NCBI GenBank assembly: GCA_024636215.1
Contig: JAGXHL010000017.1
Location: 62,001-126,000 of the forward strand
From: Deltaproteobacteria bacterium
Lineage (GTDB): Bacteria > Desulfobacterota > Desulfuromonadia > Desulfuromonadales > BM103
Length of the DNA stretch: 64,000 bases
Direction: 5' to 3'
Below the pieces are notes generated by a model. That model was not told the origin of the DNA and made no database searches. It saw nothing but the letters and a program-made list of their open reading frames with translations. Every line of letters begins with the position of its first letter. Position 1 is the stretch's first letter. Below are positions 1 to 64,000 of this stretch, piece after piece. The position numbers and the translations under genes are program-made.

Positions 1-424
1 CCTGAATCATCGGGAAACGCTCGTGAATGGCGACCATGAGGCTTTTTGACGATTCGATCCCCTGCGAGACGTAACGCGGGAAATCGATGCGCATATTACT
101 CCAGAACTCCTGCCAGTGTGGGGTTAACCAGAGAGCGGCCAGAAAGAACAGGGCCAGACTCATGATATAGACAATTATGATGCTGCCGGTGCGGGTGCAG
201 AGCTTTTCCAATTGAGTAACTACGGGGTCGAGGAGAAAAGAGAGCACCAGGGAGAGGAGCAGCGGCAGGAAAAGTACGGAAAAGGCCGTACGGGAGATGC
301 CGATCAACGATGAAGCGGAAGAGTAGATCGCCAGTCCGCAGGCAAGCGCCGCGGTGAGAATCAAAAAGGCCAGGGCAACCTGGGCACGGGTCCAGCCGCG
401 ACGGCTCTGACTGAGTTGATTCAT
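1..424 (-). CDS. AI-2E family transporter-like permease, N-terminal part
   Basis: The gene runs off the left edge, so only about the first 141 residues are present. After a short basic N-terminus (MNQLSQSRRGW) come paired hydrophobic segments at about residues 12-35 and 45-65 with a short LDPVVTQLEK-type loop, then another membrane span near residues 75-95. This pattern is that of PerM/YdiK-type AI-2E family inner-membrane proteins, which include exporters of small molecules and some ion antiporters; the substrate cannot be told. The start codon overlaps the stop of the upstream cNMP-binding gene in an ATGA arrangement, so the two are probably translationally coupled. The family call rests on the N-terminal half only. 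Confidence 0.7.
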   Translation of the reverse strand, partial: MNQLSQSRRGWTRAQVALAFLILTAALACGLAIYSSASSLIGISRTAFSVLFLPLLLSLVLSFLLDPVVTQLEKLCTRTGSIIIVYIMSLALFFLAALWLTPHWQEFWSNMRIDFPRYVSQGIESSKSLMVAIHERFPMIQ

Positions 425-954
425 GTCTCGACATTCTCCGGCGAGATACCTTCACCACGCTGATTCTGCAAACGACGAATCTCCATGCTTGCTGCTTGCA
501 GCCGTTCGCTGACGACGCGGGTCAGGCCGAGGAAAATATTGCTTGAGACCGCGGGTTTTCTTTCCGCCAACTCCAGGATGTCGGCACGAAACAAGCCGAC
601 CAGCTCGGTGTTTTCGAGGGTCCTGGCAGACGCTGTCCGCGGCGCAGGCGCCGTCAAGGTGGTCTCGCCAAAAAAATCTCCGGGGCCCAGGGTCGCCAAT
701 TCATCCTCTCTGCCATCCAGCTCCCTGGCGTAAATCTTGACCATGCCACTGCGTATCATATACATGCCGGAGCCGGGGTCGCCCTCTTCGAAGATGATTT
801 CGTTGGCCTTGTAGTTGCGGACATGGACAATGTCTTCGAGAATGGCTAAGGAGCGTGGCGTGAGCTCCAGGAATATCGGCAGGTGTTTAAGGAAGTAGGC
901 CAGCGAGTCTTCATCAAGCTTCTTGTGAAAAATATTGATCCAGAGAGGATCCAT
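421..954 (-). CDS. cyclic-nucleotide-binding (Crp/Fnr-type) effector-domain protein without HTH
   Basis: A 177-residue protein carrying a single cNMP-binding beta-roll at about residues 25-140. The phosphate-binding cassette region reads GPGDFFGETTLTAPAPRTAS, close to the FGE...R-A signature of CAP-family domains. After the roll there is only a helix (about residues 140-170) and no recognisable DNA-binding helix-turn-helix, so it is more likely a ligand-sensing partner protein than a transcription factor. An AGGAG Shine-Dalgarno (SD) lies 6 nt before the ATG. It sits 12 nt after the secreted-protein gene and overlaps the AI-2E permease start by 4 nt, giving a three-gene minus-strand operon. 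Whether it binds cAMP, another nucleotide or nothing is not visible. Confidence 0.75.
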   Translation of the reverse strand: MDPLWINIFHKKLDEDSLAYFLKHLPIFLELTPRSLAILEDIVHVRNYKANEIIFEEGDPGSGMYMIRSGMVKIYARELDGREDELATLGPGDFFGETTLTAPAPRTASARTLENTELVGLFRADILELAERKPAVSSNIFLGLTRVVSERLQAASMEIRRLQNQRGEGISPENVET

Positions 955-966
955 CGGTTTCTCCTG

Positions 967-1839
967 TTATCGGCTTTTAAGCCGGGTGCGGATGTCCTCG
1001 GGGATGGCCTGGTTGATTTGGTAGTCCTTGAAAAATACTTCAAGTTTCTCCTGGAGGTCCGGGCGATTGATGGTGCGCAGCATGCTGGTAGGCAGTACGA
1101 AGTTGCCGACTTCTGCGAGAGTCGCTGCAAAGGTATCTTCGATCCGGCCACCCGGACTGGTGATCTGGAAGCGCTCGGGAATGTAGCCACCGGCCACCTG
1201 AAGATAACGAATCTCAACGCTCAACGGGAGTCCATCCTCGACAGAAATTCTCATCTCATTGACGGTGTTGGTCCGGGTGTCTACGTCGAAAGTCAGAGCT
1301 TTAACCTGCTTTTGCGGTAAACGCATGCCACTGACATAAAAAGCTCCGTTCAGGTCTGTCGGCTGATTGAAGATGATTTCCAGTCGCTGCAGCAACTGGT
1401 CGGCCAGAGAGACTTCGCTTGACTTGACCTTGGCTTCTTTGACCAGGGCTCGACGTGCTTCGGCCTGGTCCGCCGGCAAAATCATCTCATGCAGCTCAAC
1501 CGCCAGATTGCTGGAGAGGCGCTTGACCATCTTTTCCACATAAGGGGTCAAGGTTTCCTGTTTGGCAAAGACGAGCCCTTTTCCGTCGCGTTGCCAGAAC
1601 TTGACGATGACAGGCGCTGTCGGTGGTTTAACGTCTTTTGGAATGCCGGCGGTCATGCCGGCCATCATCTCTTCAATCCTTGAAGTTTCGACGGTTACCA
1701 GGTAGTTCTGCAAGCCTGGTTGGGTGAGCGCGTTGGCTGCGACGACCTTGTCCAGGACGGCCAGATTGTCCTCGGCCAGAAGAAACGTAGGTGCGATCAG
1801 AATAAGAAAAAACAGGATCACGAGAGAGGATCGGCGCAT
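967..1839 (-). CDS. secreted periplasmic protein of unknown function
   Basis: About 290 residues with a clear Sec signal peptide (MRRSSLVILFFLILIAPTFL then LLAE), so it is exported. I chose the ATG at 1839 because GGAGGG lies about 8 nt upstream; a longer reading frame adds 12 residues ahead of the signal peptide with no ribosome site. The mature part is rich in beta-strand-like alternation, including VIVKFWQRDGKG and AGGYIPERFQITSPGG. This faintly resembles LolA/outer-membrane lipoprotein-sorting folds, but I do not recognise the family. It is first in a tight operon with the cNMP-binding protein and the AI-2E permease, suggesting an envelope-related role by context only. Confidence 0.6.
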   Translation of the reverse strand: MRRSSLVILFFLILIAPTFLLAEDNLAVLDKVVAANALTQPGLQNYLVTVETSRIEEMMAGMTAGIPKDVKPPTAPVIVKFWQRDGKGLVFAKQETLTPYVEKMVKRLSSNLAVELHEMILPADQAEARRALVKEAKVKSSEVSLADQLLQRLEIIFNQPTDLNGAFYVSGMRLPQKQVKALTFDVDTRTNTVNEMRISVEDGLPLSVEIRYLQVAGGYIPERFQITSPGGRIEDTFAATLAEVGNFVLPTSMLRTINRPDLQEKLEVFFKDYQINQAIPEDIRTRLKSR

Positions 1840-1980
1840 ATAAAATTCCCTCCACAAAGAGCCGTTGGTTGACACCTCTTATAGAGCATTGGTAACTTGA
1901 AATCACGAAGCTGAAAAAGCGCTTCAAAATCAGAGTATCTTCAAGATAATCGATTGTTTAGCCAGTTGCAAGGAGCTTCT

Positions 1981-3822
1981 GTGACAACTTTTGACCTGCG
2001 CAGACAGCCGACTTCTGCGGGCGTCTACCTGATGAAGGATGCCGCCGGTGTGATTCTCTATGTCGGCAAGGCAAAAAACCTGCAGGCAAGGTTGCGCAGT
2101 TATCTGCAGGCTGAACGGGATACCCGTCCGCAGATCAAGTTTTTGATGGAGCGCGCTGCTGCGATTGAGACGATTGTCACCGATACGGAAAAAGAAGCCC
2201 TGATCCTCGAAAACACCCTGATAAAAAAACATCGTCCGCGCTACAACATACATCTGCGTGATGATAAAACCTTTGTATCGCTGCGTATCGATTTACGCGA
2301 AGAATTCCCGATGTTGGAAGTTGTCCGGCAGGTTCGTCAGGACGGCGCCCGATATTTCGGGCCTTTTGCTTCGTCTTCGGCCCTGCGCCAGACACTCAAG
2401 GAAATTTACCGCATCTTCCCCCTGCGTCATTACCCTCCGGCCAGGTGCCGGCAGCGCGGTCGGCCCTGTCTCTTTTACCAGATCGGCCAGTGCAGTGCAC
2501 CCTGTCATGGTCATATCTCACCGGATGCTTATAGAAAGCTGGTCGATGGTGTCATGGCTCTCCTGGAAGGGCGCCAGGGAGCAGTCGTCGAACTTCTGCG
2601 CCAGCGCATGTCTGCTGCAGCGGGCGAGCAGCGCTACGAAGAAGCGGCCTTGCTGCGTGACCAGATCAGGGCGATCGATCAGACGGTCGAACAGCAGAAA
2701 GCGGTCCGCTACGGAGCCATTGATCAGGATGTGGTGGGAATCTTTCGCCAGGGCGGTGAGGTTGAAGTGGTGGTTCTTTTCTATCGTCAGGGCAAGCTGA
2801 CCGCTCGCCGAAATTATAATCTCAACTGGCAGTTGGATGAAGATGAGCTTCTGGGCGAGTTCCTGTCGCAGTTCTACGGGCGCGATGTGCCTGTCCCCGA
2901 TGAAATTGTCTTGCCGTTCGAGGTTGAAGGGGGCGATGTCTTGTCTGAATGGCTGTCGGAACGCCGCGGCCGCAAGGTGCAGGTTCTGGCACCACAGCGG
3001 GGCGAACGTCGCCACCTGGTTGATCTGGCCAACCGAAATGCCAGAGAGGCATGGCAAGAGCGGGGCAGCCGCGAGGAAGCCCGGCGCAGAGTTCTCGAAG
3101 AGATCATGCAGCGCCTGCAGCTGCAGAAGATGCCGCAGCGCATCGAATGTTTTGATATCTCAACAATCCAGGGCCACGCGACCGTCGCCAGTATGGCGGT
3201 GGTTGTGAATGGTGAACCCGACACGGCAGAGTACAGGCACTACCGGGTGAAAAGCGTGGAGGGGACTGATGACTATGCTGCCTTGAGGGAGGTTCTGCTG
3301 AGACGCTTGCAACGGGGCCTTGCAGAGCAGAAGCTGCCTGATTTTATTCTGATTGATGGCGGTAAAGGGCAGCTCGGAGTTTTGTCAATGGTGCTTGAAG
3401 AGTTGGGGCTGTCCGCAGCCATAGATGTTGCCGGGGTCGCCAAGAGCCGTGTCAAAGCCAACGTCCGCGGGCGTGCCGTGGAACGCAGTGAGGAAAGATT
3501 CTTCCTGCCTGGGCGTAAAAATCCCGTAGTTCTGCGGCGTGGTTCCGCTGCTCTTTTCCTGCTCGAGCGGTTGCGCGACGAGGCGCACCGTTTTGCTATT
3601 ACCTACCACCGTAAAGTGCGCGGCAAGTCACAACTGCAATCGGTCCTGGCAGAGATTCCCGGGGTCGGGCCGAAACGGCAAAAAGCGCTGCTGAAACATT
3701 TCGGCAGCCTGAAAAAAATCAAGGCGGCCAGCCTCGATGAGTTGCTGGCGATGCCGGGTTTGCCAACGGCCATAGCAAACAAGATTTTTCAATATTTCAG
3801 GGATTCCGCTCCTCTGGCATGA
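1981..3822 (+). CDS. uvrC: excinuclease ABC subunit C (UvrC)
   Basis: UvrC makes the two incisions around bulky DNA lesions within the UvrABC nucleotide-excision complex. The 613-residue protein has the N-terminal GIY-YIG nuclease (GVYLMKDAAG...LYVGKAKNL, about residues 10-90) and a Cys cluster with PARCRQRGRPCLFYQIGQCS near residue 160. A UVR segment for UvrB contact lies near residues 200-235, the RNase H-like endonuclease core with ECFDIS and LILIDGGKGQL follows, and the C-terminal helix-hairpin-helix reads IPGVGPKRQKALLKHFGS. I take the GTG at 1981, which has AAGGAG 5 nt upstream, over a TTG at 1954 that lacks such a site. The gene stands alone, divergent from the secreted-protein operon. 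Confidence 0.95.
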   Translation: MTTFDLRRQPTSAGVYLMKDAAGVILYVGKAKNLQARLRSYLQAERDTRPQIKFLMERAAAIETIVTDTEKEALILENTLIKKHRPRYNIHLRDDKTFVSLRIDLREEFPMLEVVRQVRQDGARYFGPFASSSALRQTLKEIYRIFPLRHYPPARCRQRGRPCLFYQIGQCSAPCHGHISPDAYRKLVDGVMALLEGRQGAVVELLRQRMSAAAGEQRYEEAALLRDQIRAIDQTVEQQKAVRYGAIDQDVVGIFRQGGEVEVVVLFYRQGKLTARRNYNLNWQLDEDELLGEFLSQFYGRDVPVPDEIVLPFEVEGGDVLSEWLSERRGRKVQVLAPQRGERRHLVDLANRNAREAWQERGSREEARRRVLEEIMQRLQLQKMPQRIECFDISTIQGHATVASMAVVVNGEPDTAEYRHYRVKSVEGTDDYAALREVLLRRLQRGLAEQKLPDFILIDGGKGQLGVLSMVLEELGLSAAIDVAGVAKSRVKANVRGRAVERSEERFFLPGRKNPVVLRRGSAALFLLERLRDEAHRFAITYHRKVRGKSQLQSVLAEIPGVGPKRQKALLKHFGSLKKIKAASLDELLAMPGLPTAIANKIFQYFRDSAPLA

Positions 3823-3892
3823 CTGCCATATTGATAGATTTTTGCACGATCAAACCAAAGTCAAAACCGACAGTTCGCGTACTGTCAGACGC

Positions 3893-3921
3893 CTTACTTT
3901 TTTCAACGTCAAAAAAGTAAG
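3893..3921. repeat. perfect 11-bp inverted repeat (intergenic palindromic element)
   Basis: CTTACTTTTTT at 3893-3903 is mirrored exactly by AAAAAAGTAAG at 3911-3921 with a 7-nt loop. It lies in the 326-bp gene-free stretch between uvrC and the YceI gene. It lacks a GC-rich stem, so it is a poor intrinsic terminator. From memory, similar CTTACTTTTTT/AAAAAAGTAAG palindromes occur as dispersed intergenic repeats in several proteobacteria. The rest of the stretch holds no open frame that I can support. Confidence 0.7.
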
Positions 3922-4097
3922 CAAAAAGACTGGTTTTCTCCTAGCGGAGGGCATATTCCTTCGCCGGGTTTCGGTGGTTTCTATGAATTTCTGAGCATGG
4001 TATCCGGCCCTGTCCAGGGGGCCTTTCTACGGTGCTTCCTTGCAGCAAGAAACTAAACCAAACACCCAGAATCATTGCAACACCATGTTAGGTTTTT

Positions 4098-4136
4098 CGC
4101 GCCACGCGCCACGCGCCACGCGCCACGCGCCACGCG
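4098..4136. repeat. tandem heptamer repeat (CGCGCCA)x5
   Basis: Five perfect head-to-tail copies of CGCGCCA run from 4098 to 4132 and are followed by a partial CGCG. The array ends 12 bp before the stop codon of the YceI gene on the other strand. It is not a multiple-of-three coding repeat inside a gene, and its copy number is probably variable by slippage. Confidence 0.9.
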
Positions 4137-4148
4137 TCCCAGTCCCGA

Positions 4149-4739
4149 TTATTCTTTGATTAACTCCACATCTATACTTATCAAAACCTCATCGCCAACG
4201 ACAACGCCACCGGCTTCGAGGGCTTTGTTCCAGGTGAGCCCAAAATCCTTCCTGTTGATTGTTGCCGTTGCTGAAGCTCCACGTCGGGTATTGCCCGATG
4301 GATCGGTTACGGTCTGGCTGAAGTCTTCGATATCAAGTGTTACTGCACGGGTCACTCCGTGCAGAGTCAACTCGCCGTTGATTTGAGTCGGTACACCGTT
4401 GGTAACGACCACGTCTTTGGATGTGAATGACATTACCGGGTAGGTGGCGACGTCAAAGAAGTCGGCGCTGCGCAAATGATCATCACGTTTCTTGTTGTTG
4501 GTGTCGATCGATGCGGTGGCAATCTGAACCTTGACGCTGGACATATCCGGATTCGCCTGGTCGAAAACGGCAGACCCCTGCACATCCGTGAAGGTCCCTT
4601 TGACCCAGGAGATCATCAGATGCTTGATTTTGAATTCTACTGCTGTGTGAGCCGGGTCAATTTTCCAGGTCTCGGCAAGCGAGAGCTGTGGGATCAACAG
4701 GATTAAGGTGATCAGGAAAAACTTTTGTAGGGTAAGCAT
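4149..4739 (-). CDS. YceI family periplasmic lipid-binding-like protein
   Basis: A 196-residue exported protein with a signal peptide ending QLSLA before ETWKIDPAHTAVEFKIKHLM, the hallmark start of the YceI beta-barrel. Further family motifs are DDHLRSADFFDVATYPVMSF near residues 85-105 and GELTLHGVTRAVTLD after it. YceI proteins bind polyisoprenoid-type lipids or amphiphiles in the periplasm; the physiological role here is unknown. The start at 4739 follows a GGAGG-type site about 9 nt upstream; the frame is open for 68 more codons upstream but those residues do not look like protein. It stands as a single gene downstream of a terminator on the same strand. Confidence 0.9.
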   Translation of the reverse strand: MLTLQKFFLITLILLIPQLSLAETWKIDPAHTAVEFKIKHLMISWVKGTFTDVQGSAVFDQANPDMSSVKVQIATASIDTNNKKRDDHLRSADFFDVATYPVMSFTSKDVVVTNGVPTQINGELTLHGVTRAVTLDIEDFSQTVTDPSGNTRRGASATATINRKDFGLTWNKALEAGGVVVGDEVLISIDVELIKE

Positions 4740-4922
4740 GATCAGGAGTCCTCCGTGGGGTTGAATTGCAGCAAATAGGGTTGAATTGCAACAGCTGCTT
4801 TGAAGCCAATTATGACAAAAGGGGTAATTAATAGTCAAGTACCCGGTAATCTTCAGGGCTTCGCAAGGTTCCACAGGGGGGCTGGCGGGTCGGCATGGCA
4901 CTGTGGTCGGGAGAAATGAAAT

Positions 4923-4952
4923 AAAAAAAGGCCCCTGGGTCAACCAGGGGCC
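4923..4952 (-). terminator. intrinsic terminator for the NrfJ-like lipoprotein gene
   Basis: GGCCCCTGG at 4930-4938 pairs with CCAGGGGCC at 4944-4952 around a 5-nt loop. Read on the minus strand, the stem is followed by a seven-T run. It lies 24 bp after the stop of the lipoprotein gene at 4977. Confidence 0.9.
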
Positions 4953-4976
4953 TTGGTACGTCTCTATTCCTTGAAC

Positions 4977-5747
4977 CTATTCAATCGTCACTTCAGCGTC
5001 TTCAATGATTACATCATAAGCATAGCCGTAGCCGAAGTCTTTATCGATGACAAGGGGCCCCTTGACGATTACGGTGTCGCCCATTTTGGCTGTTGCGCTG
5101 GTGGTGACAGTCAGGTCGTTGGAGCCGGCTGCGCCGGTGCCATCCTGAACGTGAATCCAGTTTTTGCCCATAATCTCAGGGGTAAATTTGACAACTTTGC
5201 CGCGTACTGCAACCGGCTTGCCAGCAAGTTCTGACTTCTTGGTGAAGACATCCTCGATGGTCACACCGCCTTCGGCAACGGTGATGCCGGAGAGGTCAAC
5301 AGTGGTTGTCTCGACAACGGTTTTGCCACCATTCATTGGTGGGTGGTCGGCAGGGACCTCGCCACTCAGGTTCTGTGCGCCGCCAACCAGAACGGAAGGA
5401 ACGAAATAGACCATGTCGAAGGTGCGGTCAAGAGTCTTGCTGTGGTAATCAGGCATCGGCATGCCTTCAGGAACGACAACATCGTCGTCAACTGCGACAG
5501 CAAATTCCGGTGCTGCGGCCCAGAACTGCTCGGTGCCGGTGTCAACTTGTACATAGGTGTAGCCAGCAGCATTCATGGTTTCGGTGACTTTTCCGGTTTT
5601 ACCCGGTGCAGCAGCTTCAGGTGCTGCGGCAGGGGCTGTTTGTGCAGAAGGTTTGGCCGTTTCTGTCTTGGGAGCGTCTTCACTGCAGCCGGCGAGAAGG
5701 GTGAGGGAGAAAGCTGCGATACAGAACAGAGTCATCAATTGTTTCAC
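4977..5747 (-). CDS. NrfJ-like lipoprotein with OB-fold C-terminal domain
   Basis: A 256-residue lipoprotein: the signal sequence ends in LLAGC with the modified Cys at residue 21, followed by an Ala/Pro-rich linker to about residue 48. The first domain (TGKVTETMNAAGYTYVQVDTG, then WAAAPEF...VVVPEGMPM) matches the NrfJ-related family found beside periplasmic respiratory enzymes. The C-terminal part (about residues 165-256) looks like a bacterial OB fold, with AVRGKVVKFTPEIMGKNWIH and GDTVIVKGPLVID. The role is not established; ligand or metal binding in the periplasm is the usual guess. It is a monocistronic minus-strand gene ending in a clear terminator. Confidence 0.75.
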   Translation of the reverse strand: MKQLMTLFCIAAFSLTLLAGCSEDAPKTETAKPSAQTAPAAAPEAAAPGKTGKVTETMNAAGYTYVQVDTGTEQFWAAAPEFAVAVDDDVVVPEGMPMPDYHSKTLDRTFDMVYFVPSVLVGGAQNLSGEVPADHPPMNGGKTVVETTTVDLSGITVAEGGVTIEDVFTKKSELAGKPVAVRGKVVKFTPEIMGKNWIHVQDGTGAAGSNDLTVTTSATAKMGDTVIVKGPLVIDKDFGYGYAYDVIIEDAEVTIE

Positions 5748-5853
5748 GAGTAAGGTCCTCCGATACTTTAATGTCCGGGCGATATGCCCACTAGGGTGAA
5801 TGGTTTAAACTCAACTCGGGTTTATAACATAGTCTGCAAGAACTCAGCAAGCC

Positions 5854-7344
5854 TTACCGAAGATTTGTCCGATGATATTTTTGCGTGAGGCTGAGAAGTT
5901 CAGCTGCCATCGTCTCGGTCAAGGCTCCCGGTTTCATCTGCCATTCCCAGTTCCCTGTTGCGTGGCCGGGGGTGTTGAAGCGAGCCTCGCTGCCAAGGCC
6001 AAGAATGTCCTGGCAGGGGATGATGCAGAGCTTGGCGATACTGGCCATGGCGAGGCGGATCAGTTCGTGCGGCATCTGTGGTTTGTCTATGTTGAGATAG
6101 TTTCGGACCTGGTCTTGCTGCTCTGCGGAGAGTTCTTGCCACCAGCCCAGGGTGGTGTTGTTGTCATGTGTGCCAGTGTAGACCACGCTGTTGGCGATAT
6201 GGTTTTCCGGCAGGTAAGGGTTGTCCGGTCCGGAATCGAAAGCAAACTGCAGAATTTTCATTCCCGGGAAACCGAAATCGTCACGCAGTTTTTCCACTTC
6301 CGGAGTGATCATTCCAAGGTCTTCGGCAATGATCGGCAAGTCGGTTCCCTGTGTGAAGAGTTTGGTGAAAAGTTCGCGCCCCGGGACCTCCTCCCAGTGA
6401 CCATTGACGGCGGTCTCCTCCTCCACGGGGATTGACCAGCATGCCTGGAAGCCACGGAAGTGGTCAATCCTGACGATGTCACTGCACTTCAGCTGGTGCT
6501 CGAAGCGTCTTTGCCACCAGAGAAAGTCCTCCTCAGCCAGACGGTCCCATCGGTAGAGCGGGTTGCCCCAGCGTTGTCCGGTTGAACTGAAATAGTCCGG
6601 CGGGACTCCGGCGACGGCTTGCGCCCGACCCTGGTCGTCCAACTGGAACAGGTGTTGATTAGCCCAGACCTCTGCCGAGTCGTAGGCAACAAAGATAGGG
6701 ATATCACCAAAAATCCTGATGCCCTTGTGGTTGGCATAATCTTTCAGTGCGTGCCACTGCTCTGCAAAAACGAATTGCTGATATTTGTGTAACAGACAGT
6801 TTTGGACCAACTCCGCTCGATATTTGGTCAAGGCCTGCCGATCCCGAGCGCGAAGATTTTCCGGCCAGTCAAACCATGCCTGCCCGGAGAATTCCTCACG
6901 TAAGGCCATGAAGAGGCTGAAGTCATCGAGCCAGTCTGCCTGTTCTGTGCAGAAAGTCTCGAAAGCGGCTCTGCCTGGACATTCTCCTGCCATCAAAAAG
7001 TGTGTCCCGGCTTCCCTGAGCAGGCTGTGTTTGACTGACTGCACCCGGTTGAGGTCCATGCTCAAGCTGTCTTTGCTGGCCCGTTCGAGGTGGGAGTGTT
7101 TCAGTTCGCCTCTGTCGACCAACTGCTGAAGATCGATCAGGGTCGGGTTGCCTGCAAAGGCCGACAGGGCGTTGTAAGGTGAGTGACCGTAGCCGGTTGG
7201 CCCCAATGGCAAGATCTGCCAGACGGATTGGCCGGCTTTGACGAGAAAATCTATAAAAAGTCGTGCCTCTTTGCCGATGTCGCCAATTTTGAAAGGTCCC
7301 GCAAGGGCTGTGGGGTGTAGCAGGATGCCGCTGGTTCGTTGCAT
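5854..7344 (-). CDS. malQ: 4-alpha-glucanotransferase (amylomaltase)
   Basis: MalQ transfers maltodextrin segments between alpha-1,4-glucans in glycogen or maltose metabolism in the cytoplasm. The 496-residue length is normal for the bacterial GH77 enzyme. Diagnostic stretches are ILPLGPTGYGHSPYNALSAF near residues 45-65, GDIPIFVAYDSAEVW near residue 215, VRIDHFRGF with the nucleophile Asp, PIIAEDLG with the acid/base Glu, and YTGTHDNNTTLGWW near the third catalytic Asp. The ATG at 7344 directly begins MQRTSGILLHPTAL, the usual family start. No other maltose or glycogen gene is adjacent, so it appears as a stand-alone gene. Confidence 0.95.
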   Translation of the reverse strand: MQRTSGILLHPTALAGPFKIGDIGKEARLFIDFLVKAGQSVWQILPLGPTGYGHSPYNALSAFAGNPTLIDLQQLVDRGELKHSHLERASKDSLSMDLNRVQSVKHSLLREAGTHFLMAGECPGRAAFETFCTEQADWLDDFSLFMALREEFSGQAWFDWPENLRARDRQALTKYRAELVQNCLLHKYQQFVFAEQWHALKDYANHKGIRIFGDIPIFVAYDSAEVWANQHLFQLDDQGRAQAVAGVPPDYFSSTGQRWGNPLYRWDRLAEEDFLWWQRRFEHQLKCSDIVRIDHFRGFQACWSIPVEEETAVNGHWEEVPGRELFTKLFTQGTDLPIIAEDLGMITPEVEKLRDDFGFPGMKILQFAFDSGPDNPYLPENHIANSVVYTGTHDNNTTLGWWQELSAEQQDQVRNYLNIDKPQMPHELIRLAMASIAKLCIIPCQDILGLGSEARFNTPGHATGNWEWQMKPGALTETMAAELLSLTQKYHRTNLR

Positions 7345-7592
7345 AAGATCAATTCTCCTGTGAGCGAATTATGCCACAGATCAATTGTGATGCCACAGGT
7401 CAATGTTTGAACAATGATGCTTTTTGTCGGGCCGGTTTTTAACCTGATATTAAGGATGTGTTGAAAAACTGATAGCTATTGGCTGCTTATAAGAATTAAT
7501 GTATATTCCTAATCGCTTGCTAATTTTTGACTGAAGTGATTTCATCCTCTGCCCTTGGCCCTTGAGAGGATTCATCGCTGACGGGGTCCTGC

Positions 7593-9494
7593 ATGCTGCG
7601 CATCAAGTTGCTGCGCATCAAGTTGCTTCGCAATCTACTCTTTCTTTCCCTGGCGATTACGATTCTTTTGCCGGGCTACGAATATTTTGTGCTCCACCCT
7701 TCCTATAGAAATCTGTTGACTGAAGAGACTGAGAGTGAGGCGGTGCGCTATGCCAGTTACCTGGTGCGCACACTCGGACTGGAGAATCAGGCCCTGACCA
7801 TGGACCTGCTGCCACCCGACCTGGGGGAAAAGCTGCAGCCGGTCAGCAGAGACAACAAGCTGCTCAAGTTGCGTATCTTTTCGTCTCAGGGTGAAATCAT
7901 TTTTTCCACCCAGCTCGACGAGGTGGGCAAGCAGAACGATCGTCCTTATTTTTGGGAGATTGTTGCCAAAGGCCGGGTCTACTCAAAAGTTGTGCATAAA
8001 AACAGTATGACAGCGGACGGTGTCCCGACGAAGACCGATGTCGTCGAAACCTATGTGCCCTTCATGGCAAATGACGCCTTTGGCGGCGCCATCGAGGTTT
8101 ACTACGACATCACCGAAAGTGTCGCCAAGGTCAATGCTCTTTCCTTTCATGCCATCTTCACCTCCACCCTGCTGGCCCTGGTGTTTATGGTTGCTATCAG
8201 CATCGCTCTCTACCGGACTTATTTGAGTTTCCAGGAGAGGGACGCAGCGGAGGACGCTCTCAAGGTCGCCAACGAGGCTCTTGAGGAAAGAGTCGCCGAA
8301 AGAACGGGAGAGCTATCGAGTGCAAATGAGCAGCTGATCGAGCAGATTGCTGAACGGACTCAGGTGCAAATGGCTCTGGGCAAGGCCCTTGAAGAGATCA
8401 AGGTCGACCGGGAAAAGCTGGATGGCATCCTGAGTTCGGTTCCCGATGGTGTCGTCCTGACAGACAATGCCTTAAACGTTTTGCATATGAACGCGACGGC
8501 AGAACGGATCCTTGACACCCCGCTCGAAAAAGTCCTGGGGCAACCAATCAGTCAGATCAGTTGTCAAGTGGACTTCCGCAAGAAAGTCGCACAACGACTC
8601 AACATCATCCATGGGCCACGCTCTTTCGACCTCGAATTGCCGAAAGCAAACACGAGGTATAAAGACATTTACCAGGTTCGGGTGTCTCAATTGAACTCCG
8701 ATGATCAGGCCTCCTCAGGAGTTATTCTGTTACTGCGCGATGTCACCCGGGAACGTGAAATCGAGCGCATGAAGAGCGCTTTCCTGGGTATGGCCACCCA
8801 TGAGTTGAATACCCCTCTTACCACAATTATCGGCTATAGCGAGCTGCTCACTTCGCCTGAAACGGCTGGAAACTTCAGTGAGGAACAGAAGCGGGATTGC
8901 CTTAAGCTGATCCACGACAAAGCCTTGTCACTGGGAGGGCTGGTTGATGACCTGCTCGATGTCAGCCGCGTGGAATCCGGTCGTGCTCTTCCTCTGCACT
9001 ATCAGGAGTTTGATTTCGGGGCTATGCTTCGTGAGGTTGTTGACCGTTACGCCAGCGGAGATAGTTCGCATAAATTCATGGTCGTTTCTGAAGAGGCCCC
9101 GGCGGTGCTCGTCGCCGATCGCTTGCGACTAAAACAGGTTGCTGATCACCTGATCAGCAACGCCGTTAAATATGCCCCTGAAGGCGGCCGCATCACTATG
9201 ACGCTGACACGGATTGACGATAAATATCAACTCAGCGTAGAAGACGAGGGCATCGGCATGGATGAAGGCCAGCTTGTGCACATCTTCGATCGTTTCTATC
9301 GTGCAGATTCTTCCGATACCGCAGTGCAGGGTGTCGGGCTGGGTATGAGCATTGTGCGCAATATCGTCCTGGCTCATCATGGCGACATTCAGGTTGAGAG
9401 TAAGCTTGGCGAGGGCACCAAAGTCGTGGTCACTCTGCCACTGGAGCCTTTTCAAGAACAACTTGAAAGCCCCCCGCCTTTTTCTGCGTCTTAG
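7593..9494 (+). CDS. membrane PAS-domain sensor histidine kinase
   Basis: A 633-residue kinase. A first membrane segment (about residues 14-30) and a second (about 190-212, TLLALVFMVAISIALY) bracket a periplasmic sensor of some 155 residues. A coiled-coil linker, a PAS domain (about 280-385), a HisKA domain and a HATPase_c domain (about 505-620) follow. The phosphoacceptor is His403 in FLGMATHELNTPLT, and the ATPase shows NAVKYAPEGG (N box), EDEGIGM (G1) and GVGLGMSI (G2). No response regulator is adjacent, so it is an orphan. The first codons are an exact 15-nt tandem duplication (7596-7610 and 7611-7625), so the N-terminus repeats LRIKL; only a weak ribosome site precedes the ATG. Confidence 0.9.
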   Translation: MLRIKLLRIKLLRNLLFLSLAITILLPGYEYFVLHPSYRNLLTEETESEAVRYASYLVRTLGLENQALTMDLLPPDLGEKLQPVSRDNKLLKLRIFSSQGEIIFSTQLDEVGKQNDRPYFWEIVAKGRVYSKVVHKNSMTADGVPTKTDVVETYVPFMANDAFGGAIEVYYDITESVAKVNALSFHAIFTSTLLALVFMVAISIALYRTYLSFQERDAAEDALKVANEALEERVAERTGELSSANEQLIEQIAERTQVQMALGKALEEIKVDREKLDGILSSVPDGVVLTDNALNVLHMNATAERILDTPLEKVLGQPISQISCQVDFRKKVAQRLNIIHGPRSFDLELPKANTRYKDIYQVRVSQLNSDDQASSGVILLLRDVTREREIERMKSAFLGMATHELNTPLTTIIGYSELLTSPETAGNFSEEQKRDCLKLIHDKALSLGGLVDDLLDVSRVESGRALPLHYQEFDFGAMLREVVDRYASGDSSHKFMVVSEEAPAVLVADRLRLKQVADHLISNAVKYAPEGGRITMTLTRIDDKYQLSVEDEGIGMDEGQLVHIFDRFYRADSSDTAVQGVGLGMSIVRNIVLAHHGDIQVESKLGEGTKVVVTLPLEPFQEQLESPPPFSAS

Positions 9495-9588
9495 GAGAGG
9501 TGAGGACTATGTGGTCCAAAGCGAAAATCCGGAGAGGGTTGAAGCCAAATTTTCGGTCCTTTGCAGCCTCCTGGCGCGCCTTTCCTGA

Positions 9589-9617
9589 TTGACCGTTTTT
9601 CAGTATTACGTTACGAT
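9589..9617 (+). promoter_or_regulatory. sigma-70-type promoter ahead of prfC
   Basis: TTGACC at 9589-9594, a 17-bp spacer and TACGAT at 9612-9617 form a good housekeeping promoter match, pointing to prfC. Its predicted start, near 9624, lies directly before a terminator-like hairpin at 9629-9652. Confidence 0.5.
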
Positions 9618-9628
9618 CACCTTTGGTT

Positions 9629-9652
9629 AAACGGGCTTTATGCCCGTTTTTT
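9629..9652 (+). terminator. intrinsic terminator between the histidine kinase gene and prfC
   Basis: AAACGGGC at 9629-9636 pairs with GCCCGTTT at 9642-9649 around TTTAT, and the T run extends to 9652. It would end the kinase transcript. Because it also lies just downstream of the predicted prfC promoter, it could act as an attenuator. Confidence 0.8.
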
Positions 9653-9688
9653 CTGTCAATAACAGTGATCAATAAAGAAGAGGCATCG

Positions 9689-11275
9689 TTGAGTAGCCAT
9701 TTTTTAAATGAAATTAAAAAGCGTAGAACCTTCGGCATTATCAGTCACCCGGACGCCGGTAAAACCACCCTGACCGAAAAGTTGTTGCTGTTTGGCGGTG
9801 CCATCCAGCTGGCCGGTGCCATCAAGGCGCGCAAAGCGGGACGCCATGCTACCAGCGACTGGATGAAAGTCGAGCAGGAGCGTGGTATCTCGGTGACCAC
9901 CTCGGTTATGAAGTTCGGCCACCGCGACTGTGAAATCAACCTGCTCGACACCCCGGGTCACCAGGATTTCTCTGAAGATACCTACCGGGTCCTGACCGCT
10001 GTAGACAGCGCCTTGATGGTCATTGACAGCGCCAAAGGGGTTGAGGCGCAAACCGAAAAACTGATGGCGGTCTGCCGGATGCGTAACACGCCGGTGCTGA
10101 CATTTATCAACAAGATGGACCGTGAAGGGCAGTATCCGCTCGATCTACTCTCCGACGTTGAAGAGAAGTTGCAGATAGAATGTGCCCCGATGTCATGGCC
10201 GATCGGTATGGGCAAACGCTTCAAAGGGGTTTACAACCTTTACCGTAAGGAGCTGCGCCTGTTTCGCCCCGGTGAGCAGAAACGCACCGAAGATGTTCGT
10301 GTTATCAAAGATATTAACGATAGTCAGCTCGACGAGTTGCTCGGCAGTGCGGCCGATGAATTACGCGATGATATTGAACTGCTCGAAGGCGCGGCCAACC
10401 CCTTTGACCTGAAAGAATATCTCAAGGGCAACCAGACGCCGGTCTTTTTCGGCAGTGCGATCAATAACTTCGGTGTCGAAGAACTGCTCGATGCGCTGGT
10501 TGATCTGGCCCCGGCGCCAGGCCCCCGGCAAACCCAGAGCCGCGTAGTGTCACCGCAAGAAGAAGATTTCTCCGGCTTTGTTTTCAAGGTCCAGGCGAAC
10601 ATGGATCCGGCCCATCGCGATCGCATAGCCTTTTTGCGTATCTGTTCGGGGCGCTTTCAGCGAGGCATGAAGGTGCATCACCATCGCATCGGTAAGGATG
10701 TCAACCTCTCCAAGGCGATCATCTTTATGGCGCAGGACCGGGCCAATGTCGAAGAGGCTTATCCCGGAGACATTATCGGCTTGCATAATCACGGCACCAT
10801 CAAGGTCGGCGATACCTTCACTGACAAAGAAGTCCTCAAGTTTACCGGTATCCCGAGCTTTGCCGCGGAACATTTCCGCAGAGTGCGGCTGAAATCCCCC
10901 CTGAAGGCAAAGCAGCTTGAAAAAGGACTGAAACAACTCTCGGAAGAGGGTGCCGTGCAGGTGTTCCGACCTTTGATCAACAACGATTATATCGTTGGTG
11001 CCGTTGGTGTTCTGCAGTTCGATGTCACCATGGAGCGGTTGAAAACCGAGTATGGAGTTGACGCTGTTTACGAGAACGTGGACTTTGCCACGGCACGTTG
11101 GGTGGGCAGTCACGATGCCAGGAAGCTGGCCGAGTTTGAAAAGAAGAACCAGGCAAATCTGGCTTATGATGCGGAGGGGAATTTAAGCTACCTTGCGTCG
11201 AGTGAATGGCGCCTTGGATATGTCAAGGAGCAATGGCCGGACATCGACTTTGCCAAGACCCGGGAGCATGATTAA
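9689..11275 (+). CDS. prfC: peptide chain release factor 3 (RF3)
   Basis: RF3 is the translational GTPase that recycles RF1/RF2 from the ribosome after peptide release. The G1 motif is HPDAGKTT, G3 is [11 protein letters not shown] and G4 is FINKMDREG. The segment [20 protein letters not shown] is typical of RF3 rather than EF-G. I chose the TTG at 9689 (GAAGAGG upstream, protein beginning [16 protein letters not shown]), which gives 528 residues, the usual RF3 size. The frame is open to 9623, but that extra part is the terminator hairpin and would not be translated. No neighbour is functionally linked. Confidence 0.95.
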
Positions 11276-11288
11276 TGTCCGGAGTGAA

Positions 11289-11316
11289 TTGACAACTAAC
11301 TGATATCAGCTATATT
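11289..11316 (+). promoter_or_regulatory. sigma-70-type promoter of the Flp pilin gene
   Basis: A perfect -35 box TTGACA (11289-11294), a 16-bp spacer and TATATT (11311-11316) lie 33 bp before the pilin ATG, in the right place for a short leader. Confidence 0.65.
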
Positions 11317-11348
11317 TTATCAAAAATATCATCAGGATAACTGCTCTT

Positions 11349-11528
11349 ATGACTGCAAATACTCTGAACAAATTACATGGTTTTATTCGTGATGAAGATG
11401 GTGCCACGGCCGTTGAATATGCCATCATGATTGTTCTGGTCATACTGGTCGCTTATGTCGCCGTGGGCTTTTTGGGGCAGGAAACAAGTCAATCCTTTAA
11501 TAAGTTTGTTTCGACTTTTAACCCGTGA
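11349..11528 (+). CDS. Flp family type IVb pilin subunit
   Basis: A 59-residue protein. After a short hydrophilic leader (MTANTLNKLHGFIRDEDG) comes ATAVEYAIMIVLVILVAYVA, the characteristic Flp/Fap core: the Glu-Tyr pair after the prepilin cleavage site followed by a single hydrophobic helix. The tail FLGQETSQSFNKFVSTFNP is also Flp-like. Cleavage is expected after the Gly at residue 18. Flp pilins are assembled by the Tad secretion system. No tad/cpa/rcp genes are nearby, so this is an orphan subunit gene with its own promoter and a following hairpin. A distant tad locus outside the window would be required for assembly. Confidence 0.85.
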   Translation: MTANTLNKLHGFIRDEDGATAVEYAIMIVLVILVAYVAVGFLGQETSQSFNKFVSTFNP

Positions 11529-11570
11529 ACAAAAAAACTCCGTAACCTGAATTGTATCGTCCTGGTCAAT

Positions 11571-11606
11571 ACGGGGATTGGTTGACAAGCCATTCCCCGT
11601 TGTTTA
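11571..11606 (+). terminator. probable intrinsic terminator after the Flp pilin gene
   Basis: ACGGGGATTGG (11571-11581) pairs, with one mismatch, with CCATTCCCCGT (11590-11600) around an 8-nt loop, followed by TGTTTA. The T run is weak, but the stem is strong and lies 43 bp after the pilin stop. Confidence 0.6.
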
Positions 11607-11681
11607 TTTGTAAGACCTGCGACCCTTCCGGGGGACTTCACAAAGATAACCCCTTCGATTGACACAGCTATTGAGGTGAAT

Positions 11682-13085
11682 ATGAAAACAGCAGATTGGC
11701 GTCAGAACCGGTGCCGGGTCAAGGCTTTGCTTCAGGCTGAAGAGACTTATGGGGAGGTTTTCGTCCAGGGTTGGCTACGCACTGTCCGCTCAAGTAAAGG
11801 GGTTGCCTTCCTGGCCTTGAATGACGGCTCCTGTCTGGATAACTTGCAGATTGTCGTCGGCAGCGATTCGGAAGCTTTTGATACCGCCTGTCGCTTGGGC
11901 ACTGGCGCGTGCGTTGGTGTACGCGGCCAGATGGTCGCCTCGCCCGGTGCCGGCCAGAGTTGGGAAGTACAGGGCGAAGAGATTCTTGTCCATGGTGATG
12001 TTGACGAGAGCTTCCCCTTGCAGAAAAAACGTCATGGCTTCGAGTTCCTGCGCACGATTGCTCACCTGCGACCCCGAACCAACGCTTATGGCGCGGTCTT
12101 TCGCGTTCGCAGCCGTATCAGTCACGCTGTTCACAGCTTTTTTCAGGAGCGGGGTTTTGTCCACGTGCATACGCCGATTATCACCGCAAACGATTGTGAG
12201 GGCGCCGGTGAAATGTTCCGTGTCACAACCCTTGACCCGGAAAATCCTCCCATGGCTGACGGCCGCATCGCCTGGCACGATGATTTCTTCGGCTCCAAAG
12301 CCGGCCTGACCGTCAGCGGCCAGTTGCAGGCCGAGCTTTTTGCCATGGCCTTTACCGATGTTTATACGTTTGGCCCCACGTTCCGGGCCGAAAACTCCAA
12401 CACCAGCCGCCATGCCTCCGAGTTCTGGATGATTGAGCCCGAAGTGGCCTTTGCAGATCTGGCTGATAACTGCCGGCTGGCCGAAGATTTCTTCCGCTTC
12501 ATGGTGGCTTATGCGCTGGAGCACTGCCGTGAAGACCTCGAGTTTTTCAACCAGTTTATTGACAAGGGGCTGATTGCTCGCCTGGAGAAGGTGGTTGCAA
12601 CCACCTTTCAGACCATGACCTACACGGAAGCTGTCGAGCGTCTGCAGCAGTGCGGGCAAGCCTTCGAGTTTGCCGTGGAATGGGGTTGTGATCTGCAATC
12701 AGAGCATGAGCGTTACCTGACAGAAAAAATTGTCGACGGGCCGCTCTTCGTGACCGATTATCCAAAAGGGATCAAGGCCTTCTACATGCGCAATAATGAT
12801 GATGGCCGCACGGTCGCCGCGATGGATCTGCTGGTGCCGAAAGTCGGTGAGATTATCGGTGGCAGTCAGCGTGAAGAACGGCTGGAGGTCCTCGAACAGA
12901 AGATGAGAGATTTCGATATTCTGCCTGAAAGCCTCGCTTGGTATCTCGATACCCGCCGTTGGGGCAGCTGCCCCCATGCCGGCTTCGGCCTCGGTTTTGA
13001 GCGATTTCTGATGTATATAACCGGCATGGAGAACGTCCGCGATGTGATTCCCTTCCCCCGCACACCAGGCAATGCCAGGTTCTGA
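11682..13085 (+). CDS. asnS: asparaginyl-tRNA synthetase
   Basis: AsnRS charges tRNA-Asn with asparagine. The 467-residue class IIb enzyme begins with an OB-fold anticodon-binding domain (VFVQGWLRTVRSSKGVAFLA, about residues 28-47). The class II motifs follow: motif 1 around FFQERGFVHVHTPIIT, motif 2 with TFGPTFRAENSNTSRHASEF, and motif 3 with GFGLGFERFLMYI near the C-terminus. The FRAENSNTSRH stretch distinguishes it from AspRS. I prefer the ATG at 11682, with GAGGTG just upstream, to the GTG at 11676, which lies within that site. It is a single gene convergent with a DMT transporter gene. Confidence 0.95.
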   Translation: MKTADWRQNRCRVKALLQAEETYGEVFVQGWLRTVRSSKGVAFLALNDGSCLDNLQIVVGSDSEAFDTACRLGTGACVGVRGQMVASPGAGQSWEVQGEEILVHGDVDESFPLQKKRHGFEFLRTIAHLRPRTNAYGAVFRVRSRISHAVHSFFQERGFVHVHTPIITANDCEGAGEMFRVTTLDPENPPMADGRIAWHDDFFGSKAGLTVSGQLQAELFAMAFTDVYTFGPTFRAENSNTSRHASEFWMIEPEVAFADLADNCRLAEDFFRFMVAYALEHCREDLEFFNQFIDKGLIARLEKVVATTFQTMTYTEAVERLQQCGQAFEFAVEWGCDLQSEHERYLTEKIVDGPLFVTDYPKGIKAFYMRNNDDGRTVAAMDLLVPKVGEIIGGSQREERLEVLEQKMRDFDILPESLAWYLDTRRWGSCPHAGFGLGFERFLMYITGMENVRDVIPFPRTPGNARF

Positions 13086-13101
13086 TCCGCTCTGTTTGAG
13101 C

Positions 13102-13995
13102 TTAAACGGCGCTCTCTGCGGCGAGCCTGTGGCTGCGTATTGCCCACAGCGACAGCAAGGTGTGCAATGCAAGAGTGGTGACGATTAATGCTCCGGCAAG
13201 CAGGGTCGCTGTTTGTGGGATCTCGTTCAGCGCCAGCCATACCCAGATCGGGCCAAGGATTGTCTCGGTCAGCAAGATAAGGCTGATTTCCGGTGCCGGA
13301 AGATGACGTGGCCCCACGGTGATCAGGGTAAAGGAAACCGGCAGAACGATCCCGCCGAGCAGGAGCAGGTAGGTCATGTCCGTTGGCGATACGGAGAGGG
13401 GTTGCGCTCCGGCTAAAAGAGCAATTGGGACCACCATCAGGTTGCCGAGCAGGTTCGCCGGGACCATGTTGACGGCTTTGCCTTTGCGCAGGACGACCAG
13501 GTTGCCCGCCCAGGTAAGGGTTGCCCCCAGGGCCAACAGGTCGCCGAGGAGCAAGCCACTCTGCAGGCTGCCCGAAAAGATCACCAGAATCCCTCCGAAG
13601 CAGATCAAAATCGCAACCCAGGTGCGGCGTGCAATGTTCTCACGCAGGAAGAGCCAACTGAGCAGGCTGCTGAAGAGGGGGGTCGCTGCAAGGATGATCA
13701 AGACGTTCGCTGCGGCAGTATGCTTGAGTGCGTTGACAAACAAGAAGGAGCCTGCGGTCACGATTGCCGCGGAGAAAAGTCCGATTCGTCCTATGTTGCG
13801 GAAGCTTTGCAGAAACTGCCGCCGGTAGACTATGGCCAGGAAGATGCCTTGCATGCTGCCCGTAAACAGACAACGCCAGAAAAGCAGGGACCAGACATCG
13901 CAGTGGATTAATCTCACCAGAAGTGCATCCGGGCTGAGAATGACGACTGCGGAAAAAGTGATCAGCAGCCCTTTTATGTGCGAAGAACGATCCAT
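13102..13995 (-). CDS. EamA/DMT superfamily transporter
   Basis: About 297 residues with ten predicted membrane helices arranged as two EamA repeats (about residues 5-135 and 150-285). Typical features are LLVRLIHCDVWSLLFWRCLF in the first repeat and PAPEISLILLTETILGPIWV in the second, with NALKHTAAANVLIILAATPL after helix 4. The family exports amino acids, metabolites or drugs; the substrate is not visible. The start is uncertain: in-frame ATG codons lie at 13995, 14013 and 14070 and none has a clear ribosome site; the one before DRSSHIKGLL suits the membrane topology. It is convergent with asnS (16-bp gap) and divergent from proC. Confidence 0.8.
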   Translation of the reverse strand: MDRSSHIKGLLITFSAVVILSPDALLVRLIHCDVWSLLFWRCLFTGSMQGIFLAIVYRRQFLQSFRNIGRIGLFSAAIVTAGSFLFVNALKHTAAANVLIILAATPLFSSLLSWLFLRENIARRTWVAILICFGGILVIFSGSLQSGLLLGDLLALGATLTWAGNLVVLRKGKAVNMVPANLLGNLMVVPIALLAGAQPLSVSPTDMTYLLLLGGIVLPVSFTLITVGPRHLPAPEISLILLTETILGPIWVWLALNEIPQTATLLAGALIVTTLALHTLLSLWAIRSHRLAAESAV

Positions 13996-14168
13996 AACGG
14001 CGATAAATCGCATAGAAGTGCCAGAAAGGCAACAGCTTTCGATTTGACACGGTTTCGGCCATAATGTCATATTATCTGATCAGTAACTCTCTGCCTCTAC
14101 AATAACTTATGGAAAATAACGTAACCTGAATAAAACCCGTTTTTTAGTCTGCGGAAAAGGACCTTAAA

Positions 14169-14993
14169 GTGCCATTAACAACAGTCGGTAAAATAGGTTT
14201 CATCGGTGGCGGCAATATGGCCGAAGCATTTATCAAGGGGTTGATGAATGGCGGTTTCCCGGCTTCAGATATCCTCTTTTTTGAGCCGAACGAAAAACGT
14301 CGCGATCTGATGATAGAGCGTTACGGGATCTGCTGTACCCTTGATAATGTGGAGCTGGTCAATAAGAGCGACATCATTGTCGTGGCAACCAAACCGCAAA
14401 TTCTGGATAAAGTTCTGGAAGCTATTCGTCCGGTCTTTAATGATGAAAAGTTACTGATCTCTATTCTGGCGGGGATCACGACAACAGCCTACGAAGAAGG
14501 GCTCGGTGGTCAGACCCGCGTGGTGCGAGCCATGCCGAATACCCGGGCCCTGGCCGGGCAGGGTGCTGCCGCTCTTTGCCCGGGACGGAATGCCAGTGAA
14601 GACGATCGCCGGGTTGCTCAGCACCTGTTTGAGACCGTCGGTATCGCGCTCTGGGTGGAAGAAGGACAGATGGATGCAGTGACCGGGCTCTCCGGTTCGG
14701 GTCCCGCCTTCGTTTACACATTTATTGAGGCTATGACCGCAGGCGGGGTACAGGAAGGTTTGCGTCTCGACATCGCTCACGCTTTGGCTGTACAGACTGT
14801 GGTCGGGGCGGCTCATCTGGTGAAAGAGACCGGCGAACATCCGGCGTTGTTGCGTGAGAAGGTCTGCAGCCCGGCCGGAACGACAATCAGCGCCATCCGC
14901 GTTCTCGAAGAGCGCGGTTTGCGTGCCATGATGATGGAAGCCGTCGGGGCTGCTACGGCACGCTCGCGGGAACTTGGAAAAGAGAAAAAATAG
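14169..14993 (+). CDS. proC: pyrroline-5-carboxylate reductase
   Basis: ProC reduces pyrroline-5-carboxylate to L-proline with NAD(P)H, the last step of proline synthesis. The 274-residue protein starts with GKIGFIGGGNMAEAFIKG (Rossmann GxGxxA/G). It contains VVRAMPNTRALAGQGAAALC near residues 118-137 and the family signature at the C-terminal dimer domain (LLREKVCSPAGTTISAIRVL). The GTG start at 14169 has an AAGGA site upstream. Its substrate is also the expected product of the hydroxyproline dehydratase at 30.8 kb, so it offers a salvage route from hydroxyproline to proline as well as de novo synthesis, though it is 16 kb away and not visibly co-regulated. Confidence 0.95.
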   Translation: MPLTTVGKIGFIGGGNMAEAFIKGLMNGGFPASDILFFEPNEKRRDLMIERYGICCTLDNVELVNKSDIIVVATKPQILDKVLEAIRPVFNDEKLLISILAGITTTAYEEGLGGQTRVVRAMPNTRALAGQGAAALCPGRNASEDDRRVAQHLFETVGIALWVEEGQMDAVTGLSGSGPAFVYTFIEAMTAGGVQEGLRLDIAHALAVQTVVGAAHLVKETGEHPALLREKVCSPAGTTISAIRVLEERGLRAMMMEAVGAATARSRELGKEKK

Positions 14994-15163
14994 CTCGTTT
15001 TTGCCGCGCCACAGGCCGATCAACTGATCAAGCGAAAGGTCTGAAATGTTGAAAGGCCACCTGCGTTTGTCAGCGGTGGTCTTTGCATGTTTTGATCTGT
15101 AAGGGGTTTAGAACAAAGGTGATTTCTGACGAGACTTTGCCTGATGTCTGTTCCGGAGATGCC

Positions 15164-15862
15164 ATGAAGTTTTTGCGTCAAACCATTGTTGCCCTGTTTT
15201 TCCTGTTTTTTATCGCTTCTGTTGCCAGTGGGGGCAATCTGGAGGATGGACTGACAGCGGCAGAGGCGGGTGATTTTAAAACCGCCTACAGCCTCTGGCT
15301 CGCAGAAGCGACAAAAGGGGATCCTGCGGCTCAAGGCTATCTGGGTATTCTCTACCTCAAAGGCCAGGGGGTGACCAGGGATGAGCAGCAAGCATTAAAA
15401 TGGTTTCGCTCCGCTGCCGAAGGAGGCGACGTCATCGCAATGACAAACCTGGGTGCACTCTATATTCAGGGCCAGGGAGTCGAGATAGATTACGACAAGG
15501 CTGCGCAGTGGTTCCAGAAGGCGGCCAGGCAGGGCGATGCCAATGCACAAAGCTATCTGGGGGTCATGTACGCCAGAGGGCAGGGGGTGCCGCAGAATGA
15601 TATGCAGGCGGCCAAGTGGTTCCATATGGCGGCCAGGCTTGGTGATTCCAAGGCTCAGCTAAGCCTGGCTGTCATGTATGATGTCGGTCGCGGTGTTGCA
15701 CGGAATCCTGTGGTGGCCTGCGCCTGGTATGCTCTGGCGTTGGAAAATGGTGAGACCGCCGCCCGGGGGGCGCTGGAGGAGGCCCAAAAGACTTTGACCG
15801 AGGCCGAGTTGGAAATGTCCGAGCAGATTGCCGAGCAGCTCCGTATAGACCTTGGGCGTTGA
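15164..15862 (+). CDS. secreted Sel1-repeat protein
   Basis: A 232-residue protein with a signal peptide (MKFLRQTIVALFFLFFIASV, cleaved before GGNLEDG). Four to five Sel1-like repeats of about 36 residues follow from residue 35, each with the A-xxx-G-xxx-A-xxx-LG-xx-Y-xx-G-xGV pattern, for example AQGYLGILYLKGQGVTRDEQ and AQSYLGVMYARGQGVPQNDM. A shorter last repeat ends in ACAWYALALENGET. Such proteins act as scaffolds for envelope or signalling complexes; no partner is evident. The start at 15164 has CGGAG 8 nt upstream and leads straight into the signal peptide, whereas the longer frame does not. Confidence 0.9.
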   Translation: MKFLRQTIVALFFLFFIASVASGGNLEDGLTAAEAGDFKTAYSLWLAEATKGDPAAQGYLGILYLKGQGVTRDEQQALKWFRSAAEGGDVIAMTNLGALYIQGQGVEIDYDKAAQWFQKAARQGDANAQSYLGVMYARGQGVPQNDMQAAKWFHMAARLGDSKAQLSLAVMYDVGRGVARNPVVACAWYALALENGETAARGALEEAQKTLTEAELEMSEQIAEQLRIDLGR

Positions 15863-16000
15863 CCTTTGTCACATCCTTTCACGGCCGAACCGGCCAACAT
15901 ATTCATCGTATTCTCCACCCTTTTGAGGCGATGCCATCGCCGCCCGATTATGTAGATGGCCATCGGCACCCCTTTGCCTGATGACCCGGTTTTTGCAGGC

Positions 16001-19000
16001 TTAAGCGATGTTGCGCACCGCCTGGTCTCCGAAGCTGCGTTGCAGGTGGCACTGCAGCGCGCTGAGAAAATCTGCCTCACGGTTCTCCCGGTAGACCATG
16101 GAGGATGCAATCTCACTCGCCAGGATAGCGAACAGGTATTTCTCCGGCAGGCGCTTGATGCGGCGGCGGTAACGCTCCTCGGTACGCAACATTTCCGGTA
16201 GATGCGCAAGTATCGCCTTCCTGAAGAGGGGCTTGCCACACAGGTACGCGTGCTTCTGGAAAAAGCCGAAGAGTTGTGCGTAGTGACTGTTGATTTCACG
16301 GCTGATTTCATCAGATATCTCGGTGTAGAGCTTGTTGGCGCCCTGCTCCTTGTGTCGGCGCAGAATCAGCTTGGCCTCGTCATGGGCGCGACGTTCCAGG
16401 ATCTCGATGACATCGGCCACGTAACGATCCTTGTTGGCCATGAACTCCGTGTCGCTGAGCAGCAGGTTGGCGATGATCTCGTAGGAAGATGAAATAACTC
16501 CACATTTGTTGGCTGAAGCGTCGCGCATGATGACCACACCACGATTCTGCAACTCGGTGCGTGCCAAGGGGCTCAGGAAAGAATTGGCCCCTTCAACAAT
16601 CGCCCGGGCTGTTGGTGTGCCATTGTCATCAAGGAACATCTGCCAGTTGCCGTTGTTGATCGTTTCAGGCCTGCCGCCGGCCGGGATAAACAGATCGGTA
16701 TCAACGGTGAAAATTAACTGACCATATTCACGGTAGAAGTCGTCAGGAGAAATCCAGGCTTCGACCAGTCCTGCCTCCGTCATGCTGACTTTCCTGTAGA
16801 GTTGGCGTAAGCCTTGCTTTTGCTGCTGGTTGCGGTAGAGGATGAAGCCTCCGGGGCTCAGGTCTTTTGGCTCGAAGCCCTCGATGTCGTCCTGCAGGAT
16901 GACCTTGCCAAGGGCCTGACGATCTGCGCCCTTCGGGTCGAAGAGGGCTCCGCTGCCATCAACGATCAGGCGCACCTGAATGTTTGGACAACGCTGCAAC
17001 ATCAAGCGCAGGGCGTTGCCGGCAACGTCGCCGTTCGGCCCTCCGGTCAACTTCAGCGAAAAGCTGTCCTCATGCATGTTGATACCGAGGGACTGCATGG
17101 TGATTTCGGCAAATTTGACCACGCCGGTAGACGTCACGCCGTATTCCTTGTGATTGATGCCGACCTTTTTGCTCGAAATCACGCCTGCTCCAAGCAGGTA
17201 TTCGCGTCGGATCGATTGACGGGCGATCAACTCGATCATCTCGTCGTGCATGTTCTCGTCCGGTCCGAGCTCAATCGGCTCGTCTTCGCCATAGTAATCG
17301 ATAACTCTGGGATTCAGAGCTTTACCGTCCCGGGTCACAAAGATATCGAGAAAGGCATTGATGAGACCGTACTGAAGTTTGTAGAGCCGTCGCGTCATCT
17401 TCTCATGATCATCTTCCCTGCCGGCCCGCAAAACGACCCCCATTTTCGAACCGCCTTCATAGATGTCCTTATTCTTCAGATGCTGGGTATGGGCGAGCAC
17501 ATAGACCTCGCGAAACAGAGTATTGGCCGTGGTGACATATTCATCGCGAGAGCGGGTCAGGATGGTGCGCCAGCCGCCCCTGGCAATGTCCGAAAAGCCG
17601 ATATGATAGCCGCTGCCGTGACGGCCGAAAAAGAAGGTGATGCGAAAAGGTCGCTCTGCGGGTAAGCCGGAGGTAAAGCTGTCATCGAGGTCGGTGAGGT
17701 AGGCAGGCGAGATCCGGAAAGCCAGAGCATGCTTTTCAAGGACAAAAAAGTTGGTTTTCAGGGTGTGGCGGATAAATGAAACACAACACTGGAAGATCGT
17801 GCGCCTGAACTCGTCCAGAGCGCTGCGGCCGGTATTGTAGTTGGCAATAATCTTTTCCGTTTCAAGCAGGGTTTCATGATAAAGCGCCTGCTGCTCATGA
17901 TGGTCGGGGTCAAATCGCAGCCGGAACAGTTTGATCAATTGCAGAGTGATGTCCGGGTGCGAGTGGAAGGCCCGTGATACGCCCTCGAGATCGTAGCGGG
18001 GTTGATTGTTGTGGGCGAGGTTGGTATGGCAGAAGGCAATGAAGGCGTTGGTCAGCGAAGCCTCTTCGCCGGTCATGATGCCGGATGCTACGAACTCGCG
18101 GTAGGCTTCGGTTTCAGTACCCAGAATCTGCGTGTTGTAGAGTTCTTTCTGGAGTGTACGGAACAGCTCCGTGCCAGGTTCAAGAAGTTTGTCATCGTCG
18201 GTGCGCACGTAAAAAGTCGCCAGGAAATAGGGATATACACCGGTGTTGATCGTCAGGCAGTAGGAGCGTCTGACCTGAAGGCCCAGTCTCTTCAGGACTT
18301 CCAGGGTCTGGTGCAGGAAGTCTTTTTGTGGTGGATTGGCAACCGCGAAGAGCAGGCGTGATTCGCGTTGTTGCTCGTCACCCTCGGTTTCTTCCGAGGC
18401 CAGGAACACACCGCCGTTATGATTGCCCTGCTGAAAAAGCCAGATGATCTGGGCGACTCGCTTGGCAGGAGAAATGCGCACATAGTTTTCATTGTTGATC
18501 CAGATCATGCGCAGGGCTTCGTCAAAATTGTTAAAGTCGTATTCCGGATAGTGATGACGCAGTTCGGCCATGACCTCTTTGCGGATACGCTTGGGGATGG
18601 TCACTTTCCCTGCATTTCTAACTTCTTCGGGGCTTTTCCTGTCGAACTCGAAACGTTGGATTTCGAGGCGATCTTCGGTTCCTGGCACAGGAGAGAAAGA
18701 GCGGGCCAGGTGTGCATAGGAGATTTCCTTCTCCTGCAGGTTCTTCATAGTCTCGTAGAGAGAACCCGGCCGTGAAAGGCAGGCCAGGATCAGCTTGCGA
18801 TCGGTCTCTGCGAGGATCCTGCGGCGATTGTTCTTAAGCCAGCCCAGCCCGCTGGCAAGATTGGCAATGGCTTCAACTTCTTTCTTCATGGTGATGAAAA
18901 AGTAGGGGTGCATCTGTACCCGCAGCCATTCGAGGTTGTCGGTCGTGCGTCCCAGTTCATCGATGACTGTACGACGGATTTTCTGCAGCATGCGATTGTC

Positions 19001-19018
19001 GACGGCGAGTTCGTTCAT
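16001..19018 (-). CDS. large (about 1000-residue) NAD-type glutamate dehydrogenase
   Basis: A 1005-residue amino-acid dehydrogenase. The catalytic core lies in the middle, with GFSDIARGGWRTILTRSRDE and IYEGGSKMGVVLRAGRED supplying the substrate-binding Lys region. The NAD-binding domain follows, with LKLTGGPNGDVAGNALRLML and AIVEGANSFLSPLARTELQN then RDASANKCGVISSS. Roughly 450 residues precede the core and a helical tail follows, as in the large NAD-specific glutamate dehydrogenases rather than the 450-residue hexameric type. It would oxidise glutamate to 2-oxoglutarate and ammonia in the cytoplasm, the last step of the proline/hydroxyproline route encoded downstream. It is divergent from the first sigma-54 activator gene, sharing a 226-bp intergenic region. 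I saw no sigma-54 promoter on its side. Confidence 0.8.
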   Translation of the reverse strand: MNELAVDNRMLQKIRRTVIDELGRTTDNLEWLRVQMHPYFFITMKKEVEAIANLASGLGWLKNNRRRILAETDRKLILACLSRPGSLYETMKNLQEKEISYAHLARSFSPVPGTEDRLEIQRFEFDRKSPEEVRNAGKVTIPKRIRKEVMAELRHHYPEYDFNNFDEALRMIWINNENYVRISPAKRVAQIIWLFQQGNHNGGVFLASEETEGDEQQRESRLLFAVANPPQKDFLHQTLEVLKRLGLQVRRSYCLTINTGVYPYFLATFYVRTDDDKLLEPGTELFRTLQKELYNTQILGTETEAYREFVASGIMTGEEASLTNAFIAFCHTNLAHNNQPRYDLEGVSRAFHSHPDITLQLIKLFRLRFDPDHHEQQALYHETLLETEKIIANYNTGRSALDEFRRTIFQCCVSFIRHTLKTNFFVLEKHALAFRISPAYLTDLDDSFTSGLPAERPFRITFFFGRHGSGYHIGFSDIARGGWRTILTRSRDEYVTTANTLFREVYVLAHTQHLKNKDIYEGGSKMGVVLRAGREDDHEKMTRRLYKLQYGLINAFLDIFVTRDGKALNPRVIDYYGEDEPIELGPDENMHDEMIELIARQSIRREYLLGAGVISSKKVGINHKEYGVTSTGVVKFAEITMQSLGINMHEDSFSLKLTGGPNGDVAGNALRLMLQRCPNIQVRLIVDGSGALFDPKGADRQALGKVILQDDIEGFEPKDLSPGGFILYRNQQQKQGLRQLYRKVSMTEAGLVEAWISPDDFYREYGQLIFTVDTDLFIPAGGRPETINNGNWQMFLDDNGTPTARAIVEGANSFLSPLARTELQNRGVVIMRDASANKCGVISSSYEIIANLLLSDTEFMANKDRYVADVIEILERRAHDEAKLILRRHKEQGANKLYTEISDEISREINSHYAQLFGFFQKHAYLCGKPLFRKAILAHLPEMLRTEERYRRRIKRLPEKYLFAILASEIASSMVYRENREADFLSALQCHLQRSFGDQAVRNIA

Positions 19019-19072
19019 TGTGACCTTTCCTGTAAAGCCTTTAATGAGGTTGCTAGAGATGCTCAGTGTTTC

Positions 19073-19091
19073 TGGTACAAAGACTGTACCA
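19073..19091. promoter_or_regulatory. operator-like perfect inverted repeat TGGTACA-N5-TGTACCA
   Basis: TGGTACA (19073-19079) and TGTACCA (19085-19091) are exact reverse complements with a 5-bp spacer, in the 226-bp region between the divergent glutamate dehydrogenase and activator genes. It is 54 bp upstream of the dehydrogenase ATG, a position suited to a repressor or activator site. The binding protein is unknown. Confidence 0.45.
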
Positions 19092-19186
19092 AAGGCTGTT
19101 TTTGTAGCGTTTTTTTCCTTTTACGACTGATTCTGTTCCCTCTTACCTTTATGCCGGTACTGTTTTGTGAATAAATGATTCCATAT

Positions 19187-19219
19187 TGCATAATTAATGC
19201 GTTTGTGCATAGAATGCAC
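19187..19219 (+). promoter_or_regulatory. TGCA-repeat motifs upstream of the first sigma-54 activator gene
   Basis: TGCATAATTAATGCG starts at 19187, and a perfect inverted repeat GTGCAT-AGA-ATGCAC spans 19205-19219, 25 bp before the start codon. TGCA-spacer-TGCA motifs of the same kind occur before livK and before the P5C dehydrogenase gene, so this may be an autoregulatory site for one of the activators. This is inference from recurrence only. Confidence 0.4.
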
Positions 19220-19244
19220 TTGATAATCTTTAAGGAGGCAAGTT

Positions 19245-20987
19245 ATGTCCAGTCCAGATCTTTCAATTGATTTGCAATCGCTCGCCCCGGCCTTTTTAGA
19301 GGCTCTCTCTGTGCCTTTATTGGCGTGTGATCATGAACTGCGCATTGTGTTCAGCAATCCCATGGCTGAAAGCCAACTGAATGCCAGGCCGGGGATGCTT
19401 TTAGCTGAACCTTTGCCTAAATTGGCCGAGGCTGTCGGCAATTTTCGCCGCAGCGCAACGGATAATCCGCCTCTTACAATTCTTCGTGGCACGAGTGCTC
19501 CATACCTGGCTTTACTCAGCAGGGTTAACTCTCCTGCCGGTCCCTTGACGCTTTGTCTTCTGCCCCCCGCGCCGTCGCCTCTCGATGGTGATAAGCGCGT
19601 GCTTGATTTCGAGGCACTGACCCTTGAACTGCAGGCTATTATCGACTCCTCGTCCGATGGGCTGTTTGTCTGTGATGGCGACGCGAATGTCATCCGCGTC
19701 AACCCGGCTTCAGAGAAAATCCATAAACGACCGGCTTCCGAGATGGTCGGCAGGAACATGCGTGAACTGATTCCTGAAGGATTTATTGATCGTTCCGCCG
19801 CACTGGATGCTTGTCTGCAGAAACAAACTGTCAGTTTGCTGCAGACCATGCCAAACAATCGCAAGCTGATTTCCATAGGCACGCCTGTGTTTGACCAGGC
19901 TGGAGAATTGATCCGGGTTGTGGTCAGTGAACGCGACATCACCGAGATCGACACTTTGCAGCGTGAGCTCGAAAACCAGGCGGCGATTAAGGATCAGTTT
20001 CGTCACCAGATGCTGGAGATGCAGCAAACGGAACTTGAAAACCGAAAAATTATTGCCCGCAGCCCGAATATGATCAAGGCCTTGCGCCAGGCGATGCGGG
20101 TGGCTACGGCTGATTCCTCGGTTCTGATCCTCGGTGAGTCGGGCGTCGGCAAAGGCGTGATCGCCGATATGATTCATCGCAACTCCCATCGTGCGGATCG
20201 GCCGCTGATCAAGATCAATTGTGGGGCGATTCCCGAATCGCTGGTCGAAGCAGAGCTCTTTGGTTATGAAAAAGGAGCTTTCACCGGGGCAAGCACCGGC
20301 GGCAAACCGGGACAGTTTGAGTTGGCCAATGAGGGGATTTTGTTTCTCGACGAAGTGGCTGAATTACCCCTGTCAGCTCAGGTGAAACTGCTGCGGTTTC
20401 TTGAAGACGGCAGGATCACCCGGTTAGGAGGCACCGACGAACGTAAGCTTGATGTGCGTGTGCTCGCAGCGACGCATCGTGACCTGGAGGATATGGTTGA
20501 AAAAAGGACCTTCCGTCTCGATCTTTATTATCGCCTCAATGTCATCCCCATACATGTCCCGGCGGTGCGCGAGCGCAAGGACTGTCTGGTCCCCTTGCTC
20601 AGACATTATATCGATCACTTCTCTCGGGTCAACAACGAGTCCAGGCGCTTGTCGCGCGCAGCCATAGACGCTTTGGCCAACTATGCTTTTCCGGGCAACG
20701 TGCGAGAGTTGATGAATATCTGTGAACGACTGGTGGTTATGTCCGAGACCGAAGTGATTGATCTTGTCGACTTGCCGGTGCAGATTGCCGGGAGTGTCAA
20801 GCCACGCTTACCGCAAGAAGTGGATTGGCCCGAAACGGTGACTCTGCAGGAAGCGCTGGAGACGGTTGAGCGCAACCTCCTCAGCAAGGCGCGAGAACGC
20901 TATCGGAGCCAGGCGAGGATTGCCGAAGTGCTCGGCGTAAATCAGTCGACCGTCGCACGCAAGTTGAAGCGTTACGGACTTCTGTGA
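19245..20987 (+). CDS. PAS-containing sigma-54 dependent transcriptional activator (first paralogue)
   Basis: A 580-residue enhancer-binding protein. There are two N-terminal PAS-like regions (about residues 10-110 and 120-235; the second has [20 protein letters not shown]) and an AAA+ core with Walker A GESGVGKG at 297-304. The sigma-54 contact loop GAFTGA is at about 344-349, and a C-terminal Fis/TyrR-type HTH reads QARIAEVLGVNQSTVARKLK. It would sense a small ligand through PAS and open sigma-54 promoters. A strong AAGGAGG precedes the ATG at 19245. It lies between the glutamate dehydrogenase gene and the LIV transporter operon, and its close paralogue at 26957 closes that operon. The ligand is unknown; proline or a pathway intermediate is the contextual guess. 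Confidence 0.93.
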   Translation: MSSPDLSIDLQSLAPAFLEALSVPLLACDHELRIVFSNPMAESQLNARPGMLLAEPLPKLAEAVGNFRRSATDNPPLTILRGTSAPYLALLSRVNSPAGPLTLCLLPPAPSPLDGDKRVLDFEALTLELQAIIDSSSDGLFVCDGDANVIRVNPASEKIHKRPASEMVGRNMRELIPEGFIDRSAALDACLQKQTVSLLQTMPNNRKLISIGTPVFDQAGELIRVVVSERDITEIDTLQRELENQAAIKDQFRHQMLEMQQTELENRKIIARSPNMIKALRQAMRVATADSSVLILGESGVGKGVIADMIHRNSHRADRPLIKINCGAIPESLVEAELFGYEKGAFTGASTGGKPGQFELANEGILFLDEVAELPLSAQVKLLRFLEDGRITRLGGTDERKLDVRVLAATHRDLEDMVEKRTFRLDLYYRLNVIPIHVPAVRERKDCLVPLLRHYIDHFSRVNNESRRLSRAAIDALANYAFPGNVRELMNICERLVVMSETEVIDLVDLPVQIAGSVKPRLPQEVDWPETVTLQEALETVERNLLSKARERYRSQARIAEVLGVNQSTVARKLKRYGLL

Positions 20988-21053
20988 TCTCTTCAGATAT
21001 TTTCCTTTAGGAAACGCTTCTTTCCGCCATGTCGTTCCTGTTTTTTCGCAGTT

Positions 21054-21067
21054 ATGCATTATTGCAT
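21054..21067 (+). promoter_or_regulatory. candidate upstream activator site (TGCA-N4-TGCA) before livK
   Basis: ATGCATTATTGCAT at 21054-21067 lies about 220 bp upstream of the sigma-54 promoter at 21285, a normal enhancer distance. The 460-bp gene-free stretch 20988-21447 otherwise holds a very AT-rich segment (about 21170-21260), suited to bending between enhancer and promoter, and the promoter itself. Confidence 0.4.
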
Positions 21068-21284
21068 GGCATTGTTTGCTGCTCCTGCTCAAGGTCCTCG
21101 GTTTGCCAGTCGAACTCTTTTTGCAAGGGTCTCTTTATGGCGATTACTGGTTTTTCTCTATTCCTAAATTATTGTTTCTTTTTTTATAACTTACTGTAAT
21201 TACATTTACTTTATGATGTCTGATGATTTTTGAATAAAATGATGCAAACGGTTTAATCCTGTTTTTACCAAAATATAACAGAGT

Positions 21285-21301
21285 TTGGCATCAGCCTTGC
21301 T
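21285..21301 (+). promoter_or_regulatory. sigma-54 (-24/-12) promoter of the LIV transporter operon
   Basis: TTGGCATCAGCCTTGCT contains GG at 21287-21288 and GC at 21299-21300, exactly 10 bp apart, and fits the TTGGCAC-N5-TTGCT consensus at nearly every fixed position. It lies 147 bp before livK. Two related copies precede hypD and the P5C dehydrogenase gene. Confidence 0.85.
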
Positions 21302-21447
21302 CTATCGAATAAGGTCTTTTTTTTTAAGTGCGATTTTCAAGACGTATTCAAGATGGTATAGTCGTAGGCAGTTTGTAATGTCAGTTCAATCAGTGAGCTT
21401 TCGACATCCTGTCGACTCACGCTTCACACATTTCAAGGAGAAGAGAC

Positions 21448-22569
21448 ATGAAAAAGTATCTGGCAACATTTTTGGCCGTGTTCTTTGCAACCGGCACCGT
21501 GTTCGCAGCGGACACTCTCAAGGTTGGTGTTCAGGCTCCTATCACCGGCAGTTACGCCAATGAAGGTCAGGGAATAGAGAACGGAGTACGCTTGCTCGCC
21601 GAGCAGATCAATGCCAAGGGCGGCGTCATGGGCAAGCAGATCGAAGTCATTGTCTGCGATGACCAGGGCACTGCAATGGCCGCCGCAATCTGCGCCAAGG
21701 ATTTGGTGAACAAAGATGTCAAAATGGTTATTGGTTCCTACACCTCGACCTGCGCCGAAGCCGCTCAGAAGACCTACTTCAATGCTGGCGTCCTGCAGAC
21801 TTCCGATGGGACCGCAGACAGCCTGACTGAGAATGGCTACTGGACCTTCCTGCGCAATTCTTTCCCGAACAGCGCCGAAGCACAATTCGCCGCCGAATAC
21901 ATGGTCAACGTCAAGAAGTACGAGCGCATTGCCGTTATCTCTGACTTCTCCACCTACGCTGATGGTCTGGCCAACGCAACCGTTGAAGCCATAAAAGAAC
22001 TGGGTGGCAACGTGGTTTCCCGCGACAAGATCAAGGCTGACTCCCAGAACTTCACTCCGGTTTTAACCAACCTCAAGTCGAAGAACCCTGATGTTATCTT
22101 CTCCGCCGGTTACTACTCCGATGGCGGGCAGCTGCGTTCCCAGCAGATGGCTCTCGGCATCAAGGCTGACTTCATCGGTGGCGACGCCAACGACAACCCG
22201 GACTTCGTCAAGCTGGCCGGCTCGGCTGCCGAAGGCGCGTTCATCATCAACGTCCCTTCTCCGGACGTGCTGCCTTACGAAGTGGCCAAGTCATTCATTG
22301 CTGACTACCAGGAGAAGTACGGTGAAATGCCTCCTTCCATCTGGGGTTTGATGAATATTGACGGTATGCGCGCCATCATTCACGCCATGGAGCAGACCGA
22401 GAGCTTCGATACCAGGAAGGCTGCTGACTACCTGCACAACATGACCGAGCCTCTGCCGGGCATCACCGGTCCGATCGCCTTCGCCAAAGACGGCAATCGC
22501 AAAGGCGGCGCTTATGTGGTCAAGAGAATCCAGGCCGATGGCAGCTACGCCAACGAGTATGTTCAGTAA
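21448..22569 (+). CDS. LIV-type ABC transporter substrate-binding protein
   Basis: A 373-residue periplasmic binding protein with signal peptide MKKYLATFLAVFFATGTVFA. The mature protein begins DTLKVGVQAPITGSYANEGQ, the usual opening of LivJ/LivK-type type I binding proteins, and contains INAKGGVMGKQIEVIVCDDQ and VKMVIGSYTSTCA. It would deliver an amino acid or related zwitterion to the permeases encoded next. Leucine-type specificity cannot be assumed: the sigma-54 promoter shared with the hydroxyproline and proline genes makes an imino acid or peptide-derived amino acid plausible. A GGAG-type site precedes the ATG, and an intercistronic terminator separates it from the permease gene. Confidence 0.9.
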   Translation: MKKYLATFLAVFFATGTVFAADTLKVGVQAPITGSYANEGQGIENGVRLLAEQINAKGGVMGKQIEVIVCDDQGTAMAAAICAKDLVNKDVKMVIGSYTSTCAEAAQKTYFNAGVLQTSDGTADSLTENGYWTFLRNSFPNSAEAQFAAEYMVNVKKYERIAVISDFSTYADGLANATVEAIKELGGNVVSRDKIKADSQNFTPVLTNLKSKNPDVIFSAGYYSDGGQLRSQQMALGIKADFIGGDANDNPDFVKLAGSAAEGAFIINVPSPDVLPYEVAKSFIADYQEKYGEMPPSIWGLMNIDGMRAIIHAMEQTESFDTRKAADYLHNMTEPLPGITGPIAFAKDGNRKGGAYVVKRIQADGSYANEYVQ

Positions 22570-22588
22570 GAACGCCTGATTGTCCCAG

Positions 22589-22622
22589 GGGGCGGAGAAG
22601 AGTCATCTTCCCGCCCCTTTTC
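22589..22622 (+). terminator. intercistronic attenuator hairpin between the binding-protein and permease genes
   Basis: GGGGCGGAGAAGA (22589-22601) pairs with TCTTCCCGCCCC (22606-22617, one bulged base) around GTCA, followed by TTTT. It is a strong intrinsic terminator inside the operon, expected to raise binding protein over membrane components by partial read-through. Confidence 0.8.
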
Positions 22623-22746
22623 ATTAGCTCTTCTGAATATGTAAACGTTGCGCTGCGAAAACTGCCCCTCGGGCGCGAGCGGAGAACAGCTTTGTCCTCC
22701 TCTGGCGTCTGCAAGGCAGCTGGTCTACCAAACCCGGAGAAGTTTT

Positions 22747-23643
22747 ATGGACACTTTTTTTCAACAGCTAGCGAACGGCCTGACCATCGGCAGCATGTTT
22801 GCTTTGGTGGCGCTCGGCTACACCATGGTCTACGGCGTCATGAAATTGATCAACTTTGCTCATGGCGACATGGTTGCGGCCTCGGCATTTGTCGGTCTGA
22901 CCATCTATACCCAGGTGATGGGCCAGGCGACCTCTCTGGTCGCAGTTGTCGTCATCTTCCTGCTGACTGCGGTGGTTATGGCGATTGTCGGCATTCTTCT
23001 CGAACGGATTGCTTATCGTCCGTTACGCGAAGCGCCGCGCTTGTCGGCCGTGGTCTCGGCACTTGGCGCATCGCTGGTTATTCAGAACGGTATTATGCTG
23101 ATCTGGGGCCCGCGGATGCGGATCTTCCCGGAGTTGGTGCCTCAGGTCTACTGGAATTTCGGCGGTGTTGTGATCAGTATGATCCAGGTCATCATCCTGG
23201 TTTTGTCTCTGTTCCTGATGGTCGCGCTCTACCTGTTCGTCGAAAAGACCCGCATGGGCGCGGCAATTCGTGCTTCCTCCATTGACCAGGATGCAGCACG
23301 CCTGATGGGCATCAACGTTAACAGCGTCATTGCTCTGATCTTTATTATCGGCTCTTCTCTCGGAGCCGTCGGTGGCCTGTTTATCGGCCTCTACTATCGA
23401 GGTATCACCTTCAACATGGGTTGGCAATACGGTCTCTACGCCTTTATTGCCGCGATCCTCGGTGGTATCGGCAACATCCCGGGCGCCATGCTCGGCGGCA
23501 TGCTGCTCGGCCTGTTCAACGCTTTTATCGCCGGGTACGTGTCCAGTACCTGGGCCGACGCCTTTACCTTTATCATGTTGATCTTAATCCTGATTGTCCG
23601 CCCGACCGGTATCCTCGGTGAGCGGGTCGCGGAGAAAGTCTGA
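22747..23643 (+). CDS. livH: LIV-type ABC transporter permease (LivH family)
   Basis: A 298-residue inner-membrane permease with about eight hydrophobic helices. It starts MDTFFQQLANGLTIGSMFAL followed by VALGYTMVYGVMKLINFAHG, the near-invariant N-terminus of LivH, and ends with GGIGNIPGAMLGGMLLGLFN, which includes the cytoplasmic coupling region. The ATG at 22747 was chosen because MDTFF is the family start; the longer frame adds 33 residues of non-membrane sequence. It pairs with the next gene to form the translocation pore. Its stop and the next start share one base (TGATG). Substrate specificity is inferred only from the operon. Confidence 0.93.
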   Translation: MDTFFQQLANGLTIGSMFALVALGYTMVYGVMKLINFAHGDMVAASAFVGLTIYTQVMGQATSLVAVVVIFLLTAVVMAIVGILLERIAYRPLREAPRLSAVVSALGASLVIQNGIMLIWGPRMRIFPELVPQVYWNFGGVVISMIQVIILVLSLFLMVALYLFVEKTRMGAAIRASSIDQDAARLMGINVNSVIALIFIIGSSLGAVGGLFIGLYYRGITFNMGWQYGLYAFIAAILGGIGNIPGAMLGGMLLGLFNAFIAGYVSSTWADAFTFIMLILILIVRPTGILGERVAEKV

Positions 23644-24599
23644 TGAAAGAGTTACAGAAATTTTCCTATCCGATCTTCTTCGTCGTCATGGCGGTTCTGC
23701 CGCACATGCTTGACGATCGTTGGCAGGCGGTGGCGATCACATTCCTGATCTTTGCTGTGGTGGCTCTGTCGCAGGACATCATTCTTGGCAAAAGCGGCAT
23801 GTTCAACATGGGCCAGGCCCTGTTTTTTGGTATGGGCGCCTACACCACGGCGATCCTCAACAACGAATACGGTTGGTCAATCATTGCCACGATTCCGCTG
23901 GCGGTCATTATCCCGGCCGTGTTCGGCATCCTTCTGGCCGGACCGATCGTGCACCTGCGCGGTGACTACCTGCTGGTCGTTACCATCGGCTTCAACATTG
24001 TTTTTGTTCAGGTCCTGCAGAACAACCTTGGCGGTGTGACCGGCGGGCCAAACGGCATCTTCGGCCTAGATTCGTTGAGCTTTTTGGGCTTTGACCTGAT
24101 GAGCCAGATTTCGGTTTACTATTTTGCCTTTATTGTTCTTCTATTGACCCTCTGGGTGATGCGCAACCTGGCAGGGAGTAAACCGGGGCGTGCTCTGCAC
24201 TACCTGAGAGAAGATCAGCTGGCGGCGGAAAGTATCGGCATCAACACCCGCATCTACAAAATCTTCGCCTTCGGCCTGGGTGCCGGGATTGCCGGACTGG
24301 CCGGAACCGTCTATGCCACCCAGTATTCAGCCGTCAGCCCAGAGGCCTTCGAATTTATCCAGTCGGTCCTCTTCTTCAGTATTGTGCTGGTTGGTGGCTC
24401 TTCGGTGCCGGGAGTCCTGATCGGGGTGTTCGTAATGTTCGTGCTGCCGGAGATCTTCCGCGAGTTTGCCACCTGGCGGTATTTCATCTTCGGTTTTGCG
24501 ATGATCGCTGCGATGATTTTGCGGCCACGTGGTATCTGGCCGGCCACTTTCGGTAAAATCCCCAAGTTCTTGATCAAGGAAAATAACCATGGCGCGTAA
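23643..24599 (+). CDS. livM: LIV-type ABC transporter permease (LivM family)
   Basis: The second permease, 318 residues. It has about nine to ten hydrophobic helices with LSQDIILGKSGMFNMGQALF and FGMGAYTTAILNNEYGWSII near residues 40-80 and LREDQLAAESIGINTRIYKI, the LivM coupling helix, near residue 185. The C-terminal helices contain VGGSSVPGVLIGVFVMFVLP. It forms a heterodimer with LivH in the inner membrane. It overlaps the ATPase gene livG by 11 bp, so translation is coupled. No truncation or frameshift is visible. Confidence 0.93.
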   Translation: MKELQKFSYPIFFVVMAVLPHMLDDRWQAVAITFLIFAVVALSQDIILGKSGMFNMGQALFFGMGAYTTAILNNEYGWSIIATIPLAVIIPAVFGILLAGPIVHLRGDYLLVVTIGFNIVFVQVLQNNLGGVTGGPNGIFGLDSLSFLGFDLMSQISVYYFAFIVLLLTLWVMRNLAGSKPGRALHYLREDQLAAESIGINTRIYKIFAFGLGAGIAGLAGTVYATQYSAVSPEAFEFIQSVLFFSIVLVGGSSVPGVLIGVFVMFVLPEIFREFATWRYFIFGFAMIAAMILRPRGIWPATFGKIPKFLIKENNHGA

Positions 24600-25368
24600 C
24601 GAACTGATATTGACCGACGTCACCAAGCGTTTCGGGGGATTGACCGCCGTCGATGCTTTAAGCTTCACGGTCAAAGAGGGCCAGATCTACGGTATCATAG
24701 GTCCCAACGGGGCGGGCAAGACTACAGTCTTCAACTGCATTACCGGAATCTACAAATCGGAAGAGGGCTCGGTCAAGTGGCGCGATGAAGAGATTCGTGG
24801 TCTCACTCCTTACCAGATTGTCGATCGCGGCATCGTCCGGACCTTCCAGACGATCCGCCTGTTCGGTCAGATGTCGGTTGCCGAGAACATCATGAGCGGC
24901 CGTCACATCAAGAGCACGCAGAAATGGTGGCATGGCATCATTCCCACCCCCGGAAAAAAGCGGGATGAACTGGAAAACTGGCGGAAGGTTGAAGAACAGC
25001 TCAACTTTTTCAAGTTGAGTGAGTTTGCCGCGACCCCGGTTAGCTCATTGCCCTACGGTATCCAGCGACGGGTCGAAATTGCCCGGGCGATGGCTGTTGA
25101 ACCGAACCTGCTGATCCTCGATGAGCCGGCCGCCGGCCTCAACGATGTCGAGACCCTTGAGCTTTTAGAGACCATCTTCAAAATTCGTGACCGGGGTGTC
25201 ACCGTGTTGTTGATCGAGCACGATATGGACATGGTCATGGAGGTGACCGATTACCTGACGGTGATTAACTTCGGTAAAAAAATTGCCGATGGCACGCCTG
25301 AGGAAATTCAGAAAAACCCGGCCGTCATCGAGGCCTACCTGGGAAGTGAGGATGACGACGATGAGTGA
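24589..25368 (+). CDS. livG: LIV-type ABC transporter ATP-binding protein (LivG family)
   Basis: A 259-residue ABC ATPase. Walker A is GPNGAGKTTVFN near residues 36-47. The signature region is degenerate: LPYGIQRRVEIARAMAVEPN stands where LSYGxQRR is usual for LivG. Walker B is LLILDEPAAGLN and the switch His follows in LLIEHDMDMVMEVTDYLTVI. The ending PEEIQKNPAVIEAYLG is the classic LivG tail. It hydrolyses ATP to drive import together with LivF. It overlaps livM at its start and livF at its end, consistent with one polycistronic unit. Confidence 0.93.
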   Translation: MARNELILTDVTKRFGGLTAVDALSFTVKEGQIYGIIGPNGAGKTTVFNCITGIYKSEEGSVKWRDEEIRGLTPYQIVDRGIVRTFQTIRLFGQMSVAENIMSGRHIKSTQKWWHGIIPTPGKKRDELENWRKVEEQLNFFKLSEFAATPVSSLPYGIQRRVEIARAMAVEPNLLILDEPAAGLNDVETLELLETIFKIRDRGVTVLLIEHDMDMVMEVTDYLTVINFGKKIADGTPEEIQKNPAVIEAYLGSEDDDDE

Positions 25369-26080
25369 TGACGTTTTGTTTGCGATAAAAGACCTGGAAG
25401 TCTCCTACGGCAGTATCGCCGCCATCAAGGGGATTTCTCTCGAAGTACACAAAGGTGAAATCGTGACCATTCTCGGTGCCAATGGTGCCGGCAAAACCAC
25501 GACCATGCGTACCATCAGTCAGTTGCTCAAGGCCAAGGCCGGTTCGATCAGGTTCAAGGGAGAAGAACTGACCACGCTGCCCGCCCACAAGATTGTCAAG
25601 TTGGGAATCAGCCATTCTCCGGAAGGGCGTCGCGTGTTCGGCATTTTGACGGTCGAAGAGAACCTGATGCTCGGTGCCTTTTCCCAGAGCAAGATGGACC
25701 GTGAAACCCTCGCCTGGGTCTACGATCTTTTCCCGCGTCTGCAGGAACGACGCAAGCAGCTGGCCGGAACCCTCTCCGGCGGTGAGCAGCAGATGTTGGC
25801 GATCGGCCGCTCCTTGATGAGCAATCCCGAGATGGTTCTTCTCGATGAGCCGTCTCTGGGTATCGCACCGATCCTGGTCAAGGCGATCTTCAAACAGATC
25901 AAGGAGATCGCCGAGAAAGGCGTAACGGTGCTTTTGGTTGAACAGAACGCGAGAGCGGCCTTGAAGCTTGCTGACCGCGGCTACGTTCTCGATGTTGGCA
26001 GGATTGCACTGTCCGGTACCTCTGCTGAATTGCTGGCGTCCGAAAAGGTGCAGGAAGCCTACCTGGGGAAGAAGCATTAA
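25361..26080 (+). CDS. livF: LIV-type ABC transporter ATP-binding protein (LivF family)
   Basis: A 239-residue ABC ATPase: Walker A GANGAGKTTTMR near residues 37-48, signature LSGGEQQMLAIGRSLM, Walker B MVLLDEPSLGIAPILV and H-loop substitute LLVEQNARAALKLADRGYVL, the Gln-Asn form typical of LivF. In-frame ATG codons lie at 25352 and 25361, with a GTGAGG site upstream; I take 25361, which gives the normal length. It overlaps the livG stop by 8 bp. A hairpin (CGGGGC 26090-26095 with GCCCCG 26107-26112) stands between it and the stress-protein gene but has no T run, so transcription probably continues. Confidence 0.92.
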   Translation: MSDDVLFAIKDLEVSYGSIAAIKGISLEVHKGEIVTILGANGAGKTTTMRTISQLLKAKAGSIRFKGEELTTLPAHKIVKLGISHSPEGRRVFGILTVEENLMLGAFSQSKMDRETLAWVYDLFPRLQERRKQLAGTLSGGEQQMLAIGRSLMSNPEMVLLDEPSLGIAPILVKAIFKQIKEIAEKGVTVLLVEQNARAALKLADRGYVLDVGRIALSGTSAELLASEKVQEAYLGKKH

Positions 26081-26125
26081 TCTTCTTGCCGGGGCAGTAA
26101 AGCTTCGCCCCGAGAGGATCAATCA

Positions 26126-26932
26126 ATGAACTTAAAAGACCTTCTGGTGTATATAGATTTAAGCTCAACCTGCGAAACCAGGCTGGCTACCGCGATCCAG
26201 CTGGGTCAATGGCAGAAGGCCAAGCTGACCGGTCTCTACGCAATTCCACCACACCGGGCCAGCGACTTTGAACAACCTTATAAGCTGGCGGAACAGGCCA
26301 AACTGCAGTTTTTGCAATCGGTCGCCCAGGCGGGGCTGGAATCGGAGTGGCTCTGTGTGGACACCTCCAGAAGCAACCTTGATCTGGCACAAACGATCAG
26401 CCTTTACGCCCACTATCGCGATATGCTGATTGTCAGCCAGGCGGAGACTGCTGCAGAGAAGCAATCGACCCCCGGTGATCTCGCCGAGAAAGCGGTGCTG
26501 GGCGCTGGCCGTCCTGTGCTCGTCGTTCCCTACGCCTGTGATACCCGAACAATCGGCAAACGGGTGATGCTGGTCTGGCGTGGCGGCCCCGAATCTTCCC
26601 GGGCCATGCACGATTCGATGCCACTGCTGCGTGCGGCCGAATCTGTTCACGTCATATCCATTCAGGGGTTCGGCGGCGATGAGGCCTATGAATCTCACAA
26701 TGCCGATATCTGCAGTCATTTGCGTCGCTATGAGGTCAATGCCCTTAGCGAAAAGCACGTCACGGCAGGGCTCAGTATCGGGGATATGCTGCTCAACCGC
26801 TGTGCTGATGAGGGGATCGACCTGATGGTGATCGGCGCTTTCTCCCAGTTCCGGCGTGGCAACCAGATTCTTGGTGATGTCGGTCGTTATCTGCTGAAGT
26901 CGATGACCGTTCCGGTGCTGATGTCGCACTAA
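26126..26932 (+). CDS. universal stress protein (UspA family), long form
   Basis: A 268-residue protein with a weak N-terminal Usp-like half (MNLKDLLVYIDLSSTCETRL, about residues 1-140) and a C-terminal half. The C-terminal half includes ADEGIDLMVIGAFSQFRRGN and ILGDVGRYLLKSMTVPVLMS, matching the G-2x-G-9x-S/T-type nucleotide-binding end of tandem Usp proteins. The function is usually ATP or metabolite binding under energy or stress limitation; the specific role is unknown. It sits 45 bp after livF and 24 bp before the second sigma-54 activator gene, with AGAGGA upstream, so it is probably co-transcribed with the transporter. Confidence 0.85.
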   Translation: MNLKDLLVYIDLSSTCETRLATAIQLGQWQKAKLTGLYAIPPHRASDFEQPYKLAEQAKLQFLQSVAQAGLESEWLCVDTSRSNLDLAQTISLYAHYRDMLIVSQAETAAEKQSTPGDLAEKAVLGAGRPVLVVPYACDTRTIGKRVMLVWRGGPESSRAMHDSMPLLRAAESVHVISIQGFGGDEAYESHNADICSHLRRYEVNALSEKHVTAGLSIGDMLLNRCADEGIDLMVIGAFSQFRRGNQILGDVGRYLLKSMTVPVLMSH

Positions 26933-26956
26933 ACCCAGTCGGTTCCAGGAGGGGGC

Positions 26957-28372
26957 ATGGACAGAAGCATCCAGGAACTGACCTGGGAGCATGATGCGAT
27001 CATCGATTCTTCCTCAGATGGCCTCTTTGTCTGCGATGGTGCGGGCAAGATCCTGCGCGTTAACCCCGCTTCACAACGCATTAACAACGCTACAGCCGAG
27101 CAGCTGGTCGGCCGTGCCTATCTCGACGCGGCCAAAGAAGGTCTGGTTATTCTTCCCTCGGCAGCCCTGGAAGCCATTAAAACCCGCAAGGTGGTCAGCC
27201 TGCTGCAGGAAAACCGTTTTGGCCGCAAACTCATCTCTACAGCGACCCCGGTCTTTGATGACTGCGGCGCGCTGATCCGGGTCGTGGTCAGTGAGCGTGA
27301 TATCACAGAAACAGATCGTCTGCAGCGCCAGCTGGAGGAGCAACAAGCAATTGGCAAACATTTCCGTCATCAGGTCCAGGTATTGCGGCAGGAATTTCTG
27401 ACTAGTCAGCCGGTGGTTGCCAAAAGCCCCTGCATGGTTAAGGCCCTCAACCAGGCGCTGAAAGTCAGTGAGGTCGATTCCACCGTGCTGATTCTCGGTG
27501 AGTCGGGGGTCGGCAAGGGCTTGATTGCTGACCTGATCCATATGAACTCCCCTCGTAGCGCCAAACCCGTCATCAAAATCAATTGTGGCGCTATCCCGGA
27601 GACGCTGATCGAAGCCGAACTGTTTGGTTATGAAAAGGGTGCTTTTACAGGCGCCTCCACCAACAAGCCGGGTCATCTTGAACTTGCCGATGGCGGCACA
27701 TTGTTTCTTGATGAAATTGCTGAACTCCCGCCGGCCTCTCAGGTCAAGTTGCTGCGCTTCATGGAAGACGGCGTCGTGACACGTCTGGGCAGCACCAAAA
27801 GTCGCAAAGTCGATGTCCGCCTGCTTGCTGCGACCAATCGCGACCTGGATCAGTTGGTTGCAAACGGTCAATTTCGCACGGATCTCTTCTATCGCTTGAG
27901 TGTCATCCCCTTGCAGGTTCCGGCTTTACGTGAACGCAGGGAGTGCCTGATTGCATTAATCCGATCATACATTGATCATTTTGCCGAACGGTCCAAGGTT
28001 ACCAGGCAACTGACTGCTGCCGCCCTCGATGCCCTGGTCCATTACCCTTATCCCGGTAACGTCCGTGAATTGATGAATATCTGTGAGCGCCTGGTGGTGA
28101 TGTCGGACATCGAGTTGCTCGATACCGGCGATTTACCACAGGAGGTGGTGAGTGGCTCCAATGGAGAGGCCTGTCTTGTGGAAAGCCAATGGCCCGATGG
28201 CATGCATATGTCGCAAATTCTGGAGAGTGTTGAAAAGCGAGTCCTTAGCGAGGCCAGCCAGCGTTATCGAAAGCAGCAGGAGATTGCCGAAGCTCTTGGC
28301 ATGAGTCAACCCACGGTTGCCAGAAAGCTGCAGAAGTACGGGCTCGGTCTGCATACTGTGGTCGGTCAATGA
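26957..28372 (+). CDS. PAS-containing sigma-54 dependent transcriptional activator (second paralogue)
   Basis: A 471-residue enhancer-binding protein closely related to the one at 19245 but lacking its first PAS region. One PAS domain ([20 protein letters not shown], about residues 10-125) precedes the AAA+ core, with Walker A GESGVGKG at about 181-188, GAFTGA at about 228-233 and a C-terminal HTH reading [20 protein letters not shown]. The linker phrase [12 protein letters not shown] is identical in both paralogues, indicating a local duplication. It lies last in the transporter operon, just before csaA (14-bp gap). If transcribed from the sigma-54 promoter at 21285, it would amplify its own expression. 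The signal is unknown. Confidence 0.93.
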
Positions 28373-28386
28373 AAGCAGGAGGGATT

Positions 28387-28725
28387 ATGAAAGAAATAAG
28401 CTGGCAACAGTTTGAGATGGTTGAACTGCGTGCCGGGACGATCATTGAGGTTGAAGATTTTCCTGAGGCACGTGTTCCTGCGTTTAAAGTCAAAGTCGAT
28501 TTCGGTCCCGAGCTTGGTGTGAGAAAATCGAGTGCTCAGATCACCGACCTCTACAGCAAGGAGGAACTGCCTGGCAAACAGATTCTGGCTGTCGTCAACT
28601 TCCCTCCAAAGCAGATCGGGCCTTTCCGGTCGGAGTTTTTGCTTGCGGGGTTTTATCGAGAAGATAAATCTGTTGTTCTGGCTGTACCGGAGAGAGAGGT
28701 GCAGAATGGGGCTAAGCTGGGCTGA
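28387..28725 (+). CDS. csaA: CsaA-type tRNA-binding domain protein
   Basis: A 112-residue protein that is essentially one OB-fold tRNA-binding domain: [20 protein letters not shown] at the N-terminus, then [33 protein letters not shown] and a C-terminal [16 protein letters not shown]. The order and length match CsaA, a small dimeric protein described as having chaperone-like and tRNA-binding activity. GGAGG precedes the ATG at 28387, better than the ATG at 28369 that overlaps the end of the activator gene. It appears to be the last intact gene of the transporter/activator operon before a patch of gene debris. Confidence 0.9.
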
Positions 28726-28763
28726 ACTGTAAAGCCTTTTTTCACCATTCCTTAAATGGAGTC

Positions 28764-28925
28764 CTCCGGGCGGCCCGAGATCAGTGGCTGCGCGCGAGCC
28801 AGTCGATAACATTGAACATTGCCGAAGGTCACGGCAAGAACGGTTTCGATCTCGATAGCGATTTCGATTTGGATAAAAAACAGCCCCAACCAAGCGTTCC
28901 AGGCGACGCTGGACAGCGCACCTGA
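28764..28925 (+). pseudogene. remnant of a four-helix-bundle (23S rRNA intervening sequence type) protein gene
   Basis: An open stretch reads LRAARDQWLRASQSITLNIA followed by EGHGKNGFDLDSDFDLDKK and a tail PQPSVPGDAGQRT before a stop. DQW-LRASQSI-LNIAEG-GK is the recognised core of the four-helix-bundle family, normally followed by about 70 more residues, but here the text jumps straight to an acidic C-terminal tail, so an internal deletion is likely. The N-terminal third is also missing: upstream of LRAARDQ the frame has no start codon and no family similarity. Its 3' end overlaps an attC-like palindrome, as often seen for cassette genes. Confidence 0.65.
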
Positions 28926-28940
28926 ACGCAGGCGTTAGCA
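28884..28940 (+). other. attC-like integron recombination site
   Basis: A 57-bp imperfect palindrome. CCCAAC near 28885-28890 mirrors GTTAGCA at 28934-28940 (R''/R' core boxes). GCGTTCCAGG (28894-28903) mirrors CCTGAACGC (28921-28929) as L''/L' with one extra base, and a small central hairpin is formed by CGCT-GGAC-AGCG. The layout follows the order of a folded bottom-strand attC. The R' box departs from GTTRRRY at its last variable position, so it may be decayed. The next gene starts 22 bp after it. Confidence 0.5.
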
Positions 28941-28961
28941 CGACACGAGGAATCTGATTTC

Positions 28962-29540
28962 ATGTATTCATTCGCAGCGCTGCTCGCCGAGGTTCGCGGC
29001 TGCACCATCTGTGCGCCGCATCTACTCCATGGGGTTCGGCCCGTCCTGCAGATACACCCTCAGGCTCGAGTACTGATTGCTGGCCAGGCGCCAGGAAGGA
29101 AGGTCCATGAATCCGGTGTGCCGTTTGACGATGCCAGCGGAGAGCGCCTGAGAGAATGGATGGGCGTGCCGCGGGAAGTGTTCTACGACCCCAAACAAGT
29201 GGCCATCCTGCCCATGGGTTTTTGCTTCCCTGGATCGAAGAAGTCCGGAGATCTTCCGCCTCGGCCGGAATGTGCTCCGGCTTGGCGACAAAAGCTCTTG
29301 GCGCGTCTCCCCAACTTGGAAATCACCTTGGTCATTGGACAATACGCACAGAAATACCACTTGCCCGAGAAGCCCGCCTCACTTACGGCCACCGTCAAGT
29401 GCTGGCGTACCTACTGGCCAACAGTGGTCCCGATGCCGCACCCGAGCCCGAGAAACAACCTGTGGATTCGCCGAAATCCATGGTTTGAAACGGAGGTGCT
29501 GCCATCGCTTCGGGCGCGACTTTCAAAGGTGCTCGCGTGA
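28962..29540 (+). CDS. uracil-DNA glycosylase superfamily protein
   Basis: A 192-residue protein of the UDG fold. RVLIAGQAPGRKVHESGVPF near residues 36-55 corresponds to motif A (G-Q-A/D-P-G). FDDASGERLREWMGV follows, then VAILPMGFCFPGSKKSGDLP, and MPHPSPRNNLWIRRNPWF carries the motif B-like H-P-S-P-x-N. It probably removes uracil or a related base from DNA, or is a non-repair member such as the YqfM-like subgroup; the exact type is uncertain. It starts 22 bp after the attC-like site with GAGGAA as ribosome site. Its codon use (many CGG, GCC, CCG, AAG choices) seems slightly unlike its neighbours. No second attC is visible after it. Confidence 0.8.
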   Translation: MYSFAALLAEVRGCTICAPHLLHGVRPVLQIHPQARVLIAGQAPGRKVHESGVPFDDASGERLREWMGVPREVFYDPKQVAILPMGFCFPGSKKSGDLPPRPECAPAWRQKLLARLPNLEITLVIGQYAQKYHLPEKPASLTATVKCWRTYWPTVVPMPHPSPRNNLWIRRNPWFETEVLPSLRARLSKVLA

Positions 29541-29618
29541 GGATGCGGGGGCTGTCCCCTTCCCCGAATTTCTCACATCGCGCCTGACAGGTGCTCACAG
29601 AGGCGAAGGTTCGAGGCG

Positions 29619-30320
29619 TCACGGCAGGTTCCGGACCCGGTCGATTCTGTCGGGAGTACCGGGATGGGTGGCGAAAAATCCTCCTGCGCTTCCCCCGGTC
29701 GTCTGTTGCAACCAGGTCAGGGTACTGACCATCATGCTCTTGCCGTCAAGATTGAGTTTGCGCAGGAGTGTAACCCCATGCCGGTCCGCCGCGTACTCCT
29801 CATTTCGCCCGTAGGCCCGAATCGCCAGGTTCCCGGCAATGGGGGTGAACTGGCCGCTCCCTGGAAAAATCTGGTCCAGCAGAACCGTCGCTATATTCAA
29901 TCCCGCCCCCATGGCCTGGGCCTTGGCCGAATGGCCGAGGTCATCATGGGCCATTTCGTGCGCCAGAATCGATTGAAGTTGCTGGTCATTGGCCTTGTTC
30001 AGCAGTCCCGTCGTCACGATGAACTGGCCGCTGCCGGCGCTTCCGGCATTGATCTGCGGGTCATCAACCACGCCGACCTGAATCTGCCCCGATGGTATCG
30101 GGTTGTTCATCACCCTTGTCAGCGGGAGCATGAGCCGCTTTAACCTCGCCACCTGCGCTGGATCGACTTTCGCTCCAGCGGTGGTACCGGTCGGGGCAGG
30201 TGCGGGAGCAGGGGAGGAAGCAGGGGCTGAAGGGAAGCCTTCAAGTCCGAGGCACCCGGCCACGAAGATCAGAATAATGCCGACCAGACAAACCCGGATG
30301 GTGATGATGATTTTAGGCAT
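29619..30320 (-). CDS. M48-family metallopeptidase lipoprotein
   Basis: A 233-residue lipoprotein: hydrophobic leader MPKIIITIRVCLVGIILIFV with lipobox VAGC at residues 20-23, a Pro/Ala-rich linker, then a zinc peptidase domain. HEMAHDDLGH gives the HExxH site plus nearby ligands, and RNEEYAADRHGVTLL provides the downstream Glu (ExxxD) ligand of the M48 fold. THPGTPDRIDRVRNL at the end is the usual C-terminal motif of BepA/LoiP-like enzymes, which degrade misassembled outer-membrane proteins. GGGGGAG lies 4 nt before the ATG. It is convergent with the UDG-like gene. Confidence 0.9.
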   Translation of the reverse strand: MPKIIITIRVCLVGIILIFVAGCLGLEGFPSAPASSPAPAPAPTGTTAGAKVDPAQVARLKRLMLPLTRVMNNPIPSGQIQVGVVDDPQINAGSAGSGQFIVTTGLLNKANDQQLQSILAHEMAHDDLGHSAKAQAMGAGLNIATVLLDQIFPGSGQFTPIAGNLAIRAYGRNEEYAADRHGVTLLRKLNLDGKSMMVSTLTWLQQTTGGSAGGFFATHPGTPDRIDRVRNLP

Positions 30321-30645
30321 AGGACTCCCCCTGGTGCTGTTCCAATATTTCTGGTTGCGGTAAGCCGGTAGTCGTCAACCGAGGCTCCTTATTCTCCTAT
30401 TCTAGAACCCTTGACGGTGATGTCAATTGAGTGACCGTCCCTCTTTCCTGGCATTGCTGTTAACCTGATCCGCGCGTTGGTTACCTGCTCCATCAGAGAG
30501 CTGTGGTTCTTATGTATTTATCCATCTGTGAATATAGTATACAAAAGTGAATAAAAAGAGTATGGCCGATGACTTTTTCTTTATTCCTCGATCTATAAAG
30601 CCTAATGAATAGAGTGATTTGCAACTGATTCGGGATTCTTCATGC

Positions 30646-30662
30646 TTGGTATTCTTCTTGCT
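30646..30662 (+). promoter_or_regulatory. sigma-54 (-24/-12) promoter of the hydroxyproline dehydratase operon
   Basis: TTGGTATTCTTCTTGCT has GG at 30648-30649 and GC at 30660-30661, 10 bp apart, with the TTGCT box intact and TTGGYA at -24. It lies 155 bp before hypD in the 496-bp gene-free stretch 30321-30816. The rest of that stretch holds AT-rich sequence with TATGTATTTATCCAT near 30511 and GTATAC near 30537, but no gene. Confidence 0.75.
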
Positions 30663-30816
30663 TTTGATATTGTGTTAGTTCCTTGTTCAACAGTGTTCAG
30701 AAGGGTGGTGCAGCAGTAAGGTTTGTGCTGTGACGCTCGTGCAGAGTACAATCAGGGACTATGTTCTGGTTGCCCTGCGAGGTGGCATCAAGCGGTTTGC
30801 TTGAAAGGAAGAGGCT

Positions 30817-33273
30817 ATGTCAAAAGATAGAGAGTTAAAAGTGGTCCCACAACGGCAGCCCGCTGCCGAGGGAAATTTTTATTCGCCAAGCAACAACGCC
30901 ATAGGTCCGGGGATGAATGAGCGGATCCAGCGCCTGCGCAAGTTGAGCGTTGAGACGGAGCCGAGCCTGTCGATTGAGCGTGCTCTGCATGAGACCGCTT
31001 TTTATAAAGAGCATTACGGCAAGCACTCGACTCCGATGCTGAGAGCTCTGAATTTCCTCGACCACTGTCAGAAGAAAACCCTCTATATCGGTGATGATGA
31101 ATTGATCGTCGGCGAACGTGGGCCTCGACCTAAGTCAGTACCGACCTTTCCTGAGCTGACCTGTCATAGCGTCGAGGATTTCCATGTGCTCAACACCCGT
31201 GATCAGCAACGTTACACCATCAGTGATGAAGATGTCGCGACCTACGCCCGCGAGGTGATACCTTACTGGCAGGGCAAGACGATTCGTGAGCGCATCTTCA
31301 GTCACGTTCCTGAGGAATGGCGGGCGGCTTACGAGGCCGGGCTTTTTACCGAATTCATGGAGCAGCGAGCACCCGGGCATACCGCTCTCGATGGCCAGAT
31401 CTATCGCAAGGGCATGCTTGATTTCAAAAGACAGATTGCAGGTGAAATCGAAGGGCTTGATTATCTGAACGATCCGGAGGCGACCGATAAGGCCGAACAA
31501 CTCAAGGCGATGGACGTTGCCTGTGATGCTGTAATCGTCTTTGCCGAACGCCATGCAGACCTTGCTGAAGACCTGGCCGCAAAAGACAGTGATCCACAGC
31601 GGGTTGCGGAATTGCATAGGATTGCCGAGGTCTGTCGCCGGGTTCCTGCCAGGGCACCGCGAAGCTTCCATGAAGCGATCCAGATGTACTGGTTTGTCCA
31701 CCTTGGCACCATTACCGAGCTCAATGGCTGGGACGCCATGAACCCCGGTCACTTCGATCAGCACCTGGCGCCTTTCTACAAGGCGGAGCTTGCCGCCGGC
31801 AGCTTGACCCGAGAACAGGCCAAGCAGTTGCTCTGCTGTTTCTGGATCAAGGTCAACAACCACCCAGCGCCACCCAAGGTTGGTATTACCGCCCGCGAGA
31901 GCGGCACCTATAACGATTTCACCAATATCAATATTGGCGGTATCACCAGCGAGGGCAAGGACGGCGTCAGTGAGGTCTCCTATCTCATGCTCGAAGTCGT
32001 TGAAGAATTGCACATTCTGCAGCCGGGCAATTCCGTGCATGTCAGCAGCAAGACGCCGGATCGTTTCCTCGAGGCGGCCTGCAAGGTGATTCGCCAGGGA
32101 CATGGTTATCCGTCCATCTTTAACCCGGATGTTTATGTCGTGGAGCTGCTGCGCCAGGGCAAGTCGCTTAAGGATGCCCGCGAAGGTGGCTGCAGCGGTT
32201 GCATCGAAGTCGGTGCCTTCGGCAAGGAGGCCTATGTTCTGACCGGCTATCTGAACGTGCCGAAAATCCTTGAGGTGACTCTGAATAACGGCATCGATCC
32301 GGTGACCGGTAACAAGGCAGGTATCGAGACGGGCGATCCGTGTGATTTTACCTGTTACCAGGAGCTCTACGATGCTTTCAACAGACAGCTGAATTTTATT
32401 GTCGACACCAAGGTGAGAGTCAGCAACTACATTGATCGCATGTTCGCCAAATACGCGCCGGCCCCTTTCCTTTCTGTGGTGATTGAGGATTGTATCAGCA
32501 AGGGCAGGGATTATTACGACGCCGGGCCGCGCTATAACACCAACTACATTCAGTGTACCGGACTCGGTACGACCACAGACAGCCTCTCGGTGCTTAAGAA
32601 GCATGTGTTCGAAGAAAAGACCTTCGGTATGGCGCAACTCCTCAACGCGGTGGCCAATAATTTCGAAGGTGAAGAGTTTGTGCGGCAAACGGTGCTCAAC
32701 AGGACTCCGTTTTTCGGCAATGATGACGGTTTTGCCGATGATATCGCCTTGCAGGTTTACGCCGACCTGTTTGCTGCTATCGACGGTAAGCCGAATGTCA
32801 AGGGCGAGACGTTCCATCTCAATATGCTCTCCACGACCTGTCATATCTATTTCGGCAAGGTGATGGGGGCGACGCCGAACGGACGCCTGGCAGGCAAGTC
32901 GATCTCCGACGGCACCTCACCCTCCCATGGTGCTGACACTCACGGACCGTCCGCAGTCATTCGCTCGCTGACCAAGCTTGATCACACCTTGTCGGGAGGG
33001 ACGCTGCTGAACCAGCGCTTTCTGCCGAGCCTGCTCAAGCGGGAGGAGGATGTTGCACGTTTAGGCCAGTTGGTGCGCAGCTATTTCACCCTGGGTGGGC
33101 ATCATATCCAGTTTAATATTGTCGATACGGCGACTTTGAAGGCGGCTCAGGAGACACCTGAGGACTATAAAGACCTGTTGGTGCGTATGGCCGGTTACAG
33201 TGATTACTTCAACGACATGAACGCCGATCTGCAGCAGGAAGTGGTTGAGCGCACAGAAAACGAGTCTTTTTGA
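30817..33273 (+). CDS. hypD: glycyl-radical trans-4-hydroxy-L-proline dehydratase (HypD-like)
   Basis: An 818-residue glycyl-radical enzyme. The thiyl radical Cys462 and general base Glu464 lie in GGCSGCIEVGAFGKEAYVLT, and the glycyl radical is Gly793 in VRMAGYSDYF. The C-x-E pair marks the dehydratase/eliminase group. The surrounding text (FMEQRAPGHT, IQMYWFVHLG, LNGWDAMNPG, NHPAPPKVGITARES, TCHIYFGKVMGA) agrees closely with the clostridial HypD I remember. HypD removes water from trans-4-hydroxy-L-proline to give pyrroline-5-carboxylate. Its activase follows, and P5C dehydrogenase and proline dehydrogenase genes lie downstream. About 30 extra N-terminal residues precede the family start. 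GAAGAGG precedes the ATG, and a sigma-54 promoter lies 155 bp upstream. Activity on another substrate cannot be excluded by reading. Confidence 0.85.
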   Translation: MSKDRELKVVPQRQPAAEGNFYSPSNNAIGPGMNERIQRLRKLSVETEPSLSIERALHETAFYKEHYGKHSTPMLRALNFLDHCQKKTLYIGDDELIVGERGPRPKSVPTFPELTCHSVEDFHVLNTRDQQRYTISDEDVATYAREVIPYWQGKTIRERIFSHVPEEWRAAYEAGLFTEFMEQRAPGHTALDGQIYRKGMLDFKRQIAGEIEGLDYLNDPEATDKAEQLKAMDVACDAVIVFAERHADLAEDLAAKDSDPQRVAELHRIAEVCRRVPARAPRSFHEAIQMYWFVHLGTITELNGWDAMNPGHFDQHLAPFYKAELAAGSLTREQAKQLLCCFWIKVNNHPAPPKVGITARESGTYNDFTNINIGGITSEGKDGVSEVSYLMLEVVEELHILQPGNSVHVSSKTPDRFLEAACKVIRQGHGYPSIFNPDVYVVELLRQGKSLKDAREGGCSGCIEVGAFGKEAYVLTGYLNVPKILEVTLNNGIDPVTGNKAGIETGDPCDFTCYQELYDAFNRQLNFIVDTKVRVSNYIDRMFAKYAPAPFLSVVIEDCISKGRDYYDAGPRYNTNYIQCTGLGTTTDSLSVLKKHVFEEKTFGMAQLLNAVANNFEGEEFVRQTVLNRTPFFGNDDGFADDIALQVYADLFAAIDGKPNVKGETFHLNMLSTTCHIYFGKVMGATPNGRLAGKSISDGTSPSHGADTHGPSAVIRSLTKLDHTLSGGTLLNQRFLPSLLKREEDVARLGQLVRSYFTLGGHHIQFNIVDTATLKAAQETPEDYKDLLVRMAGYSDYFNDMNADLQQEVVERTENESF

Positions 33274-33341
33274 AACTTTTAACGCAAAGTGGGGCAAGGC
33301 GCAGAGGGCCCCAGCTTTAATATTCTTTGGGGTTAATGATA

Positions 33342-34250
33342 ATGCAAAAACCCTTGGTGTTCGATATCAAGCGTTACTCGATCAATGATGGCCCGGGCAT
33401 CCGGGCCACCATTTTCTTTAAAGGCTGCCCGCTTAACTGTCGGTGGTGCCATAACCCTGAAAGTATCTCGCCGAAAGTCCAAAAGCTTTTTACGGCGGCC
33501 AAATGTATCGGCTGCGGAGAGTGCTGTCGGGTTTGTCCTGTCGGCGCGTGCAGCTTGACTGCTCAGGGTGTGGTTACTGACGCCGGACTCTGTACCCTCT
33601 GCGGACAATGTGCCGAAGTCTGCCCGACGCTGGCTAGCGAGATGTCGGGACGTTATTACTCGATTGGGGAGCTATTGGAGGTGATTGAAAAAGAGCGGCC
33701 TTTTTTTGATCAATCCGGTGGCGGTGTCACCTTCTCCGGAGGCGAGCCTCTGCTCTATCCGGAGTTCCTGATCGAACTGCTCAAGGCCTGCGGCAGGCAA
33801 GGCATTCATAGAGCCATTGATACTTCGGGTTTTGTCAAACGGCAGGTTCTGCTCGCAGTAGCAGAGCACACGGATCTGTTCCTGTATGACTTGAAGATGG
33901 TTGATGCGGAACCACACAAGCGCTACACGGGTGTTGATAATCAATTGATTCTCGATAACCTGAAGGCCTTGGCTGAGCATGGTTCGGAGATCCAGGTGCG
34001 GATTCCTCTGCTCGGTGGAGTCAATGATGATGACGACAGTGTCACTGCCATGGCCGCATTTGTGGCTGGGTTACCTGGAGAGAAGCGCGGGGTGAGCCTG
34101 CTGCCCTTCCATGATGTCGCCAGGGGGAAGGACCAGAAGCTTGGCCAGCAACGCGATCTTTCAGTACTGCGTACCCCGGATGAAGATGTTTTACAAGGGG
34201 TGATCACTCTCTTTGCTCGGTACGGTTTGACAGCAACTGTTGGTGGCTGA
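33342..34250 (+). CDS. hypE: glycyl-radical enzyme activase (radical SAM), HypE-like
   Basis: A 302-residue radical-SAM protein that would install the glycyl radical on the adjacent dehydratase. The SAM-cluster motif is C29-x3-C33-x2-C36 in KGCPLNCRWCHNPES. A ferredoxin-like insert with two further clusters follows (CIGCGECCRVCPVGAC and CTLCGQCAEVCP, about residues 55-100), as in activases of the PFL-like dehydratase group. VTFSGGEPLLYPEFL is the SAM-binding GGEP motif. I chose the ATG at 33342; an ATG at 33336 and a TTG at 33327 are in frame. It follows hypD by 68 bp and is presumably co-transcribed. Confidence 0.92.
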   Translation: MQKPLVFDIKRYSINDGPGIRATIFFKGCPLNCRWCHNPESISPKVQKLFTAAKCIGCGECCRVCPVGACSLTAQGVVTDAGLCTLCGQCAEVCPTLASEMSGRYYSIGELLEVIEKERPFFDQSGGGVTFSGGEPLLYPEFLIELLKACGRQGIHRAIDTSGFVKRQVLLAVAEHTDLFLYDLKMVDAEPHKRYTGVDNQLILDNLKALAEHGSEIQVRIPLLGGVNDDDDSVTAMAAFVAGLPGEKRGVSLLPFHDVARGKDQKLGQQRDLSVLRTPDEDVLQGVITLFARYGLTATVGG

Positions 34251-34264
34251 GAGACGGAATATAT

Positions 34265-34386
34265 ATGCGATAGTGCATCACAAAAGGTTTGAAAATATAT
34301 TATCTATTTCTGCATAAATACATAAATACAAATATTAACAGTATGTTAAAAATATTAAGTCGTTGTCTTTTATGCATTTATGCATG
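34265..34386 (+). promoter_or_regulatory. cluster of TGCA-type candidate activator sites before the P5C dehydrogenase gene
   Basis: ATGCGATAGTGCAT (34265-34278), a TGCATAAATACA half-site (from 34311) and TATGCATTTATGCATG (34371-34386) lie in the AT-rich part of the 451-bp gene-free stretch 34251-34701, 210-330 bp upstream of its sigma-54 promoter. The spacing and motif resemble those before livK. They may be enhancer sites for the paired activators; this is inference. Confidence 0.4.
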
Positions 34387-34593
34387 TATTTATTGTTCTT
34401 GATAACCCTCTGCTTTGGCTTTTCCCCGTCCCTGCAAAAAAACCTGTTCAGCCCGTCAATTTTTTCTGAGGGTAGATCTTTCGTTTCAGTTCTTTAAAAG
34501 TCATTATTTTCAGCAGGTTAGCCATGAGTTATGCTCGGTGTGGTGGTTGCGTTCAGGCGAATTCAGCTTGCTCCGACGATGGTAAAGCGTCGC

Positions 34594-34610
34594 TTGGCAT
34601 CTTGCTTGCT
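34594..34610 (+). promoter_or_regulatory. sigma-54 (-24/-12) promoter of the P5C dehydrogenase/proline dehydrogenase operon
   Basis: TTGGCATCTTGCTTGCT has GG at 34596-34597 and GC at 34608-34609, 10 bp apart, and differs from the livK promoter only inside the N5 spacer. Its position shows that the reading frame upstream of 34702 is not translated. Confidence 0.85.
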
Positions 34611-34701
34611 TTTATCATTGTGTCAGAATGTTTTGGCGTACATTACGGCCGAAGTCCAGCAATCCGTTAACATAAGAACTCTCAAGAGAAAGGTGCCTAT
34701 T

Positions 34702-36345
34702 ATGAATCTGTTGAATAATGCCATCCTTAAAGTTCCAACCCCTGTCAATGAGCCCGTCTACAATTATGCCCCGGGGACTCCGCAGCGCGATCAGCTCAAG
34801 GCGGCGATTGAAGAAATCAGCAACAAGAAAGTTGAGATTCCCCTGATTATCGGTGGAAAAGAAGTTCGCACCGGCAACATGGGACAGGTTGTCATGCCGC
34901 ATGATCACAAGCATGTTCTCGGTGAGTATCACCTGGCGGGTGAAAAAGAGATCAACATGGCTATTGATGCCGCCATGGCCGCCAAGCAGGATTGGGCCAA
35001 CCTGCGCTGGGAGGAGCGCGCCGCGATCTTCCTCAAGGCTGCTGAACTCCTGTCGGGCAAGTATCGCTACATTATGAATGCGGTCAGTATGCTTTCGACC
35101 AGCAAGAGTTCCTTTCAGGCTGAAATCGATGCCGCTTGCGAGCTGATCGACTTTTTACGTTTCAACGTATATTACGCGCAGCAGGTTTACAGCGATCAGC
35201 CAATGTATTCTTCCAAAGGTCTGTGGAACTTCGTGCAGCAGCGTCCTCTGGAAGGTTTCGTGTTTGCCGTCGCACCCTTTAATTTTACGGCGATTGCAGG
35301 AAACCTGGCGACCGCACCTGCCATTATGGGCAATACGATTCTGCTCAAGCCGGCTTCGTCCTGTGTTTATACGCCTTACATCCTGATGCAGATACTTAAA
35401 GAGGCCGGGATGCCTGACGGCGTCATCAACTTCGTGCCGGGCCCCGGTTCCATGGTTGGCAAGGCCTGTCTTGATCATAAAGATCTTGGCGGAATTCATT
35501 TTACCGGTTCGACGGGCGTCTTCCACCAGATGTGGCAGACCGTTGGCAACAATATCGCCAGGTACAAGTCTTATCCGCGCATCGTTGGTGAAACCGGCGG
35601 CAAGGATTTCATCGTGGCCCATAACAGCGCCAATGTTGAACAGTTGACGACCGCGATTATCCGCGGCGCCTTTGAATTCCAGGGCCAGAAATGTTCTGCG
35701 GCCTCCCGTGCCTACATTCCGAAATCCCTCTGGGGTCCGATCCGTGAAAAACTCGAAACCGATATGGCCTCAATCAAAATGGGACCGACCAGCGACTTCA
35801 GCAACTTCTTTAACGCAGTTATTGATAAATCGGCCTTTGCAACGATTACCGAATTTATCGATTACGCCAAAGCGGCTTCCGATGCCGAAGTCATCATCGG
35901 TGGTGGGTACGATGACAGCAAGGGCTACTTCATCGAGCCGACTGTGATCTTGACCAGTAACCCGCATTTCCGCACCATGGAAGAAGAGATCTTCGGACCG
36001 GTTATGACGATCTATGTTTATGAAGATGAGAAGTACGAGGCAACTCTCGAACTCTGTGACCAGACTTCGATCTATGCCCTGACCGGCGCTGTGTTTGCTA
36101 CCGACCGTGCAGCCGTCAGCCTGGCACTGAGCAAGCTGGAAAATGCCGCAGGCAACTTCTACATCAATGACAAACCGACCGGTGCCGTAGTTGGTCAGCA
36201 ACCCTTCGGTGGAGCCCGCGCGTCAGGCACCAACGACAAGGCCGGCTCTTACCTGAACCTGGTCCGCTGGGTGTCGCCGCGCACCATCAAGGAAACCTTT
36301 GATGCGCCGACCCACTTCGCTTACCCCTTTATGGATGCTGAATAA
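34702..36345 (+). CDS. L-glutamate gamma-semialdehyde (P5C) dehydrogenase
   Basis: A 547-residue aldehyde dehydrogenase of the P5C dehydrogenase group. It oxidises glutamate semialdehyde (ring-opened P5C) to glutamate with NAD. The catalytic Cys331 is in FEFQGQKCSAASRAYIP and the activating Glu297 is in IVGETGGKDF; PFNFTAIAGNLATAPAIMGN and FGPVMTIYVYEDEKYEAT are typical of the 1-pyrroline-5-carboxylate group. The ATG at 34702 (AAGG upstream, protein MNLLNNAILKVPTPVNEP) is chosen because the longer frame runs through the sigma-54 promoter. A GC hairpin without T run separates it from the proline dehydrogenase gene. Together they replace the bifunctional PutA. Confidence 0.93.
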   Translation: MNLLNNAILKVPTPVNEPVYNYAPGTPQRDQLKAAIEEISNKKVEIPLIIGGKEVRTGNMGQVVMPHDHKHVLGEYHLAGEKEINMAIDAAMAAKQDWANLRWEERAAIFLKAAELLSGKYRYIMNAVSMLSTSKSSFQAEIDAACELIDFLRFNVYYAQQVYSDQPMYSSKGLWNFVQQRPLEGFVFAVAPFNFTAIAGNLATAPAIMGNTILLKPASSCVYTPYILMQILKEAGMPDGVINFVPGPGSMVGKACLDHKDLGGIHFTGSTGVFHQMWQTVGNNIARYKSYPRIVGETGGKDFIVAHNSANVEQLTTAIIRGAFEFQGQKCSAASRAYIPKSLWGPIREKLETDMASIKMGPTSDFSNFFNAVIDKSAFATITEFIDYAKAASDAEVIIGGGYDDSKGYFIEPTVILTSNPHFRTMEEEIFGPVMTIYVYEDEKYEATLELCDQTSIYALTGAVFATDRAAVSLALSKLENAAGNFYINDKPTGAVVGQQPFGGARASGTNDKAGSYLNLVRWVSPRTIKETFDAPTHFAYPFMDAE

Positions 36346-36353
36346 TATCAATC

Positions 36354-36374
36354 GGGGGCAGTTAAACTGCCCCC
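36354..36374 (+). other. intercistronic hairpin between the P5C dehydrogenase and proline dehydrogenase genes
   Basis: GGGGGCAG (36354-36361) pairs with CTGCCCCC (36367-36374) around TTAAA. The following bases (ATTAAATT) do not form a U tract, so it is more likely an RNA-stabilising or processing element than a terminator. Confidence 0.6.
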
Positions 36375-36401
36375 ATTAAATTCACTGGGTTGGAGGACAT
36401 C

Positions 36402-37316
36402 ATGTCCATTTTTAATTTTCTTGTTTCAAAGACGATCATGCATGTGCCGGGACCGATCGTTGGTTTTTTTGCCAAGGGTTACATTGCCGGAGAAGACCTA
36501 GGCGCGGCAGTCAGAACCACGAAAAAGCTCAACAGCGACGGGATGGTTGCAACGATCGACATCCTTGGTGAGTTCATCAAAACAAAAGAAGAAGCCAATT
36601 TCTTCAAGCAGCAGTGTCTGGAGATTCTTCAAGGGATCGACAAGGAAAAAATCGATGCCAACCTTTCTCTCAAGCCCACTCAATTGGGCCTGGCACTTGA
36701 CAAACCGTTCGCATTCGAAAATATCCGCGAGATCGTTACCCTGGCGGCGAGCCTGAACAATTTTGTCCGTATCGATATGGAAGATCACCCCTGTACTGAT
36801 GACACCCTTGAATTCTTCCGCACCCTGCGTGAGGAGTTTCCGGGCCATGTCGGCGTGGTCGTCCAATCTTATCTGCGCCGCACCCTCGATGACATCGAGG
36901 CTTTAAGCGATGGCCTTCTCAACTTCAGGCTTTGTAAAGGAATTTATAACGAGCCGCGCGAGATCGCTTACAAGGACATGACGATCATCAACCGTAATTT
37001 CGTTGAATGTCTTAAAAAAATGTTCGAGAAGGGCGCCTATGTCGGTATCGCCACGCATGATGAAAAGCTGGTTTACGAATCGGAACAACTGATCAAGCAA
37101 TTTGGGCTGAAGCGTGAAGAATACGAGTTCCAGATGCTGCTCGGAGTGGACCCTGAATTGCGTAGCATGCTTGTCAAGGCTGGCCACCGTTTACGGGTGT
37201 ATGTACCCTACGGCAAATCATGGCTGCCTTATTCCAAACGTCGCCTTAAGGAAAATCCGAGCATCGCCCAGCATGCTCTGAGACAGATGCTCGGCATGAA
37301 GTCAAAATCGGTCTGA
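36402..37316 (+). CDS. proline dehydrogenase (monofunctional)
   Basis: A 304-residue flavoenzyme that oxidises proline to pyrroline-5-carboxylate and passes electrons to quinones. The TIM-barrel motifs are present: VRIDMEDHPCTDDTLEFF, VVVQSYLRRTLDDIEALSDG, FRLCKGIYNEPREIAYKD, GIATHDEKLVYESEQL, EFQMLLGVDPELR and, near the end, LRVYVPYGKSWLPYSKRRLK with the substrate-binding YxxRR-type segment. The length matches the short bacterial PRODH. GGAGG lies upstream of the ATG at 36402. It follows the P5C dehydrogenase gene by 56 bp and ends at a strong terminator, closing the operon. Confidence 0.93.
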   Translation: MSIFNFLVSKTIMHVPGPIVGFFAKGYIAGEDLGAAVRTTKKLNSDGMVATIDILGEFIKTKEEANFFKQQCLEILQGIDKEKIDANLSLKPTQLGLALDKPFAFENIREIVTLAASLNNFVRIDMEDHPCTDDTLEFFRTLREEFPGHVGVVVQSYLRRTLDDIEALSDGLLNFRLCKGIYNEPREIAYKDMTIINRNFVECLKKMFEKGAYVGIATHDEKLVYESEQLIKQFGLKREEYEFQMLLGVDPELRSMLVKAGHRLRVYVPYGKSWLPYSKRRLKENPSIAQHALRQMLGMKSKSV

Positions 37317-37340
37317 CCGGGAAAGCAGCTTCAAATACTG

Positions 37341-37375
37341 AAGGAGGATGCCACTTGCTGGTGTCCTCCTTTTCA
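37341..37375 (+). terminator. intrinsic terminator after the proline dehydrogenase gene
   Basis: AAGGAGGATGCCA (37341-37353) pairs with TGGTGTCCTCCTT (37359-37371) around CTTGC, then TT. The stem has only two non-Watson-Crick positions. The next 100 bp hold low-complexity copies of GGGACTGGGA and CAGCCCC but no gene. Confidence 0.85.
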
Positions 37376-37490
37376 TATAGAACAGGGCTGGGAGCCGGAG
37401 ACTGGGGACTGGGATTCGGAGCAGATGCCTGGCTGCTGGCACCGCATTTCGCCAGCCCCCAGCCCCCAGCCCACTACCCCAGAACTGACC

Positions 37491-38804
37491 ATGACCCGAC
37501 AGGCAACCCTTAAAACCATCTACCGTCTCTGGTGGCCACTCGCCATGACCTGGCTGATGATGGCAATCGAGGGGCCATTCCTGGCGGCAGTTATTGCCCG
37601 TATGGGAGAGAGTGCCACGAACCTGGCGGCTTACGGCGTGGCCTACGCCTTCGGACTGATCACGGAAGCGCCCGTGATCATGCTTTTGAGCGCCTCAACA
37701 CGCCTGGCCGGGAATCGTTGCGATTATTTGCGGCTGCGCTCTTTCTCGTTGGTCCTCTGCGGATTAGTCACTCTGTCTCTGCTGTTGTTGCTCGCACCGC
37801 TGGTGTTTACCCCGTTAACGACCACTCTGCTCGGATTGACGGCCGATGTCTCTGCGCATGTGAACCAAGCTTTGTGGCTGCTTCTGCCGTGGCCGGCGGC
37901 GATTGGTATGCGCCGTTTCTACCAGGGTGTGTTGATCGCCCATCATCAGCCTGGACGCGTTGCTGTTGGCACATCGGTCAGGCTTCTGAGCATGTCTTCC
38001 ACGGCCTGGCTGCTCTGGACCTTCGGTGACTTGCCTGGTGCCAGCCTGGGCGCCTGTTCTTTAAGCGCCGGCGTGGTCGCCGAGACCCTGGCGACACGTT
38101 GGTTGGCCCGACGCGTTATCTCAAGCACGCTGGCGGTGACCGGGGAGAGCAAAGCGATGTCCTCCTATGCCGCCTTGAGCCGCTTTTATCTGCCCCTGGC
38201 CATGACGCCTGTGATCGGTTTAAGTGTCCATCCGGTGGTGACTTTCTTTCTCGGCCACAGCTACAAACCTATCGAATCTCTGGCGGTCATGCCGGTTCTC
38301 TATTCCTTGACCTTTCTGTTCCGGGCCCTCGGTCTCTCTTATCCAGAGGTGGCTATCGCCACTTTGAAAGATGGTCCGCAGAACCGCCATGTGGTCAAAG
38401 TCTTTGCCCTCTATCTTGGGCTGGCTCTTGGTGGCGGCTTGTCCCTGATCGCATTTACCCCTCTCAACCTGGTCTGGTTCGCTACACTCTCCGGGCTGCC
38501 CCCGGAGCTCGCCCAACTGGCGATTCCACCACTGCAGATCATGGCACTCTTCCCTGCCCTGACCGTTGCCATCGGTTATCAAAGAGCGCTTTTGATCGAT
38601 GCAGGAATAACCCTTCCGGTCACCCTGGCAACGGTGATCGAAGCGGCAGGAATTTTTTCAATTATGGCGGTGCTTGTACTATACTCGACCCTTCCAGGAG
38701 TGACCTCGGCAGCGCTTGCTTATCTGCTAGGTCGTCTGCTTGCTCTGCTTTACCTGTGCTGGCCCTGCGCCGGTGTGCTGCGGTCTGGCCAACAGCAGGT
38801 TTGA
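37491..38804 (+). CDS. polytopic membrane transporter, MATE/ANKH-like
   Basis: A 437-residue membrane protein with about twelve hydrophobic helices in two halves. The N-terminal TIYRLWWPLAMTWLMMAIEG resembles the start of MATE-type and progressive-ankylosis-type carriers, and the overall spacing suits the MOP flippase superfamily. No substrate can be assigned. The ATG at 37491 directly begins MTRQATLKTIYRLWWPLA; the frame upstream covers the repeated CAGCCCC low-complexity sequence and is unlikely to be coding. It is followed by two DMT transporter genes on the same strand with short gaps, perhaps forming a transporter operon. Confidence 0.65.
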   Translation: MTRQATLKTIYRLWWPLAMTWLMMAIEGPFLAAVIARMGESATNLAAYGVAYAFGLITEAPVIMLLSASTRLAGNRCDYLRLRSFSLVLCGLVTLSLLLLLAPLVFTPLTTTLLGLTADVSAHVNQALWLLLPWPAAIGMRRFYQGVLIAHHQPGRVAVGTSVRLLSMSSTAWLLWTFGDLPGASLGACSLSAGVVAETLATRWLARRVISSTLAVTGESKAMSSYAALSRFYLPLAMTPVIGLSVHPVVTFFLGHSYKPIESLAVMPVLYSLTFLFRALGLSYPEVAIATLKDGPQNRHVVKVFALYLGLALGGGLSLIAFTPLNLVWFATLSGLPPELAQLAIPPLQIMALFPALTVAIGYQRALLIDAGITLPVTLATVIEAAGIFSIMAVLVLYSTLPGVTSAALAYLLGRLLALLYLCWPCAGVLRSGQQQV

Positions 38805-38828
38805 TAAATTTTTCAGAAGGAGCTTTTA

Positions 38829-39734
38829 ATGCCGCAAGATAATTCACGCTCAGGGGTTTGGTTCGTCCTGATGGCGGCGACCTTGTGGGGAACCACCGGC
38901 ACCTCGCAAGCTTTTGCTCCTGCCGGTTTTGACCCGATGGTGATCGGGACCTTGCGTCTGGCTCTCGGTGGCGCCACCATGCTGCTGATCGTCTTGCTGA
39001 CCACCGGCCTTTCTCAGCTGAAAGGCTGGCCCCTCCAGGCAACGCTGTCAGCCGCTCTCTTTACCGCCCTCTATCAGGCCTGTTTTTTTGCCGGTGTGGC
39101 TAAAACCGGGGTCGCCGTAGGCACGATTGTCGGCATTGGCAGCGCGCCGGTTGCAGGTGGCCTGCTCGGTTTTCTGTTCAGGGGCGAGCGCCCCGGGCGG
39201 AGTTGGTTTGTCGCAACCACTCTCGCCATTATCGGTTGTGTCGTTCTGACCCTCAGCAGCGGTGGCGATGTCGTGATTGATCTGACCGGTATCGCTCTCG
39301 CTATCGGTGCAGGTGCTGCCTATGCAGCGTATACCCTGGTGATCAAGGGTTTGCTGGAAACGCACGACGCGAATGCTGTGATCGCCGTCGTTTTCTGTAT
39401 CGGTGCTCTGATGTTGGCTCCGTTGCTGGTCGGGCGTGAACTGGCCTGGCTGGCGGCTCCCCGGAGTGTTGCCGTCGTTCTCCATCTGGGCGTGATTACG
39501 GCCGCTCTGGCTTATTGGCTGTTTGCCCGTGGTCTGCAACGGGTTCCGGTTGCCACAGCGGTCACCTTGACCCTGGCCGAGCCGTTGACCGCTGGTCTGC
39601 TTGGCCTTCTGGTTCTGGGCGAGTCGCTGAATCCGATTTCCTTTGTTGGTATTTCCCTGATTTTCTCCGGGTTGGCGGTCCTCACCCTGGGAGGGCGGGC
39701 GACACCGAAAAGTACCGCGGAATTTGGAGGTTGA
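38829..39734 (+). CDS. EamA/DMT superfamily transporter
   Basis: A 301-residue protein with ten hydrophobic helices in two EamA repeats. Typical text is FVLMAATLWGTTGTSQAFAP at the N-terminus, ALYQACFFAGVAKTGVAVGT after helix 3 and VATAVTLTLAEPLTAGLLGL in the second repeat. It is related to RhaT/YdcZ-like exporters of amino acids and metabolites, with unknown substrate. AAGGAG precedes the ATG at 38829. It lies 24 bp after the MATE-like gene and 4 bp before another EamA gene that is clearly not a recent duplicate of it, since the two differ through most of their length. Confidence 0.85.
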   Translation: MPQDNSRSGVWFVLMAATLWGTTGTSQAFAPAGFDPMVIGTLRLALGGATMLLIVLLTTGLSQLKGWPLQATLSAALFTALYQACFFAGVAKTGVAVGTIVGIGSAPVAGGLLGFLFRGERPGRSWFVATTLAIIGCVVLTLSSGGDVVIDLTGIALAIGAGAAYAAYTLVIKGLLETHDANAVIAVVFCIGALMLAPLLVGRELAWLAAPRSVAVVLHLGVITAALAYWLFARGLQRVPVATAVTLTLAEPLTAGLLGLLVLGESLNPISFVGISLIFSGLAVLTLGGRATPKSTAEFGG

Positions 39735-39738
39735 CCGC

Positions 39739-40629
39739 ATGGTCAATCAACGCAAGGCTTATTGTTACGCAATCGGCGCGGTGCTGATCTGGTCAACCGT
39801 CGCTTCGGCGTTTAAGATTTCACTGCGGACCTTGTCGCCTGCACACCTGCTGCTTTACGCCAACCTGATATCTGTGCTGCTTCTCGGTATCATCCTGCTG
39901 TGTCGTCGTGAACTTGTTCTGGCTCTGCCAAAGAATCGTCAGGAGTTGCTGCGCTCGGCAGGCCTTGGCCTCCTTAACCCTTTCCTCTATTATCTGATCC
40001 TCTTCAAGGCCTTTGCTCTGCTGCCGGCTCAGGAGGCTCAACCCCTTAACTATACCTGGGCGATTACACTCTCGATTCTGGCCGTTCCCTTACTCAAACA
40101 GAAGCTTACTCTGCGTGAGATACTTGCCATTCTTGTCAGCTACAGTGGTGTACTGGTGATCTCAACCAGAGGTGATGTGCTCGGCATGAATTTTTCAGAC
40201 CCATTAGGCGTTGCGTTGGCTTTGGGCAGCACTCTGGTATGGGCGCTCTACTGGATTCTCAATGTCAAAGACAGCAGGCCGCCGCTGGCTGGGCTGTTTA
40301 TAAGTTTCCTCTGCGCTTTGCCCCTGATCCTGATTTATTGCCTGGTTTTTACCGAACTACAGAGACCGGATCTGACTGGTCTGCTCGGAGCGGCTTATAT
40401 CGGTTGCTTTGAGATGGGGATTTCTTTTTTTCTCTGGTTGCAGGCGCTCAAATACACAGCCAGCACCGCGCGGATCAGCAGCCTGATCTTTATTTCACCT
40501 TTTATTTCCCTCGTTCTGATTCATTTCCTGGTTGGTGAAGAGATTCTGGCTTCTACCTTTTACGGCTTGGTTTTGATTGTCGTGGGCCTGGTGTCGCAGC
40601 AGTTTGTGAGGAATGTGGAGAAAAGGTAA
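39739..40629 (+). CDS. EamA/DMT superfamily transporter
   Basis: A 296-residue, ten-helix EamA protein. The opening KAYCYAIGAVLIWSTVASAF and the helix-3/4 region LGLLNPFLYYLILFKAFALL are family-typical, and the second repeat contains GCFEMGISFFLWLQALKYTA. The ATG at 39739 follows GGAGG by 8 nt; that site overlaps the end of the previous EamA gene, so expression is coupled. The substrate is unknown. Downstream lies a REP/RAYT debris region rather than a terminator. Confidence 0.85.
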   Translation: MVNQRKAYCYAIGAVLIWSTVASAFKISLRTLSPAHLLLYANLISVLLLGIILLCRRELVLALPKNRQELLRSAGLGLLNPFLYYLILFKAFALLPAQEAQPLNYTWAITLSILAVPLLKQKLTLREILAILVSYSGVLVISTRGDVLGMNFSDPLGVALALGSTLVWALYWILNVKDSRPPLAGLFISFLCALPLILIYCLVFTELQRPDLTGLLGAAYIGCFEMGISFFLWLQALKYTASTARISSLIFISPFISLVLIHFLVGEEILASTFYGLVLIVVGLVSQQFVRNVEKR

Positions 40630-40650
40630 CAGAACCTCGCAAATGTGTAG

Positions 40651-40670
40651 GGGCGCGATTCATCGCGCCC
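40651..40670. repeat. REP-like palindrome, copy 1
   Basis: GGGCGCGAT at 40651-40659 mirrors ATCGCGCCC at 40662-40670 around TC. It begins 22 bp after the EamA gene stop and flanks the transposase remnant. Copy 3 is identical. Confidence 0.85.
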
Positions 40671-40710
40671 TGGTTATTGGGGTTGTCTGGATGCCGGGTG
40701 ATGCAGGACC

Positions 40711-40730
40711 GGGCGCAATAAATTGCGCCC
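40711..40730. repeat. REP-like palindrome, copy 2 (variant)
   Basis: GGGCGCAAT at 40711-40719 mirrors ATTGCGCCC at 40722-40730 around AA. The stem carries a compensatory change relative to copies 1 and 3 (GAT/ATC to AAT/ATT), so pairing is preserved. It directly abuts the end of the transposase remnant. Confidence 0.85.
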
Positions 40731-40952
40731 CTACATTCGGTCCGGGAGGTTTTGGTCTTCGGTCCATTGTGCGGGGTTGTCGTGGATGTATTGCCAGAGC
40801 GGGGCCAATTCACGATCGTTGCGGATGATGCGTTCGTAATAATTGTGTTGCCACACCGGGGCGCCGGAGGTGTTGCGGATTAGGTTGATGGCATGGGTGC
40901 AACGCGCCTTGACCGCCCGCACGATTTCACCAACCGTCGGGGCGCGATTCAT
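40731..40952 (-). pseudogene. C-terminal remnant of a REP-associated tyrosine transposase (RAYT)
   Basis: The 73-residue frame contains PTVGEIVRAVKARCTHAINL, then GAPVWQHNYYERIIRNDREL and a YIHDNPAQW motif. This text is the characteristic C-terminal third of Y1/TnpA-REP transposases. The N-terminal part with the HUH and catalytic Tyr motifs is absent, and the apparent start lies inside REP copy 3, so this is a fragment, not a gene. RAYT proteins act on REP palindromes, and three such palindromes surround this remnant. Confidence 0.8.
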
Positions 40953-40959
40953 CGCGCCC
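40940..40959. repeat. REP-like palindrome, copy 3
   Basis: GGGCGCGAT at 40940-40948 mirrors ATCGCGCCC at 40951-40959 around TC, identical to copy 1. The bases after both copies also match (CTGGTT, then GGGTGATGC further on), so the repeat unit is longer than the palindrome. Confidence 0.85.
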
Positions 40960-40996
40960 TGGTTGCTGGGTGATGCCCGGATGTCAGCAGTCAGAT

Positions 40997-41629
40997 TCAG
41001 GAGTCGGCAGACCCTTGCAATGCAGAGGATGCGACCTTGTTCTTGTATGTAAACACCTTAAACAGCCCGAGTAGACCAACCAGGGTAAAGAAAACGCCCC
41101 GCCACTTGTCCGGTTCCTTGCCCTCGCTCAAAAAAATCACGTCATCAGCAATATTCAGATCGGTCTGTTTCGCAAGCTTGATCAGCTTCTGCTGATTGCC
41201 CCGGGCGATCAGACCCGCGACCAGCATACCGCTAATATCTCTTTGTCCTTTGAATTCAGTTCCATGTTTGCGGCGAAACTCATTCTTCTCCGGCAGAGTG
41301 TCGGTAAAAAAATGGTAGTCCTGAAAGAGCTTCAGCTGATGAGGGTTGCGCGTTTCTACCATGATATGAATCTGTTCCTGATCGGGATGTGCAACGAGAG
41401 GGACCAGCAGTGCTTCCATCTCCAGGGAGCCGGAGGTCGAGATGGCCCGGTCAAGATCCTGGTAGCCGGCTTTGACCTCCAGCCACTCGCGAGGCGCACC
41501 GGATTGCTCCAGGGTTGCAATGCCGATGGCTTGCGGGGTTTGATTGTTGAACCAGAGGAGCAGGTCACTCACGCCCAGAAACAGAAGCACCAGGCAGACG
41601 GCAATCAGAGTGTAGCGAAAACGACGCAT
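40997..41629 (-). CDS. membrane-anchored protein of unknown function
   Basis: About 210 residues. A basic N-terminus (MRRFRY) leads into a membrane segment TLIAVCLVLLFLGVSDLLLW, followed by an exposed region of some 150 residues and a second membrane segment VFFTLVGLLGLFKVFTY near the C-terminus. I do not recognise the family. The exposed part is mixed alpha/beta with no Cys or metal motif. The ATG at 41629 has only a modest GGA site; the frame extends further upstream but covers the actP terminator. An inverted repeat CTAGCAG/CTGCTAG (41644-41670) lies immediately upstream. It is downstream of actP on the same strand, separated by a terminator. Confidence 0.6.
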   Translation of the reverse strand: MRRFRYTLIAVCLVLLFLGVSDLLLWFNNQTPQAIGIATLEQSGAPREWLEVKAGYQDLDRAISTSGSLEMEALLVPLVAHPDQEQIHIMVETRNPHQLKLFQDYHFFTDTLPEKNEFRRKHGTEFKGQRDISGMLVAGLIARGNQQKLIKLAKQTDLNIADDVIFLSEGKEPDKWRGVFFTLVGLLGLFKVFTYKNKVASSALQGSADS

Positions 41630-41694
41630 GAATTTATCCGTTACTAGCAGGCTGTCGGTCAGACTGCTAGAGAAGTAAGGGTTTTGAAAAACAA

Positions 41695-41723
41695 AGAGAG
41701 GGGCTGTCGGGCCGCCCCTCTCT
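41695..41723 (-). terminator. intrinsic terminator after the acetate symporter gene
   Basis: AGAGAGGGGC (41695-41704) pairs with GCCCCTCTCT (41714-41723) around a 9-nt loop. On the minus strand the stem is followed by TTGTTTTTC. It lies 34 bp past the symporter stop. Confidence 0.85.
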
Positions 41724-41756
41724 CTATCTAGCAGGTTGAAACTTTTTCTGCAAGGA

Positions 41757-43685
41757 TCAGGCTTCTGCGCCTTCCTTGACCAGGTCACCTTTTTTCTGGG
41801 TGACCAGGGAAACGATCACCAGTGCCAGGAAGCTGGCCGGGATCGAAATAGCCGCGGGGCTGTTAAAGGCGATCGGCGCATCCTGGGGCAGCAGGCCGTA
41901 GCGCACCCACATGTCGGGCGAGATCAGGATCAGGCCGAGCGATGAAGTCAGGCCGACAAAGATCGAGGCCGCAACACCCTGAGCCGTTGATTTCTTCCAG
42001 AACAGAATCATCAGGATCGCCGGCAGGTTCGCCGAGGCTGCAACAGCGAAGGCCCAGCCAACCAGGAAGGAGACGTTCATGCCTTCGAAGATAATGCCCA
42101 GGTAGATGGCAATGCCGCCGATGACCATGGCAGAAATTTTTCCTGCCCTGACTTTGCCGGCATCCGTCATATTCATACCGAGGAAGTTGTCCATCAGGTC
42201 ATGGGCAACGGCACCGGCTGAAGCGACGATCAGACCCGATACGGTACCGAGGACCGTCGCGAAGGCCAGAGACGAGATCACCGAGAAGAGGATGACGCCA
42301 AAGGAAAGGGCCAGAAGTGGTGCCGACATATTGTTATCGGTGATGTTGATGACGCCGTTGGTCATGGCACCCAGACCCAGGTAGAGAGTCAATACGTAAA
42401 AGAAGCCGATTGCGGCAATCGCAACGATGGTCGATTTACGGGCTGCCGCCTGACTCGGTACCGTGTAGTAACGAATCAGAATGTGAGGCAAAGCCGCGGT
42501 ACCGCAGAAGAGCGCGATCATCAGCGAGATGAAGTTGAACTTGTCGAGGCCGCTGGCGTTGTCAACCTTGAACTTCAGGCCGGGGCGCAGGATGCGGCTG
42601 CCCGGAGTCGGCTTCTGGTAGTAGATGGTCGTGGTCGTGTCGCCAACCTGGACGTACTTCTTGCCCCAGAGAACGACGGTGCTGTCCTTGAAGCGATTCA
42701 GGAATTCAAGCGGGCCAACGGCTCCGGTTTGAGCGATTTCTTTACCGTCAACCGTGATCTCCTTAATGTGGCCGACTGCGAAGAACTTGCCGTCTTCTTT
42801 CGGCGCACCGTTGTAAAGCTTGGTGCCGTCAGCCATTTTGGTCACGTAGAGAGCTTCGACCAGCTCGTAGCCGGTTGCCGCCTCTTTAAGATGCCAGACG
42901 GTCTCTTCACCATTTTGGGAGAGCTTGACAAAGCCTGCCTGGCCAAATTCGGAATCAAGGCCATCGACCACGTTGTAACCGGAAACCTGCAGTTCGCCAT
43001 TGGTAACCGCTGCCGAGAGGGTCTGGAATTTGTGGTATTCTTTGGTATCGCCGTGATTTGGATCAGTACTGAGGCCACGGGTCAGAACGCTGATAACAAC
43101 AATAGCGGAGCAGATCAGCAGCAAGGCACCTTTGAAGAACTGAACGTAAGTGGTGGACGCCATGCCGGCGGTCGCAACGATGATGGTAACCACCACACCG
43201 ACGATGCAGACGCCAACCCAGTGAGGCATGCCGAGCAGCGGTTGCACCAGAACACCGGCTCCGACCATCTGGGGGATCAGGTAGAAGACCGAGACGGCCA
43301 GGGTTGAAATGGCGGCCATCAGCTGGATCGACTTGGAGTTGAACTTGGAGTCAAGGGCGTCGGTGAAGGTATACTTGCCAAGGCGTTTCATCGGTTCCGC
43401 GACCAGGAAGAGGGCGACCATCCAGCCGGCCAGGTAGCCGATTGAGTACATCCAGCCGTCATAGCCGGCGGTTGCGATCATGCCGCAAATACCGAGGAAT
43501 GAGGCAGCAGAGAGGTAGTCACCGGCAAAGGCGATACCATTGGTGAACCAGTGAATGTTGCCGCCGGCAGCATAGTAGCCATCAGCGGACGAGGTCCGGC
43601 GGGCCAGGTAGAAAGAAAGGCCGAGGACGAAAAGAACGAAGAAGCAGAACAGGCCGATGGCCAGAGGTGATTGTGTATAGATCAT
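41757..43685 (-). CDS. actP: cation/acetate symporter (ActP-like SSS transporter) with large insertion
   Basis: A 642-residue sodium:solute symporter. The N-terminal helices show YYAAGGNIHWFTNGIAFAGD and YLSAASFLGICGMIATAGYD, and the core after the insertion has FNFISLMIALFCGTAALPHI and RYYTVPSQAAARKSTIVAIA; these match ActP acetate permeases. E. coli ActP has about 549 residues; here residues 205-380 form a long hydrophilic loop, with GDTKEYHKFQTLSAAVTNGE and KEITVDGKEIAQTG, where the usual loop is short. Similar enlarged acetate symporters are known from Geobacter relatives. It imports acetate, and possibly propionate or pyruvate, as carbon and electron source. It follows the DUF485 partner gene by 19 bp. 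Confidence 0.9.
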   Translation of the reverse strand: MIYTQSPLAIGLFCFFVLFVLGLSFYLARRTSSADGYYAAGGNIHWFTNGIAFAGDYLSAASFLGICGMIATAGYDGWMYSIGYLAGWMVALFLVAEPMKRLGKYTFTDALDSKFNSKSIQLMAAISTLAVSVFYLIPQMVGAGVLVQPLLGMPHWVGVCIVGVVVTIIVATAGMASTTYVQFFKGALLLICSAIVVISVLTRGLSTDPNHGDTKEYHKFQTLSAAVTNGELQVSGYNVVDGLDSEFGQAGFVKLSQNGEETVWHLKEAATGYELVEALYVTKMADGTKLYNGAPKEDGKFFAVGHIKEITVDGKEIAQTGAVGPLEFLNRFKDSTVVLWGKKYVQVGDTTTTIYYQKPTPGSRILRPGLKFKVDNASGLDKFNFISLMIALFCGTAALPHILIRYYTVPSQAAARKSTIVAIAAIGFFYVLTLYLGLGAMTNGVINITDNNMSAPLLALSFGVILFSVISSLAFATVLGTVSGLIVASAGAVAHDLMDNFLGMNMTDAGKVRAGKISAMVIGGIAIYLGIIFEGMNVSFLVGWAFAVAASANLPAILMILFWKKSTAQGVAASIFVGLTSSLGLILISPDMWVRYGLLPQDAPIAFNSPAAISIPASFLALVIVSLVTQKKGDLVKEGAEA

Positions 43686-43704
43686 GGTCTTAAGTTCTCC
43701 CCTA

Positions 43705-43968
43705 TCAATTCAGGCGCGCTTCGGCGGCGGTACAGAAGTGGTTGTAGATGACAGCGAGCACCAAGGCGAAGATGATCAGGAAGAAGCCGTAGAGAACAGC
43801 GAGGGTCTGACCGAAGAAGACTTTTTCCATCAGCGTCGGGTAAGCTGTGTTGATGACGACAAAGCCGAAGTAGGTGAGGGTGTAGACGATGAACATCGAA
43901 ATACCGATCTTGCTCTTGTAGGCGGCAGCGTTGTCCTTGCCGAGTTTTACTGCTGGTCCGTGTCCCAT
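43705..43968 (-). CDS. yjcH: DUF485 membrane protein (YjcH-like), partner of the acetate symporter
   Basis: An 87-residue protein with two hydrophobic helices (KIGISMFIVYTLTYFGFVVI and LAVLYGFFLIIFALVLAVIY) and the DUF485 ending YNHFCTAAEARLN. DUF485 proteins are encoded directly before ActP-type symporters and are thought to assist them. AAGGAG lies 9 nt before the ATG at 43968; the longer frame has no such site. The 514-bp gene-free stretch upstream (43969-44482) contains no sigma-54 match of useful quality, and I see no gene in it apart from a structured leader near its far end. Confidence 0.88.
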   Translation of the reverse strand: MGHGPAVKLGKDNAAAYKSKIGISMFIVYTLTYFGFVVINTAYPTLMEKVFFGQTLAVLYGFFLIIFALVLAVIYNHFCTAAEARLN

Positions 43969-44403
43969 AAGATGTGACTCCTTTTCTCTCAGTGTTTTTT
44001 CTGCCGAAACGATAGATATGAAAAATATGCAACAATAAATTGCGGCGTCCCAGGTTTGGGCGAGACCGCATAAAATAACGTCATCATTTCTGGCTGTGTG
44101 CACGCCTGAAATTCCGGAAACAGTGGCACAGGCCGTAAATGTGAATAGCTTTTAAGGTACTTATTCGTGAAAAACAACCACATCATGGGGTGGTAAATTT
44201 TGCGACATGATACGTCGTTCTAAAAAGATGTCAACAGGAAATTTTCAGTAAATCAGCTAATTAAAAGGCGTATATGGATTAAAGTATACGGAATAGCAGG
44301 GGATTTAACTTTTGTAAAATTAACCGATCGTGGTGATATAAAGATGTTTTATCCTATCAGATAAAAGATTATCTATATGGTTTTCGAGCAGGTTAAAGGG
44401 AAT

Positions 44404-44475
44404 CCTTTACCTCTTCGGTAAGGCAGGCTATACCTGTCTGGGAAAGGAAAATATCTCGGATCGAGACCTGGAAGG
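44404..44475 (+). promoter_or_regulatory. structured leader ahead of a small DUF4177-like gene
   Basis: Successive short hairpins: CCTTTACC (44404-44411) with GGTAAGG (44417-44423), CAGG-CTATA-CCTG from 44424, and TCTC-GGATC-GAGA near 44454-44466. All end just before the ribosome site GGGAG of the 58-residue gene. It matches no riboswitch class I can name; a regulatory RNA leader is possible. Confidence 0.3.
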
Positions 44476-44482
44476 GAGCCTT

Positions 44483-44659
44483 ATGGTCGAGTATAAAGTC
44501 GTCGAGCTTGCAGTGGTGACTGATGAATCAATCGAAGAAGTGCTCAATGCACGAACGTCAGAGGGCTGGCATTATGACGGCATGCAGTTCGTCATACGCG
44601 AAGCCAGCAAGAGGCCGTCGATGGCATTTGTTCTCTTCACCCGTGACCTGCCTGGCTAG
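44483..44659 (+). CDS. small DUF4177-like protein
   Basis: A 58-residue protein: MVEYKVVELAVVTDESIEEV, then LNARTSEGWHYDGMQFVIRE and a C-terminal RPSMAFVLFTRDLPG. The pattern of an N-terminal YKVV strand, a central L-N...A-x-EGW and a final F-x-F-TR strand is that of DUF4177-type proteins, small beta-alpha-beta proteins with no known function. GGGAG lies 4 nt before the ATG, and a hairpin-rich leader precedes it. No partner gene is adjacent: the next gene is on the other strand. Confidence 0.75.
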   Translation: MVEYKVVELAVVTDESIEEVLNARTSEGWHYDGMQFVIREASKRPSMAFVLFTRDLPG

Positions 44660-44722
44660 TCTAGTGCCGAAAAGCACTGCAATGAGAAGGAATGTATTCG
44701 CCGCACGGGACACTCTGCCTGT

Positions 44723-44899
44723 TCAGTCATCCCAGTTTTCGACATCCCGGTAAGAGATGGTATGTTTGGGGTCCGATGAGGGTGATGCTCCACAGCGTTG
44801 GCAGATTGCTTCCACGGGTTCGTCCTCGGAGGTTTCCACAGTGCTGATTTCCAGTGGTTTACCTCTGCAACTGCAGTACCACTTCCGGTAGTTGGTCAT
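44723..44899 (-). CDS. small zinc-ribbon-like protein
   Basis: A 58-residue protein with WYCSCRGKPLEIS and EAICQRCGASPSSDPKHTIS, so two Cys pairs (C-x-C and C-x2-C) that could bind zinc. It ends in YRDVENWDD. The start at 44899 has GGGAGG 6 nt upstream; the frame is open for 50 further codons but that part looks non-coding. I do not recognise a function; small Cys4 proteins of this kind are often regulatory or metal carriers. It is convergent with the DUF4177-like gene. The 283 bp up to purB hold only the purB promoter. Confidence 0.6.
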   Translation of the reverse strand: MTNYRKWYCSCRGKPLEISTVETSEDEPVEAICQRCGASPSSDPKHTISYRDVENWDD

Positions 44900-45078
44900 C
44901 GTGGCCTCCCTGGTAGCTTCTGTTGGCAATGGCTTTTCAGTATGGCAGGAAATCGGCGAGATGCAATTGCGGCTATGCAACCCATGTTTTTCAGGCTTTT
45001 TTGTTCGGCGAGCATTTGTGTGGTGCTGAGGCCATTGGTTTTGATTCACGTCATGGGCTGTGATTCAAAGTAATGGCC

Positions 45079-45107
45079 TTGCACAAGCGCCTGGGCACGG
45101 CTATATT
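45079..45107 (+). promoter_or_regulatory. sigma-70-type promoter of purB
   Basis: TTGCAC (45079-45084), a 17-bp spacer and TATATT (45102-45107), 75 bp before the purB ATG. Confidence 0.6.
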
Positions 45108-45143
45108 CCGAAGTTTACAAGCAGCTTGTCGGACTATCCATGA

Positions 45144-46538
<1,395 letters not shown>

Positions 46539-46564
46539 TTGTTTCAGTTTTTTAAGGAAAGGCA

Positions 46565-46597
46565 AAAGCGCAACAGAGGACTAATCTGTTGCGCTTT
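46565..46597. terminator. bidirectional intrinsic terminator between purB and trpS
   Basis: A perfect 13-bp stem, AAAGCGCAACAGA (46565-46577) with TCTGTTGCGCTTT (46585-46597), and a 7-nt loop. The A-rich and T-rich flanks serve both strands of this convergent pair. Confidence 0.9.
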
Positions 46598-46621
46598 ATA
46601 GTTTGCATACTCTGCTCTATT

Positions 46622-47587
46622 TTAGTAGGTCAATCCAGTTTTCTTGCGCACCTTACGCAAGGTCTTGCTCGCCGCATACCTTGCCTTGTCCGCACCTTTG
46701 GCGAGAATCTCCCGAACCCCGTCCGGGTTGGCCAGCAGTTCTTTGCGATATTCCGTCTGAGGTGCAAAATAGTCGCGCACGGTTTCAAAGAGTTCCTGCT
46801 TGACTTCGCCGTAAGCCAGACCACCGGCCTGATAGCGCTGTCTCAGCGCCCTGTCGCCGTCCTTGTCGAGGAAAAGACGGAAAATCTTATAGACGTTGCA
46901 GGCATCCGGGTCTTTCGGATCTTCGACCGGGATCGGTGCTGTAACGATACGCATAACCTGTTTGCGCAAAGCTTTCTCTTCGGCAAACAAATCGATGGTA
47001 TTGCCGTAACTTTTACTCATCTTCTGGCCATCGAGTCCCGGCACGGTCGCGACATCATCATCAATCTCGGGTTGGGGCAGGGTAAAGATTTCACCGTACT
47101 CATTGTTGAACTTGATGGCGATGTCGCGGGCAACTTCAACATGCTGCTTCTGGTCTTTGCCGACCGGCACCGTTTCACTCTGGAACAGCAGGATATCCGC
47201 AGTCATCAACACGGGGTAGGCAAACAGTCCATGGTTGGCGGCGATTCCCTTGACGATCTTGTCCTTGTAACTGTGACAGCGCTCGAGCAAACCCATCGGG
47301 GTAAAATTGGAAAGAACCCACGCCAGTTCCTGGACTTCCGGAACGTCGGATTGCACCCAGAAAGTACTTTTTTCCGGATCCATGCCGAGGGCAAGGAAAT
47401 TTGCGGCTGCTTCCAGAGTGCCTTTGGCGAGCTGCTTGCCGTCACTGACCGAAGTCTGGGCGTGGTAGTTGGCGATAAAGCAGAACAGCTCAGCCTCTTT
47501 CTGATGGGCAATCATCTTCGACATCATGCCGAAATAGTTGCCGAGGTGCAAAGAGCCGGAGGGCTGAATGCCGGATAGTACGCGCAT
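46622..47587 (-). CDS. trpS: tryptophanyl-tRNA synthetase
   Basis: TrpRS charges tRNA-Trp. The 321-residue class I enzyme begins MRVLSGIQPSGSLHLGNYFG, the HIGH-like motif being HLGN, and has GLDGQKMSKSYGNTIDLFAE with the KMSKS loop near residue 192. The ATG at 47587 has GGAG 7 nt upstream. The C-terminal helical anticodon-binding region is complete, ending TLRKVRKKTGLTY. It is convergent with purB across a shared terminator. Confidence 0.95.
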   Translation of the reverse strand: MRVLSGIQPSGSLHLGNYFGMMSKMIAHQKEAELFCFIANYHAQTSVSDGKQLAKGTLEAAANFLALGMDPEKSTFWVQSDVPEVQELAWVLSNFTPMGLLERCHSYKDKIVKGIAANHGLFAYPVLMTADILLFQSETVPVGKDQKQHVEVARDIAIKFNNEYGEIFTLPQPEIDDDVATVPGLDGQKMSKSYGNTIDLFAEEKALRKQVMRIVTAPIPVEDPKDPDACNVYKIFRLFLDKDGDRALRQRYQAGGLAYGEVKQELFETVRDYFAPQTEYRKELLANPDGVREILAKGADKARYAASKTLRKVRKKTGLTY

Positions 47588-47819
47588 GTTGTTTCTCCAG
47601 TAAGTATTTTTTTGAAGGCGCAAACTTAGCAGAAATGTGCCGCGATTTCAATCTTATGCAATCGCCTCCACAATCTAATGGTCCAGCCATGCCGGTGACG
47701 GCATAACGTCGGGAGATGTTGATCCTTCGGGTCGGCCGGCGATGTTGGCATTTTCTGTCTTGACCATCATTGATCTGTGGCTTATCCTAGCTATAAATAT
47801 CCACATCAAAGAGGCGATT

Positions 47820-48053
47820 ATGAAGACCATTCAGATGACTCTGGACGACGACCTGGTCGATGATGTCGACAAGCTGGTCAAGCAGCTGCACACCAACCGC
47901 TCCGCTTTCGCCCGCGAAGCTCTGCGCGACGCCCTGCACAAATACAAAACCCGGCAACTGGAAGAGCAGCATCGTCAGGGCTACCGAAAGCAGCCGGTCA
48001 CTGAGGCCGAGTTCAGCGCTTGGGAAGATGAACAGGAGTGGGGTGACGTATGA
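47820..48053 (+). CDS. antitoxin with ribbon-helix-helix N-terminus (MazE/CopG type)
   Basis: A 77-residue protein: MKTIQMTLDDDLVDDVDKLV then HTNRSAFAREALRDALHKY is a ribbon-helix-helix DNA-binding domain (about residues 1-45). The acidic C-terminus TEAEFSAWEDEQEWGDV would wrap the toxin. GAGG precedes the ATG at 47820. It overlaps the toxin gene by 4 bp (ATGA), the usual toxin-antitoxin arrangement, and should repress its own promoter. Confidence 0.88.
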   Translation: MKTIQMTLDDDLVDDVDKLVKQLHTNRSAFAREALRDALHKYKTRQLEEQHRQGYRKQPVTEAEFSAWEDEQEWGDV

Positions 48054-48361
48054 AGCGCGGCGAGGTGCGCTGGTATCGCTTCCAGTTACCGGACAAAAAA
48101 CGGCCGGTGGTCGTTCTGTCGAGGACATCGGTGATCGACTACCTGGGTGAAGTCACCATCGCACCAATTACCTCGACAATTCGCGATATCCCGAGCGAAG
48201 TATTCCTGTCCGGAAAGGACACGATGCCCAGGGACTGCGCCATCAACTGCGATCACATCCAGACCGTGTCCAAGTCCAGGCTCGGCGCCCTGATCACGAC
48301 CCTGTCCGCTGCACAGCTGGACGAATTGTCCCAGGCGATCCGGTTCGCGCTGGAATTATGA
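48050..48361 (+). CDS. MazF/PemK-family endoribonuclease toxin
   Basis: A 103-residue toxin. MKRGEVRWYRFQLPDKKRPV is the family N-terminus with the conserved RGE-V segment and the PDKKRPVVVLS loop. The central IAPITSTIRDIPSEVFLS and AINCDHIQTVSKSRLG complete the PemK/MazF core with the conserved D-H-I-x-T. It would cleave mRNA at short sequence motifs when the antitoxin is lost. It is intact and of normal length. After it, GGGACGTTCA occurs twice (near 48401 and 48417), so a small repeat lies between this gene and the dodecin gene. Confidence 0.9.
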   Translation: MKRGEVRWYRFQLPDKKRPVVVLSRTSVIDYLGEVTIAPITSTIRDIPSEVFLSGKDTMPRDCAINCDHIQTVSKSRLGALITTLSAAQLDELSQAIRFALEL

Positions 48362-48534
48362 TGGCTTCTGGATGATTTGCATCTGAGGGGATGGGGATGG
48401 GGGACGTTCAGGGGTGGGACGTTCATAAGATCATTGGGGGCTGGGCGGCCAGTTCGCTGCGCACCGCAGCCCCGCCAGACCATGCGCGATCTGACGGGTT
48501 TCACCTTGCAGTCTGATCAAACTACGGGCATGAC

Positions 48535-48738
48535 TCAGTTGCGGACTTCGAAGGATATTTTTGCATTGATGCGGTACTTGGTGATTTTGTTGTTCTCCAC
48601 TGTGGCCTGCAAATCTTTGATGTAAATTGAGCGAATGTTCTCCACCGTTTTCGATGCGTTGAGAACGGCCCCCTTGGCGGCCTCTTCCCAACTCTGGTCG
48701 GACTCATTCAGCACTTCGATTACCTTGAGAGTAGCCAT
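48535..48738 (-). CDS. dodecin-family flavin-binding protein
   Basis: A 67-residue protein: KVIEVLNESDQSWEEAAKGA, then SKTVENIRSIYIKDLQATVE and NNKITKYRINAKISFEV. This order of strand-helix-strand-strand, with SIYIK and K-I-x-Y-R-x-N-x-K-x-x-F, is the dodecin signature. Dodecins form hollow dodecamers that store or buffer flavins; some bind coenzyme A. The ATG at 48738 follows AAGGAG by 7 nt. It stands alone. The 446 bp beyond it up to lon hold one weak palindrome (GGACA...TGTCC near 49055-49072), the lon terminator and no gene I can support. Confidence 0.92.
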   Translation of the reverse strand: MATLKVIEVLNESDQSWEEAAKGAVLNASKTVENIRSIYIKDLQATVENNKITKYRINAKISFEVRN

Positions 48739-49117
48739 TTGCGTTCTCCTTTTGCGGGTTAAATGTTGCGTGGGTAAGGTGTCACTCCCCACAGAGTCGT
48801 GAAACGCATGGACGACCGTTCGGCTGTCAGCGGGTCTCTGCCTGATTTCGCGGGCGACCTAAGGTCATGTCATGCATCCTGAACTAAACTCGCAACAAAC
48901 ACGCCAACTGGAGAAGACCGTTTCTTAAAGGATAACCGACTGATTATTATAAGAAAATGGAAGGGTGAAGAGTGCGATGGAAACAGGACCTTTCGGCAGA
49001 ACTCGTCATATTTGAAAGAACTTCCGCATATGGCGGCCACGGCGGCTTGACGGGGACAAGATAGAATGTCCCTCAAAGCCGGCTGCAAATCCGTCCTCTT
49101 TGAAGGATTCTTCAATG

Positions 49118-49155
49118 AAAAGGGACCGCCTGAACTGAGCAGGCTGTCCCTTTTT
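49118..49155 (-). terminator. intrinsic terminator after lon
   Basis: AAAAGGGAC (49118-49126) pairs with GTCCCTTTTT (49146-49155), with a second inner stem GCCTG/CAGGC. On the minus strand it ends in TTTT and lies 30 bp past the lon stop. Confidence 0.8.
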
Positions 49156-49184
49156 GACTTGATTGTTTCAGATCTGGGAAAAAG

Positions 49185-51617
49185 TTAAAAAACGATCTTG
49201 TAAACGTCCTCGAAGGTTTTGACGAAATGGACTTCGAGCCCATCCCTGAGGTAATCGGGCAAATCTTCGAAGTCCGTGCGATTGTCTTCCGGGAAGACCA
49301 GGATCTTGAGCCCGGAGCGTCTTGCGGCAATGGTTTTTTCCTTGAGTCCGCCGATTTGCAGAACCCGTCCGGTAAGGGTCAACTCGCCGGTCATACCAAG
49401 CTTCTTTTTGACATTTTTGCCAGTGATCATCGATACCAGGGCGCTGGCCATGGTGATACCGGCCGAGGGACCGTCTTTGGGCGTGGCGCCGGCCGGAACA
49501 TGAAGATGGATGAAGTGCTGATCGAAGAACTTCGCATCACAGCCGTAGTTTTCAATGTGAGCCATGACGTAGGAGTAGGCGATCTCCGAACTTTCCACCA
49601 TGACCTTGCCAAGCTGACCGGTTTGTTTGAATCCTTTGGCCTTGGCGCGCACGGCCGTGGCTTCGATCTGCAGGGTGGCCCCACCGAGACTGGTCCAGGC
49701 CAGCCCGGTAACGACGCCTGGTACACCTTCGAAGATTTCATCGGCGGTAAAGACCGGTTTCTCAAGATAGTGTTCAATGTCTTTTTTCGTGATCGAGACT
49801 TTTTTAAGTGAGTCATCTTCGGCAAAGGCCATCGCCGACCGGCGCATGATCTTCTTGATCTGCTTTTCCAGGTTGCGGACTCCCGATTCGCGTGCGTAGC
49901 CATCGATAATCTGTTTGAGGGTAGCCTTCGGGATCGAAACCTGACCTTTTTCCAAACCATGACTTTTAAGCGCTTTGGGAATCAGGTAGCGTCTGGCAAT
50001 CTCCAACTTCTCTTCAAGGATATAGCCGGAGAGTCGGATCATTTCCATGCGGTCCAGCAGCGGTCGCGGGATGGTGTCGAGTTGATTGGCCGTGGCGATG
50101 AAAAGTACGTTGGACAGGTCAAAGGGGACATCCAGGTAATGATCCCGGAAGGTCCCGTTCTGTTCCGGATCGAGGACTTCGAGCAGGGCCGAAGCCGGGT
50201 CGCCCTGAAAGGAGGCTCCGATCTTGTCGACCTCGTCAAGCATGATGACCGGGTTAGAGGTGCCGACCGTCTTCATCGCCTGGATGAACTTGCCCGGCAT
50301 GGCGCCGATATAGGTTCTGCGGTGACCTTTGATCTCTGCTTCATCGCGCATGCCGCCCAACGAGAAACGGAAAAATTTGCGGCCCAGAGCTTCTGCAATA
50401 CTGTGACCGATGGAGGTTTTACCCACTCCGGGAGGACCCACCAGGCAGAGGATCGATCCGGCGATATCACCTTTCATTTTGCCGACGGCGATGAACTCCA
50501 GAATCCGTTCCTTGACATCTTCAAGACCGTAATGATCACGGGCCAGAACCTTCCTGGCTCTGTCGATTCTGTAAGAGTCCTTGCTGTAGACGCCCCAGGG
50601 GAGGATCGTCAGCCAATCGAGATAGCTGCGGCTGACATTGTACTCAGGAGAGGAGGTCTCGATCAGCTGGAGCTTCTCCATCTCATCATTAACAGCGCGT
50701 TCTGCCTCTTCGTTCAGGGTCAGTTTTTCGAGACGTTTGAGAAACTTTTCAATTTCCGTATCCTTGCCTTCTTTTTCCAGGCCCAGCTCATGCTTAATGG
50801 CCTTAAGTTGTTCGCGCAGAAAGAACTCACGCTGCTGGGCAGAAACTTTCTCTTCGATCTGCTTGGAGATCTTCGTCTGCAGTCGGGAGACTTCGAGTTC
50901 TTTCTTCAGCAGCACCAGAACCTTGTCGATCCGTTTGCGGACATCTATCGTCCCCAGGATCTCCTGCAACTCCTGGCCGTCGGCGCTGGTGAGGTTGGCC
51001 GCGAAGTCTGCCAGTCGACCCGGATCGTCGAGGCTTGAGCGGTTGAGAAAGAGCTTGATCTCTTCACTGTAGAGAGGATTGATCTGGACGAGCTCTTTCA
51101 AGGTGGACAGGATGGCCATCGAGTAAGCCCGCAGCTCCGAGTTGCCGGACATCTCCGTTGCAAAGTGGTAACGTACGCGGGCAAAGAGTGCAGAGCCATT
51201 TTCGCGGATATTTTCTATGGTAAATCGCTCGTGACTATTAACCAGAATGTGGGCCGCGTTTTTTTCAGTGTGCAGAACCTTGATGATCTTGGCGGCAACG
51301 CCGATATCGTGCAGATTCTCAATGCCGTCATCTTCGTCAAGATCGCGGACCATGACCAGACCAATGGTTTGTGCCTGGTGTTCCATCGCCTGCTTCATCG
51401 CTGCGACCTGGGCCTGGCCATTGAGCACCAGAGGAATCATGATGCCGGGAAAAGCCGGACGTGGGCGCAGGGGGATAATCGGCAAGCCGGTGGGCAAAAC
51501 GTCTGAGGCAACGACCAAGCTGCCTTCGTTTGCTTGCTCTTCTATAATCTCTGAGATTTTATCATGATCGATTTCAAAGTTCGAGGCCATGTTGTCAAGC
51601 TGTTCTTCATCAGCCAT
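49185..51617 (-). CDS. lon: ATP-dependent Lon protease
   Basis: An 810-residue AAA+ serine protease that degrades misfolded and regulatory proteins in the cytoplasm. The N-terminal LAN domain (LPIIPLRPRPAFPGIMIPLV, about residues 45-250) leads through a coiled-coil region to the ATPase, with Walker A CLVGPPGVGKTSIGHSIAEA and Walker B PVIMLDEVDKIG. The protease domain carries the Ser-Lys dyad, with the Ser in PKDGPSAGITMASALVSMIT. Length is normal. AAGGAG precedes the ATG, and a TTGACA-containing upstream sequence (about 51675 on the minus strand) may be its promoter. It is monocistronic and ends at its own terminator. Confidence 0.96.
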   Translation of the reverse strand: MADEEQLDNMASNFEIDHDKISEIIEEQANEGSLVVASDVLPTGLPIIPLRPRPAFPGIMIPLVLNGQAQVAAMKQAMEHQAQTIGLVMVRDLDEDDGIENLHDIGVAAKIIKVLHTEKNAAHILVNSHERFTIENIRENGSALFARVRYHFATEMSGNSELRAYSMAILSTLKELVQINPLYSEEIKLFLNRSSLDDPGRLADFAANLTSADGQELQEILGTIDVRKRIDKVLVLLKKELEVSRLQTKISKQIEEKVSAQQREFFLREQLKAIKHELGLEKEGKDTEIEKFLKRLEKLTLNEEAERAVNDEMEKLQLIETSSPEYNVSRSYLDWLTILPWGVYSKDSYRIDRARKVLARDHYGLEDVKERILEFIAVGKMKGDIAGSILCLVGPPGVGKTSIGHSIAEALGRKFFRFSLGGMRDEAEIKGHRRTYIGAMPGKFIQAMKTVGTSNPVIMLDEVDKIGASFQGDPASALLEVLDPEQNGTFRDHYLDVPFDLSNVLFIATANQLDTIPRPLLDRMEMIRLSGYILEEKLEIARRYLIPKALKSHGLEKGQVSIPKATLKQIIDGYARESGVRNLEKQIKKIMRRSAMAFAEDDSLKKVSITKKDIEHYLEKPVFTADEIFEGVPGVVTGLAWTSLGGATLQIEATAVRAKAKGFKQTGQLGKVMVESSEIAYSYVMAHIENYGCDAKFFDQHFIHLHVPAGATPKDGPSAGITMASALVSMITGKNVKKKLGMTGELTLTGRVLQIGGLKEKTIAARRSGLKILVFPEDNRTDFEDLPDYLRDGLEVHFVKTFEDVYKIVF

Positions 51618-51770
51618 GCAATAAACTCCTTAATAAGAAAGATTGCTTCCCGAAAGCTAATCATCTAAGGGGCAATTGTCAACCTTGGGACTAGATTGAA
51701 CGTGCAATAGGGCAAACCAGCTCGGGACAACCGGGGCTAAATCTTGTGGGCGTAGTGGAGGGCCGTTTTT

Positions 51771-53054
51771 TTAAGTTTCTCTTGACGGGTTACGAGTTGT
51801 GGCCCCCTCTGGTATGGTCAAGGTTTTGGCGGGGACCGGGGGTGTCGCTTTAAGAGGGCGGCTGAGCCCTTGCAGGTCGCGACCGGTCGGGGCCTGGAAA
51901 GGGCGCAGGCCGAACTCTGGTAGAACGGCGAACAGGTGATCGAAGATGTCGGCCTGGATCGACTCGTAGGTGCCCCAGGCAGTGTCGTTGGTGAAGACGT
52001 AAATCTGCAGGGGGAGCCCTTCGGCGGTGGGGGCGAGCTGGCGGATAAGGAAGGTCATCTCCTGGTGGATGCCGGGGTGCTGGCGCAGGTAGGCGATGCA
52101 GTAGGCGCGAAAGGTGCCGATATTGGTCAGGCGGCGACCGTTGGCCAGAACCTTGAGTTCGTCGGCACTGATGTGCTGGTGGTTGTGCTCTTCGATCTCT
52201 CGCACCTTCTCTTCCAGATAGGGGCGCAGCAGGCGAATGCTCTTGAGCTGTTCGAACAGCGCTTCATCGATAAAACGGATGGTGTTGATGTCGATGGGGA
52301 TGGCGCGCATGATGCGGCGACCACCGCTTTCACTCATTCCCCGCCAGTTGCGAAAGGAGGAGGAGACCAACTCGTAGGCCGGGATAGTGGAGATGGTCTT
52401 GTCCCAGTTCTGCACCCGCACGGTGGTCAGGGAGACGTCGATGACATCGCCGTCGGCGCCGTGCTTGGGCATTTCGATCCAGTCACCTTGCCGTACCAGG
52501 TCCATGGTGGTGATCTGCACCCCCGCCACCAGGCCGAGAATGGAATCCTTGAAGATCAGCAGCAGGATGGCGGTCACCGCCCCCAACCCGGAGATGAAGA
52601 ACAAGGGACTGCGATTGGCCAGCTGTGCCAGGATAAGGATGGAGCAAAGCAGAAAGATGATCAGTTTGACCGCCTGCACCAGGCCGCGGATGGGTATTTG
52701 CTGACGCGCCGGGTCGGCGCGGTAGATGTCCATGCCGGCATTAAGCAGCGCATCGAAAACCAGGAAGCCGGCCAGAATGAAATAGACGTTGTTGAGGCGG
52801 GTCAATAACCCGAACAGCTCGTGGTCCGCCGTCATGACCAGTGGCAGACCGAAAGCGAAGATCACCGCCGGCAACAGATGCGTGGTGCGATCGAGCACCT
52901 TGTGATCAATCAGCTGGTCGTCCCACTGCACGAGGCTCTTCCGGACCATCTTGTTGATCAATGGCAGCACGATGACGCGCACGGCGTTGTAGGAGATCAG
53001 GGCGACAGCGAGCAGGATGCCGAAAGGCAGCATTTGTGAAAAAGCATCAGACAT
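51771..53054 (-). CDS. MscS-family mechanosensitive channel (YbdG-like)
   Basis: A 427-residue inner-membrane channel with about five N-terminal helices. The pore/MscS domain follows (SGLGAVTAILLLIFKDSILG then LVAGVQITTMDLVRQGDWIE near residues 150-195), and SLTTVRVQNWDKTISTIPAY is the beta domain. The extra stretch NWRGMSESGGRRIMRAIPID and the C-terminal length match the YbdG subgroup of miniconductance channels that protect against mild hypo-osmotic shock. The ATG at 53054 follows AAGGAG by 9 nt; the longer frame lacks a site. It lies upstream of lon on the same strand, about 150 bp apart. Confidence 0.9.
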   Translation of the reverse strand: MSDAFSQMLPFGILLAVALISYNAVRVIVLPLINKMVRKSLVQWDDQLIDHKVLDRTTHLLPAVIFAFGLPLVMTADHELFGLLTRLNNVYFILAGFLVFDALLNAGMDIYRADPARQQIPIRGLVQAVKLIIFLLCSILILAQLANRSPLFFISGLGAVTAILLLIFKDSILGLVAGVQITTMDLVRQGDWIEMPKHGADGDVIDVSLTTVRVQNWDKTISTIPAYELVSSSFRNWRGMSESGGRRIMRAIPIDINTIRFIDEALFEQLKSIRLLRPYLEEKVREIEEHNHQHISADELKVLANGRRLTNIGTFRAYCIAYLRQHPGIHQEMTFLIRQLAPTAEGLPLQIYVFTNDTAWGTYESIQADIFDHLFAVLPEFGLRPFQAPTGRDLQGLSRPLKATPPVPAKTLTIPEGATTRNPSRET

Positions 53055-53207
53055 GATGGGCAACTCCTTTGTCCTTGGTTCAGGGCATCCTAACATCAAA
53101 AGTGTTCGAGCACCAAGAAAGCGAAGGGACTTCCCTTGAAGATTTCTACTTTTCTAATGACTGAAGAGACTCACAGGTAAAATCTCTTTCTCACTCAGAA
53201 AATGAAG

Positions 53208-53339
53208 CTACAGAAGTTCCGGATCAATGATGCCGAAGTTCTCATCCCACAAACATTCAGTATATTCAACAAGACGTTTCGACATGGAACGCGGGTTGTT
53301 TCTGCCGCCATACCCGTTAAACTGAGAGCGTAAATTCAT
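53208..53339 (-). CDS. possible small protein (43 residues), unknown
   Basis: Within the 333-bp gap 53055-53387 a minus-strand frame reads MNLRSQFNGYGGRNNPRSMS, then KRLVEYTECLWDENFGIIDP and ELL. The composition is protein-like (mixed charged and aromatic residues, no low complexity), and it could be a small gene or the tail of a lost larger one. The ribosome site is weak (GGGAC). I do not recognise the family. The rest of the gap holds GAGGAGT-type low-complexity repeats just before the antiporter operon. Confidence 0.3.
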   Translation of the reverse strand: MNLRSQFNGYGGRNNPRSMSKRLVEYTECLWDENFGIIDPELL

Positions 53340-53387
53340 GTCCCGTCGCGATGGTTAAGGTGAGAGATGAGGAGTCAGGAGTGAGGA

Positions 53388-53909
53388 GTGAGGAGTGAGA
53401 AGCTTAAATTACCGGCGGGGATTTGCTGGCGGGGTTTGATCCGGCGGATGGCTGGCTTTGTCCTGCTGTGGGTGGTGCTGACAGGCGCTCCACCGGGATC
53501 CTGGCTGGCCGGTGGGCTGGCGGTGTTGACGGCGGCGCTGGTGTCTATGGCGCTGCGGCCACCACGACCCTGGCGGGGTCGTTTGCTCGGCTTGCTGCGT
53601 TTCCTGCCTTTCTTCTGTCGACAGTCCCTGCTTGGCGGCATCGATGTGGCGCAACGTGCCTTTGCACCCGGTATACGCTTGAATCCGGTATTGCTCGAGT
53701 ACCCTCTGGCACTGCCGCCGGGGACGGCACGGATTTTCATGCTCAACACGGTGAGCTTGCTGCCTGGTACGCTCAGTGCCGACCTGCGCGGCAATCAACT
53801 CATCGTCCATGGTCTAGACGGCGAACGACCGCTGGCTCGCGACCTGCGGCGCCTCGAAGCCCGCGTTGCCGACCTGTTCGACGAGAGTATCGGAGCTGAT
53901 GATGGCTGA
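53388..53909 (+). CDS. mrpE: Mrp-type cation/proton antiporter subunit E
   Basis: A 173-residue MnhE/MrpE subunit. Two hydrophobic segments (AGFVLLWVVLTGAPPGSWLA and a following helix to about residue 55) precede RPPRPWRGRLLGLLRFLPFF. The conserved soluble part has GTARIFMLNTVSLLPGTLSA and a final DLFDESIG. In Mrp complexes subunit E is a membrane component needed for assembly. The start is taken as the GTG at 53388, inside a GTGAGGA repeat; an internal ATG at 53448 (before AGFVLLW) is an alternative. First gene of an eight-gene operon; it overlaps mrpF by 8 bp. Confidence 0.85.
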   Translation: MRSEKLKLPAGICWRGLIRRMAGFVLLWVVLTGAPPGSWLAGGLAVLTAALVSMALRPPRPWRGRLLGLLRFLPFFCRQSLLGGIDVAQRAFAPGIRLNPVLLEYPLALPPGTARIFMLNTVSLLPGTLSADLRGNQLIVHGLDGERPLARDLRRLEARVADLFDESIGADDG

Positions 53910-54189
53910 ATTCTGCCTGGGATTGGCCCTGCTGTTGTTGCTGATGATCGTTGCTGGAATGGTGCGGGTACTGCGTGGACCGACCGCGGCTGACCGCATG
54001 CTTGCGACGCAGCTGTTCGGCACCACCGGGGTGGCGATACTGCTGCTGCTGGGACAGGCCTTTGCAGCTCCTGCCCTGTGGGATGCAGCTCTGGTCTTTG
54101 CGCTGCTGGCGGCGGTGGCGGCGGTGGCTTTTGTGCGTCGCGTCGGGACACGCGAGCACGCTCAGAGGGAGGATAAGCATGGAGATTAG
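53902..54189 (+). CDS. mrpF: Mrp-type cation/proton antiporter subunit F
   Basis: A 95-residue protein with three hydrophobic helices: the first about residues 3-22, then RVLRGPTAADRMLATQLFGT, the family signature with RGPT and DR, followed by ILLLLGQAFAAPALWDAALV and FALLAAVAAVAFVRRV. MrpF is a small membrane subunit of the multi-subunit antiporter. CGGAG precedes the ATG at 53902; an ATG three bases earlier is also possible. It overlaps mrpE at its start and mrpG at its end, so all three are translationally coupled. Confidence 0.88.
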   Translation: MAEFCLGLALLLLLMIVAGMVRVLRGPTAADRMLATQLFGTTGVAILLLLGQAFAAPALWDAALVFALLAAVAAVAFVRRVGTREHAQREDKHGD

Positions 54190-54481
54190 AGAATTGCTCG
54201 CTGCCCTTCTCATGCTGACGGCGATGCCGTTTTTTCTCGCCGGCACCCTCGGCCTGCTGCGCTTTCCAGATGTCTTCTGTCGTCTGCATGCCCTGACCAA
54301 AGCGGATAATCTTGGTCTGGGGTTGATCGTTCTCGGCCTCATGGTTCAGGCTGATTCCTGGCAGGCTGCGGGGCGCCTGCTGCTCATCTGGCTGCTGGTG
54401 CTGCTGGCCGGAGCAACCATCGCCCATCTGATTGCGCGGCAGGCCTTGCGCACGGGGCAAAACCCCTGGAGGCTTTCGTGA
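54179..54481 (+). CDS. mrpG: Mrp-type cation/proton antiporter subunit G
   Basis: A 100-residue MnhG/PhaG subunit. Three helices are evident, with AGTLGLLRFPDVFCRLHALT near residues 22-41, the hallmark G-LRFPD-x-x-R-x-HA-xTK motif, and LGLGLIVLGLMVQADSW following. GGAGG lies 6 nt before the ATG at 54179, inside the end of mrpF (11-bp overlap), and the stop overlaps the GTG of the next gene. It is complete. Confidence 0.9.
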   Translation: MEIRELLAALLMLTAMPFFLAGTLGLLRFPDVFCRLHALTKADNLGLGLIVLGLMVQADSWQAAGRLLLIWLLVLLAGATIAHLIARQALRTGQNPWRLS

Positions 54482-55464
54482 CGCTGCTCTCCGCACTGTT
54501 TGACCTGTTGCTGCTCGCGACCTTGCTGTGGCTGGCCTGGCGGTTGCTGGCCAGTGCTGATCTGTTCAAAGCAGTGGTGCTGTTTATCGCCTTTGGCTTG
54601 CTGCTCTCTCTAGCCTGGGTGCGTTTGAATGCGCCTGACGTGGCGTTGGCCGAAGCCGCTATCGGCGCCGGCATCACCGGCGCCCTGCTGATGGTTGCAC
54701 TGGGTCGTCTCTCACCCGAGCAAGCGTGTCCGCGCCGATTGCAACCGACCCTCGGCCAGCGCCTGTCCGCACCCTTGCTTATCAGTCTGGCCGTGGCGAC
54801 CGCCGTGGCGATTCTGCTGAGTTCTTTGTTGACGTTGCCGGAAACAGCGGCAGGACTGGCACCGCTCGTCACCAGCCATCTGGCGCAGAGCGAAGTGGCA
54901 CATCCGGTGACAGCGGTTCTGCTTAACTTTCGCGGCTACGACACACTGCTTGAGGTGGCCGTTCTGGTCCTGGCGGTGCTGGGCATCTGGTGCCTTGGTG
55001 AGGCACAGGTCTTTACCTTGCAGGGATCGGTTTCACCGGTGCTGTTGGGAATGACCCGCGTGCTGCTGCCTGTGCTGGTGTTGACTGGAGGCTATCTGCT
55101 GTGGCTGGGGGGACATGCTCCCGGTGGTGCTTTCCAGGCTGGCGCTTTGCTTGCTGCCGGGGTGGTGCTCTGGCTGTTTGCCGGCCAAATGCTGTCCTCG
55201 CGCTGGGGCGGTTTGCCTCTGCGCTGGTTGCTGTTGCTGGGACTCCAGGTGTTTCTCGCGACGGCTGCCGTACCGATGCTGCAGGGGAAAATGTTGCTGA
55301 CCTATCCACCCGGATGGGCTAAGACCCTGATTCTGTTGGTGGAGACCATGCTTGCCGGTTCCATTGCCGCAGTGCTGGCCGTCGCGGTCATTGGTGGACG
55401 GCCGGCTTGCGCACCAGAAAGTTTTCCGCCGGCTGGCCAAGCCGACGAGGAGAAACAACAGTGA
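54478..55464 (+). CDS. fused antiporter subunit: MbhD/DUF4040-like domain plus MnhB domain
   Basis: A 328-residue protein joining two subunits that are usually separate or part of MrpA. The N-terminal half (about residues 1-110) has LFKAVVLFIAFGLLLSLAWV and LNAPDVALAEAAIGAGITGA, the DUF4040/MbhD signature found at the C-terminal end of MrpA. The second half (about residues 135-310) has TAVLLNFRGYDTLLEVAVLV and GGHAPGGAFQAGALLAAGVV, the MnhB signature. So the MrpA C-terminal parts are present without the big NuoL-like MrpA body. The GTG start at 54478 overlaps the mrpG stop, and the stop overlaps the GTG of mrpC. It probably couples ion flow between the small and large membrane subunits. Confidence 0.85.
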   Translation: MTLLSALFDLLLLATLLWLAWRLLASADLFKAVVLFIAFGLLLSLAWVRLNAPDVALAEAAIGAGITGALLMVALGRLSPEQACPRRLQPTLGQRLSAPLLISLAVATAVAILLSSLLTLPETAAGLAPLVTSHLAQSEVAHPVTAVLLNFRGYDTLLEVAVLVLAVLGIWCLGEAQVFTLQGSVSPVLLGMTRVLLPVLVLTGGYLLWLGGHAPGGAFQAGALLAAGVVLWLFAGQMLSSRWGGLPLRWLLLLGLQVFLATAAVPMLQGKMLLTYPPGWAKTLILLVETMLAGSIAAVLAVAVIGGRPACAPESFPPAGQADEEKQQ

Positions 55465-55775
55465 ACATACCTCTGCATTACGCGGCCGGCGGCGTCATTC
55501 TGTTCTTCCTCGGTCTCCACGCCCTGTTTGTCCGTGTCCACCTGCTGCGCAAGGTGCTGGCCGCCAATATCATGGGTAGCGGTGTGTTCATGGTGTTTAT
55601 CGCTCTGGCCGCGCGGGCAGGAGAGGGCGGACCCGATCCGGTGCCTCATGCCATGGTACTCACAGGTATCGTCGTGACAGTGAGTTTTACCGCCCTGGGC
55701 CTGGTCCTGGCGGTAAAAATCGAACAGACCAGTGGTCGCTCGCGCTTGCCGCACAAGGGTGAGGAGGGTGCATGA
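55461..55775 (+). CDS. mrpC: Mrp-type cation/proton antiporter subunit C (NuoK-like)
   Basis: A 104-residue NuoK/MnhC homologue with three helices: HYAAGGVILFFLGLHALFVR, LRKVLAANIMGSGVFMVFIA and PHAMVLTGIVVTVSFTALGL. The last contains DPVPHAMVLTGIVV, the conserved DP-P-ALVLTAIVI motif of the family. Its membrane Glu/Asp residues would take part in proton or sodium transfer. It starts at GTG 55461, overlapping the previous stop in a GTGA, and overlaps the next gene in an ATGA. Confidence 0.9.
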   Translation: MNIPLHYAAGGVILFFLGLHALFVRVHLLRKVLAANIMGSGVFMVFIALAARAGEGGPDPVPHAMVLTGIVVTVSFTALGLVLAVKIEQTSGRSRLPHKGEEGA

Positions 55776-57256
55776 ACCAGCTTCTTACCCAACCCTGGAG
55801 TGTCTGGGCGATTCTGTTGCCACTGGGGACGGCGAGCCTCGCTTTTCTGTTGCCTCGCCAGGCGGTGCGCCTGGGTCTGGCGAGTGCTTTAGCTATACCG
55901 CTGCTGGTCGCAGGCGCGGTGGTTCAGGTGCGTACGCTGGGGGTTGTGGAACATGTTGTCGGCGGCTGGCCGGCACCACTAGGCATCGGCCTGCGCACCG
56001 ACGGACTGGCGGTGGCGCTGCTCGCTGCGACGGCTGTGGTCGGCCTGGTGATCAGCCTCTACGCCTGGGGTTATTTCCCCTCTGCCGCTTCCGGCAACAG
56101 CAAAACCCGTTATTTCTGGCCTTTGTGGCTGTTTCTCTGGGGTGCCTGCAATGCTTTGTTTGTTTCGCGCGATCTGTTCAATCTCTATGTGACTCTGGAG
56201 CTGGTGACCCTGGCTGCTGTGGCTCTGATCACCCTTGCCGGTGGTACGGCGGCATTGACTGCTGCGATGCGCTATCTGCTCAGTGGCCTGCTCGGTTCTC
56301 TGGCCTATCTGCTCGGCGTGGCGCTCCTGTACGGTGCCCATGGTACCCTAGATATAACCCTGCTCGGCACGCTGCTGAGCGACGGGAGTTTGAGCCGCGC
56401 AGCCCTGGCTTTGATGGTCAGCGGACTTCTGCTCAAGACGGCTCTGTTCCCTCTGCATTTCTGGCTGCCGCCGGCTCACTCCATGGCGCCGGCTCCAGTG
56501 AGTGCGCTACTCTCGGCACTGGTGATCAAGACGTCCTATGTGATTCTGCTGCGCTTGTGGTTCGAGGTCTTTCCTGCTGTAACCACCGCCGGAATGGCTC
56601 ACCTGCTGGGTAGCCTGGGCGCGGCGGCAATCCTTTGGGGTTCTTTCATGGCCCTGCGCCAGGAGCGCCTCAAATTGCTGGTGGCCTATTCCACCGTTGC
56701 CCAGATCGGCTATCTGTTCCTGGTCTTCCCACTGGCGCAAGGTGAGACGGCGGCGACGGCTTGGGCCGGGGCGGTTTTTTTTGTACTGGCTCATGCCTGC
56801 GGCAAGGCGGCTATGTTTCTCATGGCGGGCACTATTCACCAGACCGCCGGACATGACCGCATCGCTCAACTGGCCGGAGCCGGTGGGCCTCTCGGGGTGC
56901 AGGTGGTGGTGTTCGCCATGGCCGGCTTAACCATCATCGGGCTGCCGCCCAGCGCCGGCTTCATTGCCAAATGGATGCTGTTCAATGCCGCCATTGTTAC
57001 CGGCCAGTGGTGGTATCTGCTGGTGATGGCAGCGGGTAGCCTGCTCGCTGGCGCTTACGTGGTGCGGGTTTTGTCCTGGGCCTTTCTATCTGTTGATCAC
57101 AATCCCTATCCCGATATGTCCTGGGCGATGAAATGGCCGCCTCTGGCTTTATCGGTTGTGGCGCTGCTGTTGGGACTGGCGGCCTATGAGCCGGTGCTGC
57201 TCAGCTTGACCGCCACCCCGGCGGCAGGCGTGCTGCTGCAGGGAGTGGTGCCATGA
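55772..57256 (+). CDS. antiporter-like membrane subunit 1 (MrpD/NuoN-L-M family)
   Basis: A 494-residue, about fourteen-helix ion-pumping subunit. LLKTALFPLHFWLPPAHSMA then PAPVSALLSALVIKTSYVIL carries the two conserved Lys residues of the antiporter-like fold. KLLVAYSTVAQIGYLFLVFP and AHACGKAAMFLMAGTIHQTA supply the broken-helix regions. It belongs with MrpD/HyfB-type proteins. It is the first of three such subunits in this operon and overlaps its neighbours by 4 bp on both sides (ATGA). Transport of Na+ or H+ cannot be distinguished by reading. Confidence 0.9.
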   Translation: MNQLLTQPWSVWAILLPLGTASLAFLLPRQAVRLGLASALAIPLLVAGAVVQVRTLGVVEHVVGGWPAPLGIGLRTDGLAVALLAATAVVGLVISLYAWGYFPSAASGNSKTRYFWPLWLFLWGACNALFVSRDLFNLYVTLELVTLAAVALITLAGGTAALTAAMRYLLSGLLGSLAYLLGVALLYGAHGTLDITLLGTLLSDGSLSRAALALMVSGLLLKTALFPLHFWLPPAHSMAPAPVSALLSALVIKTSYVILLRLWFEVFPAVTTAGMAHLLGSLGAAAILWGSFMALRQERLKLLVAYSTVAQIGYLFLVFPLAQGETAATAWAGAVFFVLAHACGKAAMFLMAGTIHQTAGHDRIAQLAGAGGPLGVQVVVFAMAGLTIIGLPPSAGFIAKWMLFNAAIVTGQWWYLLVMAAGSLLAGAYVVRVLSWAFLSVDHNPYPDMSWAMKWPPLALSVVALLLGLAAYEPVLLSLTATPAAGVLLQGVVP

Positions 57257-58752
57257 GCTGGTCGGCGCTGCTGCCCGTGGCGATCATGCTGAGTTCGCTG
57301 GTGCCGGGGCTGGTTATTTTCTGCTTGCCCGAAGAGCACCACCGTCTGCGTGCCGTTCTCAACCTGTCGGGGGCGTTGCTCAAGCTCTGTCTCGTGGCGA
57401 TTTTGTTTCTGGGTGTCGCTGCAGGTCACGAATATATGTTTCGCATGCAGCTGTTGCCGGGCACGGATCTGGTTCTGCATGCCGATGCCTTGTCTCTGCT
57501 GTTCCTTGTCCTTTCGGCTTTTCTCTGGCTCGTAACCACAGTCTATGCTATCGGCTACCTGGAGGGTTCAGCCAATCGCAGCCGTTTTTTCGGTTTTTTC
57601 AGCCTCTGTGTCAGCGCCACCACCGGCATTGCCATGGCCGGAGATCTTGTCAGCTTTGTTGTCTTTTATGAGATGCTGACGGTTTCCACTTATCCACTGG
57701 TGGTGCATCGCGGTACCCCGGAGGCGCTTCGCGCTGGACGCATCTACCTGACGTATACCCTCTGTGGCGGCACGTTGCTGCTGGTGACCACTGTCTGGCT
57801 GCAGGCCCTGGCCGGTCGGCTCGATTTCGTAGCCACCGGCATCCTCTCAAAAATGGATCCTTCCCTGTATCCGACCCTCAAGATTATTTTTGTTCTGCTG
57901 ATCGTTGCGCTCGGTGTTAAGGCGGCATTGGTGCCTTTACATGGCTGGCTGCCTGCCGCCATGGTCGCGCCGGCTCCGGTCAGTGCTTTGCTGCATGCGG
58001 TGGCCGTGGTCAAGGCCGGAGCTTTTGGCATCATGCGTGTGGTTTACGATATTTTTGGCATCGAGTTTGCTGCGAGTCTGGGTCTGCTAGAACCTTTGAC
58101 TGTCGCAGCGGCGGTGACCATCCTCTATGGTTCCCTGCGCGCTCTGGTACAGGATGATCTCAAGCGACGGCTGGCCTTTTCCACCGTGAGCCAGGTTTCT
58201 TATATCATCCTTGGTATTGCTGTACTCGGACCTCTGGCGACTATCGGTGGGCTGGTGCATCTGGTGCATCAGGGCCTTATGAAAATAACCCTGTTTTTTT
58301 GTGCAGGCAATCTGGCCGAGACGTTGGGGATTCACAAGATCAGCGAAATGTCGGGCGTCGGACGGCGCATGCCATGGACCATGGCCGCGTTTACGGTCGC
58401 GGCGCTGGGCATGATCGGTATGCCGCCCATGGTCGGCTTTGTCAGCAAGTGGTTTTTGGCCCTTGGCGGTCTTAACGCACATCAGCCCTGGGTGCTGCTG
58501 GTGCTGGTGGTCAGCACCCTGCTCAATGCCGCTTATTTCCTGCCCATTGTTTATCGTGCCTGGTTTGCAGTTCCGGCAGCGGGCTGGGACCATGAGCACC
58601 TGGCTAGCGGGCGGCGCGAAACTTCCTGGGCGCTGCTGCTGCCACCGCTGCTGACGGCACTGCTGGTGGTGCTGCTCGGTCTGTTCGCCAGTGCGCCTTT
58701 CAGTGCTCTGCAATGGGTTAAACTGATTGCCTATCGAGAGTATGGGCTATGA
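57253..58752 (+). CDS. antiporter-like membrane subunit 2 (MrpD/NuoM-like)
   Basis: A 499-residue homologue of the previous subunit. GVKAALVPLHGWLPAAMVAP then APVSALLHAVAVVKAGAFGI holds the paired Lys residues, LAFSTVSQVSYIILGIAVLG the later half-channel and LVHLVHQGLMKITLFFCAGN the second Lys-bearing helix. YEMLTVSTYPLVVHRGTPEA supplies the conserved Glu of the first half-channel. It resembles NuoM/MrpD and the larger subunits of membrane-bound hydrogenase modules. It overlaps both neighbours by 4 bp. It is distinct in sequence from subunits 1 and 3, so the three are not recent duplicates. Confidence 0.9.
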   Translation: MSWSALLPVAIMLSSLVPGLVIFCLPEEHHRLRAVLNLSGALLKLCLVAILFLGVAAGHEYMFRMQLLPGTDLVLHADALSLLFLVLSAFLWLVTTVYAIGYLEGSANRSRFFGFFSLCVSATTGIAMAGDLVSFVVFYEMLTVSTYPLVVHRGTPEALRAGRIYLTYTLCGGTLLLVTTVWLQALAGRLDFVATGILSKMDPSLYPTLKIIFVLLIVALGVKAALVPLHGWLPAAMVAPAPVSALLHAVAVVKAGAFGIMRVVYDIFGIEFAASLGLLEPLTVAAAVTILYGSLRALVQDDLKRRLAFSTVSQVSYIILGIAVLGPLATIGGLVHLVHQGLMKITLFFCAGNLAETLGIHKISEMSGVGRRMPWTMAAFTVAALGMIGMPPMVGFVSKWFLALGGLNAHQPWVLLVLVVSTLLNAAYFLPIVYRAWFAVPAAGWDHEHLASGRRETSWALLLPPLLTALLVVLLGLFASAPFSALQWVKLIAYREYGL

Positions 58753-60488
58753 ATTTGATAGCGCTACTGCACCTCGTACTGCTTCCTCTGGCGCCGCTGC
58801 TGCCGCTGATTCTGTTCGCGGGGCTCTGGTGTCGATGCGGCAATGCAATGGCCATGCGTCTGGCTCCCTGGGGGCCGCTGCCTGCTCTGCTGCTGGCTTT
58901 ATTGCCACAGAGCGATGTCAGTTTGCATGTGCCCTGGTTGCTGCTGGGAGGGAATCTCGGTCTCGACGGGACGGGGCGCGTCTTCTTGTTGCTTGTTGCC
59001 CTGCTGTGGTTGGCCGCCGGCCTGTATGCCCGTGGCTATCTGGCGCAGGATGCCCGGAAGCGGCGTTTCCTCGGCTTCTTTCTGCTCACCATGAGCGGCA
59101 ATCTGGGACTGCCCATTGCCCTGAATCTGCTCGATTTCTATTTCTTTTACGCTTTGATGAGTTTTTCAGCCTACGGGCTGGTGGTGCACGATGGCAGTCC
59201 TTTTGCCCAGCGTGCCGGACGCATCTATCTGTATCTGGTCCTGATTGGTGAAGTCCTGCTGTTTGTCGCCCTGGTCCTGGCGGCGCGCGTCGCCGACTCC
59301 CTGGTGCTGGCGGATGCGGCCGCCGCCGTTGCCCATGCCCCTGAGCGCAACCTGATCCTGGTGCTGCTGGTTGCGGGCTTCGGCATCAAAGCCGGCATGG
59401 TGCCGCTGCATGTCTGGCTGCCTCTCGCCCATCCGGCGGCGCCGGTACCCGCCAGCGCGGTCTTCAGCGGCGCCATGATCAAGGCCGGTCTGCTGGGCCT
59501 TATGCGCTTTTTGCCTCTGGGTTTGATCGCTCTGCCCGGCTGGGCACATGCCCTCATCATCCTTGGTTTGATCATGATCTTCTACGGTGTACTGGTCGGA
59601 CTTGTCCAGCAACAGGCCAAAACCGTGTTGGCTTATTCGAGTATCAGTCAGATGGGCTTTCCCATCATCGGACTGGGACTTGGTTTGGCGGAGCCAGCCA
59701 GTTGGGCATTGCTGGCGCCGGCGGTGACTCTCTATGCCTTGCATCACGGACTGGCCAAGGGTGCCCTGTTTCTCGGTGTCGGCCTGGCGCCAGGGCTGGT
59801 CAGCGGCGGTGGGCGTCGCTGGCTGGTTTTGGCTGGCCTGCTGCTGCCGGCCCTGTCTCTGGCCGGCGCGCCTCTGACCAGCGGCGCCGTGGCCAAGGCG
59901 GCTCTCAAGCCTTATGTTTATGACGCACCGGGATTCTGGCCGGCAGTGCTGCCCTTGCTGTTCTCGCTGGCGGCGCTGGCTACGACCTTGCTGCTTGCGC
60001 GCTTTCTGTTCGTGCTCTGGCCGCGCACGACTGACGATTATCTTCAATCTCCCCTGATGTGGATAGGCTGGTCGCTGCTCGCTCTGGCGCTGGTACTGTG
60101 CAGCGCCGGGCTGTTGCCAGTCATGGGCAATGTCACAGCGGGGCATGAGGTCAAACTCTGGGAGCTGCTATGGCCGCTAAGTGCCGGTACGCTACTGGCG
60201 GCTTGGGTGTGGCTGCGTTCGCGAGCTGCTGACGGAAGAGAGCCGCTGGTGCCGCCTGGAGACCTGTTGGTGGCCTTGGAAAAGGGTCTGATCCCCCTGA
60301 ACCGGTGGATAGCGCGTCTGCGATCGGCCCTCCAGCACAAGCGTCTGCGTCTGCGGCCACAGCCTGGTTTCCGCTGGCACAGTCTTGCGGTTTTGCAGTC
60401 ATTGCCTGTGATGGAGCAATCCATGCGCCGTCTGCCGGTTGCCGGCGTGCTGTTTTTGTTGATCCTGCTGCTGTTGCTGATTCTGTGA
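58749..60488 (+). CDS. antiporter-like membrane subunit 3 (MrpD/HyfB-like, extended)
   Basis: A 579-residue member of the same family. GIKAGMVPLHVWLPLAHPAA then PVPASAVFSGAMIKAGLLGL is the Lys-bearing core, and TVLAYSSISQMGFPIIGLGL and YALHHGLAKGALFLGVGLAP the second half. The C-terminus is extended by about 100 residues, mostly a soluble basic segment (ARLRSALQHKRLRLRP) ending in a hydrophobic helix, LFLLILLLLLIL. This is the last gene of the operon, with a 170-bp gap to polA. The C-terminal lateral helix could clamp the neighbouring subunits, as in NuoL, but that is inference. Confidence 0.88.
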   Translation: MNLIALLHLVLLPLAPLLPLILFAGLWCRCGNAMAMRLAPWGPLPALLLALLPQSDVSLHVPWLLLGGNLGLDGTGRVFLLLVALLWLAAGLYARGYLAQDARKRRFLGFFLLTMSGNLGLPIALNLLDFYFFYALMSFSAYGLVVHDGSPFAQRAGRIYLYLVLIGEVLLFVALVLAARVADSLVLADAAAAVAHAPERNLILVLLVAGFGIKAGMVPLHVWLPLAHPAAPVPASAVFSGAMIKAGLLGLMRFLPLGLIALPGWAHALIILGLIMIFYGVLVGLVQQQAKTVLAYSSISQMGFPIIGLGLGLAEPASWALLAPAVTLYALHHGLAKGALFLGVGLAPGLVSGGGRRWLVLAGLLLPALSLAGAPLTSGAVAKAALKPYVYDAPGFWPAVLPLLFSLAALATTLLLARFLFVLWPRTTDDYLQSPLMWIGWSLLALALVLCSAGLLPVMGNVTAGHEVKLWELLWPLSAGTLLAAWVWLRSRAADGREPLVPPGDLLVALEKGLIPLNRWIARLRSALQHKRLRLRPQPGFRWHSLAVLQSLPVMEQSMRRLPVAGVLFLLILLLLLIL

Positions 60489-60658
60489 TGTCTCTCAAAT
60501 CATGGATTGTCGGATTATATGGGGCCAAACAGTCACATTTTCGGCCGGGCACTTATTATCGGACAGCCTCTTAGGCAAGTTTTTATCTCTCCTCTTTGTC
60601 TTGACGCCATCTTGTGGAATAATGACCGACACTTTAATAACTTTGGGAGATTACCTTC

Positions 60659-63334
60659 ATGTCCAACCCGCCCCAGCGGCTTTTCCTGATTGATGGCTCA
60701 AACTACATCTACCGCGCCTATTATGCCATTCGCCACCTCTCCAATTCACAGGGTATGGCGACCAACGCCATCTACGGTTTCACCAACATGCTGCTCAAGG
60801 TGATTCGTGAATTGAAACCGGACCAGCTGGCCGTTGTCTTTGACAGCAAGGGGCCGACTTTCCGCAAGGATATTTACCCGGAGTACAAGGCCAACCGTTC
60901 GGCCATGCCCGAGGATCTCGTGCCGCAGATCCCCTACATCAAGAGGGTGGTGGAGGCCTTCAATCTGCCGGGGATCGAAAAGGCCGGCTTTGAGGCGGAC
61001 GATATCATCGCCACTCTGGCGGGCAAGTTCGCTGCCAGGGGCATGCAGGTGACCGTCGTGACCGGTGACAAGGATTTGATGCAGATCGTCAGCGACCGTG
61101 TTTGTCTGCTCGACACCATGAAGGACAAGATCTCTGGTCCCAAAGAGGTTTTGGAGCGCTTCGGCGGCGCTGATAAGGTCGTTGAAGTGCAGGCTCTGGC
61201 AGGAGACAGCTCCGACAATGTGCCCGGTGTGCCGGGTATCGGTGAGAAGACTGCGAAAGCCCTGATCGATGAATTCGGCGACGTCGAGACATTACTGGCC
61301 AGTCTCGACCAGCTGAAAGGTAAACGACGGGAAAATCTGGAGGCGTTTGCTGATCAGGCCCGACTGTCGAAGCAACTGGTGACCTTGCTCACTGATCTTG
61401 ACCTGGAGGTCGATGATGACGCCTTTATCATGGCGGAGCCAAACCGCGAGGCTCTGACCGAACTCTTCAAAGAGTGCGAGTTTCACAAGCTGCTGCAGGA
61501 GTTCTCTTCAGCTTCACGTGCCAGTGCCGGACAGGCCTGTTACAAAGCGGTCTTGAGTGAGCCGGATCTGGAGGAGTTGGTCGCTGCTTTGCAGAAAGCA
61601 GAACGGTTTGCTTTTGATACCGAAACCACCGGCCTGGATCCTTTGCGTGCCGATCTGGTCGGGCTTTCTTTTTCGGTGACTCCCGGGCAAGCCTGGTATG
61701 TGCCGGTCAGTCACCGTTATCTCGGCGTGCCGGAACAGTTGCCTCTTGACAAGGTGCTTGCTGCGCTGAGGCCGTTGTTGGGCTCTGCTGACCATTTGAA
61801 GATCGGTCAGAACCTGAAATATGACATCCTGGTGATGGGACGAGTCGGCGTTGCCGTGACTGAACCCTTGTTTGACACGATGCTGGCCAGTTACCTGGCC
61901 AATTCAGCGGCTCAATCCCATGGCATGGACAGCCTGGCCGCCGAGCTGCTGGATTATCGCACGATCCCCTACAGCGAGGTTGCCGGCAGCGGCAAGAAGA
62001 AAATCTGCTTTGATGAAGTCGAGGTCGAGAAGGCAACGGTCTATGCCGCCGAAGATGCCGATATCACTCTAAGACTTTACGAAAAACTGTTGCCGATGAT
62101 TGCCGAGCAAAAGCAGCAGGAACTTTTTGACCAGGTTGAGATGGCTCTGCTGCCCATCCTGGTGAAGATGGAGCAGGCCGGGATTCGTATTGATGCCGCC
62201 TTGCTGAACGGGCTCTCGGCAGACATGGAGAAGAAACTTGCCGCACTCGAAGGCGAGATCCATGCTTTGGCGGGTACGGCGTTTAATATCGGCTCGCCAA
62301 AACAGCTTGGTGAGGTTCTCTTCGAACGTCTCGGCCTGGCCAAAGGCAAGAAAACCAAGACTGGCTGGTCGACCGATGTCGAGGTGTTGAGTCATCTGGC
62401 CGAGGATCATGAGATTGCCGCAAAAATTCTAGATTATCGTTCGCTTTCCAAGTTGAAGGGCACCTACACCGATGCTTTACCAAAGCTGATTCATCCGGAC
62501 ACCGGACGCATCCACAGCAGCTTCAACCAGGCGGTGACCGCAACCGGGCGGCTCTCTTCAAGCGATCCCAACCTGCAGAATATCCCGATTCGTACCGAAG
62601 AGGGGCGGCGAATTCGTGAGGGCTTTATCCCTTCAGAAGGCTGCCTGCTGCTCGCCGCCGACTACTCACAGGTCGAGTTGCGAATCCTGGCCCACATGGC
62701 GGATGAGCCGGCCCTTAAAGAGGCCTTTGCCCGCGGCGAGGATATTCACCGTCGTACCGCCAGCGAAGTGCTCGGGCTTTTTCCGGAGATGGTCACCGAC
62801 GAACAGCGCCGCCAGGCCAAGGCCATCAACTTCGGCGTAATTTACGGGATGAGCGCCTTCGGGCTGGCCAAGCAGCTCGGCATCAGTCGACGCGAGGCCC
62901 AGACCTTCATCGACACCTACTTTGAACGGTACCCCGGGATCAGGATATTCATGGACTCTTGCGTCGCCGAAGCCCGTGAAAAGAAGTATGTGACGACCCT
63001 GCTTGGGCGGCGTTGCGCAATTCCGGAGATCAACAGCAAGAACGGAGCAGTGCGCGGTTATGCCGAACGTAACGCCATCAACTATCCGGTACAGGGTTCA
63101 GCCGCCGACATCATCAAGGTGGCCATGGTACAGATTGCCCGCCGTCTCGCCAGGGAGGGCTGCGGGGCTCGCATGCTGCTTCAGGTTCACGACGAACTGG
63201 TTTTTGATGTCCCAGAAAATGAACTGGAAAGCGTCAAGACTCTCGTCAAAGAAGAAATGGAAGCCGCAGTCGATGTCAGCGTGCCTCTTCTGGTAGAGGT
63301 TGGCAGCGGACATAACTGGCGTGAAGCTCACTGA
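60659..63334 (+). CDS. polA: DNA polymerase I
   Basis: An 891-residue Pol I for Okazaki-fragment maturation and repair. The N-terminal 5'-3' exonuclease (FLIDGSNYIYRAYYAIRHLS and GFEADDIIATLAGKFA, about residues 1-290) is followed by a 3'-5' proofreading domain that retains FDTETTGLDPLRADLVG (acidic ExoI). The polymerase domain has motif A LLAADYSQVELRILAHMADE, motif B RRQAKAINFGVIYGMSAFGL and motif C LLQVHDELVFDVPENE. GGGAG precedes the ATG at 60659. It is of normal length and probably monocistronic. Confidence 0.96.
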   Translation: MSNPPQRLFLIDGSNYIYRAYYAIRHLSNSQGMATNAIYGFTNMLLKVIRELKPDQLAVVFDSKGPTFRKDIYPEYKANRSAMPEDLVPQIPYIKRVVEAFNLPGIEKAGFEADDIIATLAGKFAARGMQVTVVTGDKDLMQIVSDRVCLLDTMKDKISGPKEVLERFGGADKVVEVQALAGDSSDNVPGVPGIGEKTAKALIDEFGDVETLLASLDQLKGKRRENLEAFADQARLSKQLVTLLTDLDLEVDDDAFIMAEPNREALTELFKECEFHKLLQEFSSASRASAGQACYKAVLSEPDLEELVAALQKAERFAFDTETTGLDPLRADLVGLSFSVTPGQAWYVPVSHRYLGVPEQLPLDKVLAALRPLLGSADHLKIGQNLKYDILVMGRVGVAVTEPLFDTMLASYLANSAAQSHGMDSLAAELLDYRTIPYSEVAGSGKKKICFDEVEVEKATVYAAEDADITLRLYEKLLPMIAEQKQQELFDQVEMALLPILVKMEQAGIRIDAALLNGLSADMEKKLAALEGEIHALAGTAFNIGSPKQLGEVLFERLGLAKGKKTKTGWSTDVEVLSHLAEDHEIAAKILDYRSLSKLKGTYTDALPKLIHPDTGRIHSSFNQAVTATGRLSSSDPNLQNIPIRTEEGRRIREGFIPSEGCLLLAADYSQVELRILAHMADEPALKEAFARGEDIHRRTASEVLGLFPEMVTDEQRRQAKAINFGVIYGMSAFGLAKQLGISRREAQTFIDTYFERYPGIRIFMDSCVAEAREKKYVTTLLGRRCAIPEINSKNGAVRGYAERNAINYPVQGSAADIIKVAMVQIARRLAREGCGARMLLQVHDELVFDVPENELESVKTLVKEEMEAAVDVSVPLLVEVGSGHNWREAH

Positions 63335-63441
63335 TTGAAAGCTGCTGGCTTGACAAATAAATCCAACAGAAGTGATACTTCCCGGCATCTTGAATGTTTA
63401 TAGCTGTGATTGGTCGAACATAAATTTAGGGAGGATGAATG

Positions 63442-64000
63442 ATGAAGAATCTGCGTATTGTCTTGAGTGCATTGGTTGCGCTCACACTCTTTTCCGGGTC
63501 GGCTTTTGCTTATCTGCAACCGAACGTCAATCTCGGTTTTACAAGTTTCCTGGATGGCGGTCCTCCTGCTGGGCCCGGACATTACCTCTCGGAATATCTG
63601 CAATTTTATTCAGCGGACAAATTGGCCGACGGGCCTCCGGGCAACAATGAGGTGGACGCCTGGGTTCTGATGAACCAGTATATCTACCAGTCTGATCAAG
63701 CCGTCCTGTTCGGAGGTAAATGGGGCCTGAATGTCATGCTGCCGATTGTCTCTCTTGACTTGGATTCGCCCTTTCTGAATGACAACGGCACCGGCCTCGG
63801 CGACCTGCTGGTTGGTCCTTATCTTCAGTGGGATCCAATTATGGGCGCCAACGGCCCCCTGATGATCAACCGTATCGAGTTGCAAACGATCTGGCCGACC
63901 GGGGATTATGATGACAGCAGGAGCTTGAACCAGGGCAGCAACCATTTCTCCTTCAATCCCTACTGGGCAGCTACGGTATTTCTCGGGCCCAGGGCAACGG
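63442..64000 (+). CDS. secreted/outer-membrane SphA or phenol-degradation MetA-type transporter protein, 5' part
   Basis: The gene runs off the right edge; about 186 residues are visible. A signal peptide ([20 protein letters not shown] then AFA) precedes [20 protein letters not shown]. Repeated amphipathic strands follow ([49 protein letters not shown]), the pattern of the outer-membrane beta-barrel family annotated as MetA-pathway of phenol degradation or SphA. Members are associated with uptake of hydrophobic compounds, but many have unknown substrates. GGGAGG lies 7 nt before the ATG at 63442; ATG 63439 is an alternative. The 107-bp gap after polA contains nothing else I can name. Confidence 0.75.

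Follow-up and report, generated by a model that had tools for sequence, protein, structure and literature searches.

The window, that is, the whole 64-kb stretch of DNA analysed here, likely harbors a regulon for the catabolism of hydroxyproline and proline in a Desulfuromonadales-type anaerobe. Its central cluster probably lets the bacterium use hydroxyproline without oxygen by converting it to glutamate. Hydroxyproline is the signature amino acid of collagen, and anoxic sediments receive it from animal remains. Work on the dehydratase HypD has centered mostly on the gut, where it leads hydroxyproline back to proline, which then enters Stickland fermentation. If our reading is true, sediment bacteria of the metal- and sulfur-reducing type gain carbon and nitrogen by burning hydroxyproline with the same radical enzyme. 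The novelty would then be a HypD that is wired to oxidative rather than Stickland proline metabolism.

Gene content of the cluster

The genes of the cluster are real, and their placement in the first-pass annotation, whose open reading frames exist where it put them, is mostly correct. The genes discussed in the text are the following:

14169-14993, + strand: proC, pyrroline-5-carboxylate reductase (TIGR00112, 293 bits, cut-off 197), absent from the first-pass annotation
16001-19018, - strand: NAD-type glutamate dehydrogenase (GDH) of 1005 aa (PF05088, 87 bits; PF00208, 84 bits)
19245-20987, + strand: sigma-54 activator A, PrdR-like, PAS domain, recognition helix NQST (NF041552, Pfam)
21448-26080, + strand: LivJHMGF-type (branched-chain-type) amino-acid ABC transporter, five genes (best models below their cut-offs)
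26126-26932, + strand: universal-stress-protein (Usp) domain protein (PF00582)
26957-28372, + strand: sigma-54 activator B, PrdR-like, PAS domain, recognition helix SQPT (NF041552)
30817-33273, + strand: HypD, C462-x-E464, G793 (NF043068, 6vxc, active-site residues)
33327-34250, + strand: HypD activase, radical SAM (best family NF043069; start probably ATG 33336 or 33342)
34702-36345, + strand: L-glutamate gamma-semialdehyde (P5C) dehydrogenase (P5CDH), ALDH4 type (TIGR01236, 4idm)
36390-37316, + strand: monofunctional proline dehydrogenase (PRODH), substrate-pocket Tyr kept (2ekg, 208 bits)
37491-38804, + strand: MATE-fold membrane transporter (predicted structure and Foldseek)
38829-40629, + strand: two EamA/DMT transporters (PF00892)

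By every sequence test made, the product of 30817-33273 is HypD. It scores 1174 bits against NF043068 (E = 0, cut-off 1100), shares 50% identity with the solved C. difficile enzyme and matches the HypD structure 6vxc with 962 bits, as against 491 bits for the next solved enzyme. C462, E464 and G793 align with C434, E436 and G765 of the reference enzyme. The other seven residues tested are identical in the window protein and, without exception, in the 80 related loci, so that ten of ten tested active-site residues are kept throughout. This statement comes from the alignment to the solved enzyme; a structure model built from 14 close sequences had a low mean pLDDT of 47 and was not used for it. 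In a tree with three other glycyl radical enzymes, the window protein joins C. difficile HypD with a support of 1.0. That it is instead another eliminase, acting on a diol, choline or a sulfonate in an incidental neighborhood, is hardly credible: the C-x-E motif is indeed general to eliminases, but the gap in score and the tree speak against it, as do 11 further NCBIfam models that, among the matches listed, all stayed below their own cut-offs. The first-pass annotation had described a glycyl radical enzyme close to HypD and proposed aligning it with HypD and other glycyl radical enzymes. This alignment upholds the identity. Scores and the small tree separate the protein from the other glycyl radical enzymes tested instead of grouping it with the propanediol, glycerol or choline-lyase families, and the loss of substrate-binding residues, named there as a counterargument, affects none of the ten.

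For the adjoining radical SAM protein, the earlier call of an activase held as to the best family, the HypD activase NF043069, but the cut-off of this model is not reached (343.8 bits versus 425). Of the 80 loci, 71 encode an activase relative directly behind hypD, and some of the remaining loci end at this point.

The two genes annotated as monofunctional P5C dehydrogenase and proline dehydrogenase also bore out. P5CDH passes the TIGR01236 cut-off (787 bits versus 614) and matches 4idm with 625 bits. The start of its open reading frame, 34531, lies too far upstream; both homology and the promoter predicted at 34595 indicate a start near 34702. The closest solved relatives of PRODH by score are monofunctional proline dehydrogenases; the cut-off of the Thermus-type model NF045947 is not reached (249 bits versus 500). 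PRODH residues 28-299 align with 2ekg (Thermus/Deinococcus-type), and the Tyr in RVYVPYG matches the Thermus Tyr.

The large GDH gene is present as annotated, but its role had been overrated. Only 3 of 58 HypD genomes (G070, G071 and G107) have GDH at most 10 kb away from hypD or PRODH, and relative G001 retains a mere 77-residue remnant at the matching place. We therefore rejected GDH as a regular member of the cluster.

The ABC transporter noted before is of the branched-chain type, and a Usp domain gene is frequently found behind LivF. The region 37425-40629, downstream of the cluster, contains a MATE-fold gene and two EamA transporters that were absent from the first-pass annotation. The model of the MATE-fold protein has a pLDDT of 89, and its top 12 PDB matches in Foldseek are all of the MATE/MOP type (query-normalised TM 0.69-0.81). 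A MATE-like gene follows hypD and the activase in many close relatives, and the two EamA/DMT genes usually occur together with it. No RNA families or tRNAs were found in the 64-kb window.

Distribution of HypD and P5CDH

We surveyed 136 genomes of the order, a sample to which the source genome itself does not belong. P5CDH, partial genes included, occurs in 54 of 58 genomes with HypD versus 9 of 78 without it, counts that are uncorrected for shared ancestry. The four HypD genomes lacking P5CDH are small assemblies (1.4-2.2 Mb). HypD and P5CDH share a contig in 23 genomes and are encoded on the same strand in all 23. In the regions of relatives that were read, PRODH directly adjoins P5CDH. For example, P5CDH, PRODH, LivJHMGF, Usp and HypD follow each other on one strand in loci L096 and L024, and L097 has the order of L096 with the activase added ahead of HypD, again on one strand. 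The layout, for which the first-pass annotation knew of no described case, is not unique but a recurring theme of the order. HypD loci of Bacteroidota and other lineages showed no P5CDH nearby within the regions covered, with the exception of L029. Named cultured relatives (L015, L023 and L026) carry these genes, which makes the claim testable.

Possible alternative fates of hydroxyproline

HypD could serve proline supply: as in clostridia, ProC would reduce P5C to proline, which would go into protein synthesis or osmoprotection, and P5CDH-PRODH could merely be a neighboring operon for proline degradation. In C. difficile, ProC is known to reduce the product of HypD in this way (PMC9044972). 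The window does encode ProC, and in 12 of the 55 genomes having P5CDH over cut-off no more than 5 kb separate proC from that gene. However, proC is located 15.8 kb upstream of hypD in the window, none was found in the 80 hypD loci, many of them incomplete, and in a comparison of contigs by eye only 10 of 58 HypD genomes carried it on the hypD contig, at a distance of 8.3 kb or more. The D-proline reductase PrdA exceeds its cut-off in none of the 136 genomes (two have weak partial matches), the occurrence of HypD tracks that of P5CDH, and the PRODH of the same cluster would reverse the reduction. Overall, we regard the proline-supply explanation as unlikely. The earlier proposal that P5C is oxidised instead of reduced gains support from co-occurrence and linkage and from the absence of PrdA over cut-off in the order, but the proC genes in the window and near P5CDH weaken it, so that P5C may still be reduced to proline.

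A far less probable explanation is a mammal-like route to 4-hydroxyglutamate: hydroxyproline itself would be the substrate of PRODH and P5CDH, and the glycyl radical enzyme would work on some other compound. Mammals employ both of these enzyme classes in their route, and the corresponding genes are linked to hypD here. PutA, though, is opened to hydroxyproline by loss of the substrate-pocket Tyr, and the window PRODH retains this residue; the ten intact catalytic and binding residues of HypD likewise argue against another substrate.

Two sigma-54 activators and their predicted sites

The first-pass annotation included neither the two sigma-54 activators nor the predicted promoters. Activators A and B are relatives of PrdR rather than members of its family, since they score 398 and 346 bits against NF041552 (cut-off 795). 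We found a predicted sigma-54 promoter before each of hypD, P5CDH-PRODH and the ABC operon, together with palindromic candidate activator sites that we refer to as T-type (TTATTCA-N4-TGAATAA) and G-type (TTATGCA-N4-TGCATAA):

19176-19212: two weak predicted G-type sites between GDH and activator A (3 mismatches in 14 positions)
21052-21069: predicted G-type site upstream of livJ (2 mismatches)
21286-21301, + strand: predicted sigma-54 promoter of livJHMGF (perfect match)
30518-30554: two tandem predicted T-type sites upstream of hypD (2 mismatches each)
30647-30662, + strand: predicted sigma-54 promoter of hypD (1 mismatch)
34300-34387: predicted G-type sites at 34300, 34308 and 34370 (2 mismatches each)
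34595-34610, + strand: predicted sigma-54 promoter of P5CDH-PRODH (perfect match)

A sigma-54 element with at most one mismatch precedes hypD in 19 of 27 close-relative loci, is missing from the other 8, and occurs in 0 of 51 other loci and in 2.6% of random stretches. The same kind of element is found near the P5CDH start in relatives. According to a de novo dyad count, hypD promoters favor the T-type and P5CDH promoters the G-type palindrome. A T-type site is present in 24 of 24 hypD promoters and a G-type site in 22 of 22 P5CDH promoters, all chosen for having a sigma-54 element and being the same promoters from which the motifs were derived. When three mismatches are allowed, the types overlap: 20 of the 24 hypD promoters pass as G-type and 12 of the 22 P5CDH promoters as T-type. 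The recognition helix (SQPT or NQST) agrees with the site type in 14 of 15 genomes, the single exceptional genome included, and the remaining genome is a tie.

The sites at 19176-19212 would be compatible with a possible autoregulation of activator A, and similar sites lie close to its start in two relatives (G066 and G006). The Clostridiales PrdR site TGT-N10-12-ACA is not enriched before the three window promoters (0, 1 and 0 found). An ad hoc word, TTATGYATT, was superseded by the dyad count. It occurs four times in the window, always inside the three upstream regions used to select it, and it is present in 5 of 49 promoters of relatives (3/23 hypD, 2/21 P5CDH, 0/5 livJ) versus 1.2% of shuffles.

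Proposed pathway and its control

The sequence data show the gene identities directly, as do the genome comparisons the co-occurrence, the linkage, and the promoter and site statistics; we infer enzyme activities, activator-site pairing, inducers, flux direction and the use of quinone and an external acceptor by PRODH. The radical-SAM activase would switch on HypD, which would dehydrate trans-4-hydroxy-L-proline to (S)-P5C. PRODH would convert proline to the same P5C and pass the electrons to quinone and an external acceptor. Hydrolysed P5C would then be oxidised to glutamate by P5CDH with NAD(P)+, and glutamate would enter central metabolism. Activator A (NQST) may act on G-type sites to drive P5CDH-PRODH and the ABC transporter, and activator B (SQPT) on T-type sites to drive hypD. 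The two sister activators thus seem to switch on the hydroxyproline and proline parts separately. Since hypD and P5CDH are apparently under different activators, joint induction is not required.

For the order as a whole, we consider the chances evenly balanced that its members respire hydroxyproline and proline via one shared P5C-to-glutamate step and sense them separately by the two duplicated activators. Helices (SQPT, NQST) and palindromes, which differ by one base per arm, would have changed together; most lineages would control hypD by a separate activator, and rearrangement would have both joined and separated the branches. If so, the duplication would be a small, naturally occurring example for testing a protein helix jointly with its DNA site.

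Comparison with known systems

The HypD-ProC system of Clostridioides difficile and gut clostridia resembles the window in the dehydratase, the ten tested residues, the adjoining activase and P5C as the expected product. It differs in that proC does not adjoin hypD here, PrdA over cut-off is lacking in the order, P5CDH-PRODH is linked, and control is predicted to involve two sigma-54 activators whose sites resemble each other but are not the same. That P5C can be used as a carbon and nitrogen source was already stated in the available part of a 2020 eLife paper. A P5C dehydrogenase beside hypD is not described in any title or abstract opening of the literature searched, and an earlier mention is possible.

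With the classical putBA/PutA systems, the cluster shares adjacent PRODH and P5CDH and the conversion of proline to glutamate. Here, however, the enzymes are separate, P5CDH is of the ALDH4 type, and an oxygen-sensitive dehydratase would supply the P5C pool. Marine Colwellia, as far as the accessible text of PMC7883544 shows, also feed on collagen hydroxyproline in a marine setting, but via 4-hydroxyproline epimerase, D-hydroxyproline dehydrogenase and 2-oxoglutarate semialdehyde, thus with other intermediates and entry at 2-oxoglutarate rather than P5C. In Clostridiales, PrdR and sigma-54 control proline reductase (PMC6615313, from the portion available). Both cases have PAS-type sigma-54 activators near proline metabolism, whereas the window activators fall below the PrdR cut-off, have predicted oxidative targets and would recognize arms of TTATGCA or TTATTCA instead of TGT-N10-12-ACA.

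Gene content of the window

Judged by sequence similarity, the source of the window (64 kb, G+C 54.6%) is a Desulfuromonadales-type bacterium. The nearest hypD genes on named genome contigs (91% identity) belong to a Deltaproteobacteria MAG, L001, and to strain IMCC39146 (L002); next come records labelled Desulfuromonadales, Geobacteraceae, Desulfuromusa and Malonomonas. NCBIfam and Pfam scans gave the following gene content, in which hypD and the genes listed after it follow the M48 peptidase in this order:

14169-14993: proC, pyrroline-5-carboxylate (P5C) reductase
15083-15862: further gene after proC
16001-19018, strand opposite to proC: glutamate dehydrogenase (GDH)
19245-20987: sigma-54 activator A
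21448-26080: LivJHMGF transporter
between LivJHMGF and activator B: Usp-domain gene
26957-28372: sigma-54 activator B
28369-30320, between activator B and hypD: three unrelated genes (tRNA-binding-domain gene, uracil-DNA glycosylase, M48 peptidase)
30817-33273, +: hypD
33327-34250, +: activase
34702-36345, +: P5C dehydrogenase (P5CDH)
36390-37316, +: proline dehydrogenase (PRODH)
37491-40629: MATE-fold gene (protein without Pfam or NCBIfam match) and two EamA transporters

The opposite strand at 41757-43685 carries a sodium symporter of the acetate/monocarboxylate type, for which MctC is the best model (430 bits against a cut-off of 670), with no obvious tie to the hydroxyproline cluster.

Identity of the glycyl-radical enzyme

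The first-pass annotation had judged the glycyl-radical enzyme close to HypD, and sequence comparison supports this assignment. The product scores 1174 bits with the NCBIfam HypD model (cut-off 1100) and 962 bits with the solved structure of C. difficile HypD (6vxc), the next enzyme reaching 491; the 11 further NCBIfam models listed for it all stay below their own cut-offs. It is identical to 6vxc at 395 of 792 aligned positions (49.9%). A small tree joins it to C. difficile HypD at support 1.0 and keeps it separate from the other glycyl-radical enzymes included (glycerol dehydratase, HpsG and the further enzyme 9rco). None of the substrate and catalytic residues tested is lost: the ten mutated in the eLife 2020 study (PMC7077986) are all present (H188, D306, S362, D367, F368, C462, E464, Y478, T673, G793), as they are in 80/80 related loci, the best 80 of 577 collected by similarity to the window HypD. 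The top family for the activase is the HypD activase model; the score of 343.8 bits is under the cut-off of 425.

In a Desulforhopalus MAG (L077:4051-6477), hypD has an in-frame stop, and a 47% identical PRODH adjoins its activase. Three MAGs labelled Xanthomonadales or Lysobacterales (L018, L022, L029) carry hypD genes 82–84% identical to that of the window, and in L022 and L029 a P5CDH of 81–83% identity is found at a distance of 10 kb and 3.5 kb, respectively. Either wrong binning or transfer would account for these three MAGs.

Co-occurrence of HypD and P5CDH

We examined 136 genomes of the order to which the L002 genome belongs, among them Malonomonas rubra (G002), Desulfuromusa kysingii (G003) and Pelovirga terrestris (G004). 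HypD exceeded its cut-off in 44 and was partial in 14 more (at least 1.3 bits per position); the ALDH4-type P5CDH (TIGR01236) did so in 55, with 8 further partial genes (at least 1.1 bits per position). Partial genes included, 54 genomes have both, 4 HypD only, 9 P5CDH only and 69 neither (Fisher 1.9e-23), and by cut-offs alone the corresponding numbers are 36, 8, 19 and 73 (8.6e-12), both P values being too small because genomes sharing descent are treated as independent. A threshold of 1.3 for both genes shifts G058 alone (53, 5, 9, 69). The four genomes with HypD and no P5CDH (G016, G024, G064, G081) are assemblies of 1.4–2.2 Mb, and G016 has a PRODH fragment. In 23 genomes the two genes share a contig, 1.4 to 54 kb apart and on the same strand in 23/23; three more such pairs (G003, G051, G107) appear when gene ends at contig edges are included. 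PRODH lies immediately downstream of P5CDH in the regions examined. D-proline reductase PrdA was over its cut-off in 0/136 genomes, with weak partial matches in two.

HypD would convert hydroxyproline to (S)-P5C, the product established for the C. difficile enzyme (PMC7077986). PRODH would form P5C from proline. Its substrate tyrosine, a residue that bears on hydroxyproline use, is present, which argues against hydroxyproline as a PRODH substrate. P5C would open to glutamate semialdehyde, which P5CDH would turn into glutamate; ring opening followed by oxidation to glutamate is known for the family. The literature searched, mostly at title and abstract level, contained no announcement of HypD together with P5CDH in this group.

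The proposal that P5C is oxidised and not reduced stands in part. P5CDH accompanies HypD in 54 of 58 genomes; on the other hand, the window contains proC, and proC lies within 5 kb of P5CDH on the same strand in 12 of the 55 genomes with P5CDH over the cut-off, so that enzymes acting on P5C are often encoded close together, and P5C may also be reduced. GDH, also counted into the pathway at first, had to be dropped as a regular member of the cluster: the 1005-aa enzyme has hypD or PRODH no more than 10 kb away in only 3/58 HypD genomes (G070, G107 and G071, the last being L019), and the close relative G001 retains a remnant at the matching place (C62:33086-33316; first 77 residues only, 79% identical), probably a recent loss. 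Conversion of glutamate into 2-oxoglutarate thus does not depend on any gene of the cluster. A GDH relative of about 1600 aa is located elsewhere in many genomes.

A recurring layout

Twenty stretches of relatives selected for hypD–P5CDH linkage, plus G021, show a recurring arrangement: activator A, sigma-54 element, P5CDH, PRODH, LivJHMGF, Usp, often activator B, hypD, activase, MATE-like gene, EamA, EamA. P5CDH-PRODH of the window and of its closest relatives (L002, L089, L090, L092 and others) directly follows the activase and has its own predicted promoter, apparently through a rearrangement. L096 and L024 have P5CDH, PRODH, LivJHMGF, Usp, hypD, activase, the MATE-like gene and two EamA genes consecutively and no second sigma-54 element ahead of hypD; L097 (HypD 52% identical) agrees up to its contig end, but its activase precedes hypD. 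In these three, one transcript could cover hypD and the oxidation genes.

Of the 53 loci L028-L080, almost all belong to other lineages (L034 is of the close group); the activase is within 7 kb of hypD in 50, any other neighbour cluster recurs in at most 5, and the sole P5CDH relative near hypD is that of L029. The MATE-fold and two EamA genes recur downstream of hypD-activase in close relatives. The predicted model of the MATE-fold protein (pLDDT 89) gave TM 0.69–0.81 in the top 12 structure matches, with 14–15% identity in most; for it and for the EamA pair, either export of excess amino acid or a role in uptake would be possible.

Predicted sigma-54 promoters and candidate palindromes

Perfect -24/-12 matches occur at three places in the window, directly before livJ (21286), directly before P5CDH (34595) and at 58056; the element predicted for hypD (30647) has one mismatch. 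TGGTA variants can work, as Table 2 of a Bacillus thuringiensis study (PMC4428206) gives TTGGTACGTATTTTGCA under RocR. With up to two mismatches, 63 elements were found in the whole window versus 72 expected, no excess over chance, so the case for sigma-54 rests on position and conservation. An element with at most one mismatch lies within 400 bases upstream of hypD in 19/27 close loci (L001-L027 and L034, minus L006) versus 0/51 others among the best 80 of 577, two of which have too little upstream sequence; 2.6% of random 400-base stretches contain one.

Spaced word pairs were counted in 45 predicted sigma-54 promoters (24 hypD, 21 P5CDH); pairs occur in up to 26 of these, versus 7 or 8 in six shuffles. 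The pairs define two palindromes, TTATTCA-N4-TGAATAA (T-type, hypD) and TTATGCA-N4-TGCATAA (G-type, P5CDH and livJ). Allowing three mismatches of 14, the T-type is present in 24/24 hypD promoters (best site 99–132 bases upstream of the sigma-54 element) and the G-type in 22/22 P5CDH promoters and 5/6 livJ elements, counts that are partly circular because the motifs were derived from the same promoters. At this threshold the G-type also occurs in 20/24 hypD and the T-type in 12/22 P5CDH promoters. The difference between the promoters was not imposed by the motif search: the best match is T in 18, G in 0 and tied in 6 hypD promoters, and G in 20, T in 1 and tied in 1 P5CDH promoter. The share of random 350-base stretches with either type is 6.8%, and 12/50 hypD upstream regions (500 bases) of other lineages have one.

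Such sites are not rare across five whole genomes, where at most two mismatches gave 8–15 G-type sites (backward control 3–8) and 10–20 T-type sites (4–13). The sole perfect G-type site of G006 precedes P5CDH; in G002 the best G-type site precedes P5CDH and the sole perfect T-type site hypD. As counter-cases, the perfect T-type site of G066 is elsewhere, and in G018 none of the T-type sites at up to two mismatches is near hypD. G-type sites also occur near the start of activator A (G066:C1:793667, G006:C122:43004, window 19176-19212), a position that would fit autoregulation.

Activators and their recognition helices

Our set of 39 activators, several of them sharing a genome, forms two groups. 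The recognition helix carries SQPT in 19/19 B-type activators, and in the 20 A-type activators NQST (18), TQAT (L014) or SQPT (L096). L024 and L085, placed on the B side by the midpoint root, are basal in the tree drawing and were counted as A-type. L096, with SQPT in its A-type helix, is also alone in having a P5CDH promoter with a preference for the T-type palindrome. Helix and site type agree in 14 of the 15 genomes in which both were read, the window included, with a tie in L102. This is suggestive, at the sequence level, of helix and palindrome changing together, in one independent switch. The site of Clostridiales PrdR (PMC6615313) showed no enrichment here; activators A and B themselves resemble PrdR, with scores well below the PrdR cut-off.
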